Origin: Paramesorhizobium endophyticum
GTDB taxonomy: Bacteria > Pseudomonadota > Alphaproteobacteria > Rhizobiales > Rhizobiaceae
Length of the DNA stretch: 64,000 nucleotides
Assembly (NCBI RefSeq): GCF_014640615.1
Contig: NZ_BMHH01000016.1
Coordinates: 1 to 64,000 of the forward strand
Direction: 5' to 3'
Shown: positions 1 to 64,000 of the stretch, one piece after another
Position numbering within the stretch: the first letter of the stretch is position 1
How the letters are laid out: each line of letters starts with the position of its first letter
Position numbers and translations under genes: made by a program
Notes under the pieces: model-generated
Told to the model about the DNA's origin: nothing
Seen by the model: the letters and a program-made list of their open reading frames with translations, nothing else
Database searches by the model: none

Positions 1-2
1 TT

Positions 3-77
3 CCCCTCAGCCACAAACGGCTCAAGGCAAGATGGGCCGACCAGGATTTCCTCACCCTCATTACTCATATGCGATAG
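3..77 (+). CDS. possible 3' end of an upstream gene (partial, unidentified)
   Basis: The third frame is open from the left edge for 24 codons and ends with a TAG just before the first repeat element. The residues look like ordinary coding sequence (for example LKARWADQDFLTLITHMR), but the fragment is too short to assign to a family. The other two forward frames are also open over this stretch, so the call is weak. Confidence 0.3.
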   Translation, partial: PLSHKRLKARWADQDFLTLITHMR

Positions 78-235
78 CCCTACCCCAAGGGGGGAGATTG
101 GCTGATGCCACGCTTCGCGTCCATCCTGCAACGTTGTCGATTAACTCCGAGCATTCATGAAAGCTGATCTCCCCCCTTGTGGGGGAGATGCCCGGCAGGG
201 CAGAGGGGGGTTACTGTCCCGCCAGCATTTCCACT
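78..235. repeat. palindromic repeat family A (copy A1)
   Basis: Two inverted halves can be seen. A degenerate left half (CCCCAAGGGGGGAGATTGGC) faces a full right half with CTCCCCCCTTGTGGGGGAG, then a GGCAGGGCAGAGGGGGG block and TCCCGCCAGCATTTCCA, separated by about 60 bases. The same architecture recurs near 3.4, 24.7, 50.4 and 56.8 kb. The rest of the stretch up to purH has no other clear feature. Confidence 0.85.
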
Positions 236-332
236 TGATCGTGAAATACTCTTCTCGGGAAAAGGTAGGATTCCCCGCCCGCCTGTGCTAACCCGCGCCC
301 TATTCCTCCCATCCGACGAAGAGACTTGACCC

Positions 333-1949
333 ATGGCCGTCACCTCGAAACATATTCCCGCCCCCGATCTTTATCCCGTGCGCCGCGCGCTTCTGTCGGT
401 CTCCGACAAGACCGGACTGGTGGAATTCGCCCGCGCGCTGGCGGCTCACGGCATCGAGCTGATCTCCACCGGCGGCACGGCGAAGGCGATTGCGGCGGCG
501 GGCATCCCTGTGCGCGATGTTTCCGAAATCACCGGCTTCCCCGAGATCATGGATGGCCGCGTCAAGACCCTGCATCCCGCCGTCCATGGCGGCCTTCTCG
601 CCGTGCGTGACGATCCCGAGCACGCCGCGGCGATGGAAGCCCATGGCATTGGCGGCATCGATCTGGTTGTCATCAACCTCTACCCCTTCGAGGAGGTGCG
701 CGAGCAGGGCGCCGACTATTCGACCATTGTGGAGAATATCGACATTGGCGGCCCGGCGATGATCCGCGCCGCCGCCAAGAACCACGCCTATGTCGCCATA
801 GTCACCGATCCGGTGGATTACACGGAAGTGCTGGCCGAGCTCGACATCAACAAGGGCGCGCTGCCCTACGCCTTCCGCCAGAAACTGGCAGCGAATGCCT
901 TCGCGCGTACTTCCGCCTACGATACCGCCATCGCCAAATGGTTCATCCGCGCGACGACGCTGGGAGCCCCAAGCTGGCGCGCGCTTATCGGCACGCTGCA
1001 TTCCGAAATGCGCTATGGTGAGAACCCGCATCAACATGCGGGCTTCTACCTGACGGGCGACAAGCGCCCCGGTGTCGCCACCGCGACGCAGCTTCAGGGC
1101 AAGCAGCTTTCCTATAACAACATCAACGACACCGACGCCGCCTTCGAGCTGGTCGCCGAGTTCGACCCGGCGCGCACCTCCGCCGTCGCCATCATCAAGC
1201 ACGCCAACCCCTGCGGCGTGGCGGAAGGCGAAACCCTTAAGGACGCCTATCTGAAAGCGCTGGCGTGCGACCCGGTTTCAGCTTTCGGCGGCATCGTCGC
1301 GCTCAACCGCACGCTGGATGCGGAAGCGGCGGAAGAGATCGTCAAGGTCTTCACAGAAGTCATCATCGCCCCGGACGCGACGGAGGAAGCCAAGGCCATC
1401 GTCGCCGCAAAGAAGAATCTGCGCCTCCTGGTCACCGGAGCCCTGCCCGACCCGCGCGAGCCCGGCTTCGCGGTCAAGACCGTCGCCGGCGGATTTCTCC
1501 TGCAAACCCGCGACAATGGCGTGGTCGATGATCTTGACCTGAAGGTGGTGACGAAGCGCGCCCCGACCGAGAAGGAAATGGCGGACCTCAAATTCGCCTT
1601 CCGCGTCGCCAAACATGTGAAGTCGAACGCCATTGTCTATGTCAAGGACGGCACGACTGTCGGCATCGGCGCGGGCCAGATGAGCCGGGTGGATTCCTCC
1701 CGCATCGCCGCACGCAAGGCACTGGACGCGGCCGAGGCCGCCGGTCATGCCGAGCCTCTGACCAAGGACTCCGTCGTCGCCTCCGACGCCTTTTTCCCCT
1801 TCGCCGACGGGCTGATCTCCGCCATCGAGGCGGGCGCCACGGCAGTGATCCAGCCGGGTGGTTCCATGCGCGATGAAGAGGTGATTGCCGCCGCCGATGA
1901 GCACGGCATCGCGATGGTGTTTACCGGGATGCGGCATTTCCGGCATTAA
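333..1949 (+). CDS. purH: bifunctional AICAR formyltransferase / IMP cyclohydrolase PurH
   Basis: Catalyses the last two steps of de novo purine synthesis in the cytosol: AICAR to FAICAR with 10-formyl-THF, then ring closure to IMP. The 538-residue length is normal for the family. An N-terminal MGS-like cyclohydrolase domain (about 15-165, with [11 protein letters not shown] and [13 protein letters not shown]) is followed by the transformylase domain with [11 protein letters not shown] near 230 and the IKHANPCG block near 290. The ATG is preceded by a weak GAAGAG. The gene stands alone after a repeat element and its stop overlaps the stop of the converging MFS gene by four bases. Confidence 0.97.
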
Positions 1950-3331
1950 GCCTTGTTGTCTTCTGTCGCCGGATAAGGGGTTCCAGCAAGGATCACAAGC
2001 CCCGCGACGAAGAACACAATCAGTACCGCCATGCCTAAGCGCGGCGAATGGCTCAAGGCCGTCACGCTCGCCACCAGAAATGGCGCGACGAAGCTCGTCG
2101 CCCTTCCGGCCAGCGCATAGATGCCGAAATAGCGTCCCGCTTCCTGAACACTGACGCTGCGGGCAAGATAGGAGCGCGACGAGGCCTGCACCGGGCCGAA
2201 GGCAATGCCAATCAGAAGGCCGAACACCAGATAGGCCTTTTCGGCTGCGGTCGCGAACAGCCCGCCGCTATCCTCATTTGAAAACCGCAACGCACCGAAC
2301 AGTGTGAAATCCTTGCCCGTCGAGACAATACCGATGGTGGCGGCGAGGAGCAGGACGAGCGACAGCATCACCACCCGCTTCGAGCCGAACAGCGTATCGA
2401 GCCGGCTCGCGGCGAGGCAGGCGAAAATCGCCACGACATTGAGGATGATGCCGAAAAGCCCGATCTCGGTGATGGACCAGCCGAACATCGCCGCTGCGAA
2501 CCCGCCGCCAAGCGCCAGCAGCGCGTTGACGCCGTCCTGATAGATCATCCGCGCGATGAGAAAGCGGAAGATATTGGCGCGCTGCCGCACTTCGCTGAGC
2601 GTCGCCTTGAGCTCGGTGAGGCCGCGTGTCACCGCTTGGGCGAGCGGCAGGCCTCGGCTCACATCCGGCGTGAACAGGAACATCGGCAGGATGAAGACCA
2701 GGTACCAGAGCGCCGAGAGCGGACCGGAAGCTCGCGCATCCTCCCCCTTCGCCGGGTCGAGCCCGAACAGCGGATCGAGCCCGGCAATGGTCTTTCCGGT
2801 CTGCGGCGAGGCGGCAAGGCACGTCACCACGAAGATCAGCGCGATCATGCCGCCGAGATAGCCGAGCCCCCAGGCGACATTGGAAATCCGCCCGATCTCG
2901 TCCTTCGAGACGAGGCGCGGCATCATGGAATCGTTGAAGACGATGGAAAACTCCGCCGCCACCGCCGCCGCCGAGTAGGCAAGAAGCACTAGAACAAGGC
3001 TGGAGCCGGGCGCAGCGAACCAAAGAAGCGAAAGGCTGACGATCTGGATGACGGCGAAGAAGGCGATCCACGGCTTGCGCGCCCCGGTCTCGTCCGCAAT
3101 CGCGCCCAGCACCGGCGAGAGAATGGCGATGAAGAGTCCGGCAATCGCTACCGTGTAGCCCCACGCGGCCTGCCCCATCGCGGGGTCGGCAACCAACCGC
3201 GAGATGACATAGGGACCGAAGATGAAGGTCGTGACGACAGTAAAAAAGGGCTGGGCTGCCCAGTCGAACAGCATCCAGCCCCAAATGCCGCGCCTATCCG
3301 CGCGCACGGGCAGTGTTTCGGTGATGGCCAT
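1946..3331 (-). CDS. MFS transporter, Atg22/UMF1-like family
   Basis: A 461-residue polytopic inner-membrane protein with roughly twelve hydrophobic segments. Features of the Atg22-like/UMF1 major-facilitator branch are visible: an N-terminal [16 protein letters not shown] stretch, the loop [13 protein letters not shown] between early helices, and [14 protein letters not shown] late in the protein. Substrate is unknown. The frame is open further upstream, but the ATG chosen here (MAITETLPV) has a GAGGGAAGAGGGGG tract just before it, while the extension runs into repeat family A. It converges on purH with a four-base overlap at the stops. Substrate assignment is not possible from sequence alone. 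Confidence 0.85.
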
Positions 3332-3380
3332 GGCTCCCCCTCTTCCCTCGGTAAAATACTTTGCAACAATAACAAAATAC

Positions 3381-3567
3381 CGCGGGACAGCGCCCCCTCT
3401 GCCCTGCCGAGCATCTCCCCGCAAGGGGGAGATTAGCGGTCAGTTCCGCTTTCGCCAATCGCAAAGGTAGGAGAATAGCGAGCCGTCATCGATGAAGGCC
3501 TATCTTCCCCCTTGAGGGGAGATGTCCGGCAGGACAGAGGGGGGGGCGCTGCCCCGCCGGCATTTCG
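3381..3567. repeat. palindromic repeat family A (copy A2, two facing halves)
   Basis: Left half reads GGGACAGCGCCCCCTCTG and CTCCCCGCAAGGGGGAG; right half reads CCCCCTTGAGGGGAGATG, CCGGCAGGACAGAGG and GCCCCGCCGGCATTTCGA in inverted orientation. The roughly 75-base spacer (with TCAGTTCCGCTTTCGCCAAT) is closely matched in the copy at 24.7 kb, so the whole unit of about 185 bp is the repeated element. It sits between two minus-strand genes, NAD-GDH and the MFS transporter. Confidence 0.9.
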
Positions 3568-3584
3568 ATCAGCCCGCCAGGCAA

Positions 3585-6500
3585 TTACCCCGCCAGATCG
3601 GACATCAACCCCGCCGCGACCGCAAGGCGGGAAACGGTGAGGTCGCCACCCTCCACCAGCGCGGTCATGCGCTGGCGCGTCGTCATCACATTGGCATTGC
3701 CGCTTTCGAGCCAGGCCGCTGCCGGATCCTTCTCCCCACCGAAGCGGCTGAGCGCGGCGACGGCGATGGCGCGCGTGGCTTCGGCGATGGTGTCGTTGGC
3801 CCGCGCCAGCGCCATCCCGTCATAATAATCGGTGATGGGAATGGCCCGCGCCGCCTCCTCGATGCGTCCGATACGGAATGCCTCGGTGACTGTGAAGTAA
3901 GCCTTCGCCGCCGCGATAAGGTCCGATTTCGCGCGGTTTGCGACGAGCGCGATGTCGGGCACGACGGAAGCGAACTGCAACTGGGCGAGCCGTGTCGCCA
4001 GCGCCTCCGGGGCCCCCATAACCACGAAGCCGTCCGTATCCTGGGCGATAACCCCCGTCATGAAATCGGGCATCAGCTTGGGCAGGCGCGGCTCCAGCGC
4101 GTGGCGGGCCTGGCGGATTGCTTCCACGAAGTCGCCGAGCGGGACATTGGCGTTGTGGTTGCGCAGCACCCAGGCGGTTGTCTGGTGGAGCATACGCGAG
4201 ACCTGCTCGTAGAACGCGTTCTGCGTGGCTCCGGGCACCTGATTGTCGAGCTTGTCGATGGCGTCATAGATGTCGCCAAGCTCGAACCCGTCGCGCACCG
4301 CCACATAGGCGCGCAGGATTTCCGCCGGCGTCTTGCCGGTCATGTCCTGCAGGCGGCTCACAAAGGTCGGCCCGCCGCGATTGATCGCGTCATTGCCCAG
4401 CAGCGTGGCGATGATGTCCCGCCGCAGCCGGTGGCTCGCAATTTCCGCCGCATAGGGCTTGACCATGCGCTTCGGGAAATAGCTGAACAGTTCCGGCTCG
4501 AAATAGGGATCGTCGGGCAGGTCGCTCGTCACGATTTCCTGCACCAGCACCAGCTTGGCATAGGCGAGCAGCACCGCCAGTTCGGGCCGGGTGAGAGCCT
4601 GCCCGCGCGCCTCGCGTTCTTTCAACGCATGTTCGTCGGGCAGTGTCTCGATGCGACGGTCGAGCAGCCTCTGCCGCTCCGTGTCGGTCATGAACCGTGC
4701 CTGATAGGGCAGGTCGGCCAAGCCGCGCCGCTCCGCCAGCGAGAGCGCCAGAGTCTGGAGATAATTGTTGCGCAGAACCAGCGCCGCCACCTCATCGGTC
4801 ATTGCCGCCAGCAGCTTGTTGCGCGCCGGGCGCTCCAGCTTGCCCGCCCGCATCGCCGCCGCGAGCGCGATCTTGATGTTGACCTCGACGTCCGACGTAT
4901 TCACGCCTGCCGAATTGTCGATGGCGTCCGTGTTGCACCGCCCGCCGAGAAGCGAGAACTCGATGCGCCCGCGCTGCGTGACGGCGAGGTTCGCGCCCTC
5001 GCCGATCACCTTGGCGCGGACATCGCTGCCGGTGATGCGGATCGCGTCATTGGCGCGGTCGCCCACCTGCGCATCGCTCTCCGTGTTGCCGCGCACATAG
5101 GTGCCGATGCCGCCGAACCAAAGCAGATCGACCGGCGCTTTCAGGATGGCGCAGATCAGTTCCTGCGGCGTCACATGGGTCTTGGTGATGCCGATGGCCT
5201 GCGCCGCCTGCGGCGACAGGGTGATGGTCTTCAGCGAGCGCGAATAGACGCCGCCCCCCTCGGAGATTTTCGAGCGGTCGTAATCCTGCCAGCTCGAGCG
5301 CGGCAGGTTGAACAGGCGCTGGCGTTCCTCAATCGTGACCGTCGGATCGGGATTGGGATCGATGAAGATGTCGCGGTGATCGAAGGCGGCGACAAGCTTG
5401 GTCTGGCTGGAGAGCAGCATGCCATTGCCGAAGACGTCGCCGGACATGTCGCCCACGCCCGCCACGGTGAAGGGCGTCGTCTGGATGTCGATGTCCATCT
5501 CGCGGAAATGCCGCTTCACTGCCTCCCACGCACCGCGCGCGGTGATGCCCATCTTCTTGTGGTCATAGCCGGCGGAACCGCCCGAAGCGAAGGCGTCGTC
5601 GAGCCAGAAATCATCCGCCTGGCTGATGGCGTTCGCCGTATCGGAGAAGGTCGCGGTGCCCTTGTCTGCCGCGACGACGAAATAAGGATCGTCGCCATCA
5701 TGCCTGACCACGCCATGAGGATGCGCCACCCGCTCGCCGACAATGTTGTCGGTGATGGAGAGGAGCGTCGAAATGAAGGTGACATAGGCCTGTCGCCCTG
5801 CCTCGAAGATGGCGTTGCGGTCGCCCGAAGGCAGGCGCTTGGGATAGAACCCGCCCTTGGCTCCAACAGGCACGATGACCGCATTCTTCACCTGCTGCGC
5901 CTTGACGAGGCCTAGCACCTCGGTGCGGTAATCCTGCGCCCGGTCCGACCAGCGGATGCCGCCACGCGCCACCGGGCCGAAGCGTAAGTGAACGCCTTCC
6001 ACCTCAGGCCCATAGACAAAAATCTCCCGCCACGGACGCGGATCCGGCAGCCCCTCCACCTCATGCGGATCGAGCTTGAAGGCGAGCGTCTTGCGCGGGC
6101 TACCATCGGCCTCCGGCACGAAGGCGTTGGTGCGCAGCGTCGCCTCGATGAGGTTGAGGAAACGGCGCACGATCTGGTCGTCGTCGAGGCTGGGAACGGA
6201 CTGCAATTCGAGGTCGATCTCGTCGCGGAATTTCTTTTCCGCGCTTGGCCGTTGGTCCTCGCCCACGCGCGCCGGATTGAACCGCAGATCGAACAGGTTG
6301 AAGAGATTGCGCGCGATGGCTGGATAACGGTTGAGTGCCGCGGCAATGAAGCCTTGCGAATAGGCGATGCCGGCCTGCTGCAGATAGCGGCCATAGGCGC
6401 GCAGGATCGTGATTTCCCGCACCGAGAGCCGCGCCGTCTGCACCAGCGCGTTATAGCCGTCATTGTCGGCGGTTCCGTTCCAAATGGCGCGGAACGCCTC

Positions 6501-8366
6501 TTCCAGAAGCGCGCCGTCGTCCTTCAGGTCCACCGGAACGGAGAACGCGTTGACAAGCTGCATGTCATGCACATGCACCCGGCCGCCATCCACGCCCGGC
6601 AGGTCGAAGGTCTGCTCGCTGATGACGCGGAAGCCCATATTTTCTAGGAGCGGCACACGCTGCGACAGCGCCAGCGCCGCGCCATAGTGATAGATCTTCA
6701 GCGACACGGCATCGGGCCCGTCGCTGTGATGCTTGTAGAAATCGACGTAAAGCGGATTGTTCGCCGAAAGCTCTGCGATACGCTCGGCATCGACCAGCGC
6801 CTCATCGGGCGTGAATCCTTCCCGGTAGGAATCGGGGAAGCTGGAGGCCAGCGCCACGATGCCGGCGCTTCCGCCGTCGAAGCTCTCCGCCGCTTCCTGC
6901 ACCGCGTCTTCCCAGGTCCGCACGATGGCGCGGATTTCGGCTTCCAGCGTTTCGCGCGCCACCTGAGGCACGGTGCCCTCATCGCGCCGGACGATGAAAT
7001 AGATGCGCGTCAGCGTCCCCTCGGGGAAGGAGGGCTGGAATTCGACGCTCTGCCCGTCATAGACGCGCATCAGATATTGGGAAATCTTCTCGCGGACGAT
7101 GGAATCGTAGCGATCGCGCGGCACATAGACCAGCACCGAGACGAAACGCCCGAACGGGTCGATGCGCGGCAGGGCGCGCACGCGCGGCCGCTCGCCCAGC
7201 GCCAGGATGCGCTCGGCATTGGCCACCAACGTGTCGACATCAACCTGGAAAAGCTCGTCGCGCGGATAATCCTCCAGCACGTTGATGAGCGCCTTGCCGG
7301 AATGGTCCTGCGGGTTGAAGCCGAGCTGCTTGATGACCGCATCCACCTTGGGGCGCAGAAATGGAATCTTGGTGACCGAGCGCGTATAGGCGGTGGAGGT
7401 GAAAAGCCCCACGAACCGCAATTCGCCCGTCACCTCGCCATCCTTGTCGAACAGCTTGATGCCGACATAATCGAGATAGACGCGCCGGTGGACACGCGAG
7501 CGGGCATTTGCCTTGGTGACGATGAGCGCCTCCGGCCCATCGAGGAAGGCGAGGATCTCGCTCGTCGCCGTCGTGCCGGCCTCGCCGCGCCGCAGCACGC
7601 GCACGGCGGGATCGCTCAATATGCCAAGCTGAGGCTTGTCGGCATAGACGAGTTCGCGTGTCTTGCCCTTGCGGCGATAATCATATTCGCGCATGCCGAG
7701 GAAGATGAAATTGTCGTCGCGCAGCCATTCGAGGAACTCGATGGCCTCCGCCACATTCTTCTTCTTTCCGGGTGGATTGGCCTTGTAGGCCTTGATGGCC
7801 TGGTCGAGCCGCGCCAGCATCGGCTTCCAGTCGCGCACCGCGGCGCGCACCTGGCCGAGCACGGCTTTCAGCGCGGCGGCCAGTTCCTCCCGCGCCGCCT
7901 GGTCCAGCATCGGCAGATGAATCTGCATGACGCTGACGCGGTCCGTACCCTTGGGTTCTGGGCCGGACGCTTCGCCATGAACGCTGATGCCGTTCTTGCC
8001 ATGCGTCACGTCGAGCACGGGATGCAGCACCAGATAGACCATGCTCACGCGCTCGGCGATTTCGCCCAGGACCGAGTCGAGCAGGAAGGGCATGTTGTCG
8101 TTGATGAGCGTAACGATGGTTACCGGCCGTCCGGCGCGCAGCACCTTGTTGACGCCATTGACCGAGACGATGCTGTCGCCCTTGCGATAATCGCACAATT
8201 CCGCGAAAGCCAGGCGCGCGGATTCCTCCAGGGCGGTGTTGTCATATTCGGCGAGGTCCTCCGGCGGCGCCCATTCGTAGAACAGGGCCGAGAACTCCTT
8301 CAGCGCCTCCTTGTCGCCTCCCTTATCCGTGAGCCCACCGACGTCGCGTTGCTGCCTGGATGACAC
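3585..8366 (-). CDS. NAD-specific glutamate dehydrogenase, large (about 180 kDa) type
   Basis: Oxidatively deaminates glutamate to 2-oxoglutarate with NAD+, linking amino-acid catabolism to the TCA cycle in the cytosol. With the GTG start the protein is 1593 residues, typical for the large bacterial class. The N-terminal half carries the regulatory region; the catalytic part has VRGGIRWSDRAQDYRTE-like and KNAVIVPVGAKGGFYPKR motifs, the latter with the expected active-site lysine, then GVGDMSGDVFGNGML and KVIGEGANLAVTQ of the nucleotide-binding fold. The frame is open 57 codons further upstream, but GTG at 8366 has GGGAG seven bases before it and the upstream part overlaps a hairpin. It is monocistronic and followed by repeat A2. 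Confidence 0.93.
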   Translation of the reverse strand: MSSRQQRDVGGLTDKGGDKEALKEFSALFYEWAPPEDLAEYDNTALEESARLAFAELCDYRKGDSIVSVNGVNKVLRAGRPVTIVTLINDNMPFLLDSVLGEIAERVSMVYLVLHPVLDVTHGKNGISVHGEASGPEPKGTDRVSVMQIHLPMLDQAAREELAAALKAVLGQVRAAVRDWKPMLARLDQAIKAYKANPPGKKKNVAEAIEFLEWLRDDNFIFLGMREYDYRRKGKTRELVYADKPQLGILSDPAVRVLRRGEAGTTATSEILAFLDGPEALIVTKANARSRVHRRVYLDYVGIKLFDKDGEVTGELRFVGLFTSTAYTRSVTKIPFLRPKVDAVIKQLGFNPQDHSGKALINVLEDYPRDELFQVDVDTLVANAERILALGERPRVRALPRIDPFGRFVSVLVYVPRDRYDSIVREKISQYLMRVYDGQSVEFQPSFPEGTLTRIYFIVRRDEGTVPQVARETLEAEIRAIVRTWEDAVQEAAESFDGGSAGIVALASSFPDSYREGFTPDEALVDAERIAELSANNPLYVDFYKHHSDGPDAVSLKIYHYGAALALSQRVPLLENMGFRVISEQTFDLPGVDGGRVHVHDMQLVNAFSVPVDLKDDGALLEEAFRAIWNGTADNDGYNALVQTARLSVREITILRAYGRYLQQAGIAYSQGFIAAALNRYPAIARNLFNLFDLRFNPARVGEDQRPSAEKKFRDEIDLELQSVPSLDDDQIVRRFLNLIEATLRTNAFVPEADGSPRKTLAFKLDPHEVEGLPDPRPWREIFVYGPEVEGVHLRFGPVARGGIRWSDRAQDYRTEVLGLVKAQQVKNAVIVPVGAKGGFYPKRLPSGDRNAIFEAGRQAYVTFISTLLSITDNIVGERVAHPHGVVRHDGDDPYFVVAADKGTATFSDTANAISQADDFWLDDAFASGGSAGYDHKKMGITARGAWEAVKRHFREMDIDIQTTPFTVAGVGDMSGDVFGNGMLLSSQTKLVAAFDHRDIFIDPNPDPTVTIEERQRLFNLPRSSWQDYDRSKISEGGGVYSRSLKTITLSPQAAQAIGITKTHVTPQELICAILKAPVDLLWFGGIGTYVRGNTESDAQVGDRANDAIRITGSDVRAKVIGEGANLAVTQRGRIEFSLLGGRCNTDAIDNSAGVNTSDVEVNIKIALAAAMRAGKLERPARNKLLAAMTDEVAALVLRNNYLQTLALSLAERRGLADLPYQARFMTDTERQRLLDRRIETLPDEHALKEREARGQALTRPELAVLLAYAKLVLVQEIVTSDLPDDPYFEPELFSYFPKRMVKPYAAEIASHRLRRDIIATLLGNDAINRGGPTFVSRLQDMTGKTPAEILRAYVAVRDGFELGDIYDAIDKLDNQVPGATQNAFYEQVSRMLHQTTAWVLRNHNANVPLGDFVEAIRQARHALEPRLPKLMPDFMTGVIAQDTDGFVVMGAPEALATRLAQLQFASVVPDIALVANRAKSDLIAAAKAYFTVTEAFRIGRIEEAARAIPITDYYDGMALARANDTIAEATRAIAVAALSRFGGEKDPAAAWLESGNANVMTTRQRMTALVEGGDLTVSRLAVAAGLMSDLAG

Positions 8367-8536
8367 TTCCAAACTCCCATGGAATGAATCTCTGCGAAAG
8401 CCTATCAGATCGGCGTGCGCTTTCGACCCAAAACTGCCCTGAAACAGTGAACTTCCCGTGACAAAGCAACAAAATGAGCCAAAATTTGCCGGGATTGAAA
8501 GAAAAAGGCGCCTCCATCGGCGAAATCGCGCCGACA

Positions 8537-8573
8537 CCCCTCATCCGACCGCGCGAAGCAGTCGGATGAGGGG
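8537..8573 (-). terminator. strong hairpin downstream of the lemA-TPM operon
   Basis: CCCCTCATCCGAC at 8537-8549 is perfectly complementary to GTCGGATGAGGGG at 8561-8573, giving a 13-bp stem with an 11-base loop. It lies 22 bases past the last gene of the minus-strand operon and before the GDH start. There is no clear T tract, so it could be a processing or REP-type hairpin rather than a classical terminator. Confidence 0.6.
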
Positions 8574-8595
8574 TAATTAGCGCGGCGTCAATCCC

Positions 8596-9237
8596 TCATA
8601 GCTCCACCAGATGATCCGCCAGCTCATTGGGATTATCCCCCGTCGCCGGGAAATGCCTGGCGAGCAGTTTGCCGGATTTTTCGATGGTCGCGACGAAGCC
8701 ATCCGCCACTTCGGCTCGTGAGGCGTGCTTGGTCAGGAGGGAGACGATGTTGTTCCAGTCCTTCTGCTGCACCTTTGCATTAATGCCCGCATCGGCGATC
8801 ACCTCGGCATAGCGTTCGGCAAGCGACACGAACAGAAGCACCCCCGTGCGCTGCGATGTGACATGGATGTTGCGCGCCAGGAATTGCTGCACGGCATTCA
8901 GATGCGCGCGGCGATAGCGGATGCGGTGCGGCACGAGCGCGAAGCGGATGGCCGGCACGAACCACAAGACGAGGATGACGCAAATGAAGGCCGCGAGAAT
9001 GGCGAGGCCGAACAGCGGCAGCGACACCTCATACCAGTACCAATGCGCCAGAAGCGCCGCGACGATGGAGGCGATAATCACCCCGCAGGCGGCGACAAAC
9101 CCGGCGGCGAAGAAATAATCGTCGCTGCGATGCGCCAGCACCGCGTAGATCTCGCCGCTGGTCTTTTCTTCCGCCGTGCGAATGGCCTGCGCGATGCGGG
9201 CGCGATCCCCGGCAGTCAGGAACTTATGGTTCGACAT
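8596..9237 (-). CDS. TPM-domain membrane protein
   Basis: A 213-residue protein whose first 70 residues match the TPM fold (LTAGDRARIAQAIRTAEEKT, then GEIYAVLAHRSDDY). Two or three hydrophobic segments follow between about 45 and 105, then a cytoplasmic part containing SLAERYAEVIADAGI, the second half of the TPM motif. It is therefore a TPM domain split by membrane helices. The ATG has GGAGAG upstream and starts eight bases after the neighbouring TPM gene ends, so the two are co-transcribed with lemA. The biochemical role of these bacterial TPM proteins is not established; membrane or protein quality-control roles are inferred in some relatives. Confidence 0.8.
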   Translation of the reverse strand: MSNHKFLTAGDRARIAQAIRTAEEKTSGEIYAVLAHRSDDYFFAAGFVAACGVIIASIVAALLAHWYWYEVSLPLFGLAILAAFICVILVLWFVPAIRFALVPHRIRYRRAHLNAVQQFLARNIHVTSQRTGVLLFVSLAERYAEVIADAGINAKVQQKDWNNIVSLLTKHASRAEVADGFVATIEKSGKLLARHFPATGDNPNELADHLVEL

Positions 9238-9245
9238 ACTCTCTC

Positions 9246-10115
9246 CTACCAGCTTCCCGATGCGCCGCCGCCGCCCGACGAGCCGCCGCCGCCGGAAAAT
9301 CCACCGCCGTCGAAACCTCCGCCACCGCCGAAGCCGCCTCCACCGAATCCCCCGCCTCCAAGGATCAGGCCGGTGCCGTATCCGGCGAGCGCGCCTCGCG
9401 CGGCGCTGCCGCCGGTGGTCGTGCCCAGCCATTGATATCGGCCCGGCCCGATCTTTCGTCCGAAAAGCCGCGCAAGCAGCGAAAAAATCAGGCCGCCAAA
9501 GAAGATGAAGAGCCAGAAGGCAACGAAGATCAGCGAAACCCAATCGATGCCGCCGCCCGAGGATTGCGCCTGCGCGTCCTGCTGCGCCTGAGCCTTGATG
9601 TCGGCGCCGTCGCCGCCCAGCACCGCCAGAATACCGTCCACGCCCTTCGAAATGCCGCCGGAATAATCGCCCTGCCGGAAGGCGGGGATGATTCCGTTGC
9701 GGATGATGACACTCGAAAGCGCGTCCGTCAGCGTGCCTTCCAGCCCGTAGCCCACCTCAATGCGCACCTTGCGGTCATTAGGCGCGACGACGAGGAGAAC
9801 GCCGTTGTTCTCCTTCTTCTGGCCAAGGGCCCAGCTGCGGAACAGCCGGTTCGAGAAGTCGTCTATGTCGTCGCCACCGAGGCTCGGCACGGTCACGACC
9901 GCCACCTGATTGGAGGTCTTCGCCTCAAAATCGGCTAGCTTCTGGTCGAGCGCCGCCCGCGTCTGCGGGTCGATGACGTTGGCGTCATCGACGACGCGCC
10001 CTGTCAGAGCGGGAAACTGCGTGTCCGCCGCCGCCAGCGCCGTGAAGGCAAGGAATACCATCACGGCAGCCGTCAGGACATACAGCCATCGCGCGGGACT
10101 ATGGCGGGCCGGCAT
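9246..10115 (-). CDS. TPM-domain protein, YgcG family, with glycine-rich tail
   Basis: A 289-residue exported protein. A signal peptide (about 1-32, ending TALAAADT) is followed by the TPM domain with LTGRVVDDANVIDP, LADFEAKTSNQVAVVTVPSL and GLEGTLTDALSSVIIRNGI. A single transmembrane helix near 185-210 precedes a low-complexity tail made almost entirely of Gly, Phe and Ser ending GSW, a hallmark of YgcG-like proteins. The start at 10115 has AGGA nine bases upstream; an ATG at 10139 and a TTG overlapping the lemA stop are alternatives with poorer spacing. Middle gene of a lemA-TPM-TPM operon; function unknown. Confidence 0.85.
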   Translation of the reverse strand: MPARHSPARWLYVLTAAVMVFLAFTALAAADTQFPALTGRVVDDANVIDPQTRAALDQKLADFEAKTSNQVAVVTVPSLGGDDIDDFSNRLFRSWALGQKKENNGVLLVVAPNDRKVRIEVGYGLEGTLTDALSSVIIRNGIIPAFRQGDYSGGISKGVDGILAVLGGDGADIKAQAQQDAQAQSSGGGIDWVSLIFVAFWLFIFFGGLIFSLLARLFGRKIGPGRYQWLGTTTGGSAARGALAGYGTGLILGGGGFGGGGFGGGGGFDGGGFSGGGGSSGGGGASGSW

Positions 10116-10147
10116 TTCTCGGGTTCCTGTCACTACCATTCCGCCCG

Positions 10148-10777
10148 TCAATTATTGAACTGGACTTTCGGGGCCTGCTGGGCCTGCTCGCTTATGGTGA
10201 AGGTCGGCAGGGGCTTCTTGTCGCGGAACCAGATCAGCCGCCACAGCATCGTCGGCAGGGTCTGGAGCGAGGTATTATAGACCCGCACCGCCTCGATATA
10301 ATCCCGCCGCGCCACCGCGATGCGATTCTCGGTGCCTTCGAGCTGTGATTGCAGGGCGAGGAAATTCTGGTTCGCCTTCAGGTCCGGATAGTTTTCCGCC
10401 ACCGCCATGAGCCGCCCCAGCGCCCCGGTCAGATTGGCCTGGTTCTGCTCGAACTGCTTGAAAAGCTCGGGATTGCTGAGCGCGTCGGGCGGCAATTGGA
10501 TCGTCGCCTGTGTCGCCTTGGCGCGCGCCTCGACCACATCGGTGAACGTCTTCTGCTCATGCGTGGCATAGCCCTGCACGGTCGCCACCAGATTGGGGAT
10601 CAGGTCCGCGCGGCGCTGATATTGGTTGAGCACCTGACTCCATGCGGCCTTGACCTGCTCTTCCTGGGTCGGGATGACATTGAAGCCGCACGCCGACAGC
10701 AGCGGCGCCAGCAAGGCCAAGAGCAGCACCGGCAAAAGACGGCGACCGGCGGGCCGCGAAATGGTATCAGCTATCAT
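10148..10777 (-). CDS. lemA: LemA family lipoprotein
   Basis: A 209-residue LemA protein. The N-terminus has a hydrophobic stretch ending in the lipobox LLSAC (Cys30), so it is predicted to be exported and lipid-anchored. The LemA core follows: QVKAAWSQVLNQYQRRADLIPNLVATV, then KTFTDVVEARAKAT, and the long-helix region with YPDLKANQNFLALQSQLEGTENRI. LemA and TPM/YgcG genes commonly sit together, as here, implying a shared envelope function that is not biochemically defined. It is first in the operon; an AT-rich 150-base region upstream separates it from the next, divergent gene. Confidence 0.93.
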   Translation of the reverse strand: MIADTISRPAGRRLLPVLLLALLAPLLSACGFNVIPTQEEQVKAAWSQVLNQYQRRADLIPNLVATVQGYATHEQKTFTDVVEARAKATQATIQLPPDALSNPELFKQFEQNQANLTGALGRLMAVAENYPDLKANQNFLALQSQLEGTENRIAVARRDYIEAVRVYNTSLQTLPTMLWRLIWFRDKKPLPTFTISEQAQQAPKVQFNN

Positions 10778-10936
10778 GCAAATCTCTCCTGATATCGGCT
10801 CTCGAATGGTGCCATCCCCAGCACGGTAATACGAGAGTAATCATATCAGGGAAACAAAGAAACAACAAAGAATTGCTGAAAAGAACCGCAATGAAGCAAC
10901 TAAAACACTTTAAATTCTTGGATGACGGAGGCTGCG

Positions 10937-11182
10937 ATGGAAGAACGGGAGAATAATGACGAGGCGAAAGCGGAAGCCCGCCGCATCCTCAACCGGGTGG
11001 AGCGCGAATCGAATGCGGATCACGGCATGGTCGCCCGGGCGAAACGGCACCTTTCCGCCGCCGATGCCGACCAGGCCGATGCCATCGAAGTGTGGGGCAC
11101 GCGCATCGGACGGGCGCTGAGCCTCATCCTCATTGCCGCCGCGATTCTCTGGCTCCTGACTTATCTTGGCAAAGCGTCTTGA
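10937..11182 (+). CDS. small single-pass membrane protein, hypothetical
   Basis: An 81-residue protein with a highly charged N-terminal half (MEERENNDEAKAEARRILNR) and one hydrophobic segment near 57-75 (GRALSLILIAAAILWLLTYL), suggesting a C-terminal inner-membrane anchor. GGAGG five bases before the ATG at 10937 makes that start better than the in-frame ATG fifteen bases upstream. It is divergent from lemA. I recognise no named family; similar short proteins are common in Rhizobiales genomes. Confidence 0.7.
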   Translation: MEERENNDEAKAEARRILNRVERESNADHGMVARAKRHLSAADADQADAIEVWGTRIGRALSLILIAAAILWLLTYLGKAS

Positions 11183-11240
11183 GTAGAGGTCCCTCACCTG
11201 TCACCATCAGGACACAGTGACAGCATGAGTCGTATTTGCA

Positions 11241-12119
11241 ATGTCTAATCCGCCTGACGCCAAAGCCGTTCTCGTCATATCGAGCCATGTGGTGCGCGGT
11301 TCGGTCGGCAATCGCGCCGCCGTCTTCGCGCTGGAAACGCTGGGCCACCCCGTCTGGGCGGTGCCGACGGTCGTCCTGCCATGGCACCCCGGCCACGGCC
11401 CCGCCAAGCGCATCGTACCCTCCCAGGAGGAGTTCGACGCCCTCATCGCCGATCTCGAACGCGCGCCCTGGCTCGATGAAATCGGCGCGGTGCTGACTGG
11501 CTATCTCGGGCAGGCGTCGCAGGCTGCAAGCATCGCGCGGCTTGTCGAGACCATCAAGGCCAAGAACCCGCAGGTTCTCTATCTCTGCGACCCTGTTATC
11601 GGCGACAAGGAAGGTCTTTACGTTCCCGAGGCGACGGCCATCGCCATTCGCGACCGCTTGATACCGCTTGCCGACATTGCGACGCCCAATCGTTTCGAGC
11701 TTGCCTGGCTCACCGGCGTGCCGCTGGAAGACAACAAGACCATCATGGAAGCGGCTCTCGATGCCGGCCCCGCCACCATGCTCGTCACCTCTGCCGTGCC
11801 GATGATGACGGGCAGCACCGGCAATCTCCTGCTCACCTCCACCCTGGCGATGATGGCAGAGCACCGCCATGTCGACGGCCCCAGCAACGGCTTGGGCGAC
11901 CTGACCTCCGCCCTTTTCCTCGCCCGCACCATGGCCGGCCTTCCGCAGGAAAAAATCCTGCAGGCGACGACCGCCGCCGTCTTCGAGGTCCTCGCCCGCG
12001 CGGCCAAGCGCGGCGCGGACGAGCTGATGCTGGAGGCTGATGCCGCGAGCCTTTCCAACCCCATGGCGATGGTGCAGACGCGCCGCCTCATGCATCCCAC
12101 CAAGGGGCTGCGGGCGTGA
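11241..12119 (+). CDS. pdxY: pyridoxal kinase PdxY
   Basis: Phosphorylates pyridoxal with ATP in the vitamin B6 salvage pathway. The 292-residue protein shows the ribokinase-like PdxK/PdxY pattern: VISSHVVRGSVGNRAAVFAL at the N-terminus, VLTGYLGQ near 88, VLYLCDPVIGDKEGLYV near 115, ATPNRFELAWLTG near 150, and the anion-hole and catalytic segment DGPSNGLGDLTSALF near 215. The family commonly has GTGD at the end of this last motif; here it is GLGD. The start lacks a clear SD and lies inside the end of a seven-codon upstream frame, which may couple translation. Confidence 0.93.
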   Translation: MSNPPDAKAVLVISSHVVRGSVGNRAAVFALETLGHPVWAVPTVVLPWHPGHGPAKRIVPSQEEFDALIADLERAPWLDEIGAVLTGYLGQASQAASIARLVETIKAKNPQVLYLCDPVIGDKEGLYVPEATAIAIRDRLIPLADIATPNRFELAWLTGVPLEDNKTIMEAALDAGPATMLVTSAVPMMTGSTGNLLLTSTLAMMAEHRHVDGPSNGLGDLTSALFLARTMAGLPQEKILQATTAAVFEVLARAAKRGADELMLEADAASLSNPMAMVQTRRLMHPTKGLRA

Positions 12120-12285
12120 CGGACAAGCGGGAAAAGCCGGGCGCAATTCTCCGGGCGAGACTTGCGCGTCAGCAAAGAACTGGACCGCCGCGCATATTCC
12201 ATTAATACAGGAGCCACCCAAGGGGCTTGGGTACCCCCGCCTGAAACGATTTGATCTTCCTCCCAACCAGAGCTATGGCACAGGT

Positions 12286-12960
12286 ATGAACGATCTTACC
12301 CCAAATGATCTTCCCGCCGGCAACCTCCCCGAGGCGCTTCTCGCCGGCTACCGCAACTTCATGTCCGGGCGTTTCGCCGACGAATCCCTGCGCTACAGGG
12401 AACTGGCCGAACGAGGCCAGACGCCGGAAACCATGGTTATCGCCTGCTGCGATTCCCGCTCCGCGCCGGAAACCATCTTCGATACCCACCCCGGCGAGAT
12501 TTTCGTGCTGCGCAACGTCGCCAATCTCGTCCCCCCCTATGAGCCGGACGGCGAATATCACTCCACCTCCGCCGCGCTCGAATTCGCGGTGCAGAGCCTT
12601 GAGGTCAAGCATATCGTGGTGATGGGCCATGGCCGCTGCGGCGGCATCAAGGCCGCGCTCGACCACGAAAGCGCGCCCCTTTCGCCGGGCGATTTCATCG
12701 GCAAATGGATGAGCCTCGTCGCCCCCGCCGCCGAAACCGTCTCTGCCAACACGCTGATGACCTCGACCGAGCGCCAGACCGCGCTGGAGCGCATCTCCAT
12801 CCGCTACTCCATCGCCAATCTGCGCAGCTTCCCCTATATCGCCTCCCGCGAAAAGGAAGGCCGCCTCACCCTGCACGGTGTCTGGTTCGATATTTCGACG
12901 GGAGAACTGTGGGTGATGGACCACCAGACGGGCGATTTTGTGCGTCCGCCTGTCGAGTAG
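12286..12960 (+). CDS. beta-class carbonic anhydrase
   Basis: Interconverts CO2 and bicarbonate with a zinc ion in the cytosol. The 224-residue protein has the zinc-binding CxDSR motif (Cys54, Asp56, Arg58 in IACCDSR) and the second ligand pair HxxC (His115, Cys118 in GHGRCGG), as in active beta-CAs. The chosen ATG gives a normal family length; the frame is open upstream but overlaps the end of pdxY and has no family similarity. SD is weak. About 165 bases separate it from pdxY, so it may have its own promoter. Confidence 0.93.
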   Translation: MNDLTPNDLPAGNLPEALLAGYRNFMSGRFADESLRYRELAERGQTPETMVIACCDSRSAPETIFDTHPGEIFVLRNVANLVPPYEPDGEYHSTSAALEFAVQSLEVKHIVVMGHGRCGGIKAALDHESAPLSPGDFIGKWMSLVAPAAETVSANTLMTSTERQTALERISIRYSIANLRSFPYIASREKEGRLTLHGVWFDISTGELWVMDHQTGDFVRPPVE

Positions 12961-13167
12961 TACCCTCCCCTCCCCTGCCGGATGGCGACGTGACGGGTTG
13001 AGCACAACCGCCGGCCCCTTGCGTCGCCGCAACCTCGCGCAGCTGTCCGGCTGGATTGAAGGAGTTTTCAACGCTTACCACTCCGCCAACAAATCGCCCT
13101 CAAACAATTCCCATCTCTCCCACCTATGCGCTATGTTTCGCGCGGAATCGGTGTGGGAGGATTGGAT

Positions 13168-14748
13168 ATGGATAAGGTTGTTGCGGTCGATGTCGGGACC
13201 GGCAGCGCGCGGGCGGGTGTTTTTTCGCTGAGCGGCGATCTATTGGCCCGCGCAGAGCATCCGATCCTGATGAACCGCCCGAAGCCCGATTTCGCCGAGC
13301 ATGATTCCAACGATATCTGGCAGGCTGTCTGTCATGCGGTGAGGACAGCGCTGACCAAGGCTGATATAGCGGCCGATGAAGTGGCGGGCATCAGCTTCGA
13401 CGCCACCTGCTCGCTGGTGGTGCGCGACCGCGATGGCGATCAGCTCACCGTTTCGCCATCAGGCGAAAACCGCTGGGACACCATCGTCTGGCTCGACCAC
13501 CGGGCGCTGGCCGAAGCGGACGAGTGCACGGCGACGGGCCATCGCGTCCTCGACTATATCGGCGGCGTCATGTCGCCCGAGATGGAAACGCCGAAGCTGA
13601 TGTGGCTGAAGCGCAACCTGCCTTCGACCTGGGAGAAGGCGGGATATTTCCTCGACCTTGCGGATTATCTCAGCTGGCGGGCATCCGGCTCGCTGGAGCG
13701 CTCGCAATGCACGCTCACCTGCAAATGGGCCTATCTCGCCCATGAGGAACCGGGCTGGAGCCGGGATTTCTTCGAGACGGTCGGTATTGCCGACATGCGG
13801 GAGAAGGGCGCGCTGCCGGACAAGGCGAGCCCCATCGGCAAGAATCTCGGCAGGCTCACCGAAAAGGTGGCGGCCGAACTGGGGCTGAGCCCGGCCTGCC
13901 AGGTTGGAGTGGGGCTTATCGATGCTCATGCCGGTGCGCTCGGTGTGCTTGGCAGCTATGCCGGGGACATCGCGCAAATCGACCGGCATCTGGCGCTGAT
14001 CGCGGGGACGTCGAGTTGTGTGATGGCGCTTTCGCAGACGCCGCGCCCGACGCCGGGCGTATGGGGTCCTTATTACGGCGCGGTGCTCGATGGTTGCTGG
14101 CTCAACGAGGGTGGGCAATCGGCCACCGGCGCGCTGCTGGACCATATCATCCGCTGGCACGGCGCAGGAGGCGAACCGAACGCGGCCATGCACCAGCGCA
14201 TCGTCGAGCGGGTACAGGAATTGCGCCGCCAGGAAGGGGCGGATTTCGCCAGGCGGCTGCATGTGCTGCCGGATTTCCACGGCAACCGCTCGCCGCTCGC
14301 CGATCCGCATGCGGTGGGCGTGGTCAGCGGGCTGACGCTCGACGCCTCCTTCGACAGCCTCTGCCGGCTGTACTGGCGCACCGCCGTCGGCATCGCGCTC
14401 GGCGTCCGGCATATTTTGGAGACGCTCAACGCCAAGGGCTACACCATCGACACGCTGCATGTGACCGGCGGCCACATCAAGAACGCGCTGCTGATGGAGC
14501 TTTACGCCGACGCCACCGGCTGCATGGTGATCGAGCCACAGGCGGAAGATGCGATGCTGCTCGGCACCGCCATGGTCGCCGCCACCGCCGCCGGGCTCTA
14601 CCCGGACCTCGCCAGCGCCTGCACGGGGATGCAGAAGGGCGGGCTGGAGCGCAAGCCTTCAGCGGAAACGCGCGAAGCGCTCGACCGGGATTACCGCGTT
14701 TTTCTCACGATGCATGAACAGCGTGAAGCGCTGGATAAGATGGCTTGA
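13168..14748 (+). CDS. FGGY-family pentulose kinase, D-ribulokinase-like
   Basis: An ATP-dependent sugar kinase of 526 residues. The N-terminal FGGY domain begins VVAVDVGTGSARAGVF; DATCSLVVRD lies near 85; the sugar-binding catalytic region has GLIDAHAGALGVLG near 250; the C-terminal domain has LIAGTSSCVMAL and the ATP-binding block TGGHIKNALLMELYADATGC near 435. The overall pattern matches the ribulokinase-like FGGY branch rather than XylB or GlpK. The start has GGGAGG seven bases upstream. It converges on rhaK and is not part of that operon by strand. Substrate is inferred, not proven. Confidence 0.85.
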   Translation: MDKVVAVDVGTGSARAGVFSLSGDLLARAEHPILMNRPKPDFAEHDSNDIWQAVCHAVRTALTKADIAADEVAGISFDATCSLVVRDRDGDQLTVSPSGENRWDTIVWLDHRALAEADECTATGHRVLDYIGGVMSPEMETPKLMWLKRNLPSTWEKAGYFLDLADYLSWRASGSLERSQCTLTCKWAYLAHEEPGWSRDFFETVGIADMREKGALPDKASPIGKNLGRLTEKVAAELGLSPACQVGVGLIDAHAGALGVLGSYAGDIAQIDRHLALIAGTSSCVMALSQTPRPTPGVWGPYYGAVLDGCWLNEGGQSATGALLDHIIRWHGAGGEPNAAMHQRIVERVQELRRQEGADFARRLHVLPDFHGNRSPLADPHAVGVVSGLTLDASFDSLCRLYWRTAVGIALGVRHILETLNAKGYTIDTLHVTGGHIKNALLMELYADATGCMVIEPQAEDAMLLGTAMVAATAAGLYPDLASACTGMQKGGLERKPSAETREALDRDYRVFLTMHEQREALDKMA

Positions 14749-14762
14749 TGGCGGATGGCGAT

Positions 14763-14937
14763 CCCTTCACCCTCGCCCTTCGAGGCTCCGCTTCGCTCCG
14801 CACCTCAGGATGAAGGTGAAGGGGCACGGCGCCTTGATGATCTTCATTTTATCTGAAGTGACGGCGGCGCTTCAGTAGTCCCTCATGGTGAGGTGCGAAT
14901 GGAGCGCAGCGGAATTCGCCTCGAACCACGAGGGCGC
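14763..14937. repeat. palindromic repeat family C (copy C1)
   Basis: Contains CCCTTCGAGGCTCCGCTTCG and ACCTCAGGATGA, then the inverted CTCATGGTGAGGTGCGAATG and GAGCGCAGCGGAATTCGCCTCGAACCACGAGG segments. The same blocks recur at 43.1-43.3 kb. Here it fills the space between two convergent sugar-kinase genes and could act as a bidirectional terminator. Confidence 0.8.
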
Positions 14938-16302
14938 TTAGCACGATTTGCGCCAGCGCTCCGCATAAGCTGTGAAGGTGGCAGGCATCGCCAAATCATT
15001 CGGCTCTGGCAAGCTTGCGCTGGGTTGCATCCCGGCAAGCATCGCCGCGCCGAGGCTGGTGCCGGTCGAGCCGGGGAGTGCCAGCACTTCACGTCCCGTG
15101 AGGCTGGCGAGTGCCGCGGTGTAGATGCGGTTTTTGGCGAACGGGCCTTCGACAATAACCGGCCCATGCGCGCCGACGAGGCCGAGGCTTACATCCGTCA
15201 TCAGCGCGGCATAAAGCGAGGCGGCGGCGTAGCGCGCGGAAGGGCTGAGGCTTTCGGCGTTTAGCCAAGTCATGTCGCGTGCCGGGAAGGGGCCTGAGCC
15301 CTTGACGACGCTGGGGAGGACCATGGTCATGCGGGACAAAATGTCAGGCAATGCGGCGATGGCCTCGTCGAGGGTGGCAGGGCTATCCTTCGTCAGCAGC
15401 TCGAACTCACGTCCGCCCATGAAGCGGGCGGAGGGAACGGGGCGACCATAGGCATCGACATTGACGAGGGTATCGCGCTCCGGGTCGAGGCATTCCGCGT
15501 GGCCGCCGACGCCGAAGATCACTACCCATGTACCGGTCGAGACGACGGCGAAGGGCGGCTCGCGCCGAATGAGGTGCGGCAGAAGCGAGGCGTTGGAATC
15601 GTGAATGCCGCAATGAACGGGAATGGGCTTGTCGAGGCCGATTGCCTGCGCAATTTCCGGCAGGACAGGCCCGAGCGCGTCGAAGGCGGCGCGGACCGGG
15701 GCTAGCAGCGGCCTGATTTCCAGCCTGTCCACCAGCGAGGAGAAATCGCCTGCCCGCGGGTTCCAGAGATCGGTGTGGCAGCCGAGCGAAGTCGCCTCGC
15801 AAGCGGCGATGCCGGTCAGTCGCCAAGCCCAATATTGCGGATAGGTGAGGATGGTTTGTACGTTCGCGAAGAGATCGGGGAAGGCGGTTTTCTGGTAGTG
15901 CAACTGCGCGCCGAGATTGAGGCCACCGGAGAGATAGGGCGAGGCGGTTTCGCTGAAATCAGGGCGGAGGGAGGCGTAACTTTCGCGGATTTCATCCGGG
16001 TAGCTGTGCTCATAGTCGAGCACCGGCATGACGAGGCCGTGCCTGCCAAGGAGCGCAGCGGACGCGCCATGGGTGGTGATCGAGATGGCGTCGAAGCCGG
16101 GGGTGTTGGCGAATTCGGCGAGGGATTCGATGAAGAAGGTCCAGAGCGCCTCAATGTTGTAACGCGGATAGGGCGGGCCTGACAGCACGCGGTTAGGCGT
16201 GGTGCGGGCGACGACCTCCTTTGCCGTTCCCGTATCGACGATGACGGCCTTGGCGTTGGTCTTGCCTATGTCTAGAACGGCGATGCGGGCGGGCGGGATC
16301 AT
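14938..16302 (-). CDS. rhaK: L-rhamnulose kinase RhaK (FGGY family)
   Basis: Last gene of the rhaSTPQUK operon. The 454-residue protein is an FGGY kinase with IAVLDIGKTNAKAVIVD at the start, AISITTHGASAALLG near 75, VHCGIHDSNASLLPHL near 235 (catalytic aspartate region) and VVSTGTWVVIFG near 255. The short length and DIGKTNAK motif match the rhizobial RhaK group. In Rhizobium leguminosarum the kinase is needed both for catabolism and for function of the rhamnose transporter (established for that species; inferred here). Repeat A3 separates it from rhaU. The gene converges with the plus-strand FGGY kinase. Confidence 0.9.
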   Translation of the reverse strand: MIPPARIAVLDIGKTNAKAVIVDTGTAKEVVARTTPNRVLSGPPYPRYNIEALWTFFIESLAEFANTPGFDAISITTHGASAALLGRHGLVMPVLDYEHSYPDEIRESYASLRPDFSETASPYLSGGLNLGAQLHYQKTAFPDLFANVQTILTYPQYWAWRLTGIAACEATSLGCHTDLWNPRAGDFSSLVDRLEIRPLLAPVRAAFDALGPVLPEIAQAIGLDKPIPVHCGIHDSNASLLPHLIRREPPFAVVSTGTWVVIFGVGGHAECLDPERDTLVNVDAYGRPVPSARFMGGREFELLTKDSPATLDEAIAALPDILSRMTMVLPSVVKGSGPFPARDMTWLNAESLSPSARYAAASLYAALMTDVSLGLVGAHGPVIVEGPFAKNRIYTAALASLTGREVLALPGSTGTSLGAAMLAGMQPSASLPEPNDLAMPATFTAYAERWRKSC

Positions 16303-16311
16303 GGGAGTCGA

Positions 16312-16384
16312 TCTCCCCCCTTGAGGGGGAGATGCCGCCCTTCGACAAGCTCAGGAGGGCAGAGGGGGGTATCTGGCGCTTCCA
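16312..16384. repeat. palindromic repeat family A variant (A3)
   Basis: Reads CTCCCCCCTTGAGGGGGAGATG, then GCCCTTCGACAAGCTCAGGA, GGGCAGAGGGGGGT and TCTGGCGCTTCCATC. The same variant appears in inverted orientation at 50180-50250. It lies within the rhamnose operon between rhaU and rhaK. Confidence 0.85.
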
Positions 16385-16399
16385 TCAAAACAAATCCCT

Positions 16400-16717
16400 C
16401 TAAGCCAGATGAAAGACAGCGATCAGTTCCGACTGCACCGGCGAATTGTCCGGGTTGGTCTCCATGATGTCGGCCATATGCGCCCACCATTTCTTCATCA
16501 CCGGATGATTTGGAAGGTCGGCCATGCGGTGATCCGCCGGGCGCGTCAGGATGCCGAAGAGGGTGTTGGTTTCGGGGTCGAGATGGATGGAATAGTCGGA
16601 GACGCCTGATACGTGCAGAAGCTCCACCAGCTCCGGCCATATCTCATCGTGACGGCGTTTGTATTCGGCTTCCATGCCGGGGTTGAGCCGCATCTTGAAG
16701 GCGTATTTTTCGCTCAT
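16400..16717 (-). CDS. rhaU: L-rhamnose mutarotase
   Basis: Interconverts the alpha and beta anomers of L-rhamnose, feeding the isomerase. The 105-residue length and pattern fit the RhaM/RhaU dimeric ferredoxin-like fold: [40 protein letters not shown] (with the conserved His region), and [15 protein letters not shown] near the C-terminus. Its start codon overlaps the rhaQ stop by four bases, indicating coupled translation. A paralogue of the same family lies in the fucose cluster at 60.2 kb. Confidence 0.95.
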
Positions 16718-17715
16718 GCTTTTTTCCCGGATTTAATTCGCTGGAAGAGGACCGGCAGCGAGATGGTGACGATCAGCAGCAGGCCGATGAAGATGGACAT
16801 GACGATGCCCGGCACATTGAGAAGCCCGAGGCCGAAGGTGACGAGGCCCATGACGAAGGCGGCGATGACGACGCCGCCTATGGTGCCGGAGCCGCCGAGG
16901 ATCGAGACGCCGCCGAGCACCACCATGGTGACCACCTCTAGCTCCCAGCCCTGCGCAATGGACGGGCGAGTGGAGCCGAGGCGCGAGGTGAGGCACACGG
17001 CGGCGATGCCGCTCATCAGGCCCGTCAGCAGAAACAGGATGAACTTGATCCGCTCCACCGGAATGCCGGAAAAGCGCGCGGCGAAGGCGTTGTTGCCGAT
17101 GGCATAGACGCGGCGGCCGAAGCTGGTGGCGTGGAGCAGGATGGCGAAGACAATGGCGCAGGCGATAAAGAGCACGAACTCGAACGAGAAGACCCAGAAG
17201 ACATAGCCTTGGCCGAAATAGGCGAAGCTGTCGGGATAATTGCCATAGGCCTGGTCGCCCAGCACAATATAGGAAATGCCCCGGAAGAGGCTCATCGTGC
17301 CTATCGTGACGACGATGGAAGGCAGTCCCAGCCCCGCCACCAGAAACCCGTTGAAGACGCCGCAGAGAATCCCGACGCCAACGCCGATGGCGACGAGGCC
17401 CGGCGTGCCGATGCCGATCTGCGCCGCCGCGCCCATGGCCGTTGAAGCGAGCGCGATGATCGCCGCGACCGAAAGGTCGATCTCGCCCGAGATGATCAAC
17501 AGCGCCATGGCGAAGGCGATGAGCGCCTTTTCGGTGAAGTTGAAAGTGGCGTCGGAGAGGTTCCAGACATTGAGGAAATAGGGCGAGGCGAAGGAATTGG
17601 CGATGAAGATCGCAATCGCCACGCCGAGCAGCAGGACTTCCCAGCTTGACAGCGCTCGGGTGAAGGATGTGCCGAGCCGGTCGGGGATATGGCGCTTTTC
17701 AGGGACGGCGCTCAT
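16714..17715 (-). CDS. rhaQ: rhamnose ABC transporter permease RhaQ
   Basis: One of two inner-membrane subunits of a CUT2 (RbsC-like) sugar importer. The 333-residue protein is strongly hydrophobic with about nine or ten segments; [20 protein letters not shown] near 82, [26 protein letters not shown] near 125 and [18 protein letters not shown] near 265 are classic RbsC-family motifs. It overlaps both neighbours (rhaP stop and rhaU start) by four bases. The gene order S-T-P-Q-U-K matches the R. leguminosarum rhamnose locus. Confidence 0.93.
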
Positions 17716-18710
17716 GCATTGGCCTCCTCAAAGGTCTTGGCTGCCTTGTCGCGCAGGATGATGCGGCCGCGGCGCTTTTCCGCCCGCGCGTTGAAGATGA
17801 CGGCGAGGATGATGACCGCTCCTGAAATGGCCATCTGCCAGAAGGGCGAGATATCGATGACGGGCAGCGCATTCTTGATGACGCCGAGGAACAGCGCGCC
17901 CAGCACGGTGCCGGCAACGGTGCCGATGCCGCCCAGGGTAGAGATGCCGCCTATGACACAGGCGGCGACGCTGTCGAGTTCGAAGCCGGCGGCGATATCG
18001 ACATAGGCGACCGCATAGCGCGACACCCAGAGATAGCCGCAGAGCCCGGCAAGCGCGCCCGACAGCACGAAGGCGAAGAAGCGGGTGCGCCCGACATCGA
18101 TGCCGGCATAGATCGCGGCGGTGGGGTTGCCGCCAGAGGCATAGAGCGCGCGGCCGAAGAAGCTGCGCGTCATCATGACGTAGATGAAAATGACGATGGC
18201 GATGGCGATCCAGCCGAGGACGGGCAGGCCGAGGAAGACATGGCGCGGGGTGTTGAGGAAACCAGGCGTCATCTGGTGCGCATTGACCCAGCCGCCCCCC
18301 GAAAGCACGAAGGCCATGCCGCGATAGATGGTGAGCGTACCCAGCGTTACGACGATGGGCGGAATGCCGATCTTCCAGACGAGGAGCCCGTTGATCGCGC
18401 CCAGAAACGCGCCGATGCCGATGGCGGCGACGATGAGGAGGGCGAGCGGAAGCTCAGGATGGGCGGCGTTGAGCATGGCCACGGCCATACCTGACAAGGC
18501 GAGGTTGGCGGCGACGGAGAGGTCGATGGATTTGGTCAGGATGACCGCCATCTGGCCGAGCGCCAGGATGATGAGAATCGAAGTGTCGTTGAAGATGCCT
18601 GCAAGGTTTTTCGGCGAGGAGAAGCCGGGCGCGCGCGTGGAGAAGGCGGCGACGAGGATGGCGATGATGCCGAAGAGCAGGATTTCACGATTTTTAAGGA
18701 TGCGATTCAT
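17712..18710 (-). CDS. rhaP: rhamnose ABC transporter permease RhaP
   Basis: Second permease of the CUT2 rhamnose importer, 332 residues with about ten membrane segments. RbsC-type motifs are visible: TKSIDLSVAANLALSGMAVA near 60, GAFLGAINGLLVWKIGIPPIVVTLG near 105, and AACVIGGISTLGGIGTVAGTV near 260. It starts one base after rhaT ends and its stop overlaps rhaQ's start. Together RhaP and RhaQ form the transmembrane channel energised by RhaT and fed by RhaS. Confidence 0.93.
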   Translation of the reverse strand: MNRILKNREILLFGIIAILVAAFSTRAPGFSSPKNLAGIFNDTSILIILALGQMAVILTKSIDLSVAANLALSGMAVAMLNAAHPELPLALLIVAAIGIGAFLGAINGLLVWKIGIPPIVVTLGTLTIYRGMAFVLSGGGWVNAHQMTPGFLNTPRHVFLGLPVLGWIAIAIVIFIYVMMTRSFFGRALYASGGNPTAAIYAGIDVGRTRFFAFVLSGALAGLCGYLWVSRYAVAYVDIAAGFELDSVAACVIGGISTLGGIGTVAGTVLGALFLGVIKNALPVIDISPFWQMAISGAVIILAVIFNARAEKRRGRIILRDKAAKTFEEANA

Positions 18711-18711
18711 A

Positions 18712-20235
18712 TCAGGCGTTTCCCGTCGCGGCGCGCACCAGTGTTTCCGCGTCGGCGGATTGTCTGTCGAAAAGCCCTGCCATCAGCCCCTCGCGCATGA
18801 CGAGGACGCGGTCGGACATGCCCAGAATCTCCGGCAGTTCGGATGAAACCATGATGATGCTGAGACCTTCCGCCGCCAGTTCGCTGATGAAGGCATGAAC
18901 GGCAGCCTTGGAGCCGATGTCGATGCCCTTTGTCGGCTCGTCGAGAATAATGACCTTCGGCTTGATGGCGAGCCATTTGCCGATGACCACCTTCTGCTGG
19001 TTGCCGCCGGAGAGCGTACCCACGGGTACGGAGAGGGCTGCGGCGCGCAAATCCAGCCTTTCGGCATAGCGCCGCGCCAGCGCGAATTCTTCCGCTGAGC
19101 GCAAGAAGCCCGCGCGGGAGGTAGACCCAAGCGATGGTAGCGAAATGTTCTGGAAGATCGGCATTTGCAGCACGGCGCCGTGACGTCCACGTTCTTCCGG
19201 CACGTAGACGAGCCCGTGGTTAATGGCGTCACGCGGCGAGCGGATGGTGATTTGCCGGCCTTCGATTGTGAGGCTGCCGGCGGACGGGCGCGTCACGCCG
19301 AACAGCGACTGGCAGAATTCGGAGCGCCCCGCGCCGACAAGGCCGTAGAGGCCGAGGATTTCACCGCGCCTAAGCTCGAAGGAGATATCGCGGAACTCGG
19401 TCGGGTGTGAATAGTTCTCAACCTTGAGGACGGTTTCGCCCGGCGTTACATCGATTTTTGGAAAAGCCTGCTCCACAGCGCGCCCAACCATCATTCGCAC
19501 GATCTCGTTCTGGCTCGTGTCCTTGAGCGCGCCATGGCTGACGGCACGTCCGTCGCGGAACACGGCATAATTCTGCGCAATCTCGTAGACCTCATCGAAC
19601 TTGTGGCTGATGAACAGGATCGCCTTGCCCTGATTTTTCAGCCGCTCGATGATCTTGAAGAGGTCGTCCACCTCTTTGCGCGACAAAGCGGCGGTGGGCT
19701 CGTCCATGATGACGATGTTGCTATCCACGGAAAGCGCGCGGGCGATGGCGACGAGGTGACGCTGCGCGATGGAGAGATCTTTCAGTTTTGCGCGCACATC
19801 GACGGTCGTCTCCAGCGAGTGCAGCAGCGCCAGCGCGCGCGCATTGAGCGCCTTCCAGTTGACGAAGCCGAGACGGGTCTTCGGCGCATGGCCGAGATAG
19901 ATATTCTCCGCCACCGACAATTCATCGAACAGCACGGTTTCCTGATGAATGGCGGTGACGCCATGGTCGGTCGCGGCTTGCGCGGTGGGGAAGGTGACCG
20001 GCCTGCCGTCCACGCGGATTTCACCCTCGTCCGGCTGGTATATGCCGGTGAGGATTTTCACGAGTGTCGATTTCCCCGCGCCGTTCTCGCCGATCAGCGC
20101 CGTCACCGTACCGGGGTAGAGAGCGATGTCGACATTGTCGAGCGCGCGCACGCCGGGGAATGATTTCGAGATGCCGCGCATTTCGAGGAGGGGCTGGCCC
20201 ATGTCTCGAAGAGGCGTATGGACGGCGGAGTTCAT
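18712..20235 (-). CDS. rhaT: rhamnose ABC transporter ATP-binding protein RhaT (two NBDs)
   Basis: A 507-residue double ATPase of the RbsA/MglA type. The first half has a canonical Walker A (GENGAGKSTLVKIL near 53), signature-like LSIAQRHLVAIARAL and Walker B IVIMDEPTAALS. The second half has a degenerate Walker A (YGLVGAGRSEFCQSL) but an intact signature (LSGGNQQKVVIGKWL) and IILDEPTKGIDIG, the usual asymmetry of this family. It provides energy for rhamnose uptake. It is separated from the upstream rhaS gene by a large palindromic element (B1) but abuts rhaP. Confidence 0.95.
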   Translation of the reverse strand: MNSAVHTPLRDMGQPLLEMRGISKSFPGVRALDNVDIALYPGTVTALIGENGAGKSTLVKILTGIYQPDEGEIRVDGRPVTFPTAQAATDHGVTAIHQETVLFDELSVAENIYLGHAPKTRLGFVNWKALNARALALLHSLETTVDVRAKLKDLSIAQRHLVAIARALSVDSNIVIMDEPTAALSRKEVDDLFKIIERLKNQGKAILFISHKFDEVYEIAQNYAVFRDGRAVSHGALKDTSQNEIVRMMVGRAVEQAFPKIDVTPGETVLKVENYSHPTEFRDISFELRRGEILGLYGLVGAGRSEFCQSLFGVTRPSAGSLTIEGRQITIRSPRDAINHGLVYVPEERGRHGAVLQMPIFQNISLPSLGSTSRAGFLRSAEEFALARRYAERLDLRAAALSVPVGTLSGGNQQKVVIGKWLAIKPKVIILDEPTKGIDIGSKAAVHAFISELAAEGLSIIMVSSELPEILGMSDRVLVMREGLMAGLFDRQSADAETLVRAATGNA

Positions 20236-20311
20236 TGGCTGGACCTGAACTTGTTGTTTTTACGCTGAACGCTGGGAGCGGTGTGCCTTCTGCTCCGCCG
20301 GAGGTCGGCTC

Positions 20312-20465
20312 GCGCCCTCCCTCCACCTTGCGGGGAGGGTGGCCCGAAGGGTCGGGTGGGGGTGGCGACGTTTACGCCATGGTTTCCAACAAAAGCGCAA
20401 ACGTCACCACCCCCATTCGCCCGCTCCGCGGGCACCTTCCCCGCAAGGGGGAAGGAAAGTGCGAG
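20312..20465. repeat. palindromic repeat family B (copy B1) between rhaS and rhaT
   Basis: Two related but different half-elements face each other. One carries CTTGCGGGGAGGG, CCCGAAGGGTCGGG and GTGGGGGTGGCGACG; the other carries GTCACCACCCCCATTC, GCCCGCTCCGCGGGC and CTTCCCCGCAAGGGGGAAGG. The GGGGGTGG / CCACCCCC parts pair across a short spacer and each half also forms its own hairpins. This fills the 239 bases between the binding-protein gene and the ATPase gene. Confidence 0.9.
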
Positions 20466-20474
20466 CCTGTCCGA

Positions 20475-21470
20475 TCAAAACACCTTCGAAAACTCGTCAA
20501 TATTCGAGGCATTGTACACGAACGGATCAGCCATTGCCGCTTCGCCATTCTCGCCGATCTTGATCTTTCCCATGCGGCCTGCATTGACTTCGCTTCCCGG
20601 CTTGCCGTCGGCGTCGCCCTTGACGAGGCGGTAGGCGATCTGGGTGGCGGAGTAGCCGAGGTCGATCGGGTTCCAGATGGCGAATTCCTTCGTCGCACCG
20701 GACTTGATCGCGCCAGCCATTTCGGAGGGAAGACCGAGGCCGGTGACATAGACCTGGCCGATCTTGCCGGCATCCTTGACCGCCTGCGAGGCGGCGAGCA
20801 CGCCCACCGTGGTCGGCGCGACGATGACCTTGACGTTCGGCTGTGAGGTAAGCAAGCCCTGCGCTTCGCGGTAGCTCTTGTCGGCCAGGTCGTCGCCATA
20901 AACGGTCGTGACGAGGTTGAGGCCGGGATATTTCGAGAGTTGCTTCTTCATCTCGTCAATCCAGATGTTCTGGTTGGTCGAGGTGGTGGTGGCTGACAGA
21001 ATGGCGAAGTCGCCCTTGCCGTCGGGCAGATGATTGGCGGCAAGCTTCAGGCACATATTGCCGATCAACTCGTTGGACGAGGGGTTCAGGTGCATGATGC
21101 GGCCGGCGGGCGCGACGCCGGAATCCCACGAAATGACCTTGATGCCGCGCTGCGCCGCCTTCTTCAAAGCGGGTACGACCGCGTCGGGATCGTTGGCGGA
21201 GATGGCGATGGCGTCGACGCCCTGCGCGATCAGCGAATTGATGACTTCGATCTGGCCTTCCGCCGTCGTGGTGGTCGGGCCGGTGTAGATGATCTCCACA
21301 TCGCCCAGTTCCTTCGCCGCTTCCTGTGCGCCCTTGTTGGCCGCCTCGAAGAAGCCGTTGCCCAGCGATTTGACGACGAGCGCGATCTTGACCGGATCGG
21401 CATGGGCCTGGCTGGCAATCATGGACACGGCGACCGCCAGCCCTAGCGCCAGTTTCTTCAATAGTTTCAT
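20475..21470 (-). CDS. rhaS: rhamnose ABC transporter substrate-binding protein RhaS
   Basis: Periplasmic sugar-binding protein of the RbsB type, 331 residues. A signal peptide (MKLLKKLALGLAVAVSMIAS, cleavage near QAHA) is followed by KIALVVKSLGNGFFEAANKG, GVDAIAISANDPDAVVPALK and KVISWDSGVAPAGRIMHLNP, typical of class I periplasmic binding proteins. The ATG has GGGAGG seven bases upstream. It is the first gene of the uptake operon; a large repeat follows it, which may give the binding protein a longer-lived message than the downstream genes. Confidence 0.94.
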   Translation of the reverse strand: MKLLKKLALGLAVAVSMIASQAHADPVKIALVVKSLGNGFFEAANKGAQEAAKELGDVEIIYTGPTTTTAEGQIEVINSLIAQGVDAIAISANDPDAVVPALKKAAQRGIKVISWDSGVAPAGRIMHLNPSSNELIGNMCLKLAANHLPDGKGDFAILSATTTSTNQNIWIDEMKKQLSKYPGLNLVTTVYGDDLADKSYREAQGLLTSQPNVKVIVAPTTVGVLAASQAVKDAGKIGQVYVTGLGLPSEMAGAIKSGATKEFAIWNPIDLGYSATQIAYRLVKGDADGKPGSEVNAGRMGKIKIGENGEAAMADPFVYNASNIDEFSKVF

Positions 21471-21523
21471 GTGTTGATCCTCCCTTGGTTACTCTCCACG
21501 CCTCCCCGTTGCCCATTTTGGTC

Positions 21524-21586
21524 GCATGATCTTGTCCGAAAAGTCTGCAACTTTTTGCTGCGCTGACCTTCGGTTCGGGATCATGC
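21524..21586. repeat. palindromic repeat family F (copy F1), rhaR 3' end
   Basis: Outer arms GCATGATC (21524-21531) and GATCATGC (21579-21586) are perfect complements; between them lies CTTGTCCGAAAAGTCTGCAA followed by CTTTTTG. A shorter version of the same unit occurs at 36253-36296. It sits between rhaR and rhaS on the minus strand and may terminate the rhaR transcript. Confidence 0.75.
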
Positions 21587-22398
21587 TAGGCTACGGAAGA
21601 GGAATCCTCCTTCTTCGCCGCCGTGGCGGTCTGCGCCACGATCAGCTGAATACCTGCATCCTCCACCATGCGCCGCGCGGCATCCGACACCCCGTCGTCG
21701 GTGATGACAGTCGTCACCCGCGCAAGCTCGCACAGGATCAGGCTCGAGCGGCGGGTGAACTTGGTCGAATCCACCATCAGCACCAGTTCGTCCGCCTGGT
21801 TGATCAGCTTCTGCTCGCTCTGGATGATGAGCGCATCGGATTCCATCACGCCCAGCGGGCCGATGCCCTGCGACCCCATGAACATGCGGCGCGCATAGAA
21901 ATTGCGCGTCACGTCATTGTCGAAGGGGGAGAGGATCAGGCTCTGCTCGCGATAGATCGCGCCGCCGGGCACGATGACCGTGCTCTTCGAATGCTTGACC
22001 AGATGCTCCGCGATGGCGAAGGAATTGGTCAGCACCTGCAGGCGCCGCGCCGCCAGATAATGCACCATCTGGAAGGTCGTCGTGCCGCCATTGATGATGA
22101 CGGCGTCGCCTTCCTCGCACAGCGCCACGGCCTCGCGGGCGATGGCGCGCTTCTTGTCGATGTTCTCGGATTCCGACACGCGGAAAGGACGCCCGGCGAG
22201 GTTGGCAAGCTGCGGCGGATGCACAGCCTCCGCGCCGCCACGCACCCGGCGAAGGCGGCCTTGCACATGCAAGCTGGCAATGTCACGGCGGATCGTTGCT
22301 TCCGATGCCTCGGTCAGCTCGACAATATCCTGAATGGTTACGACCGGCTTTTCCTGGACTGCGCTCAGGATAATGCGGTGGCGTTCGCGCTCGTGCAT
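21586..22398 (-). CDS. rhaR: DeoR-family transcriptional regulator RhaR
   Basis: Predicted repressor of the rhamnose genes, 270 residues. The N-terminal DeoR winged helix-turn-helix is visible (ERHRIILSAVQEKPVVTIQD, then TEASEATIRRDIASLHVQGRLRRVRGGAEA), followed by the DeoRC sensor domain with INGGTTTFQMVHYLA and TVIVPGGAIYREQSL. DeoR-type repressors usually sense a phosphorylated sugar; rhamnulose or its phosphate is the likely ligand (inference). The gene is divergent from rhaD and the intervening 171 bases contain inverted repeats suited to its operator. Confidence 0.93.
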   Translation of the reverse strand: MHERERHRIILSAVQEKPVVTIQDIVELTEASEATIRRDIASLHVQGRLRRVRGGAEAVHPPQLANLAGRPFRVSESENIDKKRAIAREAVALCEEGDAVIINGGTTTFQMVHYLAARRLQVLTNSFAIAEHLVKHSKSTVIVPGGAIYREQSLILSPFDNDVTRNFYARRMFMGSQGIGPLGVMESDALIIQSEQKLINQADELVLMVDSTKFTRRSSLILCELARVTTVITDDGVSDAARRMVEDAGIQLIVAQTATAAKKEDSSSVA

Positions 22399-22451
22399 GG
22401 TTCCTCCCTCGGTTTAGGTATCCGCAGTTCATGCGCGTTTGTCAATCATGT

Positions 22452-22501
22452 TCGATCATGAATTTTCATATGTGCGCTGCAACATGAGCGTTCATGATCG
22501 A
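22452..22501. promoter_or_regulatory. inverted-repeat operator candidate in the rhaR-rhaD divergent region
   Basis: TCGATCATGAA at 22452-22462 and TTCATGATCGA at 22491-22501 are perfect 11-base inverted complements, 28 bases apart, roughly in the middle of the divergent region. DeoR proteins typically bind such spaced repeats. Binding by RhaR is inferred. Confidence 0.6.
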
Positions 22502-22507
22502 TTTCGA

Positions 22508-22555
22508 TTGACAGTGAAAGTTCGCTTGCGCATATCTCGGTGCAATTAATTGCAC
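22508..22555 (+). promoter_or_regulatory. rhaD promoter candidate with 16-bp palindrome at the start site
   Basis: TTGACA at 22508-22513 is followed after 17 bases by CATATC at 22531-22536. The perfect palindrome GTGCAATTAATTGCAC (22540-22555) overlaps the predicted transcription start and ends just before the GGGAGG SD of rhaD. Its position suits an operator or an early-transcript hairpin. Confidence 0.55.
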
Positions 22556-22569
22556 TTGGGAGGATGAAA

Positions 22570-24660
22570 ATGTCGGCTCGGCTTCTGGAAAACCGTTGGG
22601 ATGATGCAAAGGCGGCGGCCTTGGATGAGCCGGGCAAACTGCTTTATCGCTCCAATCTGCTGGGAGCCGACAAGCGCATCACCAATTATGGCGGCGGCAA
22701 CACCTCGGCCAAGGTGACGGAGACCGATCCGTTGACGGGCGAGCCCGTCGAGGTGCTGTGGGTGAAGGGCTCGGGAGGCGATGTCGGCACGATCAAGCTC
22801 GACGGCTTTGCGACGCTCTATCAGGACAAGCTCAACGCGCTGAAAGGCATTTACAAGGGCGTCGAGGATGAGGATCGCATGGTCGGCTTCCTGCCGCACT
22901 GCACCTTCAACCTCAATCCCCGCGCGGCCTCCATCGATACGCCGCTGCATGGTTTTGTGCCTTACCGCCACGTCGACCACATGCACCCCGACGCGATTAT
23001 CGCCATCGCGGCCTCGAAGAACTCCAAAGAGCTGACGAAGGAAATCTTCGGCGACGAAATCGGCTGGCTGCCATGGCGGCGTCCTGGATTCCAACTGGGT
23101 CTCGACCTTGAAGCTTTCGTGAAAGCGAACCCTGAGGCCAAGGGCGTGGTGCTGGAAAGCCACGGCCTCTTCACCTGGGCGGATGACGCCAAGGCCTGCT
23201 ATGAACTCACGCTCGATGTGATCAACAGGGCGATCCGCTGGCTGGCGGAAAAGACCGAAGGCAAGGCAGCGTTTGGCGGGGCGGTTGCCCAAAGCCTCGA
23301 ACCGGCTGAGCGCCGCGCCATCGCCGCCCGCCTGATGCCCGTCATTCGCGGGCTCATCGGCAAGGCGGAACGCAAGCTCGGGCACTTTGACGATCAGGAC
23401 GCCGTGCTTGAATTCGTCAATTCGAAGGATCTTCGTCCGCTCGCCGCGCTTGGCACCAGCTGCCCGGACCATTTCCTGCGCACCAAGATCCGCCCGCTGG
23501 TCATTGATTTCGACCCGGCTAATCCCGATGTGGACGGCGTGCTGGCGGGGCTGGAGAAAGCGCTGGAAGACTATCGCGCCGATTACACGCGCTATTACGA
23601 GACGTGCAAGCGCGACAATTCCCCTGCGATGCGCGATCCCAATCCGGTGATTTTCCTCGTGCCCGGTGTCGGCATGTTCTCCTTCGCCCGCGACAGGGCG
23701 ACGGCGCGGATCGCTGGTGAGTTCTACGTCAACGCCATCAATGTGATGCGCGGCGCGTCATCCATCTCGGAATATCAGGGCCTGCCGGAGCAGGAGGCCT
23801 TCGACATCGAATATTGGCTGCTGGAGGAGGCAAAGCTCCAGCGCATGCCGAAGCCGAAGAGCATGGCGGGGCGCATTGCGCTCATCACCGGCGGTGCAGG
23901 CGGCATAGGCCGGGCGACAGCGGAGCGGCTGGCGGGCGAGGGCGCTTGCGTCGTGCTTGCCGATATCGACGCGGAGTCGCTCAAAGCCACGCATGATGAA
24001 TTCGTCAAACGCTTCGGCGCGGATGTGGTACGCAGCGTGGCGCTCAACGTTACCGATGAGGCGGGTGTAATCGCCGCCTTTGCCGAGACGGCGGTGGAGT
24101 TCGGCGGGCTCGACATTCTTGTCTCGAATGCCGGCATTGCGTCTTCCGCGCCGGTGGAGGCGACGGAGCTTTCCATGTGGAACCGCAATATCGACATTCT
24201 CGCGACCGGCTATTTCCTCGTCTCGCGTGAAGCGTTCCGCCTGTTCCGCCGCCAGAAGCTGGGCGGCAACGTGGTGTTCGTCGCCTCCAAGAACGGCCTC
24301 GCCGCCTCGCCCGGCGCATCGGCCTATTGCACGGCCAAGGCAGCGGAAATTCATCTGGCACGCTGCCTGGCGCTTGAAGGCGCGGATGCGGGTATTCGGG
24401 TGAATACGGTCAATCCGGACGCTGTGCTGCGCGGCTCGAAGATCTGGAACGGCGAATGGCGCGAGCAGCGTGCCGCGTCGTCCAAGATTGAGGTGAGCGA
24501 TCTGGAGGAGCACTACCGCAACCGCTCGCTGCTGAAGCTCAATGTGTTCCCGGAGGATATTGCGGAGACGGTGTATTTTCTCGCATCGGATGCTTCGGCC
24601 AAATCGACGGGGAACATCATCAATGTCGATGCGGGGAACGCGCAGAGTTTTACGCGGTGA
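22570..24660 (+). CDS. rhaD: bifunctional rhamnulose-1-phosphate aldolase / short-chain dehydrogenase RhaD
   Basis: A fusion of 696 residues. The N-terminal half (about 1-400) is a class II aldolase with YGGGNTSAK, the zinc-binding HVDHMHPDA and LESHGLFTW; it should split L-rhamnulose-1-phosphate into DHAP and L-lactaldehyde. The C-terminal half (about 425-696) is an SDR with ALITGGAGGIGRATAERL, VSNAGIA and the catalytic AYCTAKAAE, expected to oxidise or reduce the lactaldehyde. This fusion is standard for the rhizobial pathway. The start at 22570 has GGGAGG six bases upstream; an ATG two codons earlier touches the SD and is unlikely. Divergent from rhaR. Confidence 0.95.
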   Translation: MSARLLENRWDDAKAAALDEPGKLLYRSNLLGADKRITNYGGGNTSAKVTETDPLTGEPVEVLWVKGSGGDVGTIKLDGFATLYQDKLNALKGIYKGVEDEDRMVGFLPHCTFNLNPRAASIDTPLHGFVPYRHVDHMHPDAIIAIAASKNSKELTKEIFGDEIGWLPWRRPGFQLGLDLEAFVKANPEAKGVVLESHGLFTWADDAKACYELTLDVINRAIRWLAEKTEGKAAFGGAVAQSLEPAERRAIAARLMPVIRGLIGKAERKLGHFDDQDAVLEFVNSKDLRPLAALGTSCPDHFLRTKIRPLVIDFDPANPDVDGVLAGLEKALEDYRADYTRYYETCKRDNSPAMRDPNPVIFLVPGVGMFSFARDRATARIAGEFYVNAINVMRGASSISEYQGLPEQEAFDIEYWLLEEAKLQRMPKPKSMAGRIALITGGAGGIGRATAERLAGEGACVVLADIDAESLKATHDEFVKRFGADVVRSVALNVTDEAGVIAAFAETAVEFGGLDILVSNAGIASSAPVEATELSMWNRNIDILATGYFLVSREAFRLFRRQKLGGNVVFVASKNGLAASPGASAYCTAKAAEIHLARCLALEGADAGIRVNTVNPDAVLRGSKIWNGEWREQRAASSKIEVSDLEEHYRNRSLLKLNVFPEDIAETVYFLASDASAKSTGNIINVDAGNAQSFTR

Positions 24661-24676
24661 GGATTTAACGCTTAAT

Positions 24677-24860
24677 TGGAAATGCTGGCGGGACAGCGCC
24701 CCCCTCTGTCCTGCCGGACATCTCCCCCGCAAGGGGGAGATTGGCTGTCAGTTCCGCTTTCGTCAATCGCAAACGTAGCAGAATAGAGAGCCGTCACAAA
24801 TGAAGGCCAATCTTCCCCCTTGCGGGGGAGATGTCCGGCAGGACAAAGGGGGGTGTCTCG
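24677..24860. repeat. palindromic repeat family A (copy A4) between rhaD and rhaI
   Basis: Left half TGGAAATGCTGGCGGGACAG, CCCCCTCTGTCCTGCCGGAC and CTCCCCCGCAAGGGGGAG; right half CCCCCTTGCGGGGGAGATG and TCCGGCAGGACAAAGGGGGG. The spacer (TGTCAGTTCCGCTTTCGTCA) closely matches copy A2. It lies between two genes of the same operon. Confidence 0.9.
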
Positions 24861-24903
24861 CGATACGGTCAAATAAATATCGCTCTATGGAGGGAGGAGC
24901 ATC

Positions 24904-26196
24904 ATGTCAGAACAGAGAATTTCCAGCGACATCATCGCCGCTGAAAACGCCGCGCGTGAAAATGCGCTCAGGAGCGATTACGAGGCGCTGGGGGATCATC
25001 TCGCGCGCCGGGGCGTCGATATCGAGGCGATCACCGCCAAGGTTGCCGACTTCTTCGTCGCGCTCCCGTCATGGGGCGTGGGGACGGGCGGGACGCGTTT
25101 TGCTCGCTTTCCCGGCATTGGCGAGCCGCGCAACATCTTCGACAAGCTGGACGATTGCGCCGTCATCCATGAGCTGACGCGGGCGACGCCGACTGTCTCG
25201 CTGCATATTCCATGGGACAAGGCGGACCCGCAGGAGTTGAAGGCCAAGGCGGATGCGCTGGGGCTTGGCTTCGACGCCATGAATTCCAACACCTTCTCCG
25301 ACGCGCCGGACCAGACGCATTCCTATAAATATGGCTCGCTCAGCCATGTGGACTTCGCGGTGCGGGCACAGGCGATCGAGCACAATGTCGAGTGCATCGA
25401 GATCGGCGAGGCCATCGGCTCCAAGGCTCTGACTGTGTGGATCGGCGATGGCTCCAATTTCCCCGGACAGTCGAATTTCACGCGGGCTTTCGAGCGCTAT
25501 CTCGATTCGATGGGGCAGATTTACAAGAACCTGCCCGACGACTGGCGCATATTCTCCGAGCACAAGATGTATGAGCCGGCTTTCTATTCGACGGTCGTGC
25601 AGGATTGGGGCACGAATTATCTCATCGCCTCGACACTGGGCGAAAAGGCATTCTGCCTCGTCGATCTCGGGCACCATGCGCCCAATACCAATATCGAGAT
25701 GATCGTGGCGCGGCTCATCCAGTTCGGCAAGCTCGGCGGCTTCCACTTCAACGATTCCAAATATGGCGACGATGATCTGGACGCGGGGGCTATCGAGCCT
25801 TACCGATTGTTCCTCGTCTTCAACGAGTTGGTGGATGCGGACTATCGCGGTGTGAAGGGTTTTCACCCCGCGCATATGATCGACCAGTCGCACAATGTCA
25901 CCGACCCGATCGAAAGCCTCATCTCCAGCGCCAATGAAATCCGCCGCGCCTATGCGCAGGCGCTGCTGGTGGATCGCGAAGCGCTCTCCGGCTATCAGGA
26001 CGAGAACGACGCGCTGATGGCATCCGAGACGCTAAAGCGGGCTTACCGCACCGATGTCGAGCCGATCCTCGCCGAAGCCCGCCGCCGCGCGGGCGGCGCG
26101 ATCGATCCGGTCGCGGCCTATCGCGCCAGCCGGTATCGGCGGAAAATGGGCGAGGAGCGCCCGGCGGTGAAGGGCGGCAGCGGCGGGATCGTGTGA
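24904..26196 (+). CDS. rhaI: L-rhamnose isomerase RhaI
   Basis: Converts L-rhamnose to L-rhamnulose, the step before RhaK. The 430-residue protein is the alphaproteobacterial catabolic isomerase type rather than the E. coli RhaA form: TPTVSLHIPWDKADPQELK near 99, EIGEAIGSKALTVWIGDGSN near 172, KMYEPAFYSTVVQDWG near 220, LVDLGHHAPNTNIEMIV near 250 and FHFNDSKYGDDDLDAG near 280, regions rich in metal-binding residues. A strong GGAGGGAGGAG tract precedes the ATG. It follows rhaD after repeat A4 and converges with the ABC-F gene 44 bases downstream. Confidence 0.95.
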   Translation: MSEQRISSDIIAAENAARENALRSDYEALGDHLARRGVDIEAITAKVADFFVALPSWGVGTGGTRFARFPGIGEPRNIFDKLDDCAVIHELTRATPTVSLHIPWDKADPQELKAKADALGLGFDAMNSNTFSDAPDQTHSYKYGSLSHVDFAVRAQAIEHNVECIEIGEAIGSKALTVWIGDGSNFPGQSNFTRAFERYLDSMGQIYKNLPDDWRIFSEHKMYEPAFYSTVVQDWGTNYLIASTLGEKAFCLVDLGHHAPNTNIEMIVARLIQFGKLGGFHFNDSKYGDDDLDAGAIEPYRLFLVFNELVDADYRGVKGFHPAHMIDQSHNVTDPIESLISSANEIRRAYAQALLVDREALSGYQDENDALMASETLKRAYRTDVEPILAEARRRAGGAIDPVAAYRASRYRRKMGEERPAVKGGSGGIV

Positions 26197-26240
26197 TCTT
26201 TCTGCTGCGCAAACCGCCTAAGGGAACAGAGCGGGGAGCC

Positions 26241-28055
26241 TTACTCCCCAATCTCCTCGCGCAGCATTTCCAGTTCCAGCCATTCCTCTTCCATGGCGGA
26301 TTGCGTCTCGCGCTTCTTTTCAAGCTCGGCAGCGGTCTTCGCGAAACGGTCCGGATTCTTCGCATAAAGCTGCGGATCGGCGAGCTTCTTTTCCAGTTCC
26401 GTGATCTCGGCGGCAATCGCCTCCAGCTTTCCCGGAAGCGTTTCCAGCGCGAATTTCTGCTTGTAGGAAAGCTTGCGCTTGTCGTCGCGCTTCGGCGCTG
26501 ACGTTGCGGCATCGGACGACGCCGCGCGCGATGCAGCCGTCTTGACCTCCCGCTTCGCCAAAGCCATTTCGCGCCGCTGCGCCATCATGTCGGCATAGCC
26601 GCCGGCATATTCGAGCCAGCGCCCGTCGCCCTCGGGCGCGATCACCGAGGTGACCGTGCGGTCGAGGAAATCGCGGTCGTGGCTCACGAGAATCACCGTT
26701 CCGGCAAAGCCCGTCACCAGTTCCTGCAGGAGATCGAGCGTCTCCATGTCGAGATCGTTGGTCGGCTCGTCGAGGATCAAGAGGTTGGCCGGGCGCGCCA
26801 GCACGCGGGCGAGCATGAGCCGGGCCCGCTCGCCGCCCGACAATTCGCGAATCGGCGTGCGCGCCTGTTCCGGCTGGAACAGAAAGTCCTTCATGTAGGA
26901 GACGACGTGGCGCTGCTCGCCATTGACGACGACATTCTCGCCGCGCCCGTCGGTCAGGTAATGCGCCAGCGTCTCGTTGAGGTCGAGGCTGTCGCGCTTC
27001 TGGTCGAGCACCGCCATTTCGAGGTTTACGCCGAGGCGGATGCTTCCTTCGTCCGGCTGGAGCTGCCCGGTCAGCATGGAAAGCAGCGTCGTCTTGCCCG
27101 CGCCATTGGAGCCGACAAGGCCGACGCGGTCGCCGCGCATAATGCGGGTGGAGAAATCCTTGACCAGCGCGCGGTCGTCATAGGCTTTGCCGATCCCCTT
27201 CGCCTCGATGATCAGCTTGCCGGATTCCTTGCTGTCGCTCGCCTGCAAAACAGCCGATCCTTGCGCCCGGCGATGGGTGCGGAACTCATGCCGCATCGTC
27301 TGCAACTCGCCAAGGCGGCGCATGTTGCGCTTGCGCCGGGCGGTCACGCCATAGCGCAGCCAGTGCTCCTCGCGCTGGATCTGGCGGCCGAGCTTGTGGA
27401 GGTCGCGCTCTTCCTCCTCCAGGATTTTGTCGCGCCATTCCTCGAAATGGCCGAAGCCCTGCTCGATCCGGCGCGTCACGCCCCGGTCGAGCCAGATGGT
27501 CGAGCGGCTGACATTTTCCAGAAAGCGGCGGTCGTGCGAGATGACGATCAGGCTGGAGCGGATCTGGCGCAGTTCGTCTTCGAGCCATTCGATGGTGGTC
27601 AGGTCGAGATGGTTGGTCGGCTCGTCCAGCAGCAGGATATCGGGCTGCGGCGCGATCACCCGCGCCAGCGCGGCGCGCCGCGCTTCGCCGCCGGAGAGAT
27701 GGCCCGGCGTCTCATTGCCGGTCAAGCCCAGATGCTCGAGCAGATAGGTGACGCGGTAGGGATCGTCGGCGGGCCCTAACCCCGCTTCCACATAGGCTTG
27801 CACATTGGCGAAGCCCTCCATGTCAGGCGCCTGCGGCAGATAGCGGATGGTCGCGCCGGGATGGCGGAACAGTTCACCAGACGTCGGCTCGACAAGGCCG
27901 GCAGCGATTTTCAGCAGGGTGGATTTGCCAGAGCCATTGCGCCCGACAAGCGCGATCCGTTCGCCTTCGCCCACCGAAAGCGCGGCGTCCTCCAGAAGCG
28001 GCGTGCCGCCGAAGGTGAGCTTGATCTGGTCGAGACGAAGAAGCGGAGGGGCCAT
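26241..28055 (-). CDS. uup: ABC-F ATPase, Uup-like
   Basis: A cytosolic protein with two ABC ATPase domains and no membrane segments. The 604 residues contain Walker [21 protein letters not shown] near 34 and GLVGSNGAGKTTLLSMLTGQ near 310, signatures LSGGEARRAALARVI and LSGGERARLMLARVL, and Walker B LLLDEPTNHLDL and LILDEPTNDLDM. The C-terminal 70 residues form a charged coiled coil (ELEKKLADPQLYAKNPDRF) that distinguishes Uup from other ABC-F members. These proteins act on ribosomes or DNA rather than transport. It converges with rhaI. Confidence 0.88.
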   Translation of the reverse strand: MAPPLLRLDQIKLTFGGTPLLEDAALSVGEGERIALVGRNGSGKSTLLKIAAGLVEPTSGELFRHPGATIRYLPQAPDMEGFANVQAYVEAGLGPADDPYRVTYLLEHLGLTGNETPGHLSGGEARRAALARVIAPQPDILLLDEPTNHLDLTTIEWLEDELRQIRSSLIVISHDRRFLENVSRSTIWLDRGVTRRIEQGFGHFEEWRDKILEEEERDLHKLGRQIQREEHWLRYGVTARRKRNMRRLGELQTMRHEFRTHRRAQGSAVLQASDSKESGKLIIEAKGIGKAYDDRALVKDFSTRIMRGDRVGLVGSNGAGKTTLLSMLTGQLQPDEGSIRLGVNLEMAVLDQKRDSLDLNETLAHYLTDGRGENVVVNGEQRHVVSYMKDFLFQPEQARTPIRELSGGERARLMLARVLARPANLLILDEPTNDLDMETLDLLQELVTGFAGTVILVSHDRDFLDRTVTSVIAPEGDGRWLEYAGGYADMMAQRREMALAKREVKTAASRAASSDAATSAPKRDDKRKLSYKQKFALETLPGKLEAIAAEITELEKKLADPQLYAKNPDRFAKTAAELEKKRETQSAMEEEWLELEMLREEIGE

Positions 28056-28124
28056 GGAATCTTACGAAATTGCTGTTGAAACACGGCCTCGCTTGTCCGC
28101 GAGAATGGCGCTGATGTCAATGAA

Positions 28125-28162
28125 AGCACTAAAAACAAACAGGCCGGGTTTCCCCGGCCTGT
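28125..28162 (-). terminator. intrinsic terminator of the glycine-zipper lipoprotein gene
   Basis: ACAGGCCGGG (28139-28148) and CCCGGCCTGT (28153-28162) form a perfect 10-bp stem with a 4-base loop. Read on the minus strand it is followed by TTGTTTTTAG, a good T-rich tail. It lies 24 bases beyond the lipoprotein stop codon. Confidence 0.85.
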
Positions 28163-28185
28163 CCGAAAATTCATGCAAGCGGTGC

Positions 28186-28464
28186 TTACTGGCACCGGTC
28201 TTCATAAACGCGGCCATACTGGTCGCGATAGCGGCAGTAGCCCTGGCGGGACTGCGAAGCGCCGATCAGCGTACCGGCGAGGCCGCCGATTGCGGCACCG
28301 GCGAGAGCACCGCGGGTGTTGCCGCCGATGGCGCCACCGGCGAGAGCGCCGAGAGCCGCGCCACCCACGCCGTACCCGGCGGTGCGCTGGTCCGCGGTGG
28401 TGCAGGCAGCGGTGGACAGCGCGAGGAGCCCGCTGACGATGATCATGGATAGACGTTTATTCAT
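28186..28464 (-). CDS. glycine-zipper lipoprotein
   Basis: A 92-residue small envelope protein. The N-terminal signal ends LSTAAC (Cys21), a lipobox-like site, followed by TTADQRTAGYGVGGAALGAL and long runs of Gly-Ala-x-x-Gly spacing characteristic of glycine-zipper membrane domains. The short C-terminus (CRYRDQYGRVYEDRCQ) has two cysteines. The pattern resembles the 17-kDa antigen/OmpA-linked glycine-zipper proteins of alphaproteobacteria. GGGAGAG upstream of the ATG and a good terminator downstream show it is a stand-alone transcription unit. Confidence 0.85.
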   Translation of the reverse strand: MNKRLSMIIVSGLLALSTAACTTADQRTAGYGVGGAALGALAGGAIGGNTRGALAGAAIGGLAGTLIGASQSRQGYCRYRDQYGRVYEDRCQ

Positions 28465-28568
28465 GGAGATCTCTCCCGTTCAAAGAATCAATGCGGCCAA
28501 CGTTGCGTCCCCAATGCGGCACGGTAAATTGGCATCATCTTGTTGAATTGACAATAGGCCCGGTATTT

Positions 28569-29201
28569 TCACTCCTCCAAGGTGGCGATGAGGACGCCGC
28601 ATCCTGAACGCAAACCAAGCGCCAGAGTTCCGCGCACAACGTTGGAAACCGTGAGGGAAGAGCCGAAAGGAACCTTCACATTATTTAACGGCCACTCGGC
28701 ACTTGTGATCGTCAGGCCTTCAAGCTCGGTGAAGCCGATGAGGCTGAAGAGCGTACCGTCAGGCAGATCGGGCGCATGGGCGCCGGGCAGGATTGGCCAG
28801 GCTTCCTCCGTGCCGCTGGAGAGGAAAATGTCGCGGCCCTTCTCGACCAGCGCCGTCGCCAGGGTGAGATGCAGCATGGTGTGGTCGGTGCGCTCGCCCC
28901 CGAACGCGCCCACGAGAATGATGCTCGTGGCGCCGAGCGCGAAGGCTTGCTCGAGCGCAAGTTCACCATCTGTCATGTCCTTGGCGGCGGGAAAGGTGCG
29001 GCGCGGCACATGCTTGTAGCGCCGGGCAAGCGCCTGGGATGTGGAGTCGAAATCGCCCAGCCATAGCTCCGGCTCCAGCCCAAGCGCCGCCGCGTGACGA
29101 ATGCCGCTGTCGGCAGCCAGAACCCGCGCGCCTTCGATCTGGCGCTTCAGCCGGTCCGTGACGGTGAGGTGGCCGCCGAGAAGAATGAGAAATTTGCTCA
29201 T
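28569..29201 (-). CDS. thiamine pyrophosphokinase
   Basis: Transfers pyrophosphate from ATP to thiamine to make TPP. The 210-residue protein has the family's acidic nucleotide-binding motifs LAADSGIRHAAALG near 31, ELWLGDFDST near 47 and FPAAKDMTDGELAL near 70, the last being the KDxTD-type motif. The C-terminal half has GTLFSLIGFTELEGLTITSA and GVLIATLEE. It is divergent from the riboswitch-controlled thiBPQ thiamine importer, so imported thiamine can be converted directly to the cofactor. No riboswitch is seen in its own 5' region. Confidence 0.93.
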   Translation of the reverse strand: MSKFLILLGGHLTVTDRLKRQIEGARVLAADSGIRHAAALGLEPELWLGDFDSTSQALARRYKHVPRRTFPAAKDMTDGELALEQAFALGATSIILVGAFGGERTDHTMLHLTLATALVEKGRDIFLSSGTEEAWPILPGAHAPDLPDGTLFSLIGFTELEGLTITSAEWPLNNVKVPFGSSLTVSNVVRGTLALGLRSGCGVLIATLEE

Positions 29202-29287
29202 GTGCGGCTCTTATCATGTGGCTGGACGGGCGGGAAAGCCCCTGATCGCTTGCGGTCCTAACTTGCCTCAATTATTGTTGATTCCGC

Positions 29288-29376
29288 TCTAACGGGGTGC
29301 CGGGAAACCGGCTGAGAGACCTTTTGACGGTCAACCCGCGGAACCTGATCCGGTTAACACCGGCGGAGGGATTAGA
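29288..29376 (+). ncRNA. TPP riboswitch (THI box) upstream of thiBPQ
   Basis: The conserved elements are in order: ACGGGGTGC at the 5' side, GGCTGAGAG at 29310-29318, then ACCCGCGGAACCTGATCCGG and TTAACACCGGCGGAGGGA ending near 29371. The aptamer binds thiamine pyrophosphate. It is followed by an 8-base segment complementary to the thiB SD, so control is most likely at translation initiation. Confidence 0.97.
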
Positions 29377-29380
29377 CGCT

Positions 29381-29426
29381 GCCTTTCCACGGCGCTCGAT
29401 CCTAGCCACAACGAGAAAGGAAAGGC
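29381..29426 (+). promoter_or_regulatory. SD-sequestering hairpin of the TPP riboswitch
   Basis: GCCTTTCC at 29381-29388 is exactly complementary to GGAAAGGC at 29419-29426, which contains the thiB SD just before the ATG at 29430. Formation of this stem would hide the ribosome binding site. Its link to aptamer state is inferred. Confidence 0.75.
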
Positions 29427-29429
29427 CCG

Positions 29430-30434
29430 ATGAAATCCCTACGTTATCTCGCCCTCAGCGCCGCCATGTTGCTCGGCCTCGCTGCGCCCGCTGCGGCGAA
29501 GGATACGCTCACCATTTACACCTATGACAGCTTTGTCAGCGACTGGGGGCCTGGGCCGAAGGTGAAGGCCAGTTTCGAGAAGGAGTGCAACTGCACAGTC
29601 GAATGGGTCTCCGCCGCCGATGGCGTGGCGCTCCTCAATCGCCTGAAGCTGGAAGGCGCCGATAGCAAAGCCGATATCGTGCTCGGCCTCGACAACAATC
29701 TGACGGCCGAGGCGCGGGAAAGCGGCCTTTTCGCCCCGCATGGCATCGACACATCCGATATCCATGTGCCGGGCGGGTATGAGAACAATATGTTCGTGCC
29801 CTATGACTATGGCTATTTCGCCGTGGTCTACGACAGCAAAGCCCTGCCCAACCCACCGCAAAGCATGAAGGAACTGGTCGAAGGCGATCCCAAGCAGAAG
29901 ATCGTGATCGAGGACCCGCGCACTTCCACGCCGGGGCTCGGCTTGCTGCTCTGGGTCAAGGCCATCTATGGCGACAAGGCCGGTGACGCCTGGGCGAAGC
30001 TTGGGGGTCGCGTGCTGACGGTCACACCTGGCTGGTCGGAGGCCTATGGCCTGTTCACCAAGGGCGAAGCGCCTATGGTGCTTTCCTACACGACCTCGCC
30101 CGCCTATCACATCATCGTGGACAAGGAAGAGCGCTACAAGGCGGCTTCGTTCTCGGAAGGGCACTATCTCCAGGTCGAGCTTGCCGCGCAGACGAAGAAG
30201 GGCGCGAAGAACCCGCTTGCGGCGAAGTTTCTGCAATTCATGACCGGGCCGGGTTTTCAAGATGTGATCCCTGAAACCAACTGGATGTTTCCTGCCGGGA
30301 AAATGTCGAAGCCGCTCGATCCGGTGTTCGATACGCTGGTGAAGCCGGTGAAGACGCTGGAACTGCCCTCGGACGAGGTGGCGAAGAATCGGAAAGCGTG
30401 GATCGATGAATGGCTTGCGGCGATGAGCCGGTGA
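29430..30434 (+). CDS. thiB: thiamine/TPP ABC transporter substrate-binding protein ThiB
   Basis: Periplasmic binding protein, 334 residues, of the importer that takes up thiamine and its phosphates. The signal peptide [20 protein letters not shown] ends at AAAKD; the mature protein has [35 protein letters not shown] and [14 protein letters not shown], all typical of ThiB. Length is normal. It is first in thiBPQ, controlled by the TPP riboswitch. Palindromic element B2 lies between it and thiP. Confidence 0.96.
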
Positions 30435-30469
30435 TGATGGCAACGGTTTCGATGTCGGATACCGGCTCG

Positions 30470-30622
30470 CGCCCTCCTTCCCCCTTGCGGGGAAGGTGCC
30501 CGCGCAGCGGGCGGATGGGGGTGGTGACGTTTGCGTCGACGATGATGGCCGTCGCGCACGCGTCACCACCCCCACCCGACCCTTCGGGCCACCCTCCCCT
30601 CAAGGGGGAGGGAGGTGCGAGC
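30470..30622. repeat. palindromic repeat family B (copy B2) between thiB and thiP
   Basis: The left half has CCTTCCCCCTTGCGGGGAAGG, GCCCGCGCAGCGGGC and GGGGGTGGTGACG; the right half has CGTCACCACCCCCACCC, CCCTTCGGGCC and CCCTCCCCTCAAGGGGGAGGG. The two 13-base cores are perfect complements around a short spacer. It is located inside the thiBPQ operon. Confidence 0.92.
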
Positions 30623-30648
30623 CGATCCGGCAGGGCAGCCCGCATCAC

Positions 30649-32268
30649 ATGTTGCTGATATTCCCACGCCTTCCCGCCAAACCCCTCGCCGGCGTCCTCG
30701 CGCTCGCCTTCCTCACCCTGCTGGCCGGAGGGGCGCTGTTCTCGCTCGCCCTGGAAGCGTCCCGCGAAACCGGCAACACGCTTGCCGCTTTCAATCCTTA
30801 TCTCTGGCGGGTGGCGCGGTTCACTCTGTTGCAGGCGCTGCTTTCGACGGTCCTGTCCGTCGGGCTCGCCATTCCCGTTGCGCGCGCGCTTCATGCGCAC
30901 CAGCACTTTCCCGGACGGGCTTTTATCATCAGGCTTTTCGCGCTGCCGCTGGCGCTGCCTGCACTCGTCGCGGTGCTTGCCATTACCAGCATTTACGGCC
31001 GCGCCGGACTGATCGCCGAAGCGGCGCATTCTCTCGGCCTCGATGTCACCCCCGACATTTACGGCCTCACCGGTATTCTCCTCGCCCATGTCTTCTTCAA
31101 CCTGCCGCTCGCCGTGCGCCTCCTTCTTGCCGGGCTCGATTCCATTCCCGCCGATTACTGGAAACTCTCGGCGCAGCTCGGCATGGGCAATTGGGCGCGG
31201 TTTCGCCTGATCGAATGGCCGGCCATGATCCGCAATCTGCCCGGCATCATGGGGCTGATTTTCATGCTCTGCGTCACCTCCTTCACCATCGTGCTGACGC
31301 TGGGCGGTGGCCCGCGCGCGACGACGCTGGAGGTGGCGATCTATCAGGCGCTCCATTTCGATTTCGACATCGGCCAGGCGGTCGCCCTGACGCTCACCCA
31401 GCTTGCCCTCACCGTTGCCATCCTCTCCCTCTTTCGCCTGACCGGCAGACCCACGGAGGAAGGCTTTTCGCTGGCGGTTAGAGTCAGGCGCTACGAGCGG
31501 CCGACGGTGGCCGAGAAGGTGGCAGACATGGCGATGATCCTGTTTGCCTTCCTCTTCGTCGCCCTGCCCATCGCCGGTATGGTCGTCTCCGGCCTATCCG
31601 CCGATTTCGGCAGGCTCTTTACCGAATGGGCCGTCTGGCGGGCGATTCAGACCAGCTTCACCCTCGGCGCCGCTGCCGCATTCCTCTCCGTGCTCGTCTC
31701 CCTCGCCCTCGTCGTTGCGCGCCAGGCGGTGGCGAAGGAGGGCGGACGCTCTTTGTTCGAGCGCGCGCTCGATACCGGCGCGAGCCTCATTCTCGTCGTG
31801 CCGCCCATCGTCATCGGCGCGGGCTGGTTCATCCTGCTGCGCCATTTCGCCGACCCGTTCGATTTCGCCGCTCCCATGGTCATCACCGTCAACGCCGCCA
31901 TGGCGACGCCCTTTGCGGTGCGAATCCTGCGTCCGGTCTGGGACACGATGAGCACCCGGCACGACCGGCTTTGCGCACAGCTCGGCATCACCGGCTGGGC
32001 GCGGCTCAGGCTGATCGACTGGCCGGTGCTGCGCCGCCCCCTGGGCGTGGCCTTCGCCTTCGCCATGGCGCTGTCGCTCGGCGATCTCGGAACCATCGCC
32101 CTCTTCGGCAGCGACGCAGTCGAGACCTTGCCCTATCTCCTGTTGCAGCGCATGGGGAGCTACCGCACAGTGGACGCTGCGGGGCTGGCGCTGATTCTGG
32201 GTGCCCTGAGCCTCGGGCTGATGATGCTGGCCGACCGCGGCTCGGCGCGAAAAGAAGAAACGTCATGA
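30649..32268 (+). CDS. thiP: thiamine/TPP ABC transporter permease ThiP
   Basis: Fused double-permease of 539 residues with about twelve membrane segments. Each half has an EAA-type loop: [19 protein letters not shown] near 183 and [19 protein letters not shown] near 444, with [20 protein letters not shown] close to the C-terminus as in ThiP of other Proteobacteria. The ATG at 30649 gives the family start; upstream in-frame codons translate the repeat and are not expected to be coding. SD is weak, so translation may depend on upstream readthrough. The stop overlaps thiQ's start by four bases. Confidence 0.93.
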
Positions 32269-32999
32269 CGGCCAGAAAGAAAGGCGCGGAAGTCGCGTTG
32301 AAAAATGTTCGCTTCAGCTATGGCGAGATGCGGATGAATTTCCATCTGACCGTTCCGCCTGCGAAGATCGGCGCAATCATCGGCCCCAGCGGCTCCGGCA
32401 AATCGACGCTGCTCAATCTCATTGCCGGTTTCGAGACGCCGGAATCAGGCCAAATTCTTGTCGGGGGCATCGATGTCACCGGCACTCCGCCTGCCGAGCG
32501 GCCCGTTTCGATGGTGTTTCAGGAAAACAATCTCTTCGCCCATCTCGATGTCGAGGCAAATGTGGCGCTAGGCCGCTCCCCGAAGCTGAAACTGACCGAT
32601 GCGGATCGCGCCGACGTGGCAAGCGCCATCGCCCGCGTCGGCCTTGCGGGCAAGGAGAAGCGCAAGCCGCAGGCGCTTTCCGGCGGCGAGAGGCAGCGCG
32701 TGGCGATTGCCAGAGCATTGGTGCGCAATCGCCCTGTGCTGATTCTGGATGAAGCCTTCGCCTCACTGGGTCCCGCGCTGCGGATACAAATGCTCGATCT
32801 GGTGCGGGAGCTTCACAAGGAAACGGCGATGACGATCCTGATGGTCACGCATCATCCGGAAGACGCGCTCCACCTCGACAGCCTCTTGTTTTTCTTGGAA
32901 AACGGCACGGTCACGGCGACCGGCACGGCTCGCAAGCTGCTCTCGGATAGTGGTCCGGCGGCGCTGAAGCGCTATATGGGGACGGAGCCGCGGGAATAA
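32265..32999 (+). CDS. thiQ: thiamine/TPP ABC transporter ATP-binding protein ThiQ
   Basis: ATPase subunit, 244 residues, that powers ThiB-ThiP uptake. Walker A is [19 protein letters not shown] near 40, the Q-loop [19 protein letters not shown] lies near 83, the signature is [15 protein letters not shown] near 140, and the switch histidine lies in [16 protein letters not shown]. Walker B reads [16 protein letters not shown], where most ABC importers have DEPFSALD; the D-loop aspartate position is Gly. The gene starts inside the thiP stop (ATGA), indicating translational coupling. Confidence 0.94.
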
Positions 33000-33239
33000 T
33001 GACCCCCGTATCCATTTGGACGCATATGCGGCGGAATTGACATATTTTGCCCCCAATCGGCGGCAAGAAGCGGCGACGACAGGAGATGCGCTCTTCATGC
33101 GCCGCGTGCTCTCTGCTAAGCAGGTGCGGAAAAGTGCGAAGCGTTTTCCGATGCCGGGCAAGGAATGCGCGGCGCGGTGAACGGCAGATTCACGGACGAG
33201 GACAAGAGACTGAATTCGCAGTCGGAACCATGCGCGCCA

Positions 33240-34721
33240 ATGCGCCAGACGAGACGATTGTTGCCGCCGGGGACCCTTGTTCCCGGCATCTATATGCTCG
33301 CCTTTTTGTCCGGCTGCCAGGCGCTTGATCTCAGCAAGGAGGATGCCGCGCTAGGGCCCTCCGCCAATCCGATCACGGTCGACACCGTCACGCGCAACGA
33401 CCGGCTGGCCAAGATCGGCGCCGAGCAGCATCCGCGCATCCTCGCCACCTATGGCGGCCAGTATAACGATCCGAAGCTGGAGCGCATGGTCGCCAAGATC
33501 GTGGGCAATTTGTCGACGGTTTCGGACAACCCGAACCAGGCCTACCGCATCACGATCCTGAACTCGCCCAACATCAACGCCTTCGCCCTGCCGGGCGGGT
33601 GGGTCTATGTCACGCGCGGGCTTCTGGGGCTCGCCAACGATTCGGCGGAGGTTGCCGCCGTCATCGCGCATGAGATGGCGCATGTCACGTCCAATCATGG
33701 CGTCGAGCGCCAGCAGAAGGAGGCGGAAGCCGCCATTGCGGGGCGCGTCGTCTCCGAGGTGCTGCAGGACGACATGGCGGGGCGCGAGGCGCTGCTGCGC
33801 GGCAAGTTGCGGCTCGCGCAATTCTCGCGCAATCAGGAACTGCAGGCCGATGCGGTCGGCATCAAATCCATCGGCGAGGCGGGCTACGACCCCTTCGCTT
33901 CTGCCCGGTTTCTGCAATCCATGGAAGCCTATCAGAGCTTCCGCTCCGTTTCCGGCGCGACCGATGCCAGCCTCGACTTCCTGGCCTCGCACCCGGCGAC
34001 GCCGCAGCGCGTCGAGCTTGCAATGGGGCATGCGCGCCGGATTGGCGCGCCCGGGGTCGGCACGACGGACCGCGACGCCTTTCTCAACGGCATAGACGGG
34101 CTGCTCTACGGCGATACGCCTGATGAAGGCTATGTGCGCGGGCGCACCTTCGTGCATCCCAAGCTCGGCGTCGCCTTCACCGTGCCCGATGGTTTCACCA
34201 TCGACAATTCGGCGGATGCGGTCATGGCCACCGGTCCGGGCGAGGTCGCGGTGCGGTTCGACGGCGCGCAACTTGCCGCCGGGTCGAGCCTCACCGACTA
34301 TATCAAGAGCGGCTGGGTGTCCGGTCTCGACGAATCGACCGTCCGCGCGACCACGCTGAACGGCCTGCCCGCCGCAACCGCCAAGGCCAGCGCCGACCGC
34401 TGGCAGTTCGACATCGTCGTCATCAGCGCCGGGGGGAAGGTCTATCGCTTCCTGACCGCCGCGCCCAAGGGCAGCGCGGCCCTCGTGCCGACCTCGCAGG
34501 CGGTCACAAGTAGCTTCAAGCTGCTGACGCCGGCCGAGAAAGAGGCGGTGAAGCCGCTTCGGATTCGGGTCGTGACGGTGAAGCCGGGCGAAACTATCGG
34601 CACTCTAGCAGGCAGGATGCAGGGGACCGACCGCAAGCTCGATCTCTTCCGCCTACTCAATGCCATTCCGCCGGGCGGGACGGTTTCTGTGGGCGACCGG
34701 GTTAAGATAATCAGCGAGTAG
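33240..34721 (+). CDS. M48-family zinc metalloprotease lipoprotein
   Basis: A 493-residue exported protease. The N-terminal signal ends with lipobox LSGC (Cys26 with this start). The catalytic domain has the zinc motif VIAHEMAHVTSNHGVERQQ and the glutamate ligand region NQELQADAVGIKSIGEAGYD, as in BepA/LoiP-type periplasmic M48 proteases. LASHPATPQRVELA follows. The C-terminal part carries VVTVKPGETIGTLAGRMQG, a LysM-like segment. The start is uncertain: the frame is open from 33165, but the later ATG gives a normal signal peptide. It converges with rpoH2 with only three bases between stops. A role in outer-membrane quality control is inferred. Confidence 0.88.
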   Translation: MRQTRRLLPPGTLVPGIYMLAFLSGCQALDLSKEDAALGPSANPITVDTVTRNDRLAKIGAEQHPRILATYGGQYNDPKLERMVAKIVGNLSTVSDNPNQAYRITILNSPNINAFALPGGWVYVTRGLLGLANDSAEVAAVIAHEMAHVTSNHGVERQQKEAEAAIAGRVVSEVLQDDMAGREALLRGKLRLAQFSRNQELQADAVGIKSIGEAGYDPFASARFLQSMEAYQSFRSVSGATDASLDFLASHPATPQRVELAMGHARRIGAPGVGTTDRDAFLNGIDGLLYGDTPDEGYVRGRTFVHPKLGVAFTVPDGFTIDNSADAVMATGPGEVAVRFDGAQLAAGSSLTDYIKSGWVSGLDESTVRATTLNGLPAATAKASADRWQFDIVVISAGGKVYRFLTAAPKGSAALVPTSQAVTSSFKLLTPAEKEAVKPLRIRVVTVKPGETIGTLAGRMQGTDRKLDLFRLLNAIPPGGTVSVGDRVKIISE

Positions 34722-34724
34722 AGG

Positions 34725-35630
34725 TTAGGCCTGATAGGCCGAAAGCTCGTGTTTGTTCAAAAGCGCGGTTTTGAGCTTTTCCAGCGCGCGGCTTTCGATC
34801 TGGCGCACGCGCTCCTTCGAAATGCCGAGGCGTTCACCCAGGGCTTCCAGCGTCACGCCCTCATCCTCCAGGCGGCGCGTGCGGATGATATGGAGCTCGC
34901 GCTCGCTGAGCACGGAAAGCGCCTGCCGGAGCCATGAGGAACGGCGTTCCGAATCGATCGTCTCCTCGGCGATCTCATCGGGCAACGGGTTGTCGTCCAT
35001 GAGGAAATCTATGCCTTCGGCATTGCCGCTCTCGTCGCCGGCGATCGGCGCGCTCAGCGAGGTGTCGGGGCCGGAAAACCGCGAATCCATCATCTCCACA
35101 TCGGCTATGGGGACGCCGAGGCGGGCGGAAATACGGCTGTAGATATCCGCCGGGGAAAGCTCCTCGCCGCCATGGGCCAGCCGCGCGCGCAACCGTCGCA
35201 GGTTGAAGAAGAGCGCCTTCTGGGCCGAGCTCGTGCCGCCGCGCACGATGGACCAGTTGCGGAGGATATAATCCTGCATGGCGGCGCGCACCCACCATGT
35301 CGCATAGGTGGAGAACCGCACCTCGCGTTCCGGATCGAAGCGAAGCGCCGCCTCGAGCAATCCGACATATCCTTCCTGGATCAGGTCGCTCATCGGGAGG
35401 TTGAACTTGCGAAACCGCGCGGCCATGGCGATCACCAGCCGCATATGGGCGCAGGTAATGCGCTGCAGCGCCTCCTGGTCCCGGCTTTCCTTCCAGCGGA
35501 CGGCAAGCTCCCTTTCCTCGTCGCGCCCGAGATAGGGCGCGGCCATGGCTCTGCGCATCATCGACTGGTCGAGGGAAACCATCCGGGATTGCCCGGAGAG
35601 GGGGGAACGGCTTTCGGCAAGCTGCTGCAT
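34725..35630 (-). CDS. rpoH2: RNA polymerase sigma-32 factor, RpoH2 type
   Basis: Alternative sigma factor of 301 residues. Region 2 is clear (HMRLVIAMAARFRKFNLPM, DLIQEGYVGLLEAALRFDPE, FSTYATWWVRAAMQDYIL), followed by the RpoH box AQKALFFNLRRLRARL that marks the sigma-32 family, and region 4 with LEALGERLGISKERVRQIES. The sequence is the RpoH2 rather than the RpoH1 branch, linked in alphaproteobacteria to oxidative and general stress. AGGAG lies eight bases before the chosen ATG. A consensus EcfG promoter stands about 70 bases upstream, so the gene is probably in the general stress response. Confidence 0.94.
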   Translation of the reverse strand: MQQLAESRSPLSGQSRMVSLDQSMMRRAMAAPYLGRDEERELAVRWKESRDQEALQRITCAHMRLVIAMAARFRKFNLPMSDLIQEGYVGLLEAALRFDPEREVRFSTYATWWVRAAMQDYILRNWSIVRGGTSSAQKALFFNLRRLRARLAHGGEELSPADIYSRISARLGVPIADVEMMDSRFSGPDTSLSAPIAGDESGNAEGIDFLMDDNPLPDEIAEETIDSERRSSWLRQALSVLSERELHIIRTRRLEDEGVTLEALGERLGISKERVRQIESRALEKLKTALLNKHELSAYQA

Positions 35631-35699
35631 GAAACGTTCTCCTGAACGCATTTGGCTGAGGCTCTGATGCGCTTGTACTGAAACAGAAGGCTTGGTCCA

Positions 35700-35724
35700 A
35701 ACGCGCGAATAACCGTATGGTTCC
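35700..35724 (-). promoter_or_regulatory. EcfG-type (general stress) promoter of rpoH2
   Basis: On the minus strand GGAAC (35724-35720) is followed after exactly 16 bases by CGTT (35703-35700), a perfect match to the sigma-EcfG consensus GGAAC-N16/17-CGTT. It is placed about 70 bases before the rpoH2 start codon on the correct strand. Confidence 0.8.
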
Positions 35725-35760
35725 AGCCGCCGCTCTCCTGACGTCACTGCAATGAAGAGG

Positions 35761-35796
35761 TGCGGAAAACAAAAACGGCAGCCCAGGGCTGCCGTT
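35761..35796 (-). terminator. intrinsic terminator immediately after rpsP
   Basis: AACGGCAGCCC (35774-35784) and GGGCTGCCGTT (35786-35796) form a perfect 11-bp stem. Read on the minus strand the stem is followed by TTTGTTTTCC. It lies about 26 bases past the rpsP stop codon, ending the ffh-chorismate mutase-rpsP unit. Confidence 0.9.
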
Positions 35797-35821
35797 CGAT
35801 ATATGGATATGAGGGGGCGAA

Positions 35822-36205
35822 TTATTCGCCGGCGGACTCGGCGGCAGCAGCGGCGGCCTTGGCGGCGGCTTCTTCCTCGGCCTGCTTGGCCAGAGCGATA
35901 CGCTCCTGAGCTTTCTTGCCCGGAACAGCCTTTTCCGGGTTGCTGCGGGCCGGGCGCTTGGCAAGGCCGGCCTGGTCGAGGAAGCGCAGCACGCGGTCGG
36001 TCGGCTGTGCGCCGTGGGAGAGCCAATGCTTCACGCGGTCGGCGTCGATGGTGATGCGCTCGGCATCCTTCGGCAGCGTCGGGTTCCAGGCGCCGATCTT
36101 TTCGATGAAGCGGCCATCGCGCGGGGCGCGCACGTCGGCGATGACGATGTGGTAGTAAGGACGCTTCTTCGAGCCCGCGCGGGCCAGACGGATTTTCAAC
36201 GACAT
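35822..36205 (-). CDS. rpsP: 30S ribosomal protein S16
   Basis: Component of the small ribosomal subunit, 127 residues. The conserved core is plain: [40 protein letters not shown] and [20 protein letters not shown]. The C-terminus carries an Ala/Glu/Lys-rich tail (about residues 95-127), usual in alphaproteobacteria. It is the last gene of the unit with ffh and chorismate mutase, and is followed directly by a terminator; rimM and trmD, which normally follow, are not present in this window. Confidence 0.97.
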
Positions 36206-36252
36206 TTCATTCTCCTGTTCGTTTGTTTAGCGGCCGTTCGCATTTGTTTTCC

Positions 36253-36296
36253 GCATAGTCTTGTCCGAAAAGTCTATCAACTTTTCGGGATTATGC
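36253..36296. repeat. palindromic repeat family F (copy F2) at the chorismate mutase 3' end
   Basis: GCATAGTC and GATTATGC form outer arms, and CCGAAAAGT / ACTTTTCGG a perfect inner 9-bp stem. The same TTGTCCGAAAAGTCT core is in copy F1. It overlaps the last codons of the chorismate mutase gene. Confidence 0.75.
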
Positions 36297-36588
36297 GGGC
36301 GGCAGCGGTGTTTTCGTGATGCCTGATCACTTCCTTGATGATGAAGTTCAGGAACTTCTCGGCGAAATCGGGGTCGAGGCTCGCGTCTTGAGCCAGACGG
36401 CGCAGCCGCTCGACCTGGGTTTTCTCCCGCGCAGGATCTGCGGGGGGGAGATTATGCTCGGCCTTCAACACGCCCACCGCCTTGGTGCAACGGAAGCGCT
36501 CGGCGAGCATATGGATGAGCGCAGCGTCGATATTGTCGATCGAGGCGCGCAAGGCGGCGAGTTCGGCGGGCACTGTCTTGTCGTTCAT
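36277..36588 (-). CDS. chorismate mutase, AroQ class
   Basis: Rearranges chorismate to prephenate on the way to phenylalanine and tyrosine. The protein of 103 residues fits the single-domain AroQ helical fold: LAALRASIDNIDAALIHMLA, ERFRCTKAVGVLKAEHNLPP and DPAREKTQVERLRRLAQD carry the expected active-site Arg/Lys positions. An in-frame GTG nine bases upstream overlaps the ffh stop (GTGA) and is an alternative start. The last codons (IIPKS) are encoded by repeat F2. It sits between ffh and rpsP, the usual order in this bacterial group. Confidence 0.92.
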   Translation of the reverse strand: MNDKTVPAELAALRASIDNIDAALIHMLAERFRCTKAVGVLKAEHNLPPADPAREKTQVERLRRLAQDASLDPDFAEKFLNFIIKEVIRHHENTAAARIIPKS

Positions 36589-36593
36589 GGCCG

Positions 36594-38174
36594 TCACTTC
36601 TTCTTCGGCAGGCCGGGAAGGCCGCTCAGTCCAGCACCTCGGCCACCCAGGCCCGGCAACTTCGGTCCGCCAAGACCGGGGAGGCCGCCGCCGGGCAGGC
36701 CCGGAAAGCCGCCGCCCTTGGTGAGGCCCGCCGCTTCCGCCTGCTTGGCGAGCGCTTCAAGCTGCTTGGGGTCCATATTCGAAAGGTCGGGCATTCCGCC
36801 CATGCCGCCCATGCCGCCAAGGCCCATCTTGCCGGCAAGGCCGCCCATCATCTGCTTCATGATGCCGCCCTTGCCCTTGCCGCCCATGGCTTTCATCATG
36901 TCGGCCATCTGGCGGTGCATCTTCAGCAGCTTGTTGATGTCGGCGGCGCTGGTGCCGGAGCCCTTGGCGATGCGCTGCTTGCGGCTGTGCTTCAAGATGT
37001 CCGGGTTGGTGCGCTCCGCCGCCGTCATCGAGCCGATGATGGCGAGCTGCCGCTTGAACAGCGAATCGTCGAGCCCCGCGGCGGCGACCTGATCCTTCAT
37101 CTTGGCCATGCCGGGCATCATGCCCATGATGCCGCCCATGCCGCCCAATTTCTGCATCTGGCGCAGCTGGTCGGCAAGGTCGTTCAGGTCGAACTTGCCC
37201 GACTGCATCTTCTTCGCCATCGCCGCCGCCTGTTCGGCGTCGATGTTTTCGGCGGCCTTCTCGACCAGCGAGACGATGTCGCCCATGCCGAGGATGCGGT
37301 CGGCGATGCGGCGTGGGTAGAATTCCTCCAGCGCATCCATCTTTTCGCCGGTGCCGATGAGCTTGATAGGCTTGCCGGTGACGGCGCGCATGGAGAGGGC
37401 CGCGCCGCCGCGCCCGTCCCCGTCCATGCGGGTGAGCACGATGCCTGATATGCCGACGCGCTCGTCGAAGGAACGGGCGAGGTTGACGGCGTCCTGGCCG
37501 GTCAGGCTGTCCGCGACGAGCAGGATTTCATGCGGATTGGCCGTCTTCCTGATGTCGGCCATCTCGACCATCAGGGGCTCGTCGATATGGGTGCGGCCGG
37601 CGGTGTCGAGGATAACCACATCATGCGCGCCGAGCTTTGCCGCCTGCACGGCGCGCGCCGCAATCTCCACCGGCGACTGGCCGTTTATTATGGGCAGCGT
37701 GTCGATGCCTGTCTGGATGCCGAGCTGGCGCAGCTGCTCCTGCGCGGCGGGCCTGCGCGTATCGAGCGAGGCCATCAGCACCTTTTTCTTCTGCCGCTCG
37801 GAAAGGCGCTTGGCGATCTTGCCCGTGGTGGTGGTCTTGCCGGAGCCCTGCAGGCCAACCATCATGATGACAACAGGGGCGGAGGCGTTGAGGTCAATCG
37901 TGACGCCTTCGGCGCCCAGCATCTCGACCAGCTCGTCATGGACGATCTTGACGACCATCTGGCCGGGCTTGATGCTTTTGAGGATCGCCGCGCCGACGGC
38001 CTTTTCGCGGACGCGGTCGGTGAAGGAACGCACCACGTCGAGCGCGACGTCAGCCTCGATCAGCGCGCGGCGCACTTCACGCAGCGCCGCCGAAACGTCC
38101 TGCTCGGACAGGGCGCCGCGGCCGGTGAGGCCGTTCAATATCGCGCCCAAGCGCTCCTGTAGCGTTTCAAACAT
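36594..38174 (-). CDS. ffh: signal recognition particle protein Ffh
   Basis: GTPase that binds signal sequences and the SRP RNA to deliver nascent membrane proteins. The 526-residue protein has the N domain, then the G domain with GLQGSGKTTTTGKIAKRL near 107, VLMASLDTRRPAAQEQL, VVILDTAGRTHIDEPL and TRMDGDGRGGAALS, and a methionine-rich M domain from about 330 (MGGIMGMMPGMAKMKDQVAA) with an unusually glycine/methionine-rich tail. AAGGG before the ATG is the likely SD. The approximately 190-base leader contains a strongly structured region and a good promoter (see 38225-38401). Confidence 0.97.
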   Translation of the reverse strand: MFETLQERLGAILNGLTGRGALSEQDVSAALREVRRALIEADVALDVVRSFTDRVREKAVGAAILKSIKPGQMVVKIVHDELVEMLGAEGVTIDLNASAPVVIMMVGLQGSGKTTTTGKIAKRLSERQKKKVLMASLDTRRPAAQEQLRQLGIQTGIDTLPIINGQSPVEIAARAVQAAKLGAHDVVILDTAGRTHIDEPLMVEMADIRKTANPHEILLVADSLTGQDAVNLARSFDERVGISGIVLTRMDGDGRGGAALSMRAVTGKPIKLIGTGEKMDALEEFYPRRIADRILGMGDIVSLVEKAAENIDAEQAAAMAKKMQSGKFDLNDLADQLRQMQKLGGMGGIMGMMPGMAKMKDQVAAAGLDDSLFKRQLAIIGSMTAAERTNPDILKHSRKQRIAKGSGTSAADINKLLKMHRQMADMMKAMGGKGKGGIMKQMMGGLAGKMGLGGMGGMGGMPDLSNMDPKQLEALAKQAEAAGLTKGGGFPGLPGGGLPGLGGPKLPGLGGRGAGLSGLPGLPKKK

Positions 38175-38224
38175 CCGTTTTCCCTTTTACCTTCGCGAAT
38201 TATCGCACAAGGTAGGCTATTCCC

Positions 38225-38366
38225 CGCAAAAGCCCAAGGGCCTGAACCAGCCCAAAGCAGAACGGCACCCGAGGGCGCATTGCGCTGTCGGGTGTGGACC
38301 TCCGGGATCTGTTTACACCAAATGGGTCCCGGTCGGCTGCTCGAGTCTTGGGCTCGTCGCGGAGTT
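38225..38366 (-). ncRNA. structured leader or small RNA candidate upstream of ffh
   Basis: On the minus strand the segment can close with AGCCCAA (38354-38348) pairing TTGGGCT (38255-38249). Inside it are a hairpin with CACCCGA / TCGGGTG arms (38266-38294) and one with CCGGGA / TCCCGG arms (38302-38332), plus a short GCAG/CTGC stem. A second TTGGGCT at 38237-38231, followed by TTTTGCGGGG, offers an alternative partner. It lacks the conserved GGAA-tetraloop motif of SRP RNA and I cannot match it to a named family. It may be a 5' leader or a separate sRNA. Confidence 0.5.
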
Positions 38367-38372
38367 CTCGCG

Positions 38373-38401
38373 CTTAAAAAGCAAAATGAACGAAAAGTCA
38401 A
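38373..38401 (-). promoter_or_regulatory. sigma-70-type promoter for the ffh leader
   Basis: On the minus strand TTGACT (38401-38396) is followed after 17 bases by TTTAAG (38378-38373). This places the transcript start near 38366, just before the structured segment. The remaining bases 38402-38591, up to the transglycosylase gene on the other strand, show no further feature I can support. Confidence 0.6.
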
Positions 38402-38591
38402 TTGTTTCGGTGACAGAACATGGGCCATGCGAAGTGTTGCGCGAAAACCGCTAGGCGGCAAAAGCTTGAGAATGGGGCCGTTTCCGGCTCCATCCGCTGC
38501 CCGTTCCGGCTTGGATTGCGCAATTTCCTCGTGTATTTCCCGCTTTCAGCCGGACTTGAAGCAACAGAATCGACCAATCGAGGAGAATATG

Positions 38592-39419
38592 ATGGCACGC
38601 TTGTTCCGCAAGGGCAGCATGGGCTTGGGTTTAGCTGGGCTTTTGACCGCTTTCATGGCGCCGGTTGCCGCTGCTCAGGCAGCGCAATGCGGAAACACCG
38701 CCGCGGGCTATCCGGCCTGGGTGCAGCAGTTCAAGCAGGAAGCGGCGGCGCAGGGCGTCAGCCGCAATGCGCTGGGTGCGCTCGACGGCACGCAATACGC
38801 CACCAAGACGATCTATGCCGACCGTAACCAGAAGAGCTTCAAGCTTTCGCTCGACGAGTTCATGAGGAAACGGGGCGCGGATACGATCGTCAATCGCGGG
38901 CGGAAGCTGAAGCAGCAGAACGCCGCCCTCTTCGCCAGCATCGAAAAGCGCTATGGCGTACCCGCCGGGCCGCTGATCGCGATCTGGGGCATGGAAACCG
39001 GCTTCGGCGCCTTCATGGGCAACCAGAACACGCTTTCCGCCGTGGCGACGCTCGCCTATGACTGCCGCCGCTCCGATTACTTCACCAACCAGCTCTATGC
39101 GGCGCTGAAGCTCATCGACCGGGGCGATTTAAGCCCCTCGGCGGTCGGCGCGGCGCATGGCGAGATCGGCCAGACGCAGTTCCTGCCCGCCAATGTGCTC
39201 AAATTCGGCGTTGATGGCGACGGCAGCGGCCATATCGACATGGCGCGTTCCAAGGCCGATGCCCTTGCATCGACGGCGAATTTCCTCGTTGGCCATGGCT
39301 GGCAGCGCGGCGCAGGCTACCAGCCGGGCGAGCCCAATTTCACCGCTCTCCAGGGCTGGAACGACGCCAGCGTCTACCAACGGGCGATTGCGATCATCGG
39401 GAAGAAGATCGACGGGTAG
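38592..39419 (+). CDS. lytic murein transglycosylase, MltB-like (SLT_2 family)
   Basis: A 275-residue exported enzyme that cleaves peptidoglycan glycosidic bonds to form 1,6-anhydro ends. A signal peptide (residues 1 to about 30, ending AAAQAA) precedes the catalytic domain with LIAIWGMETGFGAFMGNQNT near 138 (catalytic Glu), TLAYDCRRSDYFTNQLYAAL and AAHGEIGQTQFLPANVLKFG, all hallmarks of family 3 lytic transglycosylases. AGGAG lies six bases before the chosen ATG. It is shorter than E. coli MltB and has no lipobox, so it is probably soluble and periplasmic. Divergent from ffh. Confidence 0.93.
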   Translation: MARLFRKGSMGLGLAGLLTAFMAPVAAAQAAQCGNTAAGYPAWVQQFKQEAAAQGVSRNALGALDGTQYATKTIYADRNQKSFKLSLDEFMRKRGADTIVNRGRKLKQQNAALFASIEKRYGVPAGPLIAIWGMETGFGAFMGNQNTLSAVATLAYDCRRSDYFTNQLYAALKLIDRGDLSPSAVGAAHGEIGQTQFLPANVLKFGVDGDGSGHIDMARSKADALASTANFLVGHGWQRGAGYQPGEPNFTALQGWNDASVYQRAIAIIGKKIDG

Positions 39420-39447
39420 ATAAATAACAGGTCAGCCTCATAAGTTC

Positions 39448-39474
39448 GGCGGGACGCAGCAGCGCGGTCCCGCC
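39448..39474. terminator. bidirectional hairpin between convergent genes
   Basis: GGCGGGAC (39448-39455) and GTCCCGCC (39467-39474) form a perfect 8-bp stem with an 11-base loop, located in the 80 bases between the convergent transglycosylase and SDR genes. No strong T tract follows on either strand. Confidence 0.5.
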
Positions 39475-39499
39475 AACGCTTCTTACATAATCTCCCGGC

Positions 39500-40276
39500 T
39501 CACCAGCACGTATACCCCCCATCAGCCAGCACGATCGACCCCGTCAGCAGGCTCGCAGCATCCGATGCAAGGAAATGCACGACCGAGGCGATCTCATCCG
39601 GCTGGCCGACGCGGCCCATCGGGGTCATCTCCAGCCATGTCTTGTACATGTCCGGATTCTCCTTGATTCCGAAGGCGGTGAGCGGCGTTTCGATATAGGT
39701 TGGCGCGACGGCATTGACGCGCACGCCGCGGGCGGCCCATTCGGCGGCGAGCGACTTGGTCAAATGATGCACCGCCGCCTTGGAGGCATTGTAGAAGGCT
39801 TGCGGCTGCGGCTTGTTGACGATGAAGCCAGACATCGAGCCGATATTGACGATCGCACCCTTGCCCTGACCAAGCATTTGCCGCCCGAAGGCGCGGCAGC
39901 ACCAGAACAGGCCATCGACATTCACATCCATATGGAAGCGCCAATGCTCGTCGGTCGTGTCCTCGGCGCGCACATCGCTCACCGCCACACCGGCATTGTT
40001 GACCAGAATATCGACGCGGCCATGCTGCTTGACGACATCAGCGGCGACCGCGTCCACATCCCCGGACTTCGTCACGTCAAGCGTCACGCCATGCGCCTTC
40101 AGCCCGAGCTTCTGCAATTCCGCGATGCTCGCCTCCACGCGGTCGGGCAGCATTTCGGCGACGATGACGGTCGCGCCCGCCTCTCCCAGCGCCCGCGCGC
40201 AGGCCGCGCCGATGCCCTGCCCGCCTCCGGTCACCACCGCCACGCGTCCGTCGAGTTTCAGCTTGTCCATATACAT
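39500..40276 (-). CDS. short-chain polyol dehydrogenase (SDR family)
   Basis: A 258-residue classical SDR: GRVAVVTGGGQGIGAACARA (Rossmann glycine motif near 13), DILVNNAGVAVSDV, VNIGSMSGFIVNKPQPQAFY and NASKAAVHHLTKSLAAEWAA (catalytic Ser, Tyr, Lys). The SGFIVNKPQPQ region resembles arabinitol- and galactitol-type dehydrogenases. It is last in an operon with a complete polyol-type ABC importer, so it probably oxidises the imported sugar alcohol to a ketose (inference). An alternative ATG lies two codons inside the chosen start. Confidence 0.88.
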   Translation of the reverse strand: MYMDKLKLDGRVAVVTGGGQGIGAACARALGEAGATVIVAEMLPDRVEASIAELQKLGLKAHGVTLDVTKSGDVDAVAADVVKQHGRVDILVNNAGVAVSDVRAEDTTDEHWRFHMDVNVDGLFWCCRAFGRQMLGQGKGAIVNIGSMSGFIVNKPQPQAFYNASKAAVHHLTKSLAAEWAARGVRVNAVAPTYIETPLTAFGIKENPDMYKTWLEMTPMGRVGQPDEIASVVHFLASDAASLLTGSIVLADGGYTCW

Positions 40277-40367
40277 GTCGTCTGCTCTTTCATTCCATGA
40301 AGACTGTTGCAGCCGGCCTTGGGATACCGGCATCATTTCCACGCAATTCCGGGCAGAATTGCTTTGC

Positions 40368-41366
<999 letters not shown>

Positions 41367-41378
41367 GAAACCCTCCCT

Positions 41379-42209
41379 TTATTTTACAGCGCCAAACGTC
41401 AAACCGCGCACCAATTGCCGCTGCGAGAACCAGCCGAGCACGAGGATCGGCGCGATGGCGAGCGTCGAAGCGGCTGATAGCTTGGCCCAGAACAGCCCCT
41501 CCGGGCTCGAATAGGAGGCGATGAAGGCGCTGAGCGGCGCGGCGTTGGCGGCGGAAAGGTTCAGCGTCCAGAACGCCTCGTTCCACGCCAGTATGATGTT
41601 GAGCAGCAGCGTCGAGGCGATGCCCGGCACCGCCATCGGCGTCAGCACATGGACGATCTCTTTCATGAGCGACGCGCCATCCATGCGCGCGGCTTCCAGT
41701 ATCTCGCCCGGTATTTCCTTGAAATAGGTGTAGAGCATCCAGACGATGATCGGCAGGTTGATCATGGTCAGCACGATGACAAGGCCGAGCCGCGTATCGA
41801 GCAGCCCCCAATCACGGAAGACGAGATAGATCGGCACCAGCACGCCCACCGGCGGCAGCATCTTGGTGGAGAGCATCCACATCAGGATGTCCTTGGTGCG
41901 CTTGGTCGGCGAGAAAGCCATCGCCCAGGCGGCGGGAATGGCGATTGCAAGGCCGATCAGCGTCGAGCCGAAGGAGACGATCACCGAGTTCATCACATGC
42001 TTGAAATAGTCGGAGCGGCTCTGCACCTCGGCATAGGAATGCAGCGTCCAGTCGAAGAACAGAAAATGCGGCGGCGAGGCGATGGCCTCGCCCTCCGTCT
42101 TGAAGCTGGTCAGCACCGTCCAGAGGATCGGGAAGAAGATCACGAAGCCGACGACCCAGCCGATGACGGTGAAGACAATCTTGCGGCGGGGGGATATTGC
42201 GCGGGCCAT
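41379..42209 (-). CDS. polyol/sugar ABC transporter permease (MalG-like)
   Basis: Inner-membrane subunit, 276 residues with six predicted helices. The EAA loop EAARMDGASLMKEIVHVLTP near 190 contacts the ATPase. FGSTLIGLAIAIPAAWAMAF and the C-terminal [11 protein letters not shown] are typical of MalG/SmoG-like proteins. It starts three bases after the other permease gene ends, so the two are translationally coupled. Confidence 0.92.
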   Translation of the reverse strand: MARAISPRRKIVFTVIGWVVGFVIFFPILWTVLTSFKTEGEAIASPPHFLFFDWTLHSYAEVQSRSDYFKHVMNSVIVSFGSTLIGLAIAIPAAWAMAFSPTKRTKDILMWMLSTKMLPPVGVLVPIYLVFRDWGLLDTRLGLVIVLTMINLPIIVWMLYTYFKEIPGEILEAARMDGASLMKEIVHVLTPMAVPGIASTLLLNIILAWNEAFWTLNLSAANAAPLSAFIASYSSPEGLFWAKLSAASTLAIAPILVLGWFSQRQLVRGLTFGAVK

Positions 42210-42212
42210 GGG

Positions 42213-43085
42213 TCACGCCTCCAGATTCTTGCCGATGAGGCGGATGAGGAAGATGGCGACGATATTGGCGAGCACCACCGCCACGATGCCGCCCGCGGAC
42301 GCCCCGCCCACATCGAACTGCAACAGCGCCTGCGCATAGACGAGATAGGTGATGTTGGTGCTCGCATTGCCCGGCCCGCCATTGGTGGTGACGAGGATTT
42401 CGGCGAAGACACTGAGCAGGAAGATCGTCTCGATCAGCACCACCACCGTCATGGCGCGGGAGAGATGCGGCAGCACGATATAGATGAAGCGCGAGACCGG
42501 CCCTGCCCCATCCATCTCCGCAGCCTCTTTCTGCTCCTCATCGAGCGATTGCAGCGCGGTCAAGAGGATGAGCGTGGCGAAGGGCAGCCATTGCCAGGCG
42601 ACAATCATCGTCACCGAAAATAGCGGCCAATTGTTGAGCCAGTCCACCGGCTGCAAGCCCAGCGCCCGCGCGATCTCAGCGAAGATGCCATAGACCGGGT
42701 GCATCAGCATGTTCTTCCAGACGAGCGCCGAAACGGTCGGCATGACGAAGAACGGCGCGATGACAAGCAGCCGCACGATGCCCTGCCCGAAGAATGGCTG
42801 GTCGAGCAGCAGCGCCAGCAGCGTCCCGCCGACGATGGTGATAAGCAGGACTCCGCCCACCAGCAGCAGCGTGTTGATAAGCGCCGTGCCGAAAGCCGGA
42901 TCGGTGAGGAAATAGGTATAATTGAGCGTCCCCGCCCATTCCTCCATCCCCGGCATCAGCAGATTATACCGCAGGAACGAGAAATAGAGTGTCATGACCA
43001 GCGGCACGATCATCCACAGGAAGAGCAGGACGACGGCCGGTGTCATCATCAGGCGCGCGGCGGACCGCGTTTGCAGCGTTGCCAT
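42213..43085 (-). CDS. polyol/sugar ABC transporter permease (MalF-like)
   Basis: Second permease, 290 residues with six helices. SAARLMMTPAVVLLFLWMIV starts the first helix, LLVIAPFFVMPTVSALVWKN lies near 125, and the EAA loop EAAEMDGAGPVSRFIYIVLP near 200. The start ATG (MATLQTRS) gives the normal family N-terminus; the frame is open upstream into repeat C2 but is not conserved-looking. SD is weak. A 250-base gap filled by repeat C2 separates it from the binding-protein gene. Confidence 0.92.
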   Translation of the reverse strand: MATLQTRSAARLMMTPAVVLLFLWMIVPLVMTLYFSFLRYNLLMPGMEEWAGTLNYTYFLTDPAFGTALINTLLLVGGVLLITIVGGTLLALLLDQPFFGQGIVRLLVIAPFFVMPTVSALVWKNMLMHPVYGIFAEIARALGLQPVDWLNNWPLFSVTMIVAWQWLPFATLILLTALQSLDEEQKEAAEMDGAGPVSRFIYIVLPHLSRAMTVVVLIETIFLLSVFAEILVTTNGGPGNASTNITYLVYAQALLQFDVGGASAGGIVAVVLANIVAIFLIRLIGKNLEA

Positions 43086-43140
43086 GGGTGTGGTCCCATT
43101 CTTTTCAGCAAAACAAAACGGTGGACTGACGGGCTTCCAC

Positions 43141-43326
43141 CAAGCGCCCTCGTCCTTCGAGGCTCGCTCTCCACTGACCATTCGCCAAGCTCACGGTCAG
43201 TGGAGAGCGAGCACCTCAGGATGAGGGCTACTGGGGCGCTGCGGCCCTTCACCCTCATGGTGAGGTGTGAATGGAGCGCAGCGGAATAAGCCTCGAACCA
43301 CGAGGGTGAAGGGCCGCAGCGCTCCA
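43141..43326. repeat. palindromic repeat family C (copy C2) between binding protein and permease
   Basis: GCTCTCCACTGACC and GGTCAGTGGAGAGC near 43163-43207 form a 14-bp stem. It is flanked by CCTTCGAGGCTCG / ACCTCAGGATGAGGGC blocks and then GGTGAGGTGTGAATGGAGCG with CCTCGAACCACGAGGGTGAA, all shared with C1. The terminal GGGCCGCAGCGCTCC also pairs with GGGGCGCTGCGGCCC upstream of it. Confidence 0.85.
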
Positions 43327-43333
43327 GCTTCAG

Positions 43334-44650
43334 CTACTTAATATACCCGCCCTTCGTCATCTCGCGCTCGCTCAGCTGCTGCGAATTCTTCAGCGCCTGG
43401 TCGACCGTGACCTGCCCCGCGAGCGCCGCCGAGAATTGCTGGCCGACCGCCGTGCCAAGTCCCTGGAACTCGGGAATGGCGACGAACTGCACGCCAACAT
43501 AAGGCACCGGCTTCACCGTCGGCTTGGTCGGATCGGCGGCGTTGATCGATTCGAGCGTCATCTTGGCAAAGGGCGCGACCTTCAAATAGTCCGCGTTCCC
43601 ATAGAGCGAGGTCCGGGTGCCGGGAGGCACGTTGAGCCAGCCATCCTTGGACGCGACGAGGTTGAGATAATCCTTGCTCGTCGCCCAGTTGATGAATTTC
43701 TCCGCCGCTTCGGTTTTCTGCGAACCCGACGGGATCGCCAGCGTCCACGCCCACAGCCAGTTGCCCCGCTTGCCCAGGCCCTTGTCCGGGGCGAGCGCGA
43801 AGGCAACCTTGTCCGCGACTTTCGATTCCTTGGGGTCGCTCACGAAGGACGCCGCCACGGTCGCGTCGATCCACATGGCGCATTTGCCGGTCTGGAACAG
43901 CGCCAGATTCTCATTAAAGCCGTTGGAGGAGGCTCCCGGAGGGCCGGCATCCTTCATCAGATTGACGTAATAATCGAGCGTCGCCTTCCATTCCGGCTGG
44001 TCGAATTGAGGCTTCCAGTTTTCATCGAACCAGCGCGCGCCGAAGGAATTGGACATGGCGGTGAGCAGCGCCATGTTCTCGCCCCAGCCCGCCTTGCCGC
44101 GCAAGCAGATGCCGTACTGCTCTTTGCTCTTGTCGGTCAGCTTGCGGGCGGCTTCGCCCACGAAATCCCAGGTCGGCGCATCGGGCATCTTCAGCCCCGC
44201 CGCATCGAACAGATCCTTGCGATACATGACGAACGAGCTCTCGCCATAGAACGGCGCGGCATAGAGCTTGCCATCCTGCGTCAGGCCGCCGCGAATGTGG
44301 GGCAGGATATCGTCGGCGTCGTAATTTTTGTCCGCCACCAGCTTGTCGAGCGGCAGAAGCCAGCCCTGCTTGGCCCAAATCGGCACTTCGTAGGTGCCGA
44401 TGGTCATGATGTCGTACTGGCCGCCCTTGGTGGCGATGTCGGTGGTGACGCGCTGGCGCAGCACATTCTCCTCCAGCACCACCCATTGCAGGTCGATGCC
44501 GGGGTTCTTCGCCTTGAAGTCGTCGCTGAGCTTCTGCATGCGCACCATGTCGCCATTGTTGACCGTGGCGATCGTCAGCGTCTCGGCCTTGGCGAAGCCT
44601 GCCATCGCAATAACCGAACAGGCTCCCAGCATCAGGGATTTCAATCTCAT
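43334..44650 (-). CDS. polyol/sugar ABC transporter substrate-binding protein
   Basis: Periplasmic binding protein of 438 residues, MalE/SmoE-like. The signal peptide MRLKSLMLGACSVIAMAGFA is cleaved near AKAE; ETLTIATVNNGDMVRMQKLS, GGQYDIMTIGTYEVPIWAKQ and GWLLPLDKLVADKNYDADDI match the sorbitol/mannitol-type solute-binding group. GGGAGG five bases before the ATG is a strong SD. It is the first gene of the importer operon, and a large hairpin element follows it. A polyol substrate is inferred from the family and the downstream dehydrogenase. Confidence 0.9.
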   Translation of the reverse strand: MRLKSLMLGACSVIAMAGFAKAETLTIATVNNGDMVRMQKLSDDFKAKNPGIDLQWVVLEENVLRQRVTTDIATKGGQYDIMTIGTYEVPIWAKQGWLLPLDKLVADKNYDADDILPHIRGGLTQDGKLYAAPFYGESSFVMYRKDLFDAAGLKMPDAPTWDFVGEAARKLTDKSKEQYGICLRGKAGWGENMALLTAMSNSFGARWFDENWKPQFDQPEWKATLDYYVNLMKDAGPPGASSNGFNENLALFQTGKCAMWIDATVAASFVSDPKESKVADKVAFALAPDKGLGKRGNWLWAWTLAIPSGSQKTEAAEKFINWATSKDYLNLVASKDGWLNVPPGTRTSLYGNADYLKVAPFAKMTLESINAADPTKPTVKPVPYVGVQFVAIPEFQGLGTAVGQQFSAALAGQVTVDQALKNSQQLSEREMTKGGYIK

Positions 44651-44793
44651 GTGTCCCTCCCAAAACAGTAGAGAATTGTGCGCCCCGAGGCGGAGCGCAC
44701 CAGGGCATTTGCCCTCGATATGAGCAATTACTCATTAAATGGCGAAAACTGTCAAGCCCCATTCGTCGCGGCAATGCAGCATAAAAGTCTGGC

Positions 44794-45750
44794 TTATTCC
44801 CTCAGAAGCGCCTCGGCCGTCGCCTCGTCGGTGATGAGCCCGTTCACGAGCCTGCCCTTCACCGCAGCCGCAATAGCCGGCTGTTTTTTCCGGCCCTTGG
44901 CGATGGCGATGACGAGCGCCTCGCTGCCGCCTGGAATGGGCGCGCTGGCGACGCGCTCATTGGTCAGCCCTTCGATGAGGCGCCCCTCGCCGTCGAACGT
45001 CCAGCCGAGAATTTCCCCCACCCCGCCCGCCTTGCGCAGCGCCTTCAGCTCATCTTCCGTGACGAACCCGTCGACATAGAGTGGCGCGTCGTCGCCAAGC
45101 TCGCCGATGCCGAGGAAGGTCACATCCGCCTTCGCCCCCAGTTCCAGCGCGGCGCAGATCATCGGCTGCGCGTGGAGCAGCGCGCGCTCCTCCCGCGAGG
45201 AGGCAATGACCGGCACGGGCATCGGGAAGCTGCGCGCCTGGATCGAATCGGCGATGTTGAAGATGACGTTGTAGAACGCCGCCGACCCGTCAGGCGCTAT
45301 GCTACCCGCCAGCGACACGATCCGGTGCTGCGGGCATTGCATGGGCGACAATTGCTCGATGGCCGCCTTCAGCGTGCGCCCGGTGCCGATTGCCATAACG
45401 ATGGGACTGGCCGATTTCAGCCACCGCGCCATCTCCTCCGCCCCCGCTTCCGCCACGCCCAGCGTGGTGGAGGAGGAAGCCGGATCGGTCGGGACCACCT
45501 CGGCGAAACGAAGGCCGAAGCGCTGTTTCAATCGCGAAGCAAGGTCGAGGCAATTGGCGATGGGATGCTCCAGCCGCACCTTGACCAGCCCCTCGGTGAC
45601 GGCGAGCGACACCAGCCGCTGCGCCGACTGGCGCGAAACGCCCAGCTTCGCGGCGATCTCGTCCTGCGTGTTGCCGGCGATGTAATAAAGCCATCCCGCG
45701 CGCGCCGCGTCGTCGAGCTTGGTATTGTTGTTGTCGCGTCGTGAGCTCAC
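44794..45750 (-). CDS. SorC/DeoR-type sugar-binding transcriptional regulator
   Basis: A 318-residue regulator with an N-terminal helix-turn-helix (AGNTQDEIAAKLGVSRQSAQ, RLVSLAVTEGLVKV) and a C-terminal sugar-phosphate-binding domain: PIVMAIGTGRTLKAAIEQLS near 120, DVTFLGIGELGDDAPLYVDG near 210 and GILGWTFDGEG-like sequence near 250. It starts with GTG preceded by GAGAGGA. The position upstream of the polyol operon on the same strand suggests it controls that operon, with the 143-base gap holding the promoter (inference). Confidence 0.9.
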   Translation of the reverse strand: MSSRRDNNNTKLDDAARAGWLYYIAGNTQDEIAAKLGVSRQSAQRLVSLAVTEGLVKVRLEHPIANCLDLASRLKQRFGLRFAEVVPTDPASSSTTLGVAEAGAEEMARWLKSASPIVMAIGTGRTLKAAIEQLSPMQCPQHRIVSLAGSIAPDGSAAFYNVIFNIADSIQARSFPMPVPVIASSREERALLHAQPMICAALELGAKADVTFLGIGELGDDAPLYVDGFVTEDELKALRKAGGVGEILGWTFDGEGRLIEGLTNERVASAPIPGGSEALVIAIAKGRKKQPAIAAAVKGRLVNGLITDEATAEALLRE

Positions 45751-45826
45751 AGGCTTCCTCTCCAGCTATAGCGCCGGAAGATGCGACAGGCCGATGACGG
45801 ACGCAACTCCCCTTGCCTCACGCCCT

Positions 45827-45857
45827 CCTTCCCCCCTTGCGGGGAAGGGTGCCGCGT
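45827..45857. repeat. partial family B half-element
   Basis: CTTCCCCCCTTGCGGGGAAGG and GTGCCGCG match the start of a family B left half but the central GGGGGTGGTGACG core is absent. It lies in the gap between the divergent SorC and AraC genes. Confidence 0.6.
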
Positions 45858-45896
45858 AATCTTGACTTCCACCCCCATCTTTTGTTTCCTCCTCCC

Positions 45897-46781
45897 ATGA
45901 CGTTCCACCCCCAGATGAAGAGCAAGGTCGAAGGCGTGTCCATCGTGGACGGCCTTCGCTGGCGCGCGTGGAATGGCGTCCTTGCCGATGTCTGGTCCGT
46001 GATGTGCGCCGAGGGCGCAAGCGGGGAATATGTCTCCCGCGCGCCGCGCCTGTTCGTCGTGCTGGACAATCAGGGCGTTGGCCGCTTCGCGCTGCGCCAG
46101 AGCGAGCGGCAGCAGCCCGTGCCGAAAAGCGCCGCGCCCTACCGGATGAGCTATATCCCCGCGGGAATGCCGATCTGGAGCGAGGCGGAGAACACCGGCT
46201 TCCTGCGCCATCTCGACCTGCATTTCGACATCGACACGCTGTCCCGCCGCTTTGCAGGCGCGCTCGACATGGAAAAGCTGGAAATCCCGCGCCTCATGTT
46301 TTCCGACGAGCGCATCGCGGCCCTGGCCAGCCTCATCGCCGCCGAATGCCTGACCGGCGGCCCGCTGCATGATCTCTACGGTGATGGGCTGGTGACGGCG
46401 CTCTTCGCCGATTTGTTCAAGATCGGGCCGAAGCCGGAGCGCAAACGCAGCCAGCTTTCGCCGCGCCAGCTACGCCGGGTGATCGATTTCATCGAGGAGA
46501 ACTGCCTGCGCTCCATCCGGCTGAGGGAATTGGCCGATCTCGCCGGCCTGTCGGAAACCCATTTCAGCCACGCCTTCAAGGCTTCCACGGGCCTGCCGCC
46601 GCATCAATGGCAGATGCAGGCGCGCATCCGCAAGGCCTGCGAACTGATGAACCGCTCGGCCCTTTCGCTCACCGCAATCGCCTCGGCCACCGGCTTTTCC
46701 GACCAGGCCCATTTCACCCGCGTTTTCAAGCGTTGCCTCGGCGTCACACCGGCTGTCTGGCTGCAATCCCGCAAAGGATAA
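45897..46781 (+). CDS. AraC-family transcriptional regulator
   Basis: A 294-residue activator-type protein. The C-terminal ~100 residues are a double helix-turn-helix: RRVIDFIEENCLRSIRLREL, ADLAGLSETHFSHAFKASTG, PPHQWQMQARIRKACELM, and SLTAIASATGFSDQAHFTRV-FKRCLGVTP. The N-terminal domain has no family I can name. It lies 145 bases upstream of a siderophore receptor gene on the same strand; AraC proteins of the FoxR/PchR type activate such receptors in response to the siderophore, so this is a likely local activator (inference). No clear SD precedes the ATG; the ATG six codons later is an alternative. Confidence 0.88.
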   Translation: MTFHPQMKSKVEGVSIVDGLRWRAWNGVLADVWSVMCAEGASGEYVSRAPRLFVVLDNQGVGRFALRQSERQQPVPKSAAPYRMSYIPAGMPIWSEAENTGFLRHLDLHFDIDTLSRRFAGALDMEKLEIPRLMFSDERIAALASLIAAECLTGGPLHDLYGDGLVTALFADLFKIGPKPERKRSQLSPRQLRRVIDFIEENCLRSIRLRELADLAGLSETHFSHAFKASTGLPPHQWQMQARIRKACELMNRSALSLTAIASATGFSDQAHFTRVFKRCLGVTPAVWLQSRKG

Positions 46782-46926
46782 GCCCAAATCCATTCAACGA
46801 ATCGCAAAAAGCGACAATCCATGCAAGGATTCTTGAGGTAAAGGCTCATCTTATTTTCGACAGGGTTGACGGATTTCTCGAGGGCGTCTCGCCGATGGAA
46901 AATCCGGACAGAAGGGGTTCACAATC

Positions 46927-49083
46927 ATGGTCACATCGCGCCGGAAGGCCACGCTCCGCATTCTCCTGAGTGGCGCAGCCGCGCTTCCCGTTTTCCTCTC
47001 ATCGGCCGCTCAGGCGCAGGAAAATGGCGGGACCATCGAACTCAAACAGATCACCGTCGAAACCGGCAATGCCAAGGCGGGGAGCGCCACCGGCCCGGTC
47101 AAGGGCTTCGTCCCCGAGAATACCGCTACCGGCTCCAAGACCGACACCCCCATCGAGCAGATCCCGCAATCCGTCTCCGTCGTCGGGCGCGAGGAGATGG
47201 ACGATATTGGCGCGCAGAAGCCTGACGAGGCGCTGCGCTACACCGCCGGCGTCTTCGCGCAGCCCTTCGGCCCGGATTTCGACACCAACTGGCTCTACAT
47301 TCGCGGCTTCGACGCCACCCAGACCGGCACCTATCTCGATGGGCTGCAGAATTTCAGCTACGGGTTTGGCGGCTTCCTGATCGACAGCTTCGGCCTCGAG
47401 CGCATCGAGGTGCTGAAAGGCCCCGCCTCGGCTCTTTATGGCGGCGGCAATCCGGGCGGCATCGTCAACTATGTCAGCAAGCGCCCAACCGGCGAGCGCA
47501 TCCGCTATCTCGAAGCAGGCATCAACTCCTTCGGCAATGGCTATACGGGCTTCGACATCGGCGATAAGGCGTCCGACGTGGTCAATTACCGCGTCAACGG
47601 CGTCATCGGCGGCGGCGACGGCTATACCGACTTCGAGGAGAATTTCCGCGGAGTCATCTCGCCCAGCATCTCCTGGAGCCCGGACGAGGCGACCAAGCTG
47701 ACTGTGCTCGCCAACTACACCCATCTCGACGGCACCCACAATGGCGGCGCCTTCCTGCCCTATTTCGGCACGGTGGTGGACGCTCCCTTCGGCAAGATCT
47801 CCCGCAAGCGCAACTTCACCGAGCCGTCCATCGATAGCTATGACCGCGAGCAGGCCTCGATCGGCTACGAGCTGGAGCATACGTTCGACAATGATTGGAC
47901 CGTGCGCCAGAACCTGCGCTATGGGTTCTCGCATGTGAAGGAGCATAGCCTCTACGCCTATGGCTACGGCTGGGCCGAGCAGCCATCGGGAACCGATTAC
48001 GATCTCTCGCGCATCAATTTCCGCCACGATACAACGGTTAACACCTTCCTGGTGGACAACCAGCTGCAAGGCAAGGTGACGACGGGCGCTATCGAGCACA
48101 CGCTGCTCTTCGGCGTCGAGTACAAATATTTCGACATCGACCAGATGCAGCAGACCGGCGGGGCCACTCCGATCAATCCCGTCCATCCGGTCTATGGCCT
48201 TCCGCAAGGGCCGATGTGGGATCCCTATATCGACCAGAACCTGAAGCGTAATCAGGTTGGCATTTACGCGCAGGATCAACTCCGCTTCGGCGATGGCTGG
48301 ATCATGACGCTCAACGGTCGCTATGACTATGTATCGGACAAATCGGAGGGGCTGCCCTCCTACCGCGATCACGAAGGCAAGGCGAGCGGCCGCTTCGGCA
48401 TCGGTTATGAGTTCGAGAACGGCCTGACCCCCTACGCCAGCGTCGCCAGCTTCTTCAACCCGGTCATCGAGGCGCTCGGCAACGGCGCCCAAGCCCAACC
48501 CGAAACGGGGCAGCAATATGAGGTTGGTGTCAAATACCGGCCTCAGGCATTCGACGGCCTCGTCACCGCCTCGTTCTTTGACCTGACCAAGCAGAATGTC
48601 GTGACGGGCCCGAACACCAACAGGGAGCAGATCGGCGAGGTCAACTCGCGCGGTTTCGAACTCGAAGCGCAGGCGAACATCACCGATGCATGGCGCGTGA
48701 CGGCAGCGTTCACCACTTACAAGCTCGAGGTGACGGAAGACGCCAACGCAGCCCTCATCGGCAACCAGCCTTACCTCGTTCCGGAGACGCAGGCTTCCGT
48801 CTTCGCGCAGTATACCGTCCTCGACGGCGCGCTCGAAGGGCTGCAACTCGGCGCGGGCGTTCGCTATATCGGCTCGTCCTATGCCGATGCGGAGAACAAG
48901 TACAAGGTGCCGGATGTGGCGCTGGTCGATCTGAAGCTCGGCTACGAAAAGGACAATTGGGGCGTCGACCTCAATGTCACCAACCTCTTCGACAAGAACT
49001 ATGTGGCCGGCTGCCAGACGACCCTCTCCTGCGGGTATGGCGAAGGCCGCAAGGCGCTGCTCAAGGCGCATGTGAAGTGGTGA
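46927..49083 (+). CDS. fhuA: TonB-dependent hydroxamate-siderophore receptor, FhuA-like
   Basis: Outer-membrane receptor, 718 residues. Signal peptide 1 to about 33 (ending AAQAQE); plug domain with KTDTPIEQIPQSVSVVGREE, EALRYTAGVFAQPFGPDFDT, RGFDATQTGTYLDGLQ and ERIEVLKGPASALYGGGNPG, then the 22-strand barrel, ending in the canonical aromatic residue (LKAHVKW). Similarity by eye is to FhuA/FoxA receptors for ferrichrome or ferrioxamine. AAGGGG nine bases before the ATG is the SD. It is followed by fhuD and fhuB homologues and preceded by an AraC regulator. Confidence 0.9.
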   Translation: MVTSRRKATLRILLSGAAALPVFLSSAAQAQENGGTIELKQITVETGNAKAGSATGPVKGFVPENTATGSKTDTPIEQIPQSVSVVGREEMDDIGAQKPDEALRYTAGVFAQPFGPDFDTNWLYIRGFDATQTGTYLDGLQNFSYGFGGFLIDSFGLERIEVLKGPASALYGGGNPGGIVNYVSKRPTGERIRYLEAGINSFGNGYTGFDIGDKASDVVNYRVNGVIGGGDGYTDFEENFRGVISPSISWSPDEATKLTVLANYTHLDGTHNGGAFLPYFGTVVDAPFGKISRKRNFTEPSIDSYDREQASIGYELEHTFDNDWTVRQNLRYGFSHVKEHSLYAYGYGWAEQPSGTDYDLSRINFRHDTTVNTFLVDNQLQGKVTTGAIEHTLLFGVEYKYFDIDQMQQTGGATPINPVHPVYGLPQGPMWDPYIDQNLKRNQVGIYAQDQLRFGDGWIMTLNGRYDYVSDKSEGLPSYRDHEGKASGRFGIGYEFENGLTPYASVASFFNPVIEALGNGAQAQPETGQQYEVGVKYRPQAFDGLVTASFFDLTKQNVVTGPNTNREQIGEVNSRGFELEAQANITDAWRVTAAFTTYKLEVTEDANAALIGNQPYLVPETQASVFAQYTVLDGALEGLQLGAGVRYIGSSYADAENKYKVPDVALVDLKLGYEKDNWGVDLNVTNLFDKNYVAGCQTTLSCGYGEGRKALLKAHVKW

Positions 49084-49140
49084 GGATGGCGCTGTCCGTG
49101 TAAAATGGAAATGCTGGATGACGCTGCCCTCTGGCCCGCT

Positions 49141-49297
49141 TGGCTCCATCCTTCCCCCTTGCGGGGAAGGTGCCCGCATAGCGGGCGGATGGGGGTGGTG
49201 ACGCTTGTGCCACGGTCTTCAGCAGAGGCGCGTACGTCACCACCCCCACCCGACCCTTCGGGCCACCCTCCCCGCAAGGGGGAGGGAAGGAGCCAAG
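49141..49297. repeat. palindromic repeat family B (copy B3) between fhuA and fhuD
   Basis: Left half CCTTCCCCCTTGCGGGGAAGG, GCCCGCATAGCGGGC and GGGGGTGGTGACG; right half CGTCACCACCCCCACCCGAC, CCCTTCGGGCC and CCCTCCCCGCAAGGGGGAGGG. The end of the right half supplies the purine-rich AAGGAG that is the best SD for fhuD. Confidence 0.92.
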
Positions 49298-49314
49298 CCA
49301 TCACCCGGCGCACC

Positions 49315-50169
49315 ATGCTCGCCCTCGCTGCGGGCATATTTGCATCCTCCGGCAGCCTTCGCGCCGCGCCTCTCCCCCGCATCGCGGCCATCGACTGGGC
49401 GATGTTCGAGACAGCGCTTGCCATCGGCGCGGTACCCGTCGCCGCGACCGAGCTCATCCAGTTCCGCCAAATTGCCATCGAACCGAACGTGCCGGGAAGC
49501 GTCGTGGATATCGGCCTGCGCGGCGCGCCCAATATGGAGCTGCTGCGCATCATCGCGCCGGACCTGATCCTGAGTTCCAATTTCTACGAATACCGCCGCC
49601 CCGCCTTCGAGCGCATCGCGCCCGTCTTTTCCCGCACGATCTACGAGACCGGCACGCCACCCTTCGACCCCGCGCGAGACGCCATGCTCGCCCTAGGGCA
49701 AAAGCTCGGGTTGGAAAACGCCGCGCAAGACTACATCGCCGCAACGGAAGCCGACATCGCCACCTTGCGCGACCGCGTCAAAACCCGCGGCCGTCCGGTT
49801 TTCCTTATCAGCATCGGCGATAGCAGGCATTTCCGCGCTTTCGGCGACGATAGCATGTTCGGCGACGTGCTCTCCCGCCTGGGGCTTGCCAATGCCTGGA
49901 AAGGCACGACCAGCTATTCCGCCACCGCACCTGTTGGCATCGAGGCGCTGGCGGATGTTCCCGAAGCCGATATCGTGGTGATCGGCCCGGTCCCGCCAGA
50001 GGCACGCAACATCCTGCCCGCCAGCCCGATATGGAATGCGCTTCCGGCTGTCAGCGAAGGCCGCGTGGCGATGCTCGACCCCATCGATCATTTCGGCGCC
50101 CTCCCCGCCGCCCGGCGATTCGTTCGGCTGCTAGGGGAGGCTGGACCATTCGTGCAGGCAAGCCAGTGA
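49315..50169 (+). CDS. fhuD: iron-siderophore ABC transporter substrate-binding protein FhuD
   Basis: Periplasmic binding protein for ferric hydroxamates. From the first ATG it has 284 residues: MLALAAGIFASSGSLRAAPL, then AIDWAMFETALAIGAVPVAA, GSVVDIGLRGAPNMELLRII and PDLILSSNFYEYRRPAFERI, typical FhuD. The five codons before the ATG encode ITRRT, completing a twin-arginine signal (TRRTMLAL), so the true start is probably upstream; the AAGGAG at 49287-49292 points to the ATC at 49300 (see findings). It follows repeat B3 after fhuA; fhuB follows after repeat A5. Confidence 0.88.
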   Translation: MLALAAGIFASSGSLRAAPLPRIAAIDWAMFETALAIGAVPVAATELIQFRQIAIEPNVPGSVVDIGLRGAPNMELLRIIAPDLILSSNFYEYRRPAFERIAPVFSRTIYETGTPPFDPARDAMLALGQKLGLENAAQDYIAATEADIATLRDRVKTRGRPVFLISIGDSRHFRAFGDDSMFGDVLSRLGLANAWKGTTSYSATAPVGIEALADVPEADIVVIGPVPPEARNILPASPIWNALPAVSEGRVAMLDPIDHFGALPAARRFVRLLGEAGPFVQASQ

Positions 50170-50179
50170 AAGCGTACTT

Positions 50180-50250
50180 TTCGATGGAAGCGCCAGACAC
50201 CCCCCTCTTCCCTCCTGAGCTTGTCGAAGGGCGGGCATCTCCCCTTCCAC
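50180..50250. repeat. palindromic repeat family A variant (inverted match to A3)
   Basis: GATGGAAGCGCCAGACACCC, CCTGAGCTTGTCGAAGGGC and GGGCATCTCCCC are the reverse complement of the element at 16312-16384. Confidence 0.8.
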
Positions 50251-50332
50251 TCTTGTCGTTCGAAGCCCTCGGATTAAATCCGAGGGTCACCGGAGGATGC
50301 ACGGCTAGAGCATTTTGTTTTTATAAGGAAGC

Positions 50333-50527
50333 GTCGGCGGGACAGCGCCCCCCTCTGCCCTCCCGGTCATCTCCCCCGCAAGGGGGGAGATCACACCTTC
50401 ATCGCTGCATTCGCCAATCGCCAACGTTGCAAGGCAAACGCTGTGGGTCGCGCCAGCCAATCTCCCCCCTCGCGGGGGAGATGTCCGGCAGGACAGAGGG
50501 GGGCCCGGTTCCGCCAGCATTTCCAGA
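50333..50527. repeat. palindromic repeat family A (copy A5) between fhuD and fhuB
   Basis: Left half GGCGGGACAGCGCCCCCCTC and CTCCCCCGCAAGGGGGGAG; right half CTCCCCCCTCGCGGGGGAG, TCCGGCAGGACAGAGGGGGG and TCCGCCAGCATTTCCAG. With the preceding variant it accounts for most of the 370 bases between fhuD and fhuB; I see no gene there. Confidence 0.9.
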
Positions 50528-50539
50528 TGAGATGTTCCA

Positions 50540-52519
50540 ATGAGCAACATCACACGCGCTCATCGCCCCATCCTCCTCTGGTCGCTCCTCGCACTCGCCG
50601 CCGCCGTGCTCTGCGCCATCATCATCGCCCAGCACCTTACCCCCGGCGCGGCAACCCCAGCCCTCCAGCGCATCATCCTGTTCCAGGCCACCCTCCCCCG
50701 CGCTACAATGGCTATTCTCTGCGGCGCGGCGCTTGGCCTTTCCGGCCTCCTTCTCCAACGCGTGCTGCGCAATCCGCTGGCGGAGCCTTCGACGCTCGGC
50801 ATATCGGCGGGGGCGCAACTGGCCATGGCCGCCGCGGCCATCTATGCCCCCACGCTCCTGGAAGCAGGGCGCGAGGGTGTGGCGCTGGCGGGCGGGCTGG
50901 CGGCGGTTGCCTTCGTGCTGGCGCTCAACTGGCGGCGCGATCTGGAGCCGGTTTCGGTCGTGCTGGCGGGCATGATGATATCTCTGACGGCCACCACCGC
51001 CAGCGCTGCGCTCATTCTCGCCAATGGCGAATATATGTTCTCGCTCTTCATCTGGGGCAGCGGCACGCTCAACCAGCAGGGCTGGGAACCCACGATGGCC
51101 ATCGCGCTACGGCTGGCATTGGTGACGGGCGGCGCGCTGCTGCTCCTGCGCCCGCTCACCATTCTCGGCCTCGACGAACGCAACGCCCGCAGCCTCGGCG
51201 TCGCGCTCTATGCCACCCGCCTGATGGTGATTGCGCTTGCCGTCTGGCTGGCGGCGAGCGTGACGGCGGAAGTCGGCATCATCGGCTTCATCGGCCTTGC
51301 CGCACCTGCCCTTGCGACTTTAAGCGGCGCGCGCACCCCGCGCCAGAAGCTCATCGCCGCACCGCTCATCGGCGCAATCCTGCTTCTCCTCGCCGATGGG
51401 CTGGTGCAATTATTTGCCGGCTCCGGCGGCGAGCGCATCCCCACCGGCGCGGCGACGGCGCTGCTCGGCGGCCCGCTGCTCCTCTGGCTGCTGCCGCGCC
51501 TGCGCATGCTCGAATGGCCATCGCTCAACGCGAAACCACCCGCCACCCTCCGCGCGTCTCGCCCGCTCCTTCTGCTCTTCCTCCTCGTCGTCCTCACGCT
51601 CGCCATCGGGGCGCTCTCCCTCGTTCTGGGACGCGGGCCGCATGGCTGGAACCTCGCCCACGGCGCTATTCTCCATGACCTCGCCGCCTTCCGCGCGCCC
51701 CGCATCGCCATCGCCGCCGCCGCGGGCGCGATGCTTGCCGCGGCAGGCACGATCATGCAGCGGCTGACCGGCAATCCGCTCGCGAGCCCGGAGATTCTCG
51801 GCATCGGCACCGGCGCGGGCGTCGGCCTCGCCGCTGTCCTCTATTTCAGCGCCATGCCCGGCCAGGGCCTGCAGCTCATCGGCGCAAGCGCCGGGGCGCT
51901 CGTCACCCTCCTCGTCATGCTCGCGCTCGCCGCGCGGGGCGGCTTTGGGCCGGAGCGCCTGCTGCTCGCAGGCATCGGCATGGGCGCGCTGTGCAGCGCG
52001 GTGCTGACCGCCATCATCGCCACGGGCAACCGCCAGGCCTTCCGGCTATTGGAATGGCTAAGCGGCACCATCAGCGAAGCCTCCGCCGGGGAAGCGCGCA
52101 TCGCCTGCCTCGCCGCCATCCTCCTCATCGCGCCGCTGTTCCTCACCCCGCGCTGGCTGGATATTCTCCCGCTGGGCAAGACCACCGCTCGGTCGCTCGG
52201 CCTGCCCTTGGCGGGAATCCGCCTGTTGCTCGTCCTCCTCTGCGCCGGGCTCACCGCCTGCGCCTCGCTGCTCGTCGGGCCGCTGAGCTTCATCGGCCTC
52301 ATTGCCCCGCATCTGGCCCGGCTCATCGGCCTTCACCGGCCCCTGCCCGCGCTCACGGGAGCGATTTTCATCGGCAGCGGCCTCATGATTCTCTCCGACT
52401 GGCTGTCTCGCATGGTGGCGTTTCCCTACCAGCTTCCGCTCGGCCTGTTCGCGTCGCTGATCGGCGGAGCCTACTTGATCTTTATGCTAGGCCGGGGCCA
52501 TAGCCGCGAAACCACCTGA
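50540..52519 (+). CDS. fhuB: Fe(3+)-hydroxamate ABC transporter permease FhuB
   Basis: Double-length FecCD permease, 659 residues with about twenty membrane segments. Each half shows the family pattern: LPRATMAILCGAALGLSGLL with QRVLRNPLAEPSTLGISAGA, and APRIAIAAAAGAMLAAAGTI with QRLTGNPLASPEILGIGTGA; GIIGFIGLAAPALATLSG and GPLSFIGLIAPHLARLIG end the halves at the ATPase-contact loops. The fused form is FhuB specifically. No ATPase gene (FhuC) lies beside it; the next gene is an unrelated regulator. SD is poor. Confidence 0.94.
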   Translation: MSNITRAHRPILLWSLLALAAAVLCAIIIAQHLTPGAATPALQRIILFQATLPRATMAILCGAALGLSGLLLQRVLRNPLAEPSTLGISAGAQLAMAAAAIYAPTLLEAGREGVALAGGLAAVAFVLALNWRRDLEPVSVVLAGMMISLTATTASAALILANGEYMFSLFIWGSGTLNQQGWEPTMAIALRLALVTGGALLLLRPLTILGLDERNARSLGVALYATRLMVIALAVWLAASVTAEVGIIGFIGLAAPALATLSGARTPRQKLIAAPLIGAILLLLADGLVQLFAGSGGERIPTGAATALLGGPLLLWLLPRLRMLEWPSLNAKPPATLRASRPLLLLFLLVVLTLAIGALSLVLGRGPHGWNLAHGAILHDLAAFRAPRIAIAAAAGAMLAAAGTIMQRLTGNPLASPEILGIGTGAGVGLAAVLYFSAMPGQGLQLIGASAGALVTLLVMLALAARGGFGPERLLLAGIGMGALCSAVLTAIIATGNRQAFRLLEWLSGTISEASAGEARIACLAAILLIAPLFLTPRWLDILPLGKTTARSLGLPLAGIRLLLVLLCAGLTACASLLVGPLSFIGLIAPHLARLIGLHRPLPALTGAIFIGSGLMILSDWLSRMVAFPYQLPLGLFASLIGGAYLIFMLGRGHSRETT

Positions 52520-52575
52520 AATTCTGCGTGTTTCTTCCTATATGTCGCCAAAACAAGCGGGTATGGAGAATGGGC

Positions 52576-53022
52576 ATGAACATCGGAGAAGCCGCCAGCG
52601 CATCGGGCGTCTCGGCCAAAATGATCCGCCACTACGAAGCGATCGGGCTGATCAGGCCGGCGGAGCGCACCGCCTCGGGCTATCGCGTCTATTCGGCAAA
52701 TGAGATCGAAACCCTGCGCTTCATCCGCCGCAGCCGCGATCTGGGCTTCTCTATTGAGCATATCCGCACGCTGCTGGCGCTCTGGCAGGACCGTGAGCGC
52801 GCTTCGGCGGATGTGAAGCGCATCGCACTCCAGCATGTGGCGGAACTGGAGGCGAAACAGCGGGAGTTGCGCGAAATGGCCGACACGCTGCGGCATCTGG
52901 CCGACCATTGCCATGGCGATGCCAGGCCCGATTGCCCGATCATCCAGGATCTGGCCCATGCGGAAGCGCCGCCGGCGATGCACCGCCGGTCCGGTGCGCT
53001 CAAGGGTGCGCTCGCGGGTTGA
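52576..53022 (+). CDS. cueR: MerR-family copper-responsive regulator, CueR-like
   Basis: A 148-residue MerR protein. The N-terminal winged helix (MNIGEAASASGVSAKMIRHY, then RVYSANEIETLRFIRRSRDL) is followed by a dimerisation coiled coil and the metal loop HCHGDARPDC, where Cys112 and Cys120 give the C-x7-C spacing of CueR and thus monovalent copper (or silver) sensing. GGAG seven bases before the chosen ATG supports that start over the ATG two codons upstream. No copper ATPase or chaperone gene is adjacent, so its targets lie outside the window. Confidence 0.85.
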   Translation: MNIGEAASASGVSAKMIRHYEAIGLIRPAERTASGYRVYSANEIETLRFIRRSRDLGFSIEHIRTLLALWQDRERASADVKRIALQHVAELEAKQRELREMADTLRHLADHCHGDARPDCPIIQDLAHAEAPPAMHRRSGALKGALAG

Positions 53023-53115
53023 ACACGGGGCGTATTCACCGGAAATTTATCCGATTGCACCCTGACGGCGATCTGCTCTACCACTATCTCGTTTGGTCAA
53101 ACGGAGGAATGATCA

Positions 53116-53901
53116 TTGCCTGTTCGTACGGTTGTGTGGGGTGAGAACATCCACGAGAATACCAATGCTCTCGTCCGCGAGATTTATCCTGATGGCATGC
53201 ATGCGACAATCGCCGCGGCGCTGAACCGCGACCCTGATATCCATGCCACCACCGCCACGCTGCAGGAACCGGAGCATGGACTGCCCGAAGACCGGCTGGC
53301 CGAAACGGACGTGCTCGTCTGGTGGGGCCATCAGGCGCATGGCGAGGTCTCGGACAAGGTCGTCGAGCGCGTCGCTCAGCGCGTCTGGGAGGGCATGGGG
53401 CTGATCGTGCTCCATTCCGGCCATTTCTCCAAGATCTTCAAGCGCCTGATGGGCACGCCCTGCGCGCTCAAATGGCGCGAGGCGGGCGAGCGCGAGCGCG
53501 TATGGGTGATCAACCCGCGCCATCCCATCGCGGCGGGCCTGGGCGAAAACTTCGTCCTCGAAAACGAGGAGATGTATGGCGAGCAATTCTCTGTCCCCGA
53601 GCCGTTGGAAACGGTGTTCATCTCCTGGTTCCAGGGCGGCGAGGTCTTCCGTTCCGGCATGACCTGGCGGCGCGGCGCGGGCAATATCTTCTACTTCCGT
53701 CCCGGCCACGAGACATATCCGACCTATCACGACGCCAATGTGCAGAAGGTGCTGATCAACGCGGTGAAATGGGCGCACAATCCCAAAGGCGCGCAGAAGA
53801 ACATCGCCGACGCACCGAATGTCCCGGTCGAAAAGGCGCTCGAACCCATCGTCGAGCGCGGGCCGAAACTGCATCAGCCCGGCGAAGCCGGTTACAGGTG
53901 A
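53116..53901 (+). CDS. thuA: ThuA-like trehalose utilisation protein
   Basis: A 261-residue ThuA domain protein with a class I glutamine amidotransferase-like fold: [20 protein letters not shown] at the start, [20 protein letters not shown] near 64, [19 protein letters not shown] near 95 and [20 protein letters not shown] near 200. In Sinorhizobium ThuA acts with ThuB in trehalose and sucrose catabolism. The start is TTG with GGAGG eight bases upstream; a nearby ATG is out of frame. The next gene, 43 bases on, is a ThuB-like dehydrogenase. Confidence 0.9.
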
Positions 53902-53944
53902 GAGGCGTAATCCCCGAAGAGATCCTCGAACTTGAGGTAATATC

Positions 53945-55114
53945 ATGAGATTGATCGTTGTTGGCACAGGTTCGATGGCGGCAAACCAGGCGAGCCATTT
54001 CAAGGCGATCGACGGCGTGGACATCGTCGCCGCCGTCGATCCCGATCCGGGCCGCCTGACCGAGTTCGCCGACCAGTTCGGCATCGAGAAGCGCTTCCTC
54101 TCGCTGGAGGAGGCCATCGCCTGGGGCGAGTTCGACGCCGCCACCAATGTCACGCCCGACCGGATGCATCACGCGACATCGCTCGCGCTGGTCGCCGCGG
54201 GCAAGCATGTTCTTTGCGAGAAGCCGCTTGCGGAAAATTATGCCGACGCCCTGGAGATGACCGAGGCGGCGGAACGCGCGGGAATCATCAACATGGTGAA
54301 CCTCACCTACCGCAGCGTGCCGCAGCTGCAATATGCCCGCGGCATGGTGCTGGCGGGAGAGCTCGGCACCATCCGCCATGTCGAGGCCTCCTACCTGCAA
54401 AGCTGGCTCGTCTCCCGCGCCTGGGGCGACTGGAAGACCGAGTCGCGCTGGCTCTGGCGGCTTTCGACGGGACATGGCTCGAACGGCGTGCTGGGCGATG
54501 TCGGCATCCACATTCTCGACTTCGCCTCCTATGGCGCGGCGACGGATATCGACCATGTGTTCTCGCGGATGAAAGCCTTCGACAAGGCGCCGGAAGGGCG
54601 CATCGGCGAATATGTGCTCGACGCCAATGACAGCTTCACCATGTCGGTGGGCTTTTCCAATGGCGCGCTCGGCGTCATCCATGCCAGCCGCTGGGCGACG
54701 GGCCACCTGAACGAGCTGAAACTGCGCATCTATGGCGAGCGGGGCAGCCTCGAAGTCATCCACCGCCCGGACGAGTCCGAACTGCGCGGCTGCCTCGGAA
54801 ACGACGTCGAAACCGCGACGTGGCGGGTGATCGACGTTCCCCCGGTGCCGACCAATTACGAGCGGTTCGCCGAAGCGGTACGGACGGGCCGGCAGGGTGA
54901 CCCGAACTTCCGCCACGCCGCCGACCTGCAAGAGATCATCGACCGCGCCATGGATTCCGAAAGGGAGCGGCGCGAGTTTACCCTGCTCCCGCCGGTGGAG
55001 ATGGTGCCCGTGCCGGAAATGCAGGCTGTCGAACTTGCAGTCGCCCCCGCAAGCGCGGAAAGGCCCCGCAAGCCCCGCCGCAGACGCTGGGGCACGCGGG
55101 CCGTGGGGGAATAG
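53945..55114 (+). CDS. Gfo/Idh/MocA oxidoreductase, ThuB-like
   Basis: NAD(P)-dependent sugar dehydrogenase family, 389 residues. The N-terminal Rossmann fold has RLIVVGTGSMAANQASHFKA and DAATNVTPDRMHHATSLALV, with the conserved HVLCEKPLAENYADALEM near 90; the C-terminal alpha/beta domain has GDVGIHILDFASYGA near 187. The last 20 residues (RPRKPRRRRWGTRAVGE) form an unusually basic tail. It starts with GAGG seven bases before the ATG and follows thuA closely, suggesting the thuAB pair. Calling it ThuB rests on that neighbour. Confidence 0.85.
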   Translation: MRLIVVGTGSMAANQASHFKAIDGVDIVAAVDPDPGRLTEFADQFGIEKRFLSLEEAIAWGEFDAATNVTPDRMHHATSLALVAAGKHVLCEKPLAENYADALEMTEAAERAGIINMVNLTYRSVPQLQYARGMVLAGELGTIRHVEASYLQSWLVSRAWGDWKTESRWLWRLSTGHGSNGVLGDVGIHILDFASYGAATDIDHVFSRMKAFDKAPEGRIGEYVLDANDSFTMSVGFSNGALGVIHASRWATGHLNELKLRIYGERGSLEVIHRPDESELRGCLGNDVETATWRVIDVPPVPTNYERFAEAVRTGRQGDPNFRHAADLQEIIDRAMDSERERREFTLLPPVEMVPVPEMQAVELAVAPASAERPRKPRRRRWGTRAVGE

Positions 55115-55179
55115 CGGCCTGTTTTGATGGCATCGCCTGATCCCGGTTTGGTGCCGTTGCTGTCATGGAGAGGTAGAGG

Positions 55180-55328
55180 AATGGATCCCAGTGACAAGCA
55201 CTGGGATGACGGGCTGCTTTGCTGTTAGCAAGCCAAACTTCCAACCTCTCCGCTTGGCAGAAGCATATCCGGCAGTGGAAAACATCTCCACCCCGTCATC
55301 CCAGTGCTTGTCACTGGGATCCATGCCT
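55180..55328. repeat. palindromic repeat family D
   Basis: ATGGATCCCAGTGACAAGCA plus CTGGGATGACGGG at 55181-55213 is inverted and nearly perfect at 55293-55327 (CCCGTCATCCCAGTGCTTGT, CACTGGGATCCAT). Each arm also folds on itself (ATCCCAGTG / CACTGGGAT). It occupies the 293 bases between two convergent genes, and could terminate both. Confidence 0.9.
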
Positions 55329-55407
55329 CACCCGTTCCGCTGCCCCAACGGCATAAATGGTTCAAGCGGTTCCATCCTCGCCACACGGGCGAGGATGACG
55401 TGCATAA

Positions 55408-56685
55408 CTACCCCCGCCACTCATACTCCTTAATCGACTCCGGCTTCATCTCGATGGAGAAACCCGGGCGTGAGGGCGGCATATAGGCCGCATCCCTGAT
55501 CACGCACGGATCGACGAAATGCTCGTGCAGATGGTCGACATATTCGATGACGCGGCCGTCCTTGGTGCCGGACACGGCGATGTAGTCGATCATCGAGAGA
55601 TGCTGCACATATTCGCAAAGGCCGACGCCGCCCGCATGCGGCCAGACCGGCAGGCCGTATTTGGCGGCGATAAGCAGCACCGCCAGCACCTCGTTCAAAC
55701 CGCCCATGCGGCATGAATCGATCTGCACGATGTCGATAGCGCCTTCGGCGATGAACTGCTTGAACATGATGCGGTTCTGGCACATCTCGCCGGTGGCGAC
55801 TTTCACCGGGCCGATAGCCTCGCGAATCTTGCGGTGTCCCGCCACATCGTCGGGGCTGGTCGGCTCCTCGATAAAGTAAGGATTGCAGAAGGAAAGCTTC
55901 TTCACCCAGTCGATAGCCTGATCGACTTCCCACACCTGGTTGGCGTCGATCATGAGATAGCGGTCCGGGCCTATTGCCTCGCGCGCGATGGTGAGTCGGC
56001 GGATATCGTCTTCCAGATCGCGCCCGACCTTCATCTTGATATGATTGAACCCAGCGTCGACGGCCTCCTGGCAAAGCCGTTTCAGCTTCTCGTCGGAATA
56101 GCCAAGCCAGCCGGCGGATGTGGTGTAGCAGGCATAGCCCTCGCGCTCGAGCGTGGCGACGCGGTCCGCCTTGCCTACCTCGGCCTTTTTCAGGATCGCG
56201 AGCGCCTCTTCAGGCGTCAGCACATCGGTCAGGTAACGGAAATCGACGATGCGGACGATCTCCTCCGGCGTCATCTCGCCGACAAGCCGCCACACCGGCT
56301 TGCCCGCCTGCTTGGCGAGCAAATCCCACACGGCATTGACCACCGCGCCCGTCGCCAGATGCATCGCGCCCTTGTCCGGCCCGATCCAGCGCAGCTGGCT
56401 GTCGCTGGTCAGATGCCGCCAGAACGCGCCCGGATTCTCGCGGATTTTATCAAGCTCCTGCCCGACGACGAGATGCTTCATCGCTGTAATGGCATGGCAG
56501 CAGATGTCATTGCCGCGCCCGATGGTGAAGGTCAGCCCATGGCCCTTCAGCCCGTCCTGGTCGGTATCGAGAATGACATAGGCGGCGGAATAATCCGGAT
56601 CCGGATTCATCGCGTCCGACCCGTCGAGACTTTGCGACGTCGGGAAACGTAAGTCGAAAACGCGAAGATCTGTAATGCGGGCCAC
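55408..56685 (-). CDS. L-fuconate dehydratase (enolase superfamily)
   Basis: Dehydrates L-fuconate to 2-keto-3-deoxy-L-fuconate. The 425-residue mandelate-racemase-type protein has the base pair of a KxK motif (Lys217, Lys219 in HIKMKVG), metal ligands Asp247 (MIDANQ), Glu273 (FIEEP) and Glu300 (ATGEM), and catalytic His350 (WPHAGGVGLCEYV). The spacing matches the characterised fuconate dehydratases. It starts with GTG, with AAGAGG six bases upstream. It is the last gene of the putative fucose operon, separated from the hydrolase gene by repeat A6. Confidence 0.93.
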   Translation of the reverse strand: MARITDLRVFDLRFPTSQSLDGSDAMNPDPDYSAAYVILDTDQDGLKGHGLTFTIGRGNDICCHAITAMKHLVVGQELDKIRENPGAFWRHLTSDSQLRWIGPDKGAMHLATGAVVNAVWDLLAKQAGKPVWRLVGEMTPEEIVRIVDFRYLTDVLTPEEALAILKKAEVGKADRVATLEREGYACYTTSAGWLGYSDEKLKRLCQEAVDAGFNHIKMKVGRDLEDDIRRLTIAREAIGPDRYLMIDANQVWEVDQAIDWVKKLSFCNPYFIEEPTSPDDVAGHRKIREAIGPVKVATGEMCQNRIMFKQFIAEGAIDIVQIDSCRMGGLNEVLAVLLIAAKYGLPVWPHAGGVGLCEYVQHLSMIDYIAVSGTKDGRVIEYVDHLHEHFVDPCVIRDAAYMPPSRPGFSIEMKPESIKEYEWRG

Positions 56686-56739
56686 GGGGAACCTCTTTTT
56701 TATGCTGCTTGGAGCTTTTCTTGTCTGATCGAATTGCTA

Positions 56740-56920
56740 GGCGCCCCCTCTGTCCTGCCGGACATCTCCCCCGCGAGGGGGGAGATTGGCCGATACGGAT
56801 TGTACCGCTCAACCGTCAACGTCTACGATTGATGCCGACGTTGATGAAGGCGCAATCTCCCCCCTTGCGGGGGAGATGTCCGGCAGGACAGAGGGGGCGC
56901 TGCCCCGCCAGCATTTCCAG
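56740..56920. repeat. palindromic repeat family A (copy A6)
   Basis: Left half GGCGCCCCCTCTGTCCTGCC, GGACATCTCCCCCGCGAGG; right half CTCCCCCCTTGCGGGGGAG, TCCGGCAGGACAGAGGGGGC and GCCCCGCCAGCATTTCCAG. It lies inside the fucose operon between the hydrolase and the dehydratase genes. Confidence 0.9.
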
Positions 56921-56947
56921 CTACAGTTGAGCCGCTCTTGAATCCGG

Positions 56948-57793
56948 CTAAATATCCGCCTTCACATTCTGCCTCTGCTGACCCAGCCCTTCGATACCCA
57001 GTTCGACCACATCACCGGCCTTCAGATAGCGCGGCGGCTTTAGGCCCATGCCGACGCCGGGAGGCGTGCCGGTGGAGATGATGTCGCCCGGATGCAGCGA
57101 CATGAACTGGGAGAGATACGAGACCAGATAGCGCACGCCATAGACCATGGTCCTGGTCGAGCCGTCCTGCATCGTCTGGCCGTTGACTTTCAGCCACATC
57201 GACAAGTTCTGCGGGTCGGCCACTTCGTCCTTTGTGACGAGCCACGGGCCGGTCGGGCCGAACGTGTCGCAGGACTTGCCCTTGGTCCACTGGCCGGAGC
57301 GCTCCACCTGGAAGGCGCGCTCGCTGACATCGTGCAGCGTGCAATAGCCGGCTACATAATCGAGCGCATCTTCCTCGCTCACATATTTTGCGGTCTTGCC
57401 GATGACGATGCCGAGCTCCACTTCCCAGTCGGTCTTTTCCGAGCCGCGCGGGATGACGAGATCGTCATTCGGGCCGACAATGGCCGAAGTCGCCTTCATG
57501 AAAATGACCGGCTCCGGCGGCACGGCCATGCCGGATTCAGCGGCGTGGTCGGCATAGTTCAAGCCGATGCAGATGAACTTGCCCGTCCCGGCGACGCAGG
57601 GGCCAAGGCGCGGATTGCCAGAAACAAGCGGCAGGCTCTGAACGTCGATTTCGCCCAGCTTCGCCAGCGCTTCGGGCGCCAGCACCGCTCCGGCGATATC
57701 GCCCACATGGCCCGAGAGATCGCGGATATTGCCCTCGGCATCGAGAAGCCCCGGCTTCTCCTGCCCTGCCTCGCCATAACGCAGCAGCTTCAT
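56948..57793 (-). CDS. fumarylacetoacetate hydrolase family protein (2,4-diketo-3-deoxy-L-fuconate hydrolase-like)
   Basis: A 281-residue FAH-fold enzyme expected to cleave a diketo acid to pyruvate plus a C3 acid (lactate for fucose). FICIGLNYADHAAESGMAVP near 74, EPVIFMKATSAIVGPNDDLV, EVELGIVIGKTAKYVSEEDA with the metal-binding Glu pair, and GPWLVTKDEVADPQNLSMWL near 180 are classic. ISTGTPPGVGMGLKP lies near 245. AAGGAG precedes the ATG. Substrate is assigned from the neighbouring dehydratase and dehydrogenase genes. A long inverted repeat separates it from the upstream SDR. Confidence 0.9.
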   Translation of the reverse strand: MKLLRYGEAGQEKPGLLDAEGNIRDLSGHVGDIAGAVLAPEALAKLGEIDVQSLPLVSGNPRLGPCVAGTGKFICIGLNYADHAAESGMAVPPEPVIFMKATSAIVGPNDDLVIPRGSEKTDWEVELGIVIGKTAKYVSEEDALDYVAGYCTLHDVSERAFQVERSGQWTKGKSCDTFGPTGPWLVTKDEVADPQNLSMWLKVNGQTMQDGSTRTMVYGVRYLVSYLSQFMSLHPGDIISTGTPPGVGMGLKPPRYLKAGDVVELGIEGLGQQRQNVKADI

Positions 57794-57817
57794 GATTGTC
57801 TCCTTGTATAAATGATA

Positions 57818-57892
57818 AAGGGAGTAGGGGAATAAGGGAGTAAGTGAGTGGGGAAAACATACTCCCCTATTCCCTTACTCCCCTACTCCCTT
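57818..57892. repeat. long inverted repeat of GGGAGTA-type units inside the fucose operon
   Basis: The left arm (57818-57850) is made of AAGGGAGTAGGGGAATAAGG and GAGTAAGTGAGTG; the right arm (57860-57892) reads TACTCCCCTATTCCCTTACT and CCCCTACTCCCTT. They pair over about 33 bases with a few mismatches around GGGAAAACA. It ends at the SDR stop codon and precedes the hydrolase gene. Confidence 0.85.
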
Positions 57893-58625
57893 AGTTCACC
57901 CACCCGCCGTCGATGACATAGGCCTGACCCGTCGTATAGGTCGCCCCTGCCAAATAAACCGCAAGGTCGGCGATTTCTTCCGGTGTTCCGATGCGTCCCA
58001 TGGGCTGGCGCGCGATGAAGGCCGCGCGGGCCGCCTCGAAATCGCCGGTGGCCCTTAGCCGCTCCTGAAGAGATGGGCTTTCCACCGTGCCAGGGCAGAT
58101 CGCATTGCAGCGTATGCCCTGCCCGACATAATCCGCGGCCACCGACTTAGTGAGCCCGATCACCGCCGCCTTGGTGACACTGTAAGCGAAGCGGTTCGGC
58201 ACGCCCTTGATGCTGCTCGCCACCGACGACATGTTGACGATCGCCCCGCCGCCCCTGGCGATCATGCCCGGCAGCACGGCGCGGATGGTGCGCACCATCG
58301 AGCGGACATTGAGATCGAAGGCGAAATCGAAATCGCCATCGGGCATGTCGAGGATTGAGCCGGAATGAACGAAACCGGCGCAATTGAAGAGCACATCGAC
58401 CGCGCCGATGTCGCCCACTGCCTGCGTTACCGCTGCATCGTCCAGCACGTCCAGCTTGCGCGTCGAAATGCCCGGCTCGCCGCTCAGCGCCGCCAGCGCC
58501 GCCTCGTTGATGTCGGTGGCATGCACCGTTGCGCCGGCCCGCGCGAAAGCCAGCGCGGTCGCCTTGCCGATGCCCTGCCCTGCCGCCGTGATCAGAACCG
58601 TCTTGCCCGCAAAATTCTCGCTCAT
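57891..58625 (-). CDS. SDR dehydrogenase, 2-keto-3-deoxy-L-fuconate dehydrogenase-like
   Basis: A 244-residue classical [23 protein letters not shown] with the Rossmann motif, [40 protein letters not shown] and [20 protein letters not shown] (catalytic Ser, Tyr, Lys), and [11 protein letters not shown] at the C-terminus. The pattern resembles the BDH2-type/KDF dehydrogenases that oxidise 2-keto-3-deoxy-L-fuconate to the diketo acid cleaved by the next enzyme. The ATG overlaps the stop of the MaoC gene by four bases. Confidence 0.9.
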
Positions 58626-59068
58626 TTGTTTTTCCTCTCGACGATCAGAATATGGTCGGCAGCGAGCACCACCTCGCCGCGCTGGTTGATCACCTCGCAC
58701 CGCTCCACCACGCGGCCATGGGTCGGACGCTTGGGATCATCCTCCTTGGCGGCGATGGTCACGCGGGTGTGAATCGTGTCGCCAATGAACACCGGCCGCA
58801 CGAAGCGCAAGCGGTCATAGCCATAGGAAAAGGCGACCGGATTGATCAGGCTTGCCGTCAGCCCGACGCCGATGGAAAACACCATCGTCCCATGCGCCAC
58901 CCGCTGGCCGAACGGCGTCGACTTCGCAAACTCGGCATCCATGTGATGCGGAAAGAAATCGCCCGTATGTCCGGCATGGACGACGAAATCCGTCTCCGTG
59001 ATGGTGCGCCCCGTGGTGGTGCGCTGAGACGCGAGCTCATAGTCTTCGAAATAGATGGTCTGTTCCAT
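58622..59068 (-). CDS. MaoC-like (hotdog-fold) dehydratase domain protein
   Basis: A 148-residue single hotdog-domain protein: [40 protein letters not shown] (MaoC-type catalytic Asp-His region), [20 protein letters not shown] and [20 protein letters not shown]. MaoC enzymes usually hydrate enoyl-CoA thioesters, so its presence between sugar-acid genes is unexpected; it may act on a ring or enol intermediate or on an alternative substrate. It is translationally coupled to the SDR by a four-base overlap, which argues it belongs to the pathway. Confidence 0.88.
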
Positions 59069-59078
59069 TGATCGCCTT

Positions 59079-60164
59079 TCAGGGTGTCGGGTCGAGCGGC
59101 GTGGCGGGCTGGGCGCTCGAACGATAGGCGCTTTCCACCAGCGCCATCGTATTCCACGCATCCTCGACGGAACTGACGAGTTCCGTGTCCTCGGCCGCCG
59201 CGAAGCGCTGCAGGTTTGCCATGCGCCCGACAAAGGCATCCGGGAACCACGCGCCTTGCAATGGCACATTCACCCAGCCATCCCCGCCCTTGGGATAGAT
59301 TTCCAGAATATCCGGCTCGCCGCGCGGATAATCGAGATTGACGCCGAGCTTCACATAGGCCGCGCCTTCCGTACCGCAGATGCGGAATTCGCAGGCCTGA
59401 TATTTGCGGCCGAATTTATGGTCGTGATTGATCGACAGCGAGCAGCGCACTGTGTCGCCATAGTCGAGAATGGCGCTGGTCCGCGTCTGCGCCACCTTAT
59501 GGTTGGGATGTCCCATCGTCTTGGCATGGACGCCGGTCGGGTCACCCAACACCTGCCGGATAAGGTCGAGATAATGGATCGAGTGCATGGCGATCTCGAC
59601 CCGAGGCAACCCATTCAGGAACGGCCAGAGCTGCCAGGGCGTATCGAGCGCCAGCCATGCGTCGAAATCGATCACCTCGCCGAGCCAGCCTTTGGCGATG
59701 GCATCCTTTAGCGCCAGCATCATCGGCGCGAAGCGAAGCTGGAAATTGATCGCCGCTACGAGCTTCTTTTCCCGGCAGATGGCGAGGATTTCTTTGGCTT
59801 CCTCCAGCGTGTTGCCCATCGGCTTCTGAATCAGCACCGTCGCTCCGTCCGGTAGCGCCGTCAGCACCTGCGCGTGACGCCCCGGCGGGGTAGCAAGATC
59901 GAACACCGCATCCTCCACCGCCACTGCCTCAGCGACCGAGGAAAAAGCCGCCACGCCCCAGCTATCCGCAAGCGTCCGCGCCTTAGCCTGATCGGGATCA
60001 TAAAGCCCGGCAATCGGAAAACCGCCCTTGCGATAGGCCGGATAATGCGCGTCGCCCACTATGGACCCTGCACCGAAGGTGACGATGGGATGCGGATTGG
60101 CCGGAAGCGGCCAGGATTGCGCCAGGCTGCCGGGTACAAAATTCTTCGAACGTTCGTCAATCAA
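59079..60164 (-). CDS. Gfo/Idh/MocA family oxidoreductase
   Basis: A 361-residue NAD(P)-dependent dehydrogenase. [20 protein letters not shown] forms the Rossmann start near 27, [20 protein letters not shown] follows, then [20 protein letters not shown] (the EKP-type motif as QKP), [17 protein letters not shown] and [19 protein letters not shown] near 190. It starts with TTG and overlaps the mutarotase stop by eight bases. In this cluster it is the best candidate for the initial sugar oxidation (for example fucose to fuconolactone), since no other first-step dehydrogenase is present here; this is inference. Confidence 0.88.
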
Positions 60165-60489
60165 GATGAAACACCTCGTCCATCATCGCCCACCACTCGC
60201 CTTCTTTCCGTGTCGAGAGGGGCACTTGGCAGGGCATGCAGACCGACCACCATTCCTGATTTTTCGGATCGGCGGCCATTTTAGCCATATCGGCCTCGAA
60301 ATCGGTGCCGTGATATTCCCAATAGCCGAAAAGCAAATTCTCCGGCTCGCGCAGGAAGATTGAATAATTGCGGATGTTGCAGGCGGAAATCAGCGCCAGG
60401 ATCTCCGGCCACACCGCTGCATGAAGCCGCTTGTATTCAGCGACCTTATCAGGGTTGAGCCCGATAACCATTCCCATTCGCTGCGCCAT
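60157..60489 (-). CDS. L-fucose/L-rhamnose mutarotase (RhaM family)
   Basis: A 110-residue protein of the same family as rhaU: AQRMGMVIGLNPDKVAEYKR, LHAAVWPEILALISACNIRN, YSIFLREPENLLFGYWEYHG and EWWSVCMPCQVPL. It should interconvert anomers of a 6-deoxyhexose. The setting in the fucose-type operon implies L-fucose as substrate. It starts one base after the ATPase gene ends. Confidence 0.9.
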   Translation of the reverse strand: MAQRMGMVIGLNPDKVAEYKRLHAAVWPEILALISACNIRNYSIFLREPENLLFGYWEYHGTDFEADMAKMAADPKNQEWWSVCMPCQVPLSTRKEGEWWAMMDEVFHLD

Positions 60490-60490
60490 G

Positions 60491-61588
60491 TCAGCCCCGC
60501 AGTGTCCGGCCGGTTTCCGCGGAGAAGAGATGCGCCTGCGAAAGATCGAGGCTCATGGCGATCTTCTCTCCCGCCGTCAGCGGTTTCGGATTGAGCATCC
60601 GGGATACCCAATCGCGCCTGTTGAAGCCGACAAACACCAGCGTCTCATTGCCGAGCGGCTCGGTGATCGAGACCGGTAGATCGACCTGATGGATATTCGC
60701 CGCATCGCCCGATGAAAGCCCATGGCCGGTCGGGAAGATATCGTCTGGCCTGAGGCCGAACACGACCTTCTGCCCCGCCGTCACCTTCTCGCGGAACTGC
60801 ACCGGCAGGGGCAGGCTGTCACCCGAAGCGAACACCAGCTTGCCGTCATCCACCGTGGCCTCATCGAGATTCATCGGCGGCGATCCGATGAAGCCCGCGA
60901 CGAAGCGCGTGGCGGGCCGGCGGAACACCTCGTCCGGCGTACCGACCTGCTCGATATAGCCGTCGCGCATAATGACGATCCGGTCGGAAAGCGTCATCGC
61001 CTCCACCTGGTCATGCGTCACATAAATGATTGTGGACTGCACCTTGGCGTGCAGCTTCTTGATCTCGGTGCGCATCTGGGTTCTGAGCTTGGCGTCGAGG
61101 TTGGAGAGCGGCTCGTCGAACAGGAACACTTCCGGCTGGCGCACGATGGCGCGGCCCATGGCGACGCGCTGACGCTGCCCGCCGGAAAGCTGCGCCGGCC
61201 GGCGGTCGAGCAGCGGCTTCAGTTCCAGGATATCCGCGGCCGCCTCGACGCGCTCGTCGATCTCCTTCTGCGGACGCTTGGCGATCTTCAGCGAAAAGCC
61301 CATATTCTCGCGCACCGTCATATGCGGATAGAGCGCATAGGACTGGAACACCATCGAGATGTTGCGCGCTCGGGGTGGCAGATCGTTCACCACCTTGCCG
61401 CCGATCTCCAGCGCGCCATCGCTGATGTCTTCCAGCCCCGCGATCATGCGCAGCGTCGTGGACTTGCCGCAGCCGGACGGTCCAACCAGCGCTACAAATT
61501 CCCTATCCTTCACATCGAGATCGATGCCATGCACCACTTCGACCGAGCCATAGCGTTTGACAAGTTTTTTGAGCGATACGATGGCCAT
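60491..61588 (-). CDS. sugar ABC transporter ATP-binding protein, MalK/UgpC type
   Basis: ATPase of the CUT1 importer, 365 residues. Walker [21 protein letters not shown] near 36, signature [15 protein letters not shown] near 134, Walker [16 protein letters not shown] near 155, switch His in [14 protein letters not shown], and a C-terminal regulatory domain with [15 protein letters not shown]. It starts six bases after the permease gene. A 6-deoxyhexose substrate is inferred from the operon. Confidence 0.93.
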
Positions 61589-61593
61589 TGAAA

Positions 61594-62463
61594 TTACCCT
61601 TTTACCGCGCCGAAGGTGAGGCCGGAGACCAGATGTTTCTGGATGATGAAGGTGAGGATCAGCGCCGGCACGATCATGACGACGGCAAGCGCGCACATGC
61701 CGCGCCAGTCGAGGGTGAACTCGGCGGTGTAGTCGAGGAGCCCGACCGGCAGCGTCTTGGAATTGACCGAGCGGGTGAGTTGCGAGGCAAGCGCATATTC
61801 GTTCCATGAGGTCAGGAACGCGAAGATGCCCGCCGACGCGATGCCGGGGCCGGCAAGTGGAAACTCCACCTGCCAGAACGCCTGCCAGCGGGTGCAGCCG
61901 TCGATCTGCGCGGCCTCGGCGAGATCCCGCGGCACCTGCCGGAAGAATCCGTCGATGAGCCAGATGGTGAAGGGCACGTTGAGCGCCACATAGGTCAGGA
62001 TCAGGCCGAAATGCGTGTCGATGATGCCAAGCCGCGCATAGATCATGAACAGCGGCAGCGACAGCGCGATGCCCGGCACGGCGCGCGTGAGCATGAAGCC
62101 AAGGAAGATCGCCGACTTGCCCTTGAAGCGGAAGCGCGCGAAGGCATAGCCTCCCGCCATGCCGATGCCGAGCGCGATGACCGTGGAGGTGATCGAGACG
62201 ATGATGGAATTGCGGAAATAATCCCACACCGGCACGCCGCCTCCGCCGATGCCGCCGAACATGGCGCGATAGGCGTCGAGCGACAAATCGGTCGGTATCC
62301 AGACCGGCGGCTTGGCCATGATCTCCACTGTCGGGCGCATGGAATTGAGGACGATCCAGACGCCCGGCAGGCAGATGACCGTCATCGCCAGGAAGAGGCC
62401 TATGAAATGCGCCAGTTTGAGCAGCCGGCGCTTGGCGCGATGGGTGCTGTTGAGGTCCGCCAT
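61594..62463 (-). CDS. sugar ABC transporter permease (MalG-like)
   Basis: A 289-residue permease with six helices. [20 protein letters not shown] is the first segment; [20 protein letters not shown] near 105; the EAA loop is [20 protein letters not shown] near 190; the C-terminal [13 protein letters not shown] is characteristic of the MalG group. The ATG at 62463 lies two bases before the stop region of the preceding permease gene. Confidence 0.93.
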
Positions 62464-62464
62464 T

Positions 62465-63358
62465 TTACCACTCCGCTCCGATCTGCTGGCGCGCAGCGGC
62501 CAGTTTCCTGAAGAAATAGACGGTGAAGAGGATCGACAGCAGGATCGAGACATAGGCCATGGCGTTTGCCACGCCCATGCGCGCATCGCTGTAGGCCGTC
62601 CGCCCGATCAGCGTCCAGAGCAGCTCCGTGCGCCCTGCCGGCCCGCCATCGGTCATGATCTTGACGATGTCATAGGCCCGTGCCACGTCGAGCGAGCGGA
62701 TCGTCATGGCAATGAAGGCAAAGGGCATGACGAATGGCCAAGTGACGTAACGGAAGGTCTGCCACGGCGTACACCCATCCACCCGCGCCGCCTCGACCGG
62801 CTCCTGTGGCATGGCGAGCAGCCCGGCGAGGATCAGGATCGCGAAGACGGAGGTGGAGGACCAGACCTCCGCGACGATGATGGAGAATAGCGCAAGATTG
62901 CCATCAATAAGCCAGGGAATCGCCTGATTGCTGAGGCCTAGCGACTGCAAAACATTGTTAACGAGCCCGATATTGTCGTTAAACATGAATTTAAACTGGA
63001 AACCGACGAGCACGGGCGAGAACATCATCGGAAACATCATCAGCGTGCGCAGAACGCGCTGCCCATGCGTCGCCTTGTTGACGAGCATGGCAAGGCCCAG
63101 CCCAAGGAACATCTCGCTATTCAGCGCGATGGTAAGCAGCAGGATGGTCCGCCCGAACGCCACCCAGAAATCCCAGTTGGAGAGCACATTGACGTAATTG
63201 CGCAAGCCGATGAACACCCACAACGTATCCGGCCGCGTCAGCCGGAACGGCGTGAAACTGGAATAGAAGGAAAAGACGAGCGGCAGCACGATCACCGCGA
63301 CAAGCACGATGATCGCGGGCAGGAGAAGCAGGGTTGGGGCGGGAAGTTTCAGTCTCAT
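62465..63358 (-). CDS. sugar ABC transporter permease (MalF-like)
   Basis: A 297-residue permease with six predicted helices. LLPAIIVLVAVIVLPLVFSF near 12 begins the first; LRTLMMFPMMFSPVLVGFQF near 105; the EAA loop EAARVDGCTPWQTFRYVTWP near 195. It is the first permease after the binding-protein gene; a 197-base gap with repeat B4 lies between. Confidence 0.93.
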   Translation of the reverse strand: MRLKLPAPTLLLLPAIIVLVAVIVLPLVFSFYSSFTPFRLTRPDTLWVFIGLRNYVNVLSNWDFWVAFGRTILLLTIALNSEMFLGLGLAMLVNKATHGQRVLRTLMMFPMMFSPVLVGFQFKFMFNDNIGLVNNVLQSLGLSNQAIPWLIDGNLALFSIIVAEVWSSTSVFAILILAGLLAMPQEPVEAARVDGCTPWQTFRYVTWPFVMPFAFIAMTIRSLDVARAYDIVKIMTDGGPAGRTELLWTLIGRTAYSDARMGVANAMAYVSILLSILFTVYFFRKLAAARQQIGAEW

Positions 63359-63400
63359 TTACAAGCCCTGCTCCTGATCGGCATGCGGCATGAATGTTAG

Positions 63401-63553
63401 CGCCCCCTTCCCCCTTGCGGGGAAGGTGCCCCGCGTCCGCGGGCGGATGGGGGTGGTGACGTTTGTGCTTTTGCTGGAGACAATGGCGTAAACGTCACCA
63501 CCCCCACCCGACCCTTCGGGCCACCCTCCCCGCAAGGGGGAGGGAAAGCGGAG
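63401..63553. repeat. palindromic repeat family B (copy B4) between binding protein and permease
   Basis: Left half CTTCCCCCTTGCGGGGAAGG, CCCGCGTCCGCGGGCGGAT and GGGGGTGGTGACGTTTG; right half AAACGTCACCACCCCCACCC, CCCTTCGGGCC and CCCTCCCCGCAAGGGGGAGGG. Relative to transcription it has the opposite orientation to copies B1-B3. Confidence 0.92.
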
Positions 63554-63555
63554 CC

Positions 63556-64000
63556 CTACAGCTTCCCTGCATCCTCCAGGATTTGCGTGGCCTTCTTCGC
63601 CGCATCGTCCAGCGCCTGCTTGGAGGTCTTGTCGCCAAGGATCGCCGCCTGCAGTTCCGGATAGACCGCGTTGGAAATCTCGATCCACTCCGCCAGCGGG
63701 GGCACCGGGAAGGCGTATTTCGAAGCTTCCTGGAAAGCCTTCAGCACTTCCGTCCGGTAGGGATCGTTCTTGGCCTGCTCGATATTGTAGTCCCACACCG
63801 CGCTGCGGGTCGGCAGCGGACCGGCGGCGGATTCGAGCCTCTGGCTGTCTTCATTGGTAAGCCACCAGACGAGCGAGGCCGCCGCTTCCTTGTTGGCGCA
63901 GCTTTCCGTCACTGAGAACCCATGGAAGCCGGACCAGCCGGTACGCTTGCCTGAGGAACCTTTCGGCTGCACCTTGACGCCCACATTCCCCGCGACCTTC
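63556..64000 (-). CDS. sugar ABC transporter substrate-binding protein, C-terminal part (runs off the window)
   Basis: About 148 codons of the C-terminal lobe of a MalE-type binding protein: GWSGFHGFSVTESCANKEAA, SLVWWLTNEDSQRLESAAGP, LPTRSAVWDYNIEQ and PPLAEWIEISNAVYPELQAA. The frame continues without a start to the right edge, so the N-terminus and signal peptide lie outside. It is the first gene (in transcription order) of the fucose-type importer visible here. Followed by repeat B4. Confidence 0.9.
   Translation of the reverse strand, partial: KVAGNVGVKVQPKGSSGKRTGWSGFHGFSVTESCANKEAAASLVWWLTNEDSQRLESAAGPLPTRSAVWDYNIEQAKNDPYRTEVLKAFQEASKYAFPVPPLAEWIEISNAVYPELQAAILGDKTSKQALDDAAKKATQILEDAGKL

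Follow-up and report, generated by a model that had tools for sequence, protein, structure and literature searches.

An excess of unrelated palindromic repeat families lies directly after the binding-protein genes of importer operons, both in this genome and in another species of its genus (G050). Families A, B and C are non-coding palindromes dispersed through the genome, for the most part just downstream of transcribed genes at their 3′ ends, and four others (D to G) appear to be dispersed palindromic repeats of the same kind. Judging from sequence, the best explanation is probably that the repeats are kept, or accumulate, at binding-protein junctions as barriers to RNA decay.

In the window, by which we mean the whole stretch of 64,000 nucleotides that was analysed, five binding-protein-to-transporter junctions were counted in the annotated part of its 54 called genes, and every one carries an element (Table 1). 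The original prediction had placed four family B elements and one family C element, and all of these positions are borne out; the family B copies are about 150 bp long. It had also stated that all four binding-protein junctions are filled, which is correct except that there are five, the fhuD–fhuB junction having been missed. The copy reported between fhuA and fhuD exists, but this is a receptor-to-binding-protein junction and therefore falls outside the binding-protein-to-transporter class. The label 'fucose-type' given to one binding protein is not sustained, because at a cut-off of 1e-3 the 437-aa protein matches nothing in Pfam, and its match to the NCBIfam model GanS is weak. It is a probable binding protein since its gene precedes two BPD_transp_1 permease genes.

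Table 1. Repeat elements in the window and the genes that flank them.
Feature	Position	Strand	Context and support
FGGY kinase gene	14938–16302	−	
Family A partial copy	16295–16375	not assigned	rhaM/FGGY kinase gap
rhaM	16400–16717	−	
Sugar-importer ATPase gene (rhaT of the original prediction)	18712–20235	−	RbsA/AraG-like, below cut-offs
Family B element	20309–20467	−	rhaS/ATPase gap; fold z −8.4
rhaS	20475–21470	−	NCBIfam TIGR02637 above cut-off
thiB	29430–30434	+	SBP_bac_1
Family B element	30465–30616	+	thiB/thiP gap; fold z −11.3
thiP	30649–32268	+	ThiP TIGR01253 above cut-off
Permease downstream of family C element	42213–43085	−	
Family C element	43208–43314 (profile match)	−	SBP_bac_1 gene/permease gap 43086–43333; fold z −11.7
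SBP_bac_1 gene upstream of family C element	43334–44605	−	
Siderophore receptor gene (fhuA)	46927–49083	+	
Family B element	49140–49295	+	siderophore receptor gene/fhuD-like gap; fold z −10.1
fhuD-like gene	49315–50169	+	
Family A element	~50308–50530 (profile match 50328–50503)	+	fhuD/fhuB gap 50170–50539; fold z −6.9
fhuB	50540–52519	+	NF007866 above cut-off, plus FecCD
UgpA-like permease	62465–63358	−	
Family B element	63397–63550	−	probable binding-protein gene/UgpA-like permease gap; fold z −8.5
Probable binding-protein gene	stop at 63556, continues past window edge	−	

As predicted, each of the four family B copies is composed of two unlike half-types around a 13-bp core (GGGGGTGGTGACG/CGTCACCACCCCC), with at most one mismatch. 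The RNAs of the five junctions with family B or C elements (fhuA–fhuD included) have fold z scores of −8.4 to −11.7 relative to dinucleotide shuffles, and for each of them none of 200 shuffles gave a fold that was as good or better. For the family C element, the pairing spans a wider stretch than the profile match, from about 43145 to 43328. A scan of the window at the Rfam gathering threshold returned only a TPP riboswitch and the ffh RNA, with no Rfam match to the repeat elements.

The association extends well beyond the window. With the window excluded, family A or B elements are present in 19 of 56 binding-protein-to-transporter junctions, compared with 17 of the 281 tandem gaps of other kinds (p=9e-8), and the counts for family B alone are 12/50 versus 5/270. 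Other transporter-linked gaps are filled in 5 of 77 cases, and gaps between a secreted gene and a non-transporter gene in 1 of 37. The excess is also evident when the 19/56 junctions are compared to gaps near permeases (9/185, p=8e-8) or to gaps in random control stretches (8/96, p=1e-4), and it persists once two genes that are not SBP genes according to Pfam are removed (p=2e-7). In G050, elements occupy 16 of 28 junctions versus 7 of 85 other tandem gaps (p=3e-7). The predicted link with binding-protein junctions therefore holds genome-wide and in a second species, and the junction counts rule out the opposing alternative set beforehand, in which the number of copies would simply follow the length of the gaps. 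A search of the open-access literature found no statement of such a genome-wide excess.

The counts rest on gene calls from our own script, in which binding proteins are recognised mostly by a hydrophobicity rule. Gaps in this genome were drawn from the neighbourhoods of permeases (150 of 151 PF00528 matches) and from control stretches, and stretches of G050 were picked via PF00528 alone. The main test retained gaps whose residual length (gap length minus element length) is 20–200 nt, a band picked after the data were seen; without this band, 23/77 junctions are filled here and 19/36 in G050, which is the same direction. Control stretches contained two family B copies when about seven were expected, and thus the control rate for this family is perhaps low by chance. 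The ATPase pattern missed the junctions of rhaS and of the sugar importer at C1:350161, which were scored as 'other' and so lowered the reported excess. An earlier distance test on 75 family B copies gave a weak signal within 2 kb of permease domains (10/75 versus 8.3 expected) and a suggestive one within 500 bases (7 versus 3.6 expected), but that test pools all flanks and is superseded by the junction counts.

Elements sit near the upstream gene. They begin a median of 14.5 nt past the stop codon of the binding-protein gene, and 34 of 46 are closer to this codon than to the next start. Gene order matters as well, in that gaps leading from a transporter gene to a secreted gene hold an A, B or C element in only 1 of 21 cases here and 0 of 7 in G050, against 22/59 and 16/28 when the binding protein comes first (pooled polarity, p=5e-5). 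The latter fractions, obtained outside the window for residual gaps of 20–200 nt, also bear on the original claim that every junction is filled, which is true within the window and not elsewhere.

The strongest competing explanation, which we consider fairly unlikely, is that insertion takes place beside stop codons or within hairpins already present, and that the elements are simply tolerated in junctions that happen to be roomy, promoter-free and rich in hairpins, with no benefit to the host. The genome-wide distribution of family B (about 120 copies) lends this some weight. Among 92 copies, 54 are in tandem gaps, 31 in convergent gaps, which are a plain neutral site, and 2 in divergent gaps, with the remaining 5 within genes or at contig ends. 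Tandem copies generally hug the upstream stop codon, as do 36 of 38 outside binding-protein junctions. Better preservation of junction copies, expected if the element were under selection, was considered and rejected, as the data if anything point the opposite way: the median score is 136 bits for copies in binding-protein junctions and 151 bits for the remaining tandem copies (p=0.017), and the junction copies also have slightly poorer folds (p=0.05), so extra purifying selection on the element is not indicated. However, the excess survives when gaps of like residual length are compared, and in this genome junctions carry an element at a higher rate than convergent gaps do. The fractions are 22/59 versus 6/51 for families A–C without the window, and 29/65 versus 10/55 (p=0.003) when the window and families D–G are included, although the latter count is descriptive because D–G were discovered within junctions and are biased toward them. 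In G050, the two kinds of gap are not distinguishable (convergent gaps 6/11, junctions 20/30, p=0.49).

Different families can occupy the same junction in related species. For 29 reciprocal-best binding-protein pairs between this genome and G050, a descriptive tally with families A–G finds that the two species share a family at 6 junctions and differ in family at 9, while 7 junctions hold an element in a single species and 7 hold none in either; with families A–C alone, the family is shared at 5 junctions and differs at 6. At the thiB–thiP junction, family B is found here, whereas G050 and three relatives carry family A; two of those three relatives probably share one insertion. In 11 of 14 rhizobial relatives this gap is 43 nt or shorter and empty, a point against the decay-barrier reading. 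One relative (L031) has a palindrome nested within another palindrome, an arrangement that accords with neutral insertion into hairpins.

Junctions without a repeat tend to contain a hairpin of their own. For repeat-free junctions of 40–150 nt, the median fold z is −2.15 in this genome compared to −0.43 for other tandem gaps (28 versus 165, p=0.0001), −2.8 compared to −0.5 in G050 (n=6 versus 32, p=0.02), and −2.1 compared to −0.35 on pSymB of S. meliloti (n=11 versus 97, p=0.0002). This test first left out families A–C alone, and its rerun dropped any gap matching more than two places, which removed 3 of 9 junctions from G050; the repeat check of pSymB covered 600 kb. Such hairpins are left unexplained by neutral tolerance of the repeats, although targeting of insertions to hairpins could reverse this point.

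We also weighed the possibility that the structures act by attenuation, halting part of transcription (by an intrinsic or Rho-dependent route) after the binding-protein gene and thereby lowering permease expression while leaving transcript stability unchanged. This would yield an identical protein ratio, and a few junctions do have a hairpin followed by a T-run (for example L239 in G050 and C1:160491 in this genome). Terminator-like sites are somewhat commoner in G050 junctions, with 3/10 repeat-free and 4/24 repeat-bearing junctions versus 7/60 other repeat-free gaps, but these numbers are small. They show no excess in this genome (3/32 and 4/33 junctions versus 28/303 other repeat-free gaps) or on pSymB (0/12 versus 7/153), and the aligned family B copies end without a T-run. 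We consider attenuation improbable. Less probable still is a role at the DNA level, such as binding of a chromosome protein or gyrase or a signal for replication or repair, with the transporter association being secondary; the elements are nearly symmetric and unbiased in orientation relative to transcription (6 forward, 9 reverse), but family B is nearly absent from divergent gaps and the binding-protein junctions show a polarity, both of which suggest that the elements act as transcripts.

Under the decay-barrier mechanism that we favour, the transcribed palindrome would form a very stable RNA structure in vivo between the binding-protein gene and the next transporter gene. This structure would block 3′-to-5′ decay arriving from the less stable permease segment, such that the protected binding-protein segment would outlast the permease segment and more binding protein than permease would be made. 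Any strong palindrome might suffice, in which case unrelated families could swap at one junction across species, and junctions lacking a repeat could rely on a unique hairpin. We infer that selection rather than insertion preference lies behind the enrichment. A broader proposition, for and against which we see the case as evenly balanced, is that selection favours palindromes of any kind in the gap that follows the binding-protein gene. Unrelated families, three at the least and perhaps seven, would each have been recruited to this gap on their own and would replace one another among related species, with a strong hairpin kept, to serve as interchangeable RNA-decay barriers for this class of operon.

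The original prediction described the elements as REPIN-like. A REPIN (PMC3116915) is a REP doublet linked to a RAYT. Family B has the form of such a doublet, with inverted half-types around the 13-bp core and a fold that spans the whole element. However, a search with Pfam PF01797, which a highly divergent RAYT or one located in a contig gap could escape, found no RAYT in the genome. The sole Y1_Tnp hit (E up to 0.01) has an internal stop and is, in our reading, of the IS200 type, and no family B copy was found within its 3.4-kb locus. Membership of the REPIN class, which entails an associated RAYT, is not supported.

Parallels exist with the GTAG/CGTC REP dimers (PMC3733652), which are intergenic palindromic dimers with several families of two unlike halves, lie mostly in tandem and convergent gaps near stop codons as family B does, and in the case of CGTC REPs have no dedicated transposase, as also seems true here. 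The tetranucleotide tag of those REPs ends a short stem of 8–9 bp in CGTC and 5–13 bp in GTAG elements (PMC3733652), whereas the family B element extends over about 150 bp and each of its halves contains several hairpins. CGTC is found at the inner end of every family B half, and family B may or may not belong among these REPs; families E and G are, in our reading, nearer to the CGTC format. RIME and other rhizobial intergenic elements (PMC2573895) are likewise dispersed, structured and intergenic. Matches to family A occur in 196 plasmid records, chiefly from Sinorhizobium and Rhizobium, but 600 kb of pSymB from S. meliloti 1021 yielded only two. By this indirect comparison, family A is no more than a candidate for the RIME of S. 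meliloti.

These observations bear on a long-standing question, namely if such repeats are put to use by bacteria or only tolerated. The same arrangement across dozens of importers in two species, with different repeats at orthologous junctions, amounts to a set of natural replicates, and species pairs with a B element, an A element or no element in one operon would show directly, by RNA-Seq, how far a repeat shifts the ratio of transcripts.

In E. coli, Newbury et al. (1987) are reported to have described REP sequences in the malE–malF gap of a maltose-type importer, long the single textbook case. The comparison is apt, given that the E. coli malE–malF gap is 153 nt long with a fold z of −7.6. 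In both settings a long stable palindrome occupies the gap between the binding-protein and permease genes of an importer, while the sequence families differ and are unrelated. In Rhizobium leguminosarum, a hairpin after aapJ and another after braC are said to set the level of binding protein relative to the rest of the importer; these are two unique stem-loops that are not known to be repeats. In selective RNA processing and stabilisation operons (PMC8219983), stem-loops after chosen genes set subunit ratios, and ABC transporter operons are included. The Clostridium examples (PMC8219983) involve unique stem-loops with RNA-Seq support, whereas the elements described here are mobile repeats in Rhizobiales. 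Unlike malE–malF, the arrangement here is a statistical trait of a whole operon class in two species, with families that differ between them, and, as in that case, it fits a role in RNA decay, with palindromes of different origin recruited as barriers that can stand in for one another.

The dispersed palindromic repeats of families A and B are enriched in binding-protein junctions, the gaps between the gene for a solute-binding protein and the next transporter gene of an ABC importer. For the host genome (G000; 4.93 Mb in 83 contigs, of which the window is a 64-kb part), we fetched 3 kb on each side of 75 family B copies and 3.5 kb on each side of 103 permease clusters drawn from the PF00528 and PF02653 matches listed. 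Twenty 15-kb stretches served as controls, and genes were called with a codon-usage script. Because an element itself lengthens its gap, the comparison used the gap length that remains once the element is subtracted, kept to 20-200 nt, with the window left out. In G000, A or B is present in 19 of 56 such junctions and in 17 of 281 tandem gaps of other kinds (p=9e-8); the fractions are 12/50 versus 5/270 for B alone and 8/47 versus 13/278 for A alone (p=0.005). The excess is present both against gaps near permeases (9/185, p=8e-8) and against the random control (8/96, p=1e-4), although the latter has just 2 B copies versus about 7 expected and may by chance understate the B rate. In G050, a second species of the genus, A or B is found in 16 of 28 junctions versus 7 of 85 other tandem gaps (p=3e-7).

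Occupancy by A or B is low in other transporter-linked gaps (5/77 in G000, 4/41 in G050) and after other secreted-protein genes (1/37 and 1/8), and when a transporter gene precedes a secreted-protein gene, A, B or C is present in 1/21 and 0/7 gaps. Pfam counts for the 23 genes upstream of occupied junctions are consistent with 22 binding proteins plus one glucokinase, and those for the 42 upstream of unoccupied junctions, taken as a group, include one FAD oxidoreductase; removal of these two exceptions leaves p=2e-7. The predicted association is real, directional and reproducible, but it does not extend to every junction, as families A-C cover 37% in G000 and 57% in G050.

Selected features of the window
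Feature	Position	Strand	Description
Family C, second copy	14800-14942		convergent gap between 13168-14748 (+) and 14938-16302 (-)
Family B copy	20309-20467		~150 bp
TPP riboswitch	29283-29388	+	5' of thiB; Rfam RF00059, 74.7 bits
Family B copy	30465-30616		~150 bp
SRP RNA (ffh)	38258-38309	-	Rfam RF01793
SBP_bac_1 binding protein	43334-44605
Family B copy	49140-49295		~150 bp; fhuA-fhuD
Family B copy	63397-63550		~150 bp

All four family B copies of the window oppose two unlike half-types across a 13-bp complementary core, as first described. Folding the consensus of 14 copies gives -86.5 kcal/mol and 56 pairs; at eight of these, one or more copies have changed both partners. The covariation term counts slightly against the fold, since most of the paired positions show little variation. 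The five junction RNAs with a B or C element fold with z scores of -8.4 to -11.7 relative to dinucleotide shuffles. Protein-family matches exceed their cut-offs for rhaS, thiP, the siderophore receptor and fhuB, fall under the cut-off for the fhuD-like protein, and lend no support to the label 'fucose' given to one binding protein. The junction with the fhuA-fhuD copy lies outside the binding-protein-to-transporter class; fhuD-fhuB is a fifth binding-protein junction and holds a family A element. The nearest named match of ThiB is from Paramesorhizobium deserti (83%; the search may omit very near records). Given the TPP riboswitch before thiB, the thiB-thiP operon may be controlled at two points, its start and its first junction.

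Core-arm matches with at most two mismatches (142 + 127, versus 14 + 14 for a reversed control) give an estimate of about 120 family B copies in G000. Among 92 copies in the fetched stretches, 54 are in tandem, 31 in convergent and 2 in divergent gaps, 2 fall within a gene call, and contig ends account for the other 3. Relative to gaps of at least 100 nt in the same sequences (360 tandem, 86 convergent, 173 divergent), this is an excess in convergent gaps, a near-absence from divergent gaps and the expected tandem share (p=1e-11). The upstream stop codon is within 15 nt of the element start in 38 of 53 full-length tandem copies, where 12 are expected. The same general placement is typical of REP dimers (PMC3733652, section 15). 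The proposed assignment to REPINs is not supported, as no RAYT was found: the sole Y1 transposase (Y1_Tnp) gene seen (C7:54549-54905, in locus L221 of G000) carries one in-frame stop and no B copy lies within its 3.4-kb locus. In some B copies (G000 C3:5058-5266 and C1:372093-372229) one half is longer by roughly 40-60 nt owing to an additional inner palindrome, a possible sign of construction by accretion. Among the best candidates scored from 121 genomes of the bacterial family, long B matches of at least 89% identity occur only in G000 and G050; 16 others have matches, nearly all to one half, the exception being G104 with a near-full-length but diverged copy (73%). Similar copies (71-75%) occur in a Hyphomicrobiales and a Shinella plasmid record. 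Family A, a candidate for the rhizobial RIME element, has matches in 196 plasmid records, yet almost none in 600 kb of Sinorhizobium meliloti pSymB.

Different repeats can occupy one junction. Long junctions (at least 110 nt) free of A-C contain sequences matching many other places in 5 of 14 cases (G000) and 8 of 10 (G050), and four palindromes from such junctions were named D-G. Across 29 orthologous junctions of the two species, families A-G are the same in 6, different in 9, present in one species only in 7 and absent from both in 7; counting only A-C, both species have an element at 11 of the junctions, and the family differs at 6 of those. The thiB-thiP junction carries B in G000 and A in G050, P. 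deserti, Mesorhizobium sp. RMAD-H1 and Aliihoeflea aestuarii, while in 11 of 14 rhizobial relatives the gap is at most 43 nt with no element. The insertion is probably common to P. deserti and RMAD-H1, because the flanks align by eye. In P. deserti (309-nt gap), family A is itself interrupted by another long palindrome, so that repeats are nested in one junction.

Junctions of 40-150 nt lacking A-C also fold better than other tandem gaps of such length. After removal of repeat-matching gaps, this persists in G000 (28 versus 165, p=0.0001), G050 (6 versus 32, p=0.02) and Sinorhizobium meliloti pSymB (11 versus 97, p=0.0002). In two pairs of junctions (C20:25237 and C1:160491), a unique hairpin directly follows the stop codon, with the stem kept and the loop altered as judged by eye. 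The first 600 kb of pSymB has 13 binding-protein junctions, none with A-C, and strong hairpins in the 11 short junctions tested indicate that the feature is wider than the genus. Together with the differences in family, these repeat-free hairpins show that the common factor is a strong palindrome 3' of the binding-protein gene rather than one repeat family.

Such palindromes have quite plausibly been recruited as barriers to RNA decay. Elements start a median of 14.5 nt past the stop codon and leave a median of 36.5 nt to the next start, which usually keeps the downstream ribosome site clear of the element, an anatomy that fits this reading. T-runs are not enriched at junctions in G000 or pSymB and are mildly enriched in G050. 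Several results count against recruitment: junction copies are no better preserved than other copies, closeness to the stop codon and unbiased orientation are general beyond junctions, and junctions are separated from convergent gaps in G000 but not in G050. A tendency to insert at stop codons or at hairpins could yield part of the pattern. Neutral accumulation of repeats in these junctions is rather unlikely as an explanation.

Under recruitment as decay barriers, 3'-to-5' decay would halt at the junction element, and the importer would presumably benefit from surplus binding protein. Exonucleases working 3'-to-5' are hindered by 3' hairpins, and in malE-malF an intra-operon hairpin separates segments with unlike lifetimes. 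Intra-operon hairpins likewise give segments unlike lifetimes in the puf operon of Rhodobacter (PMC7509114).
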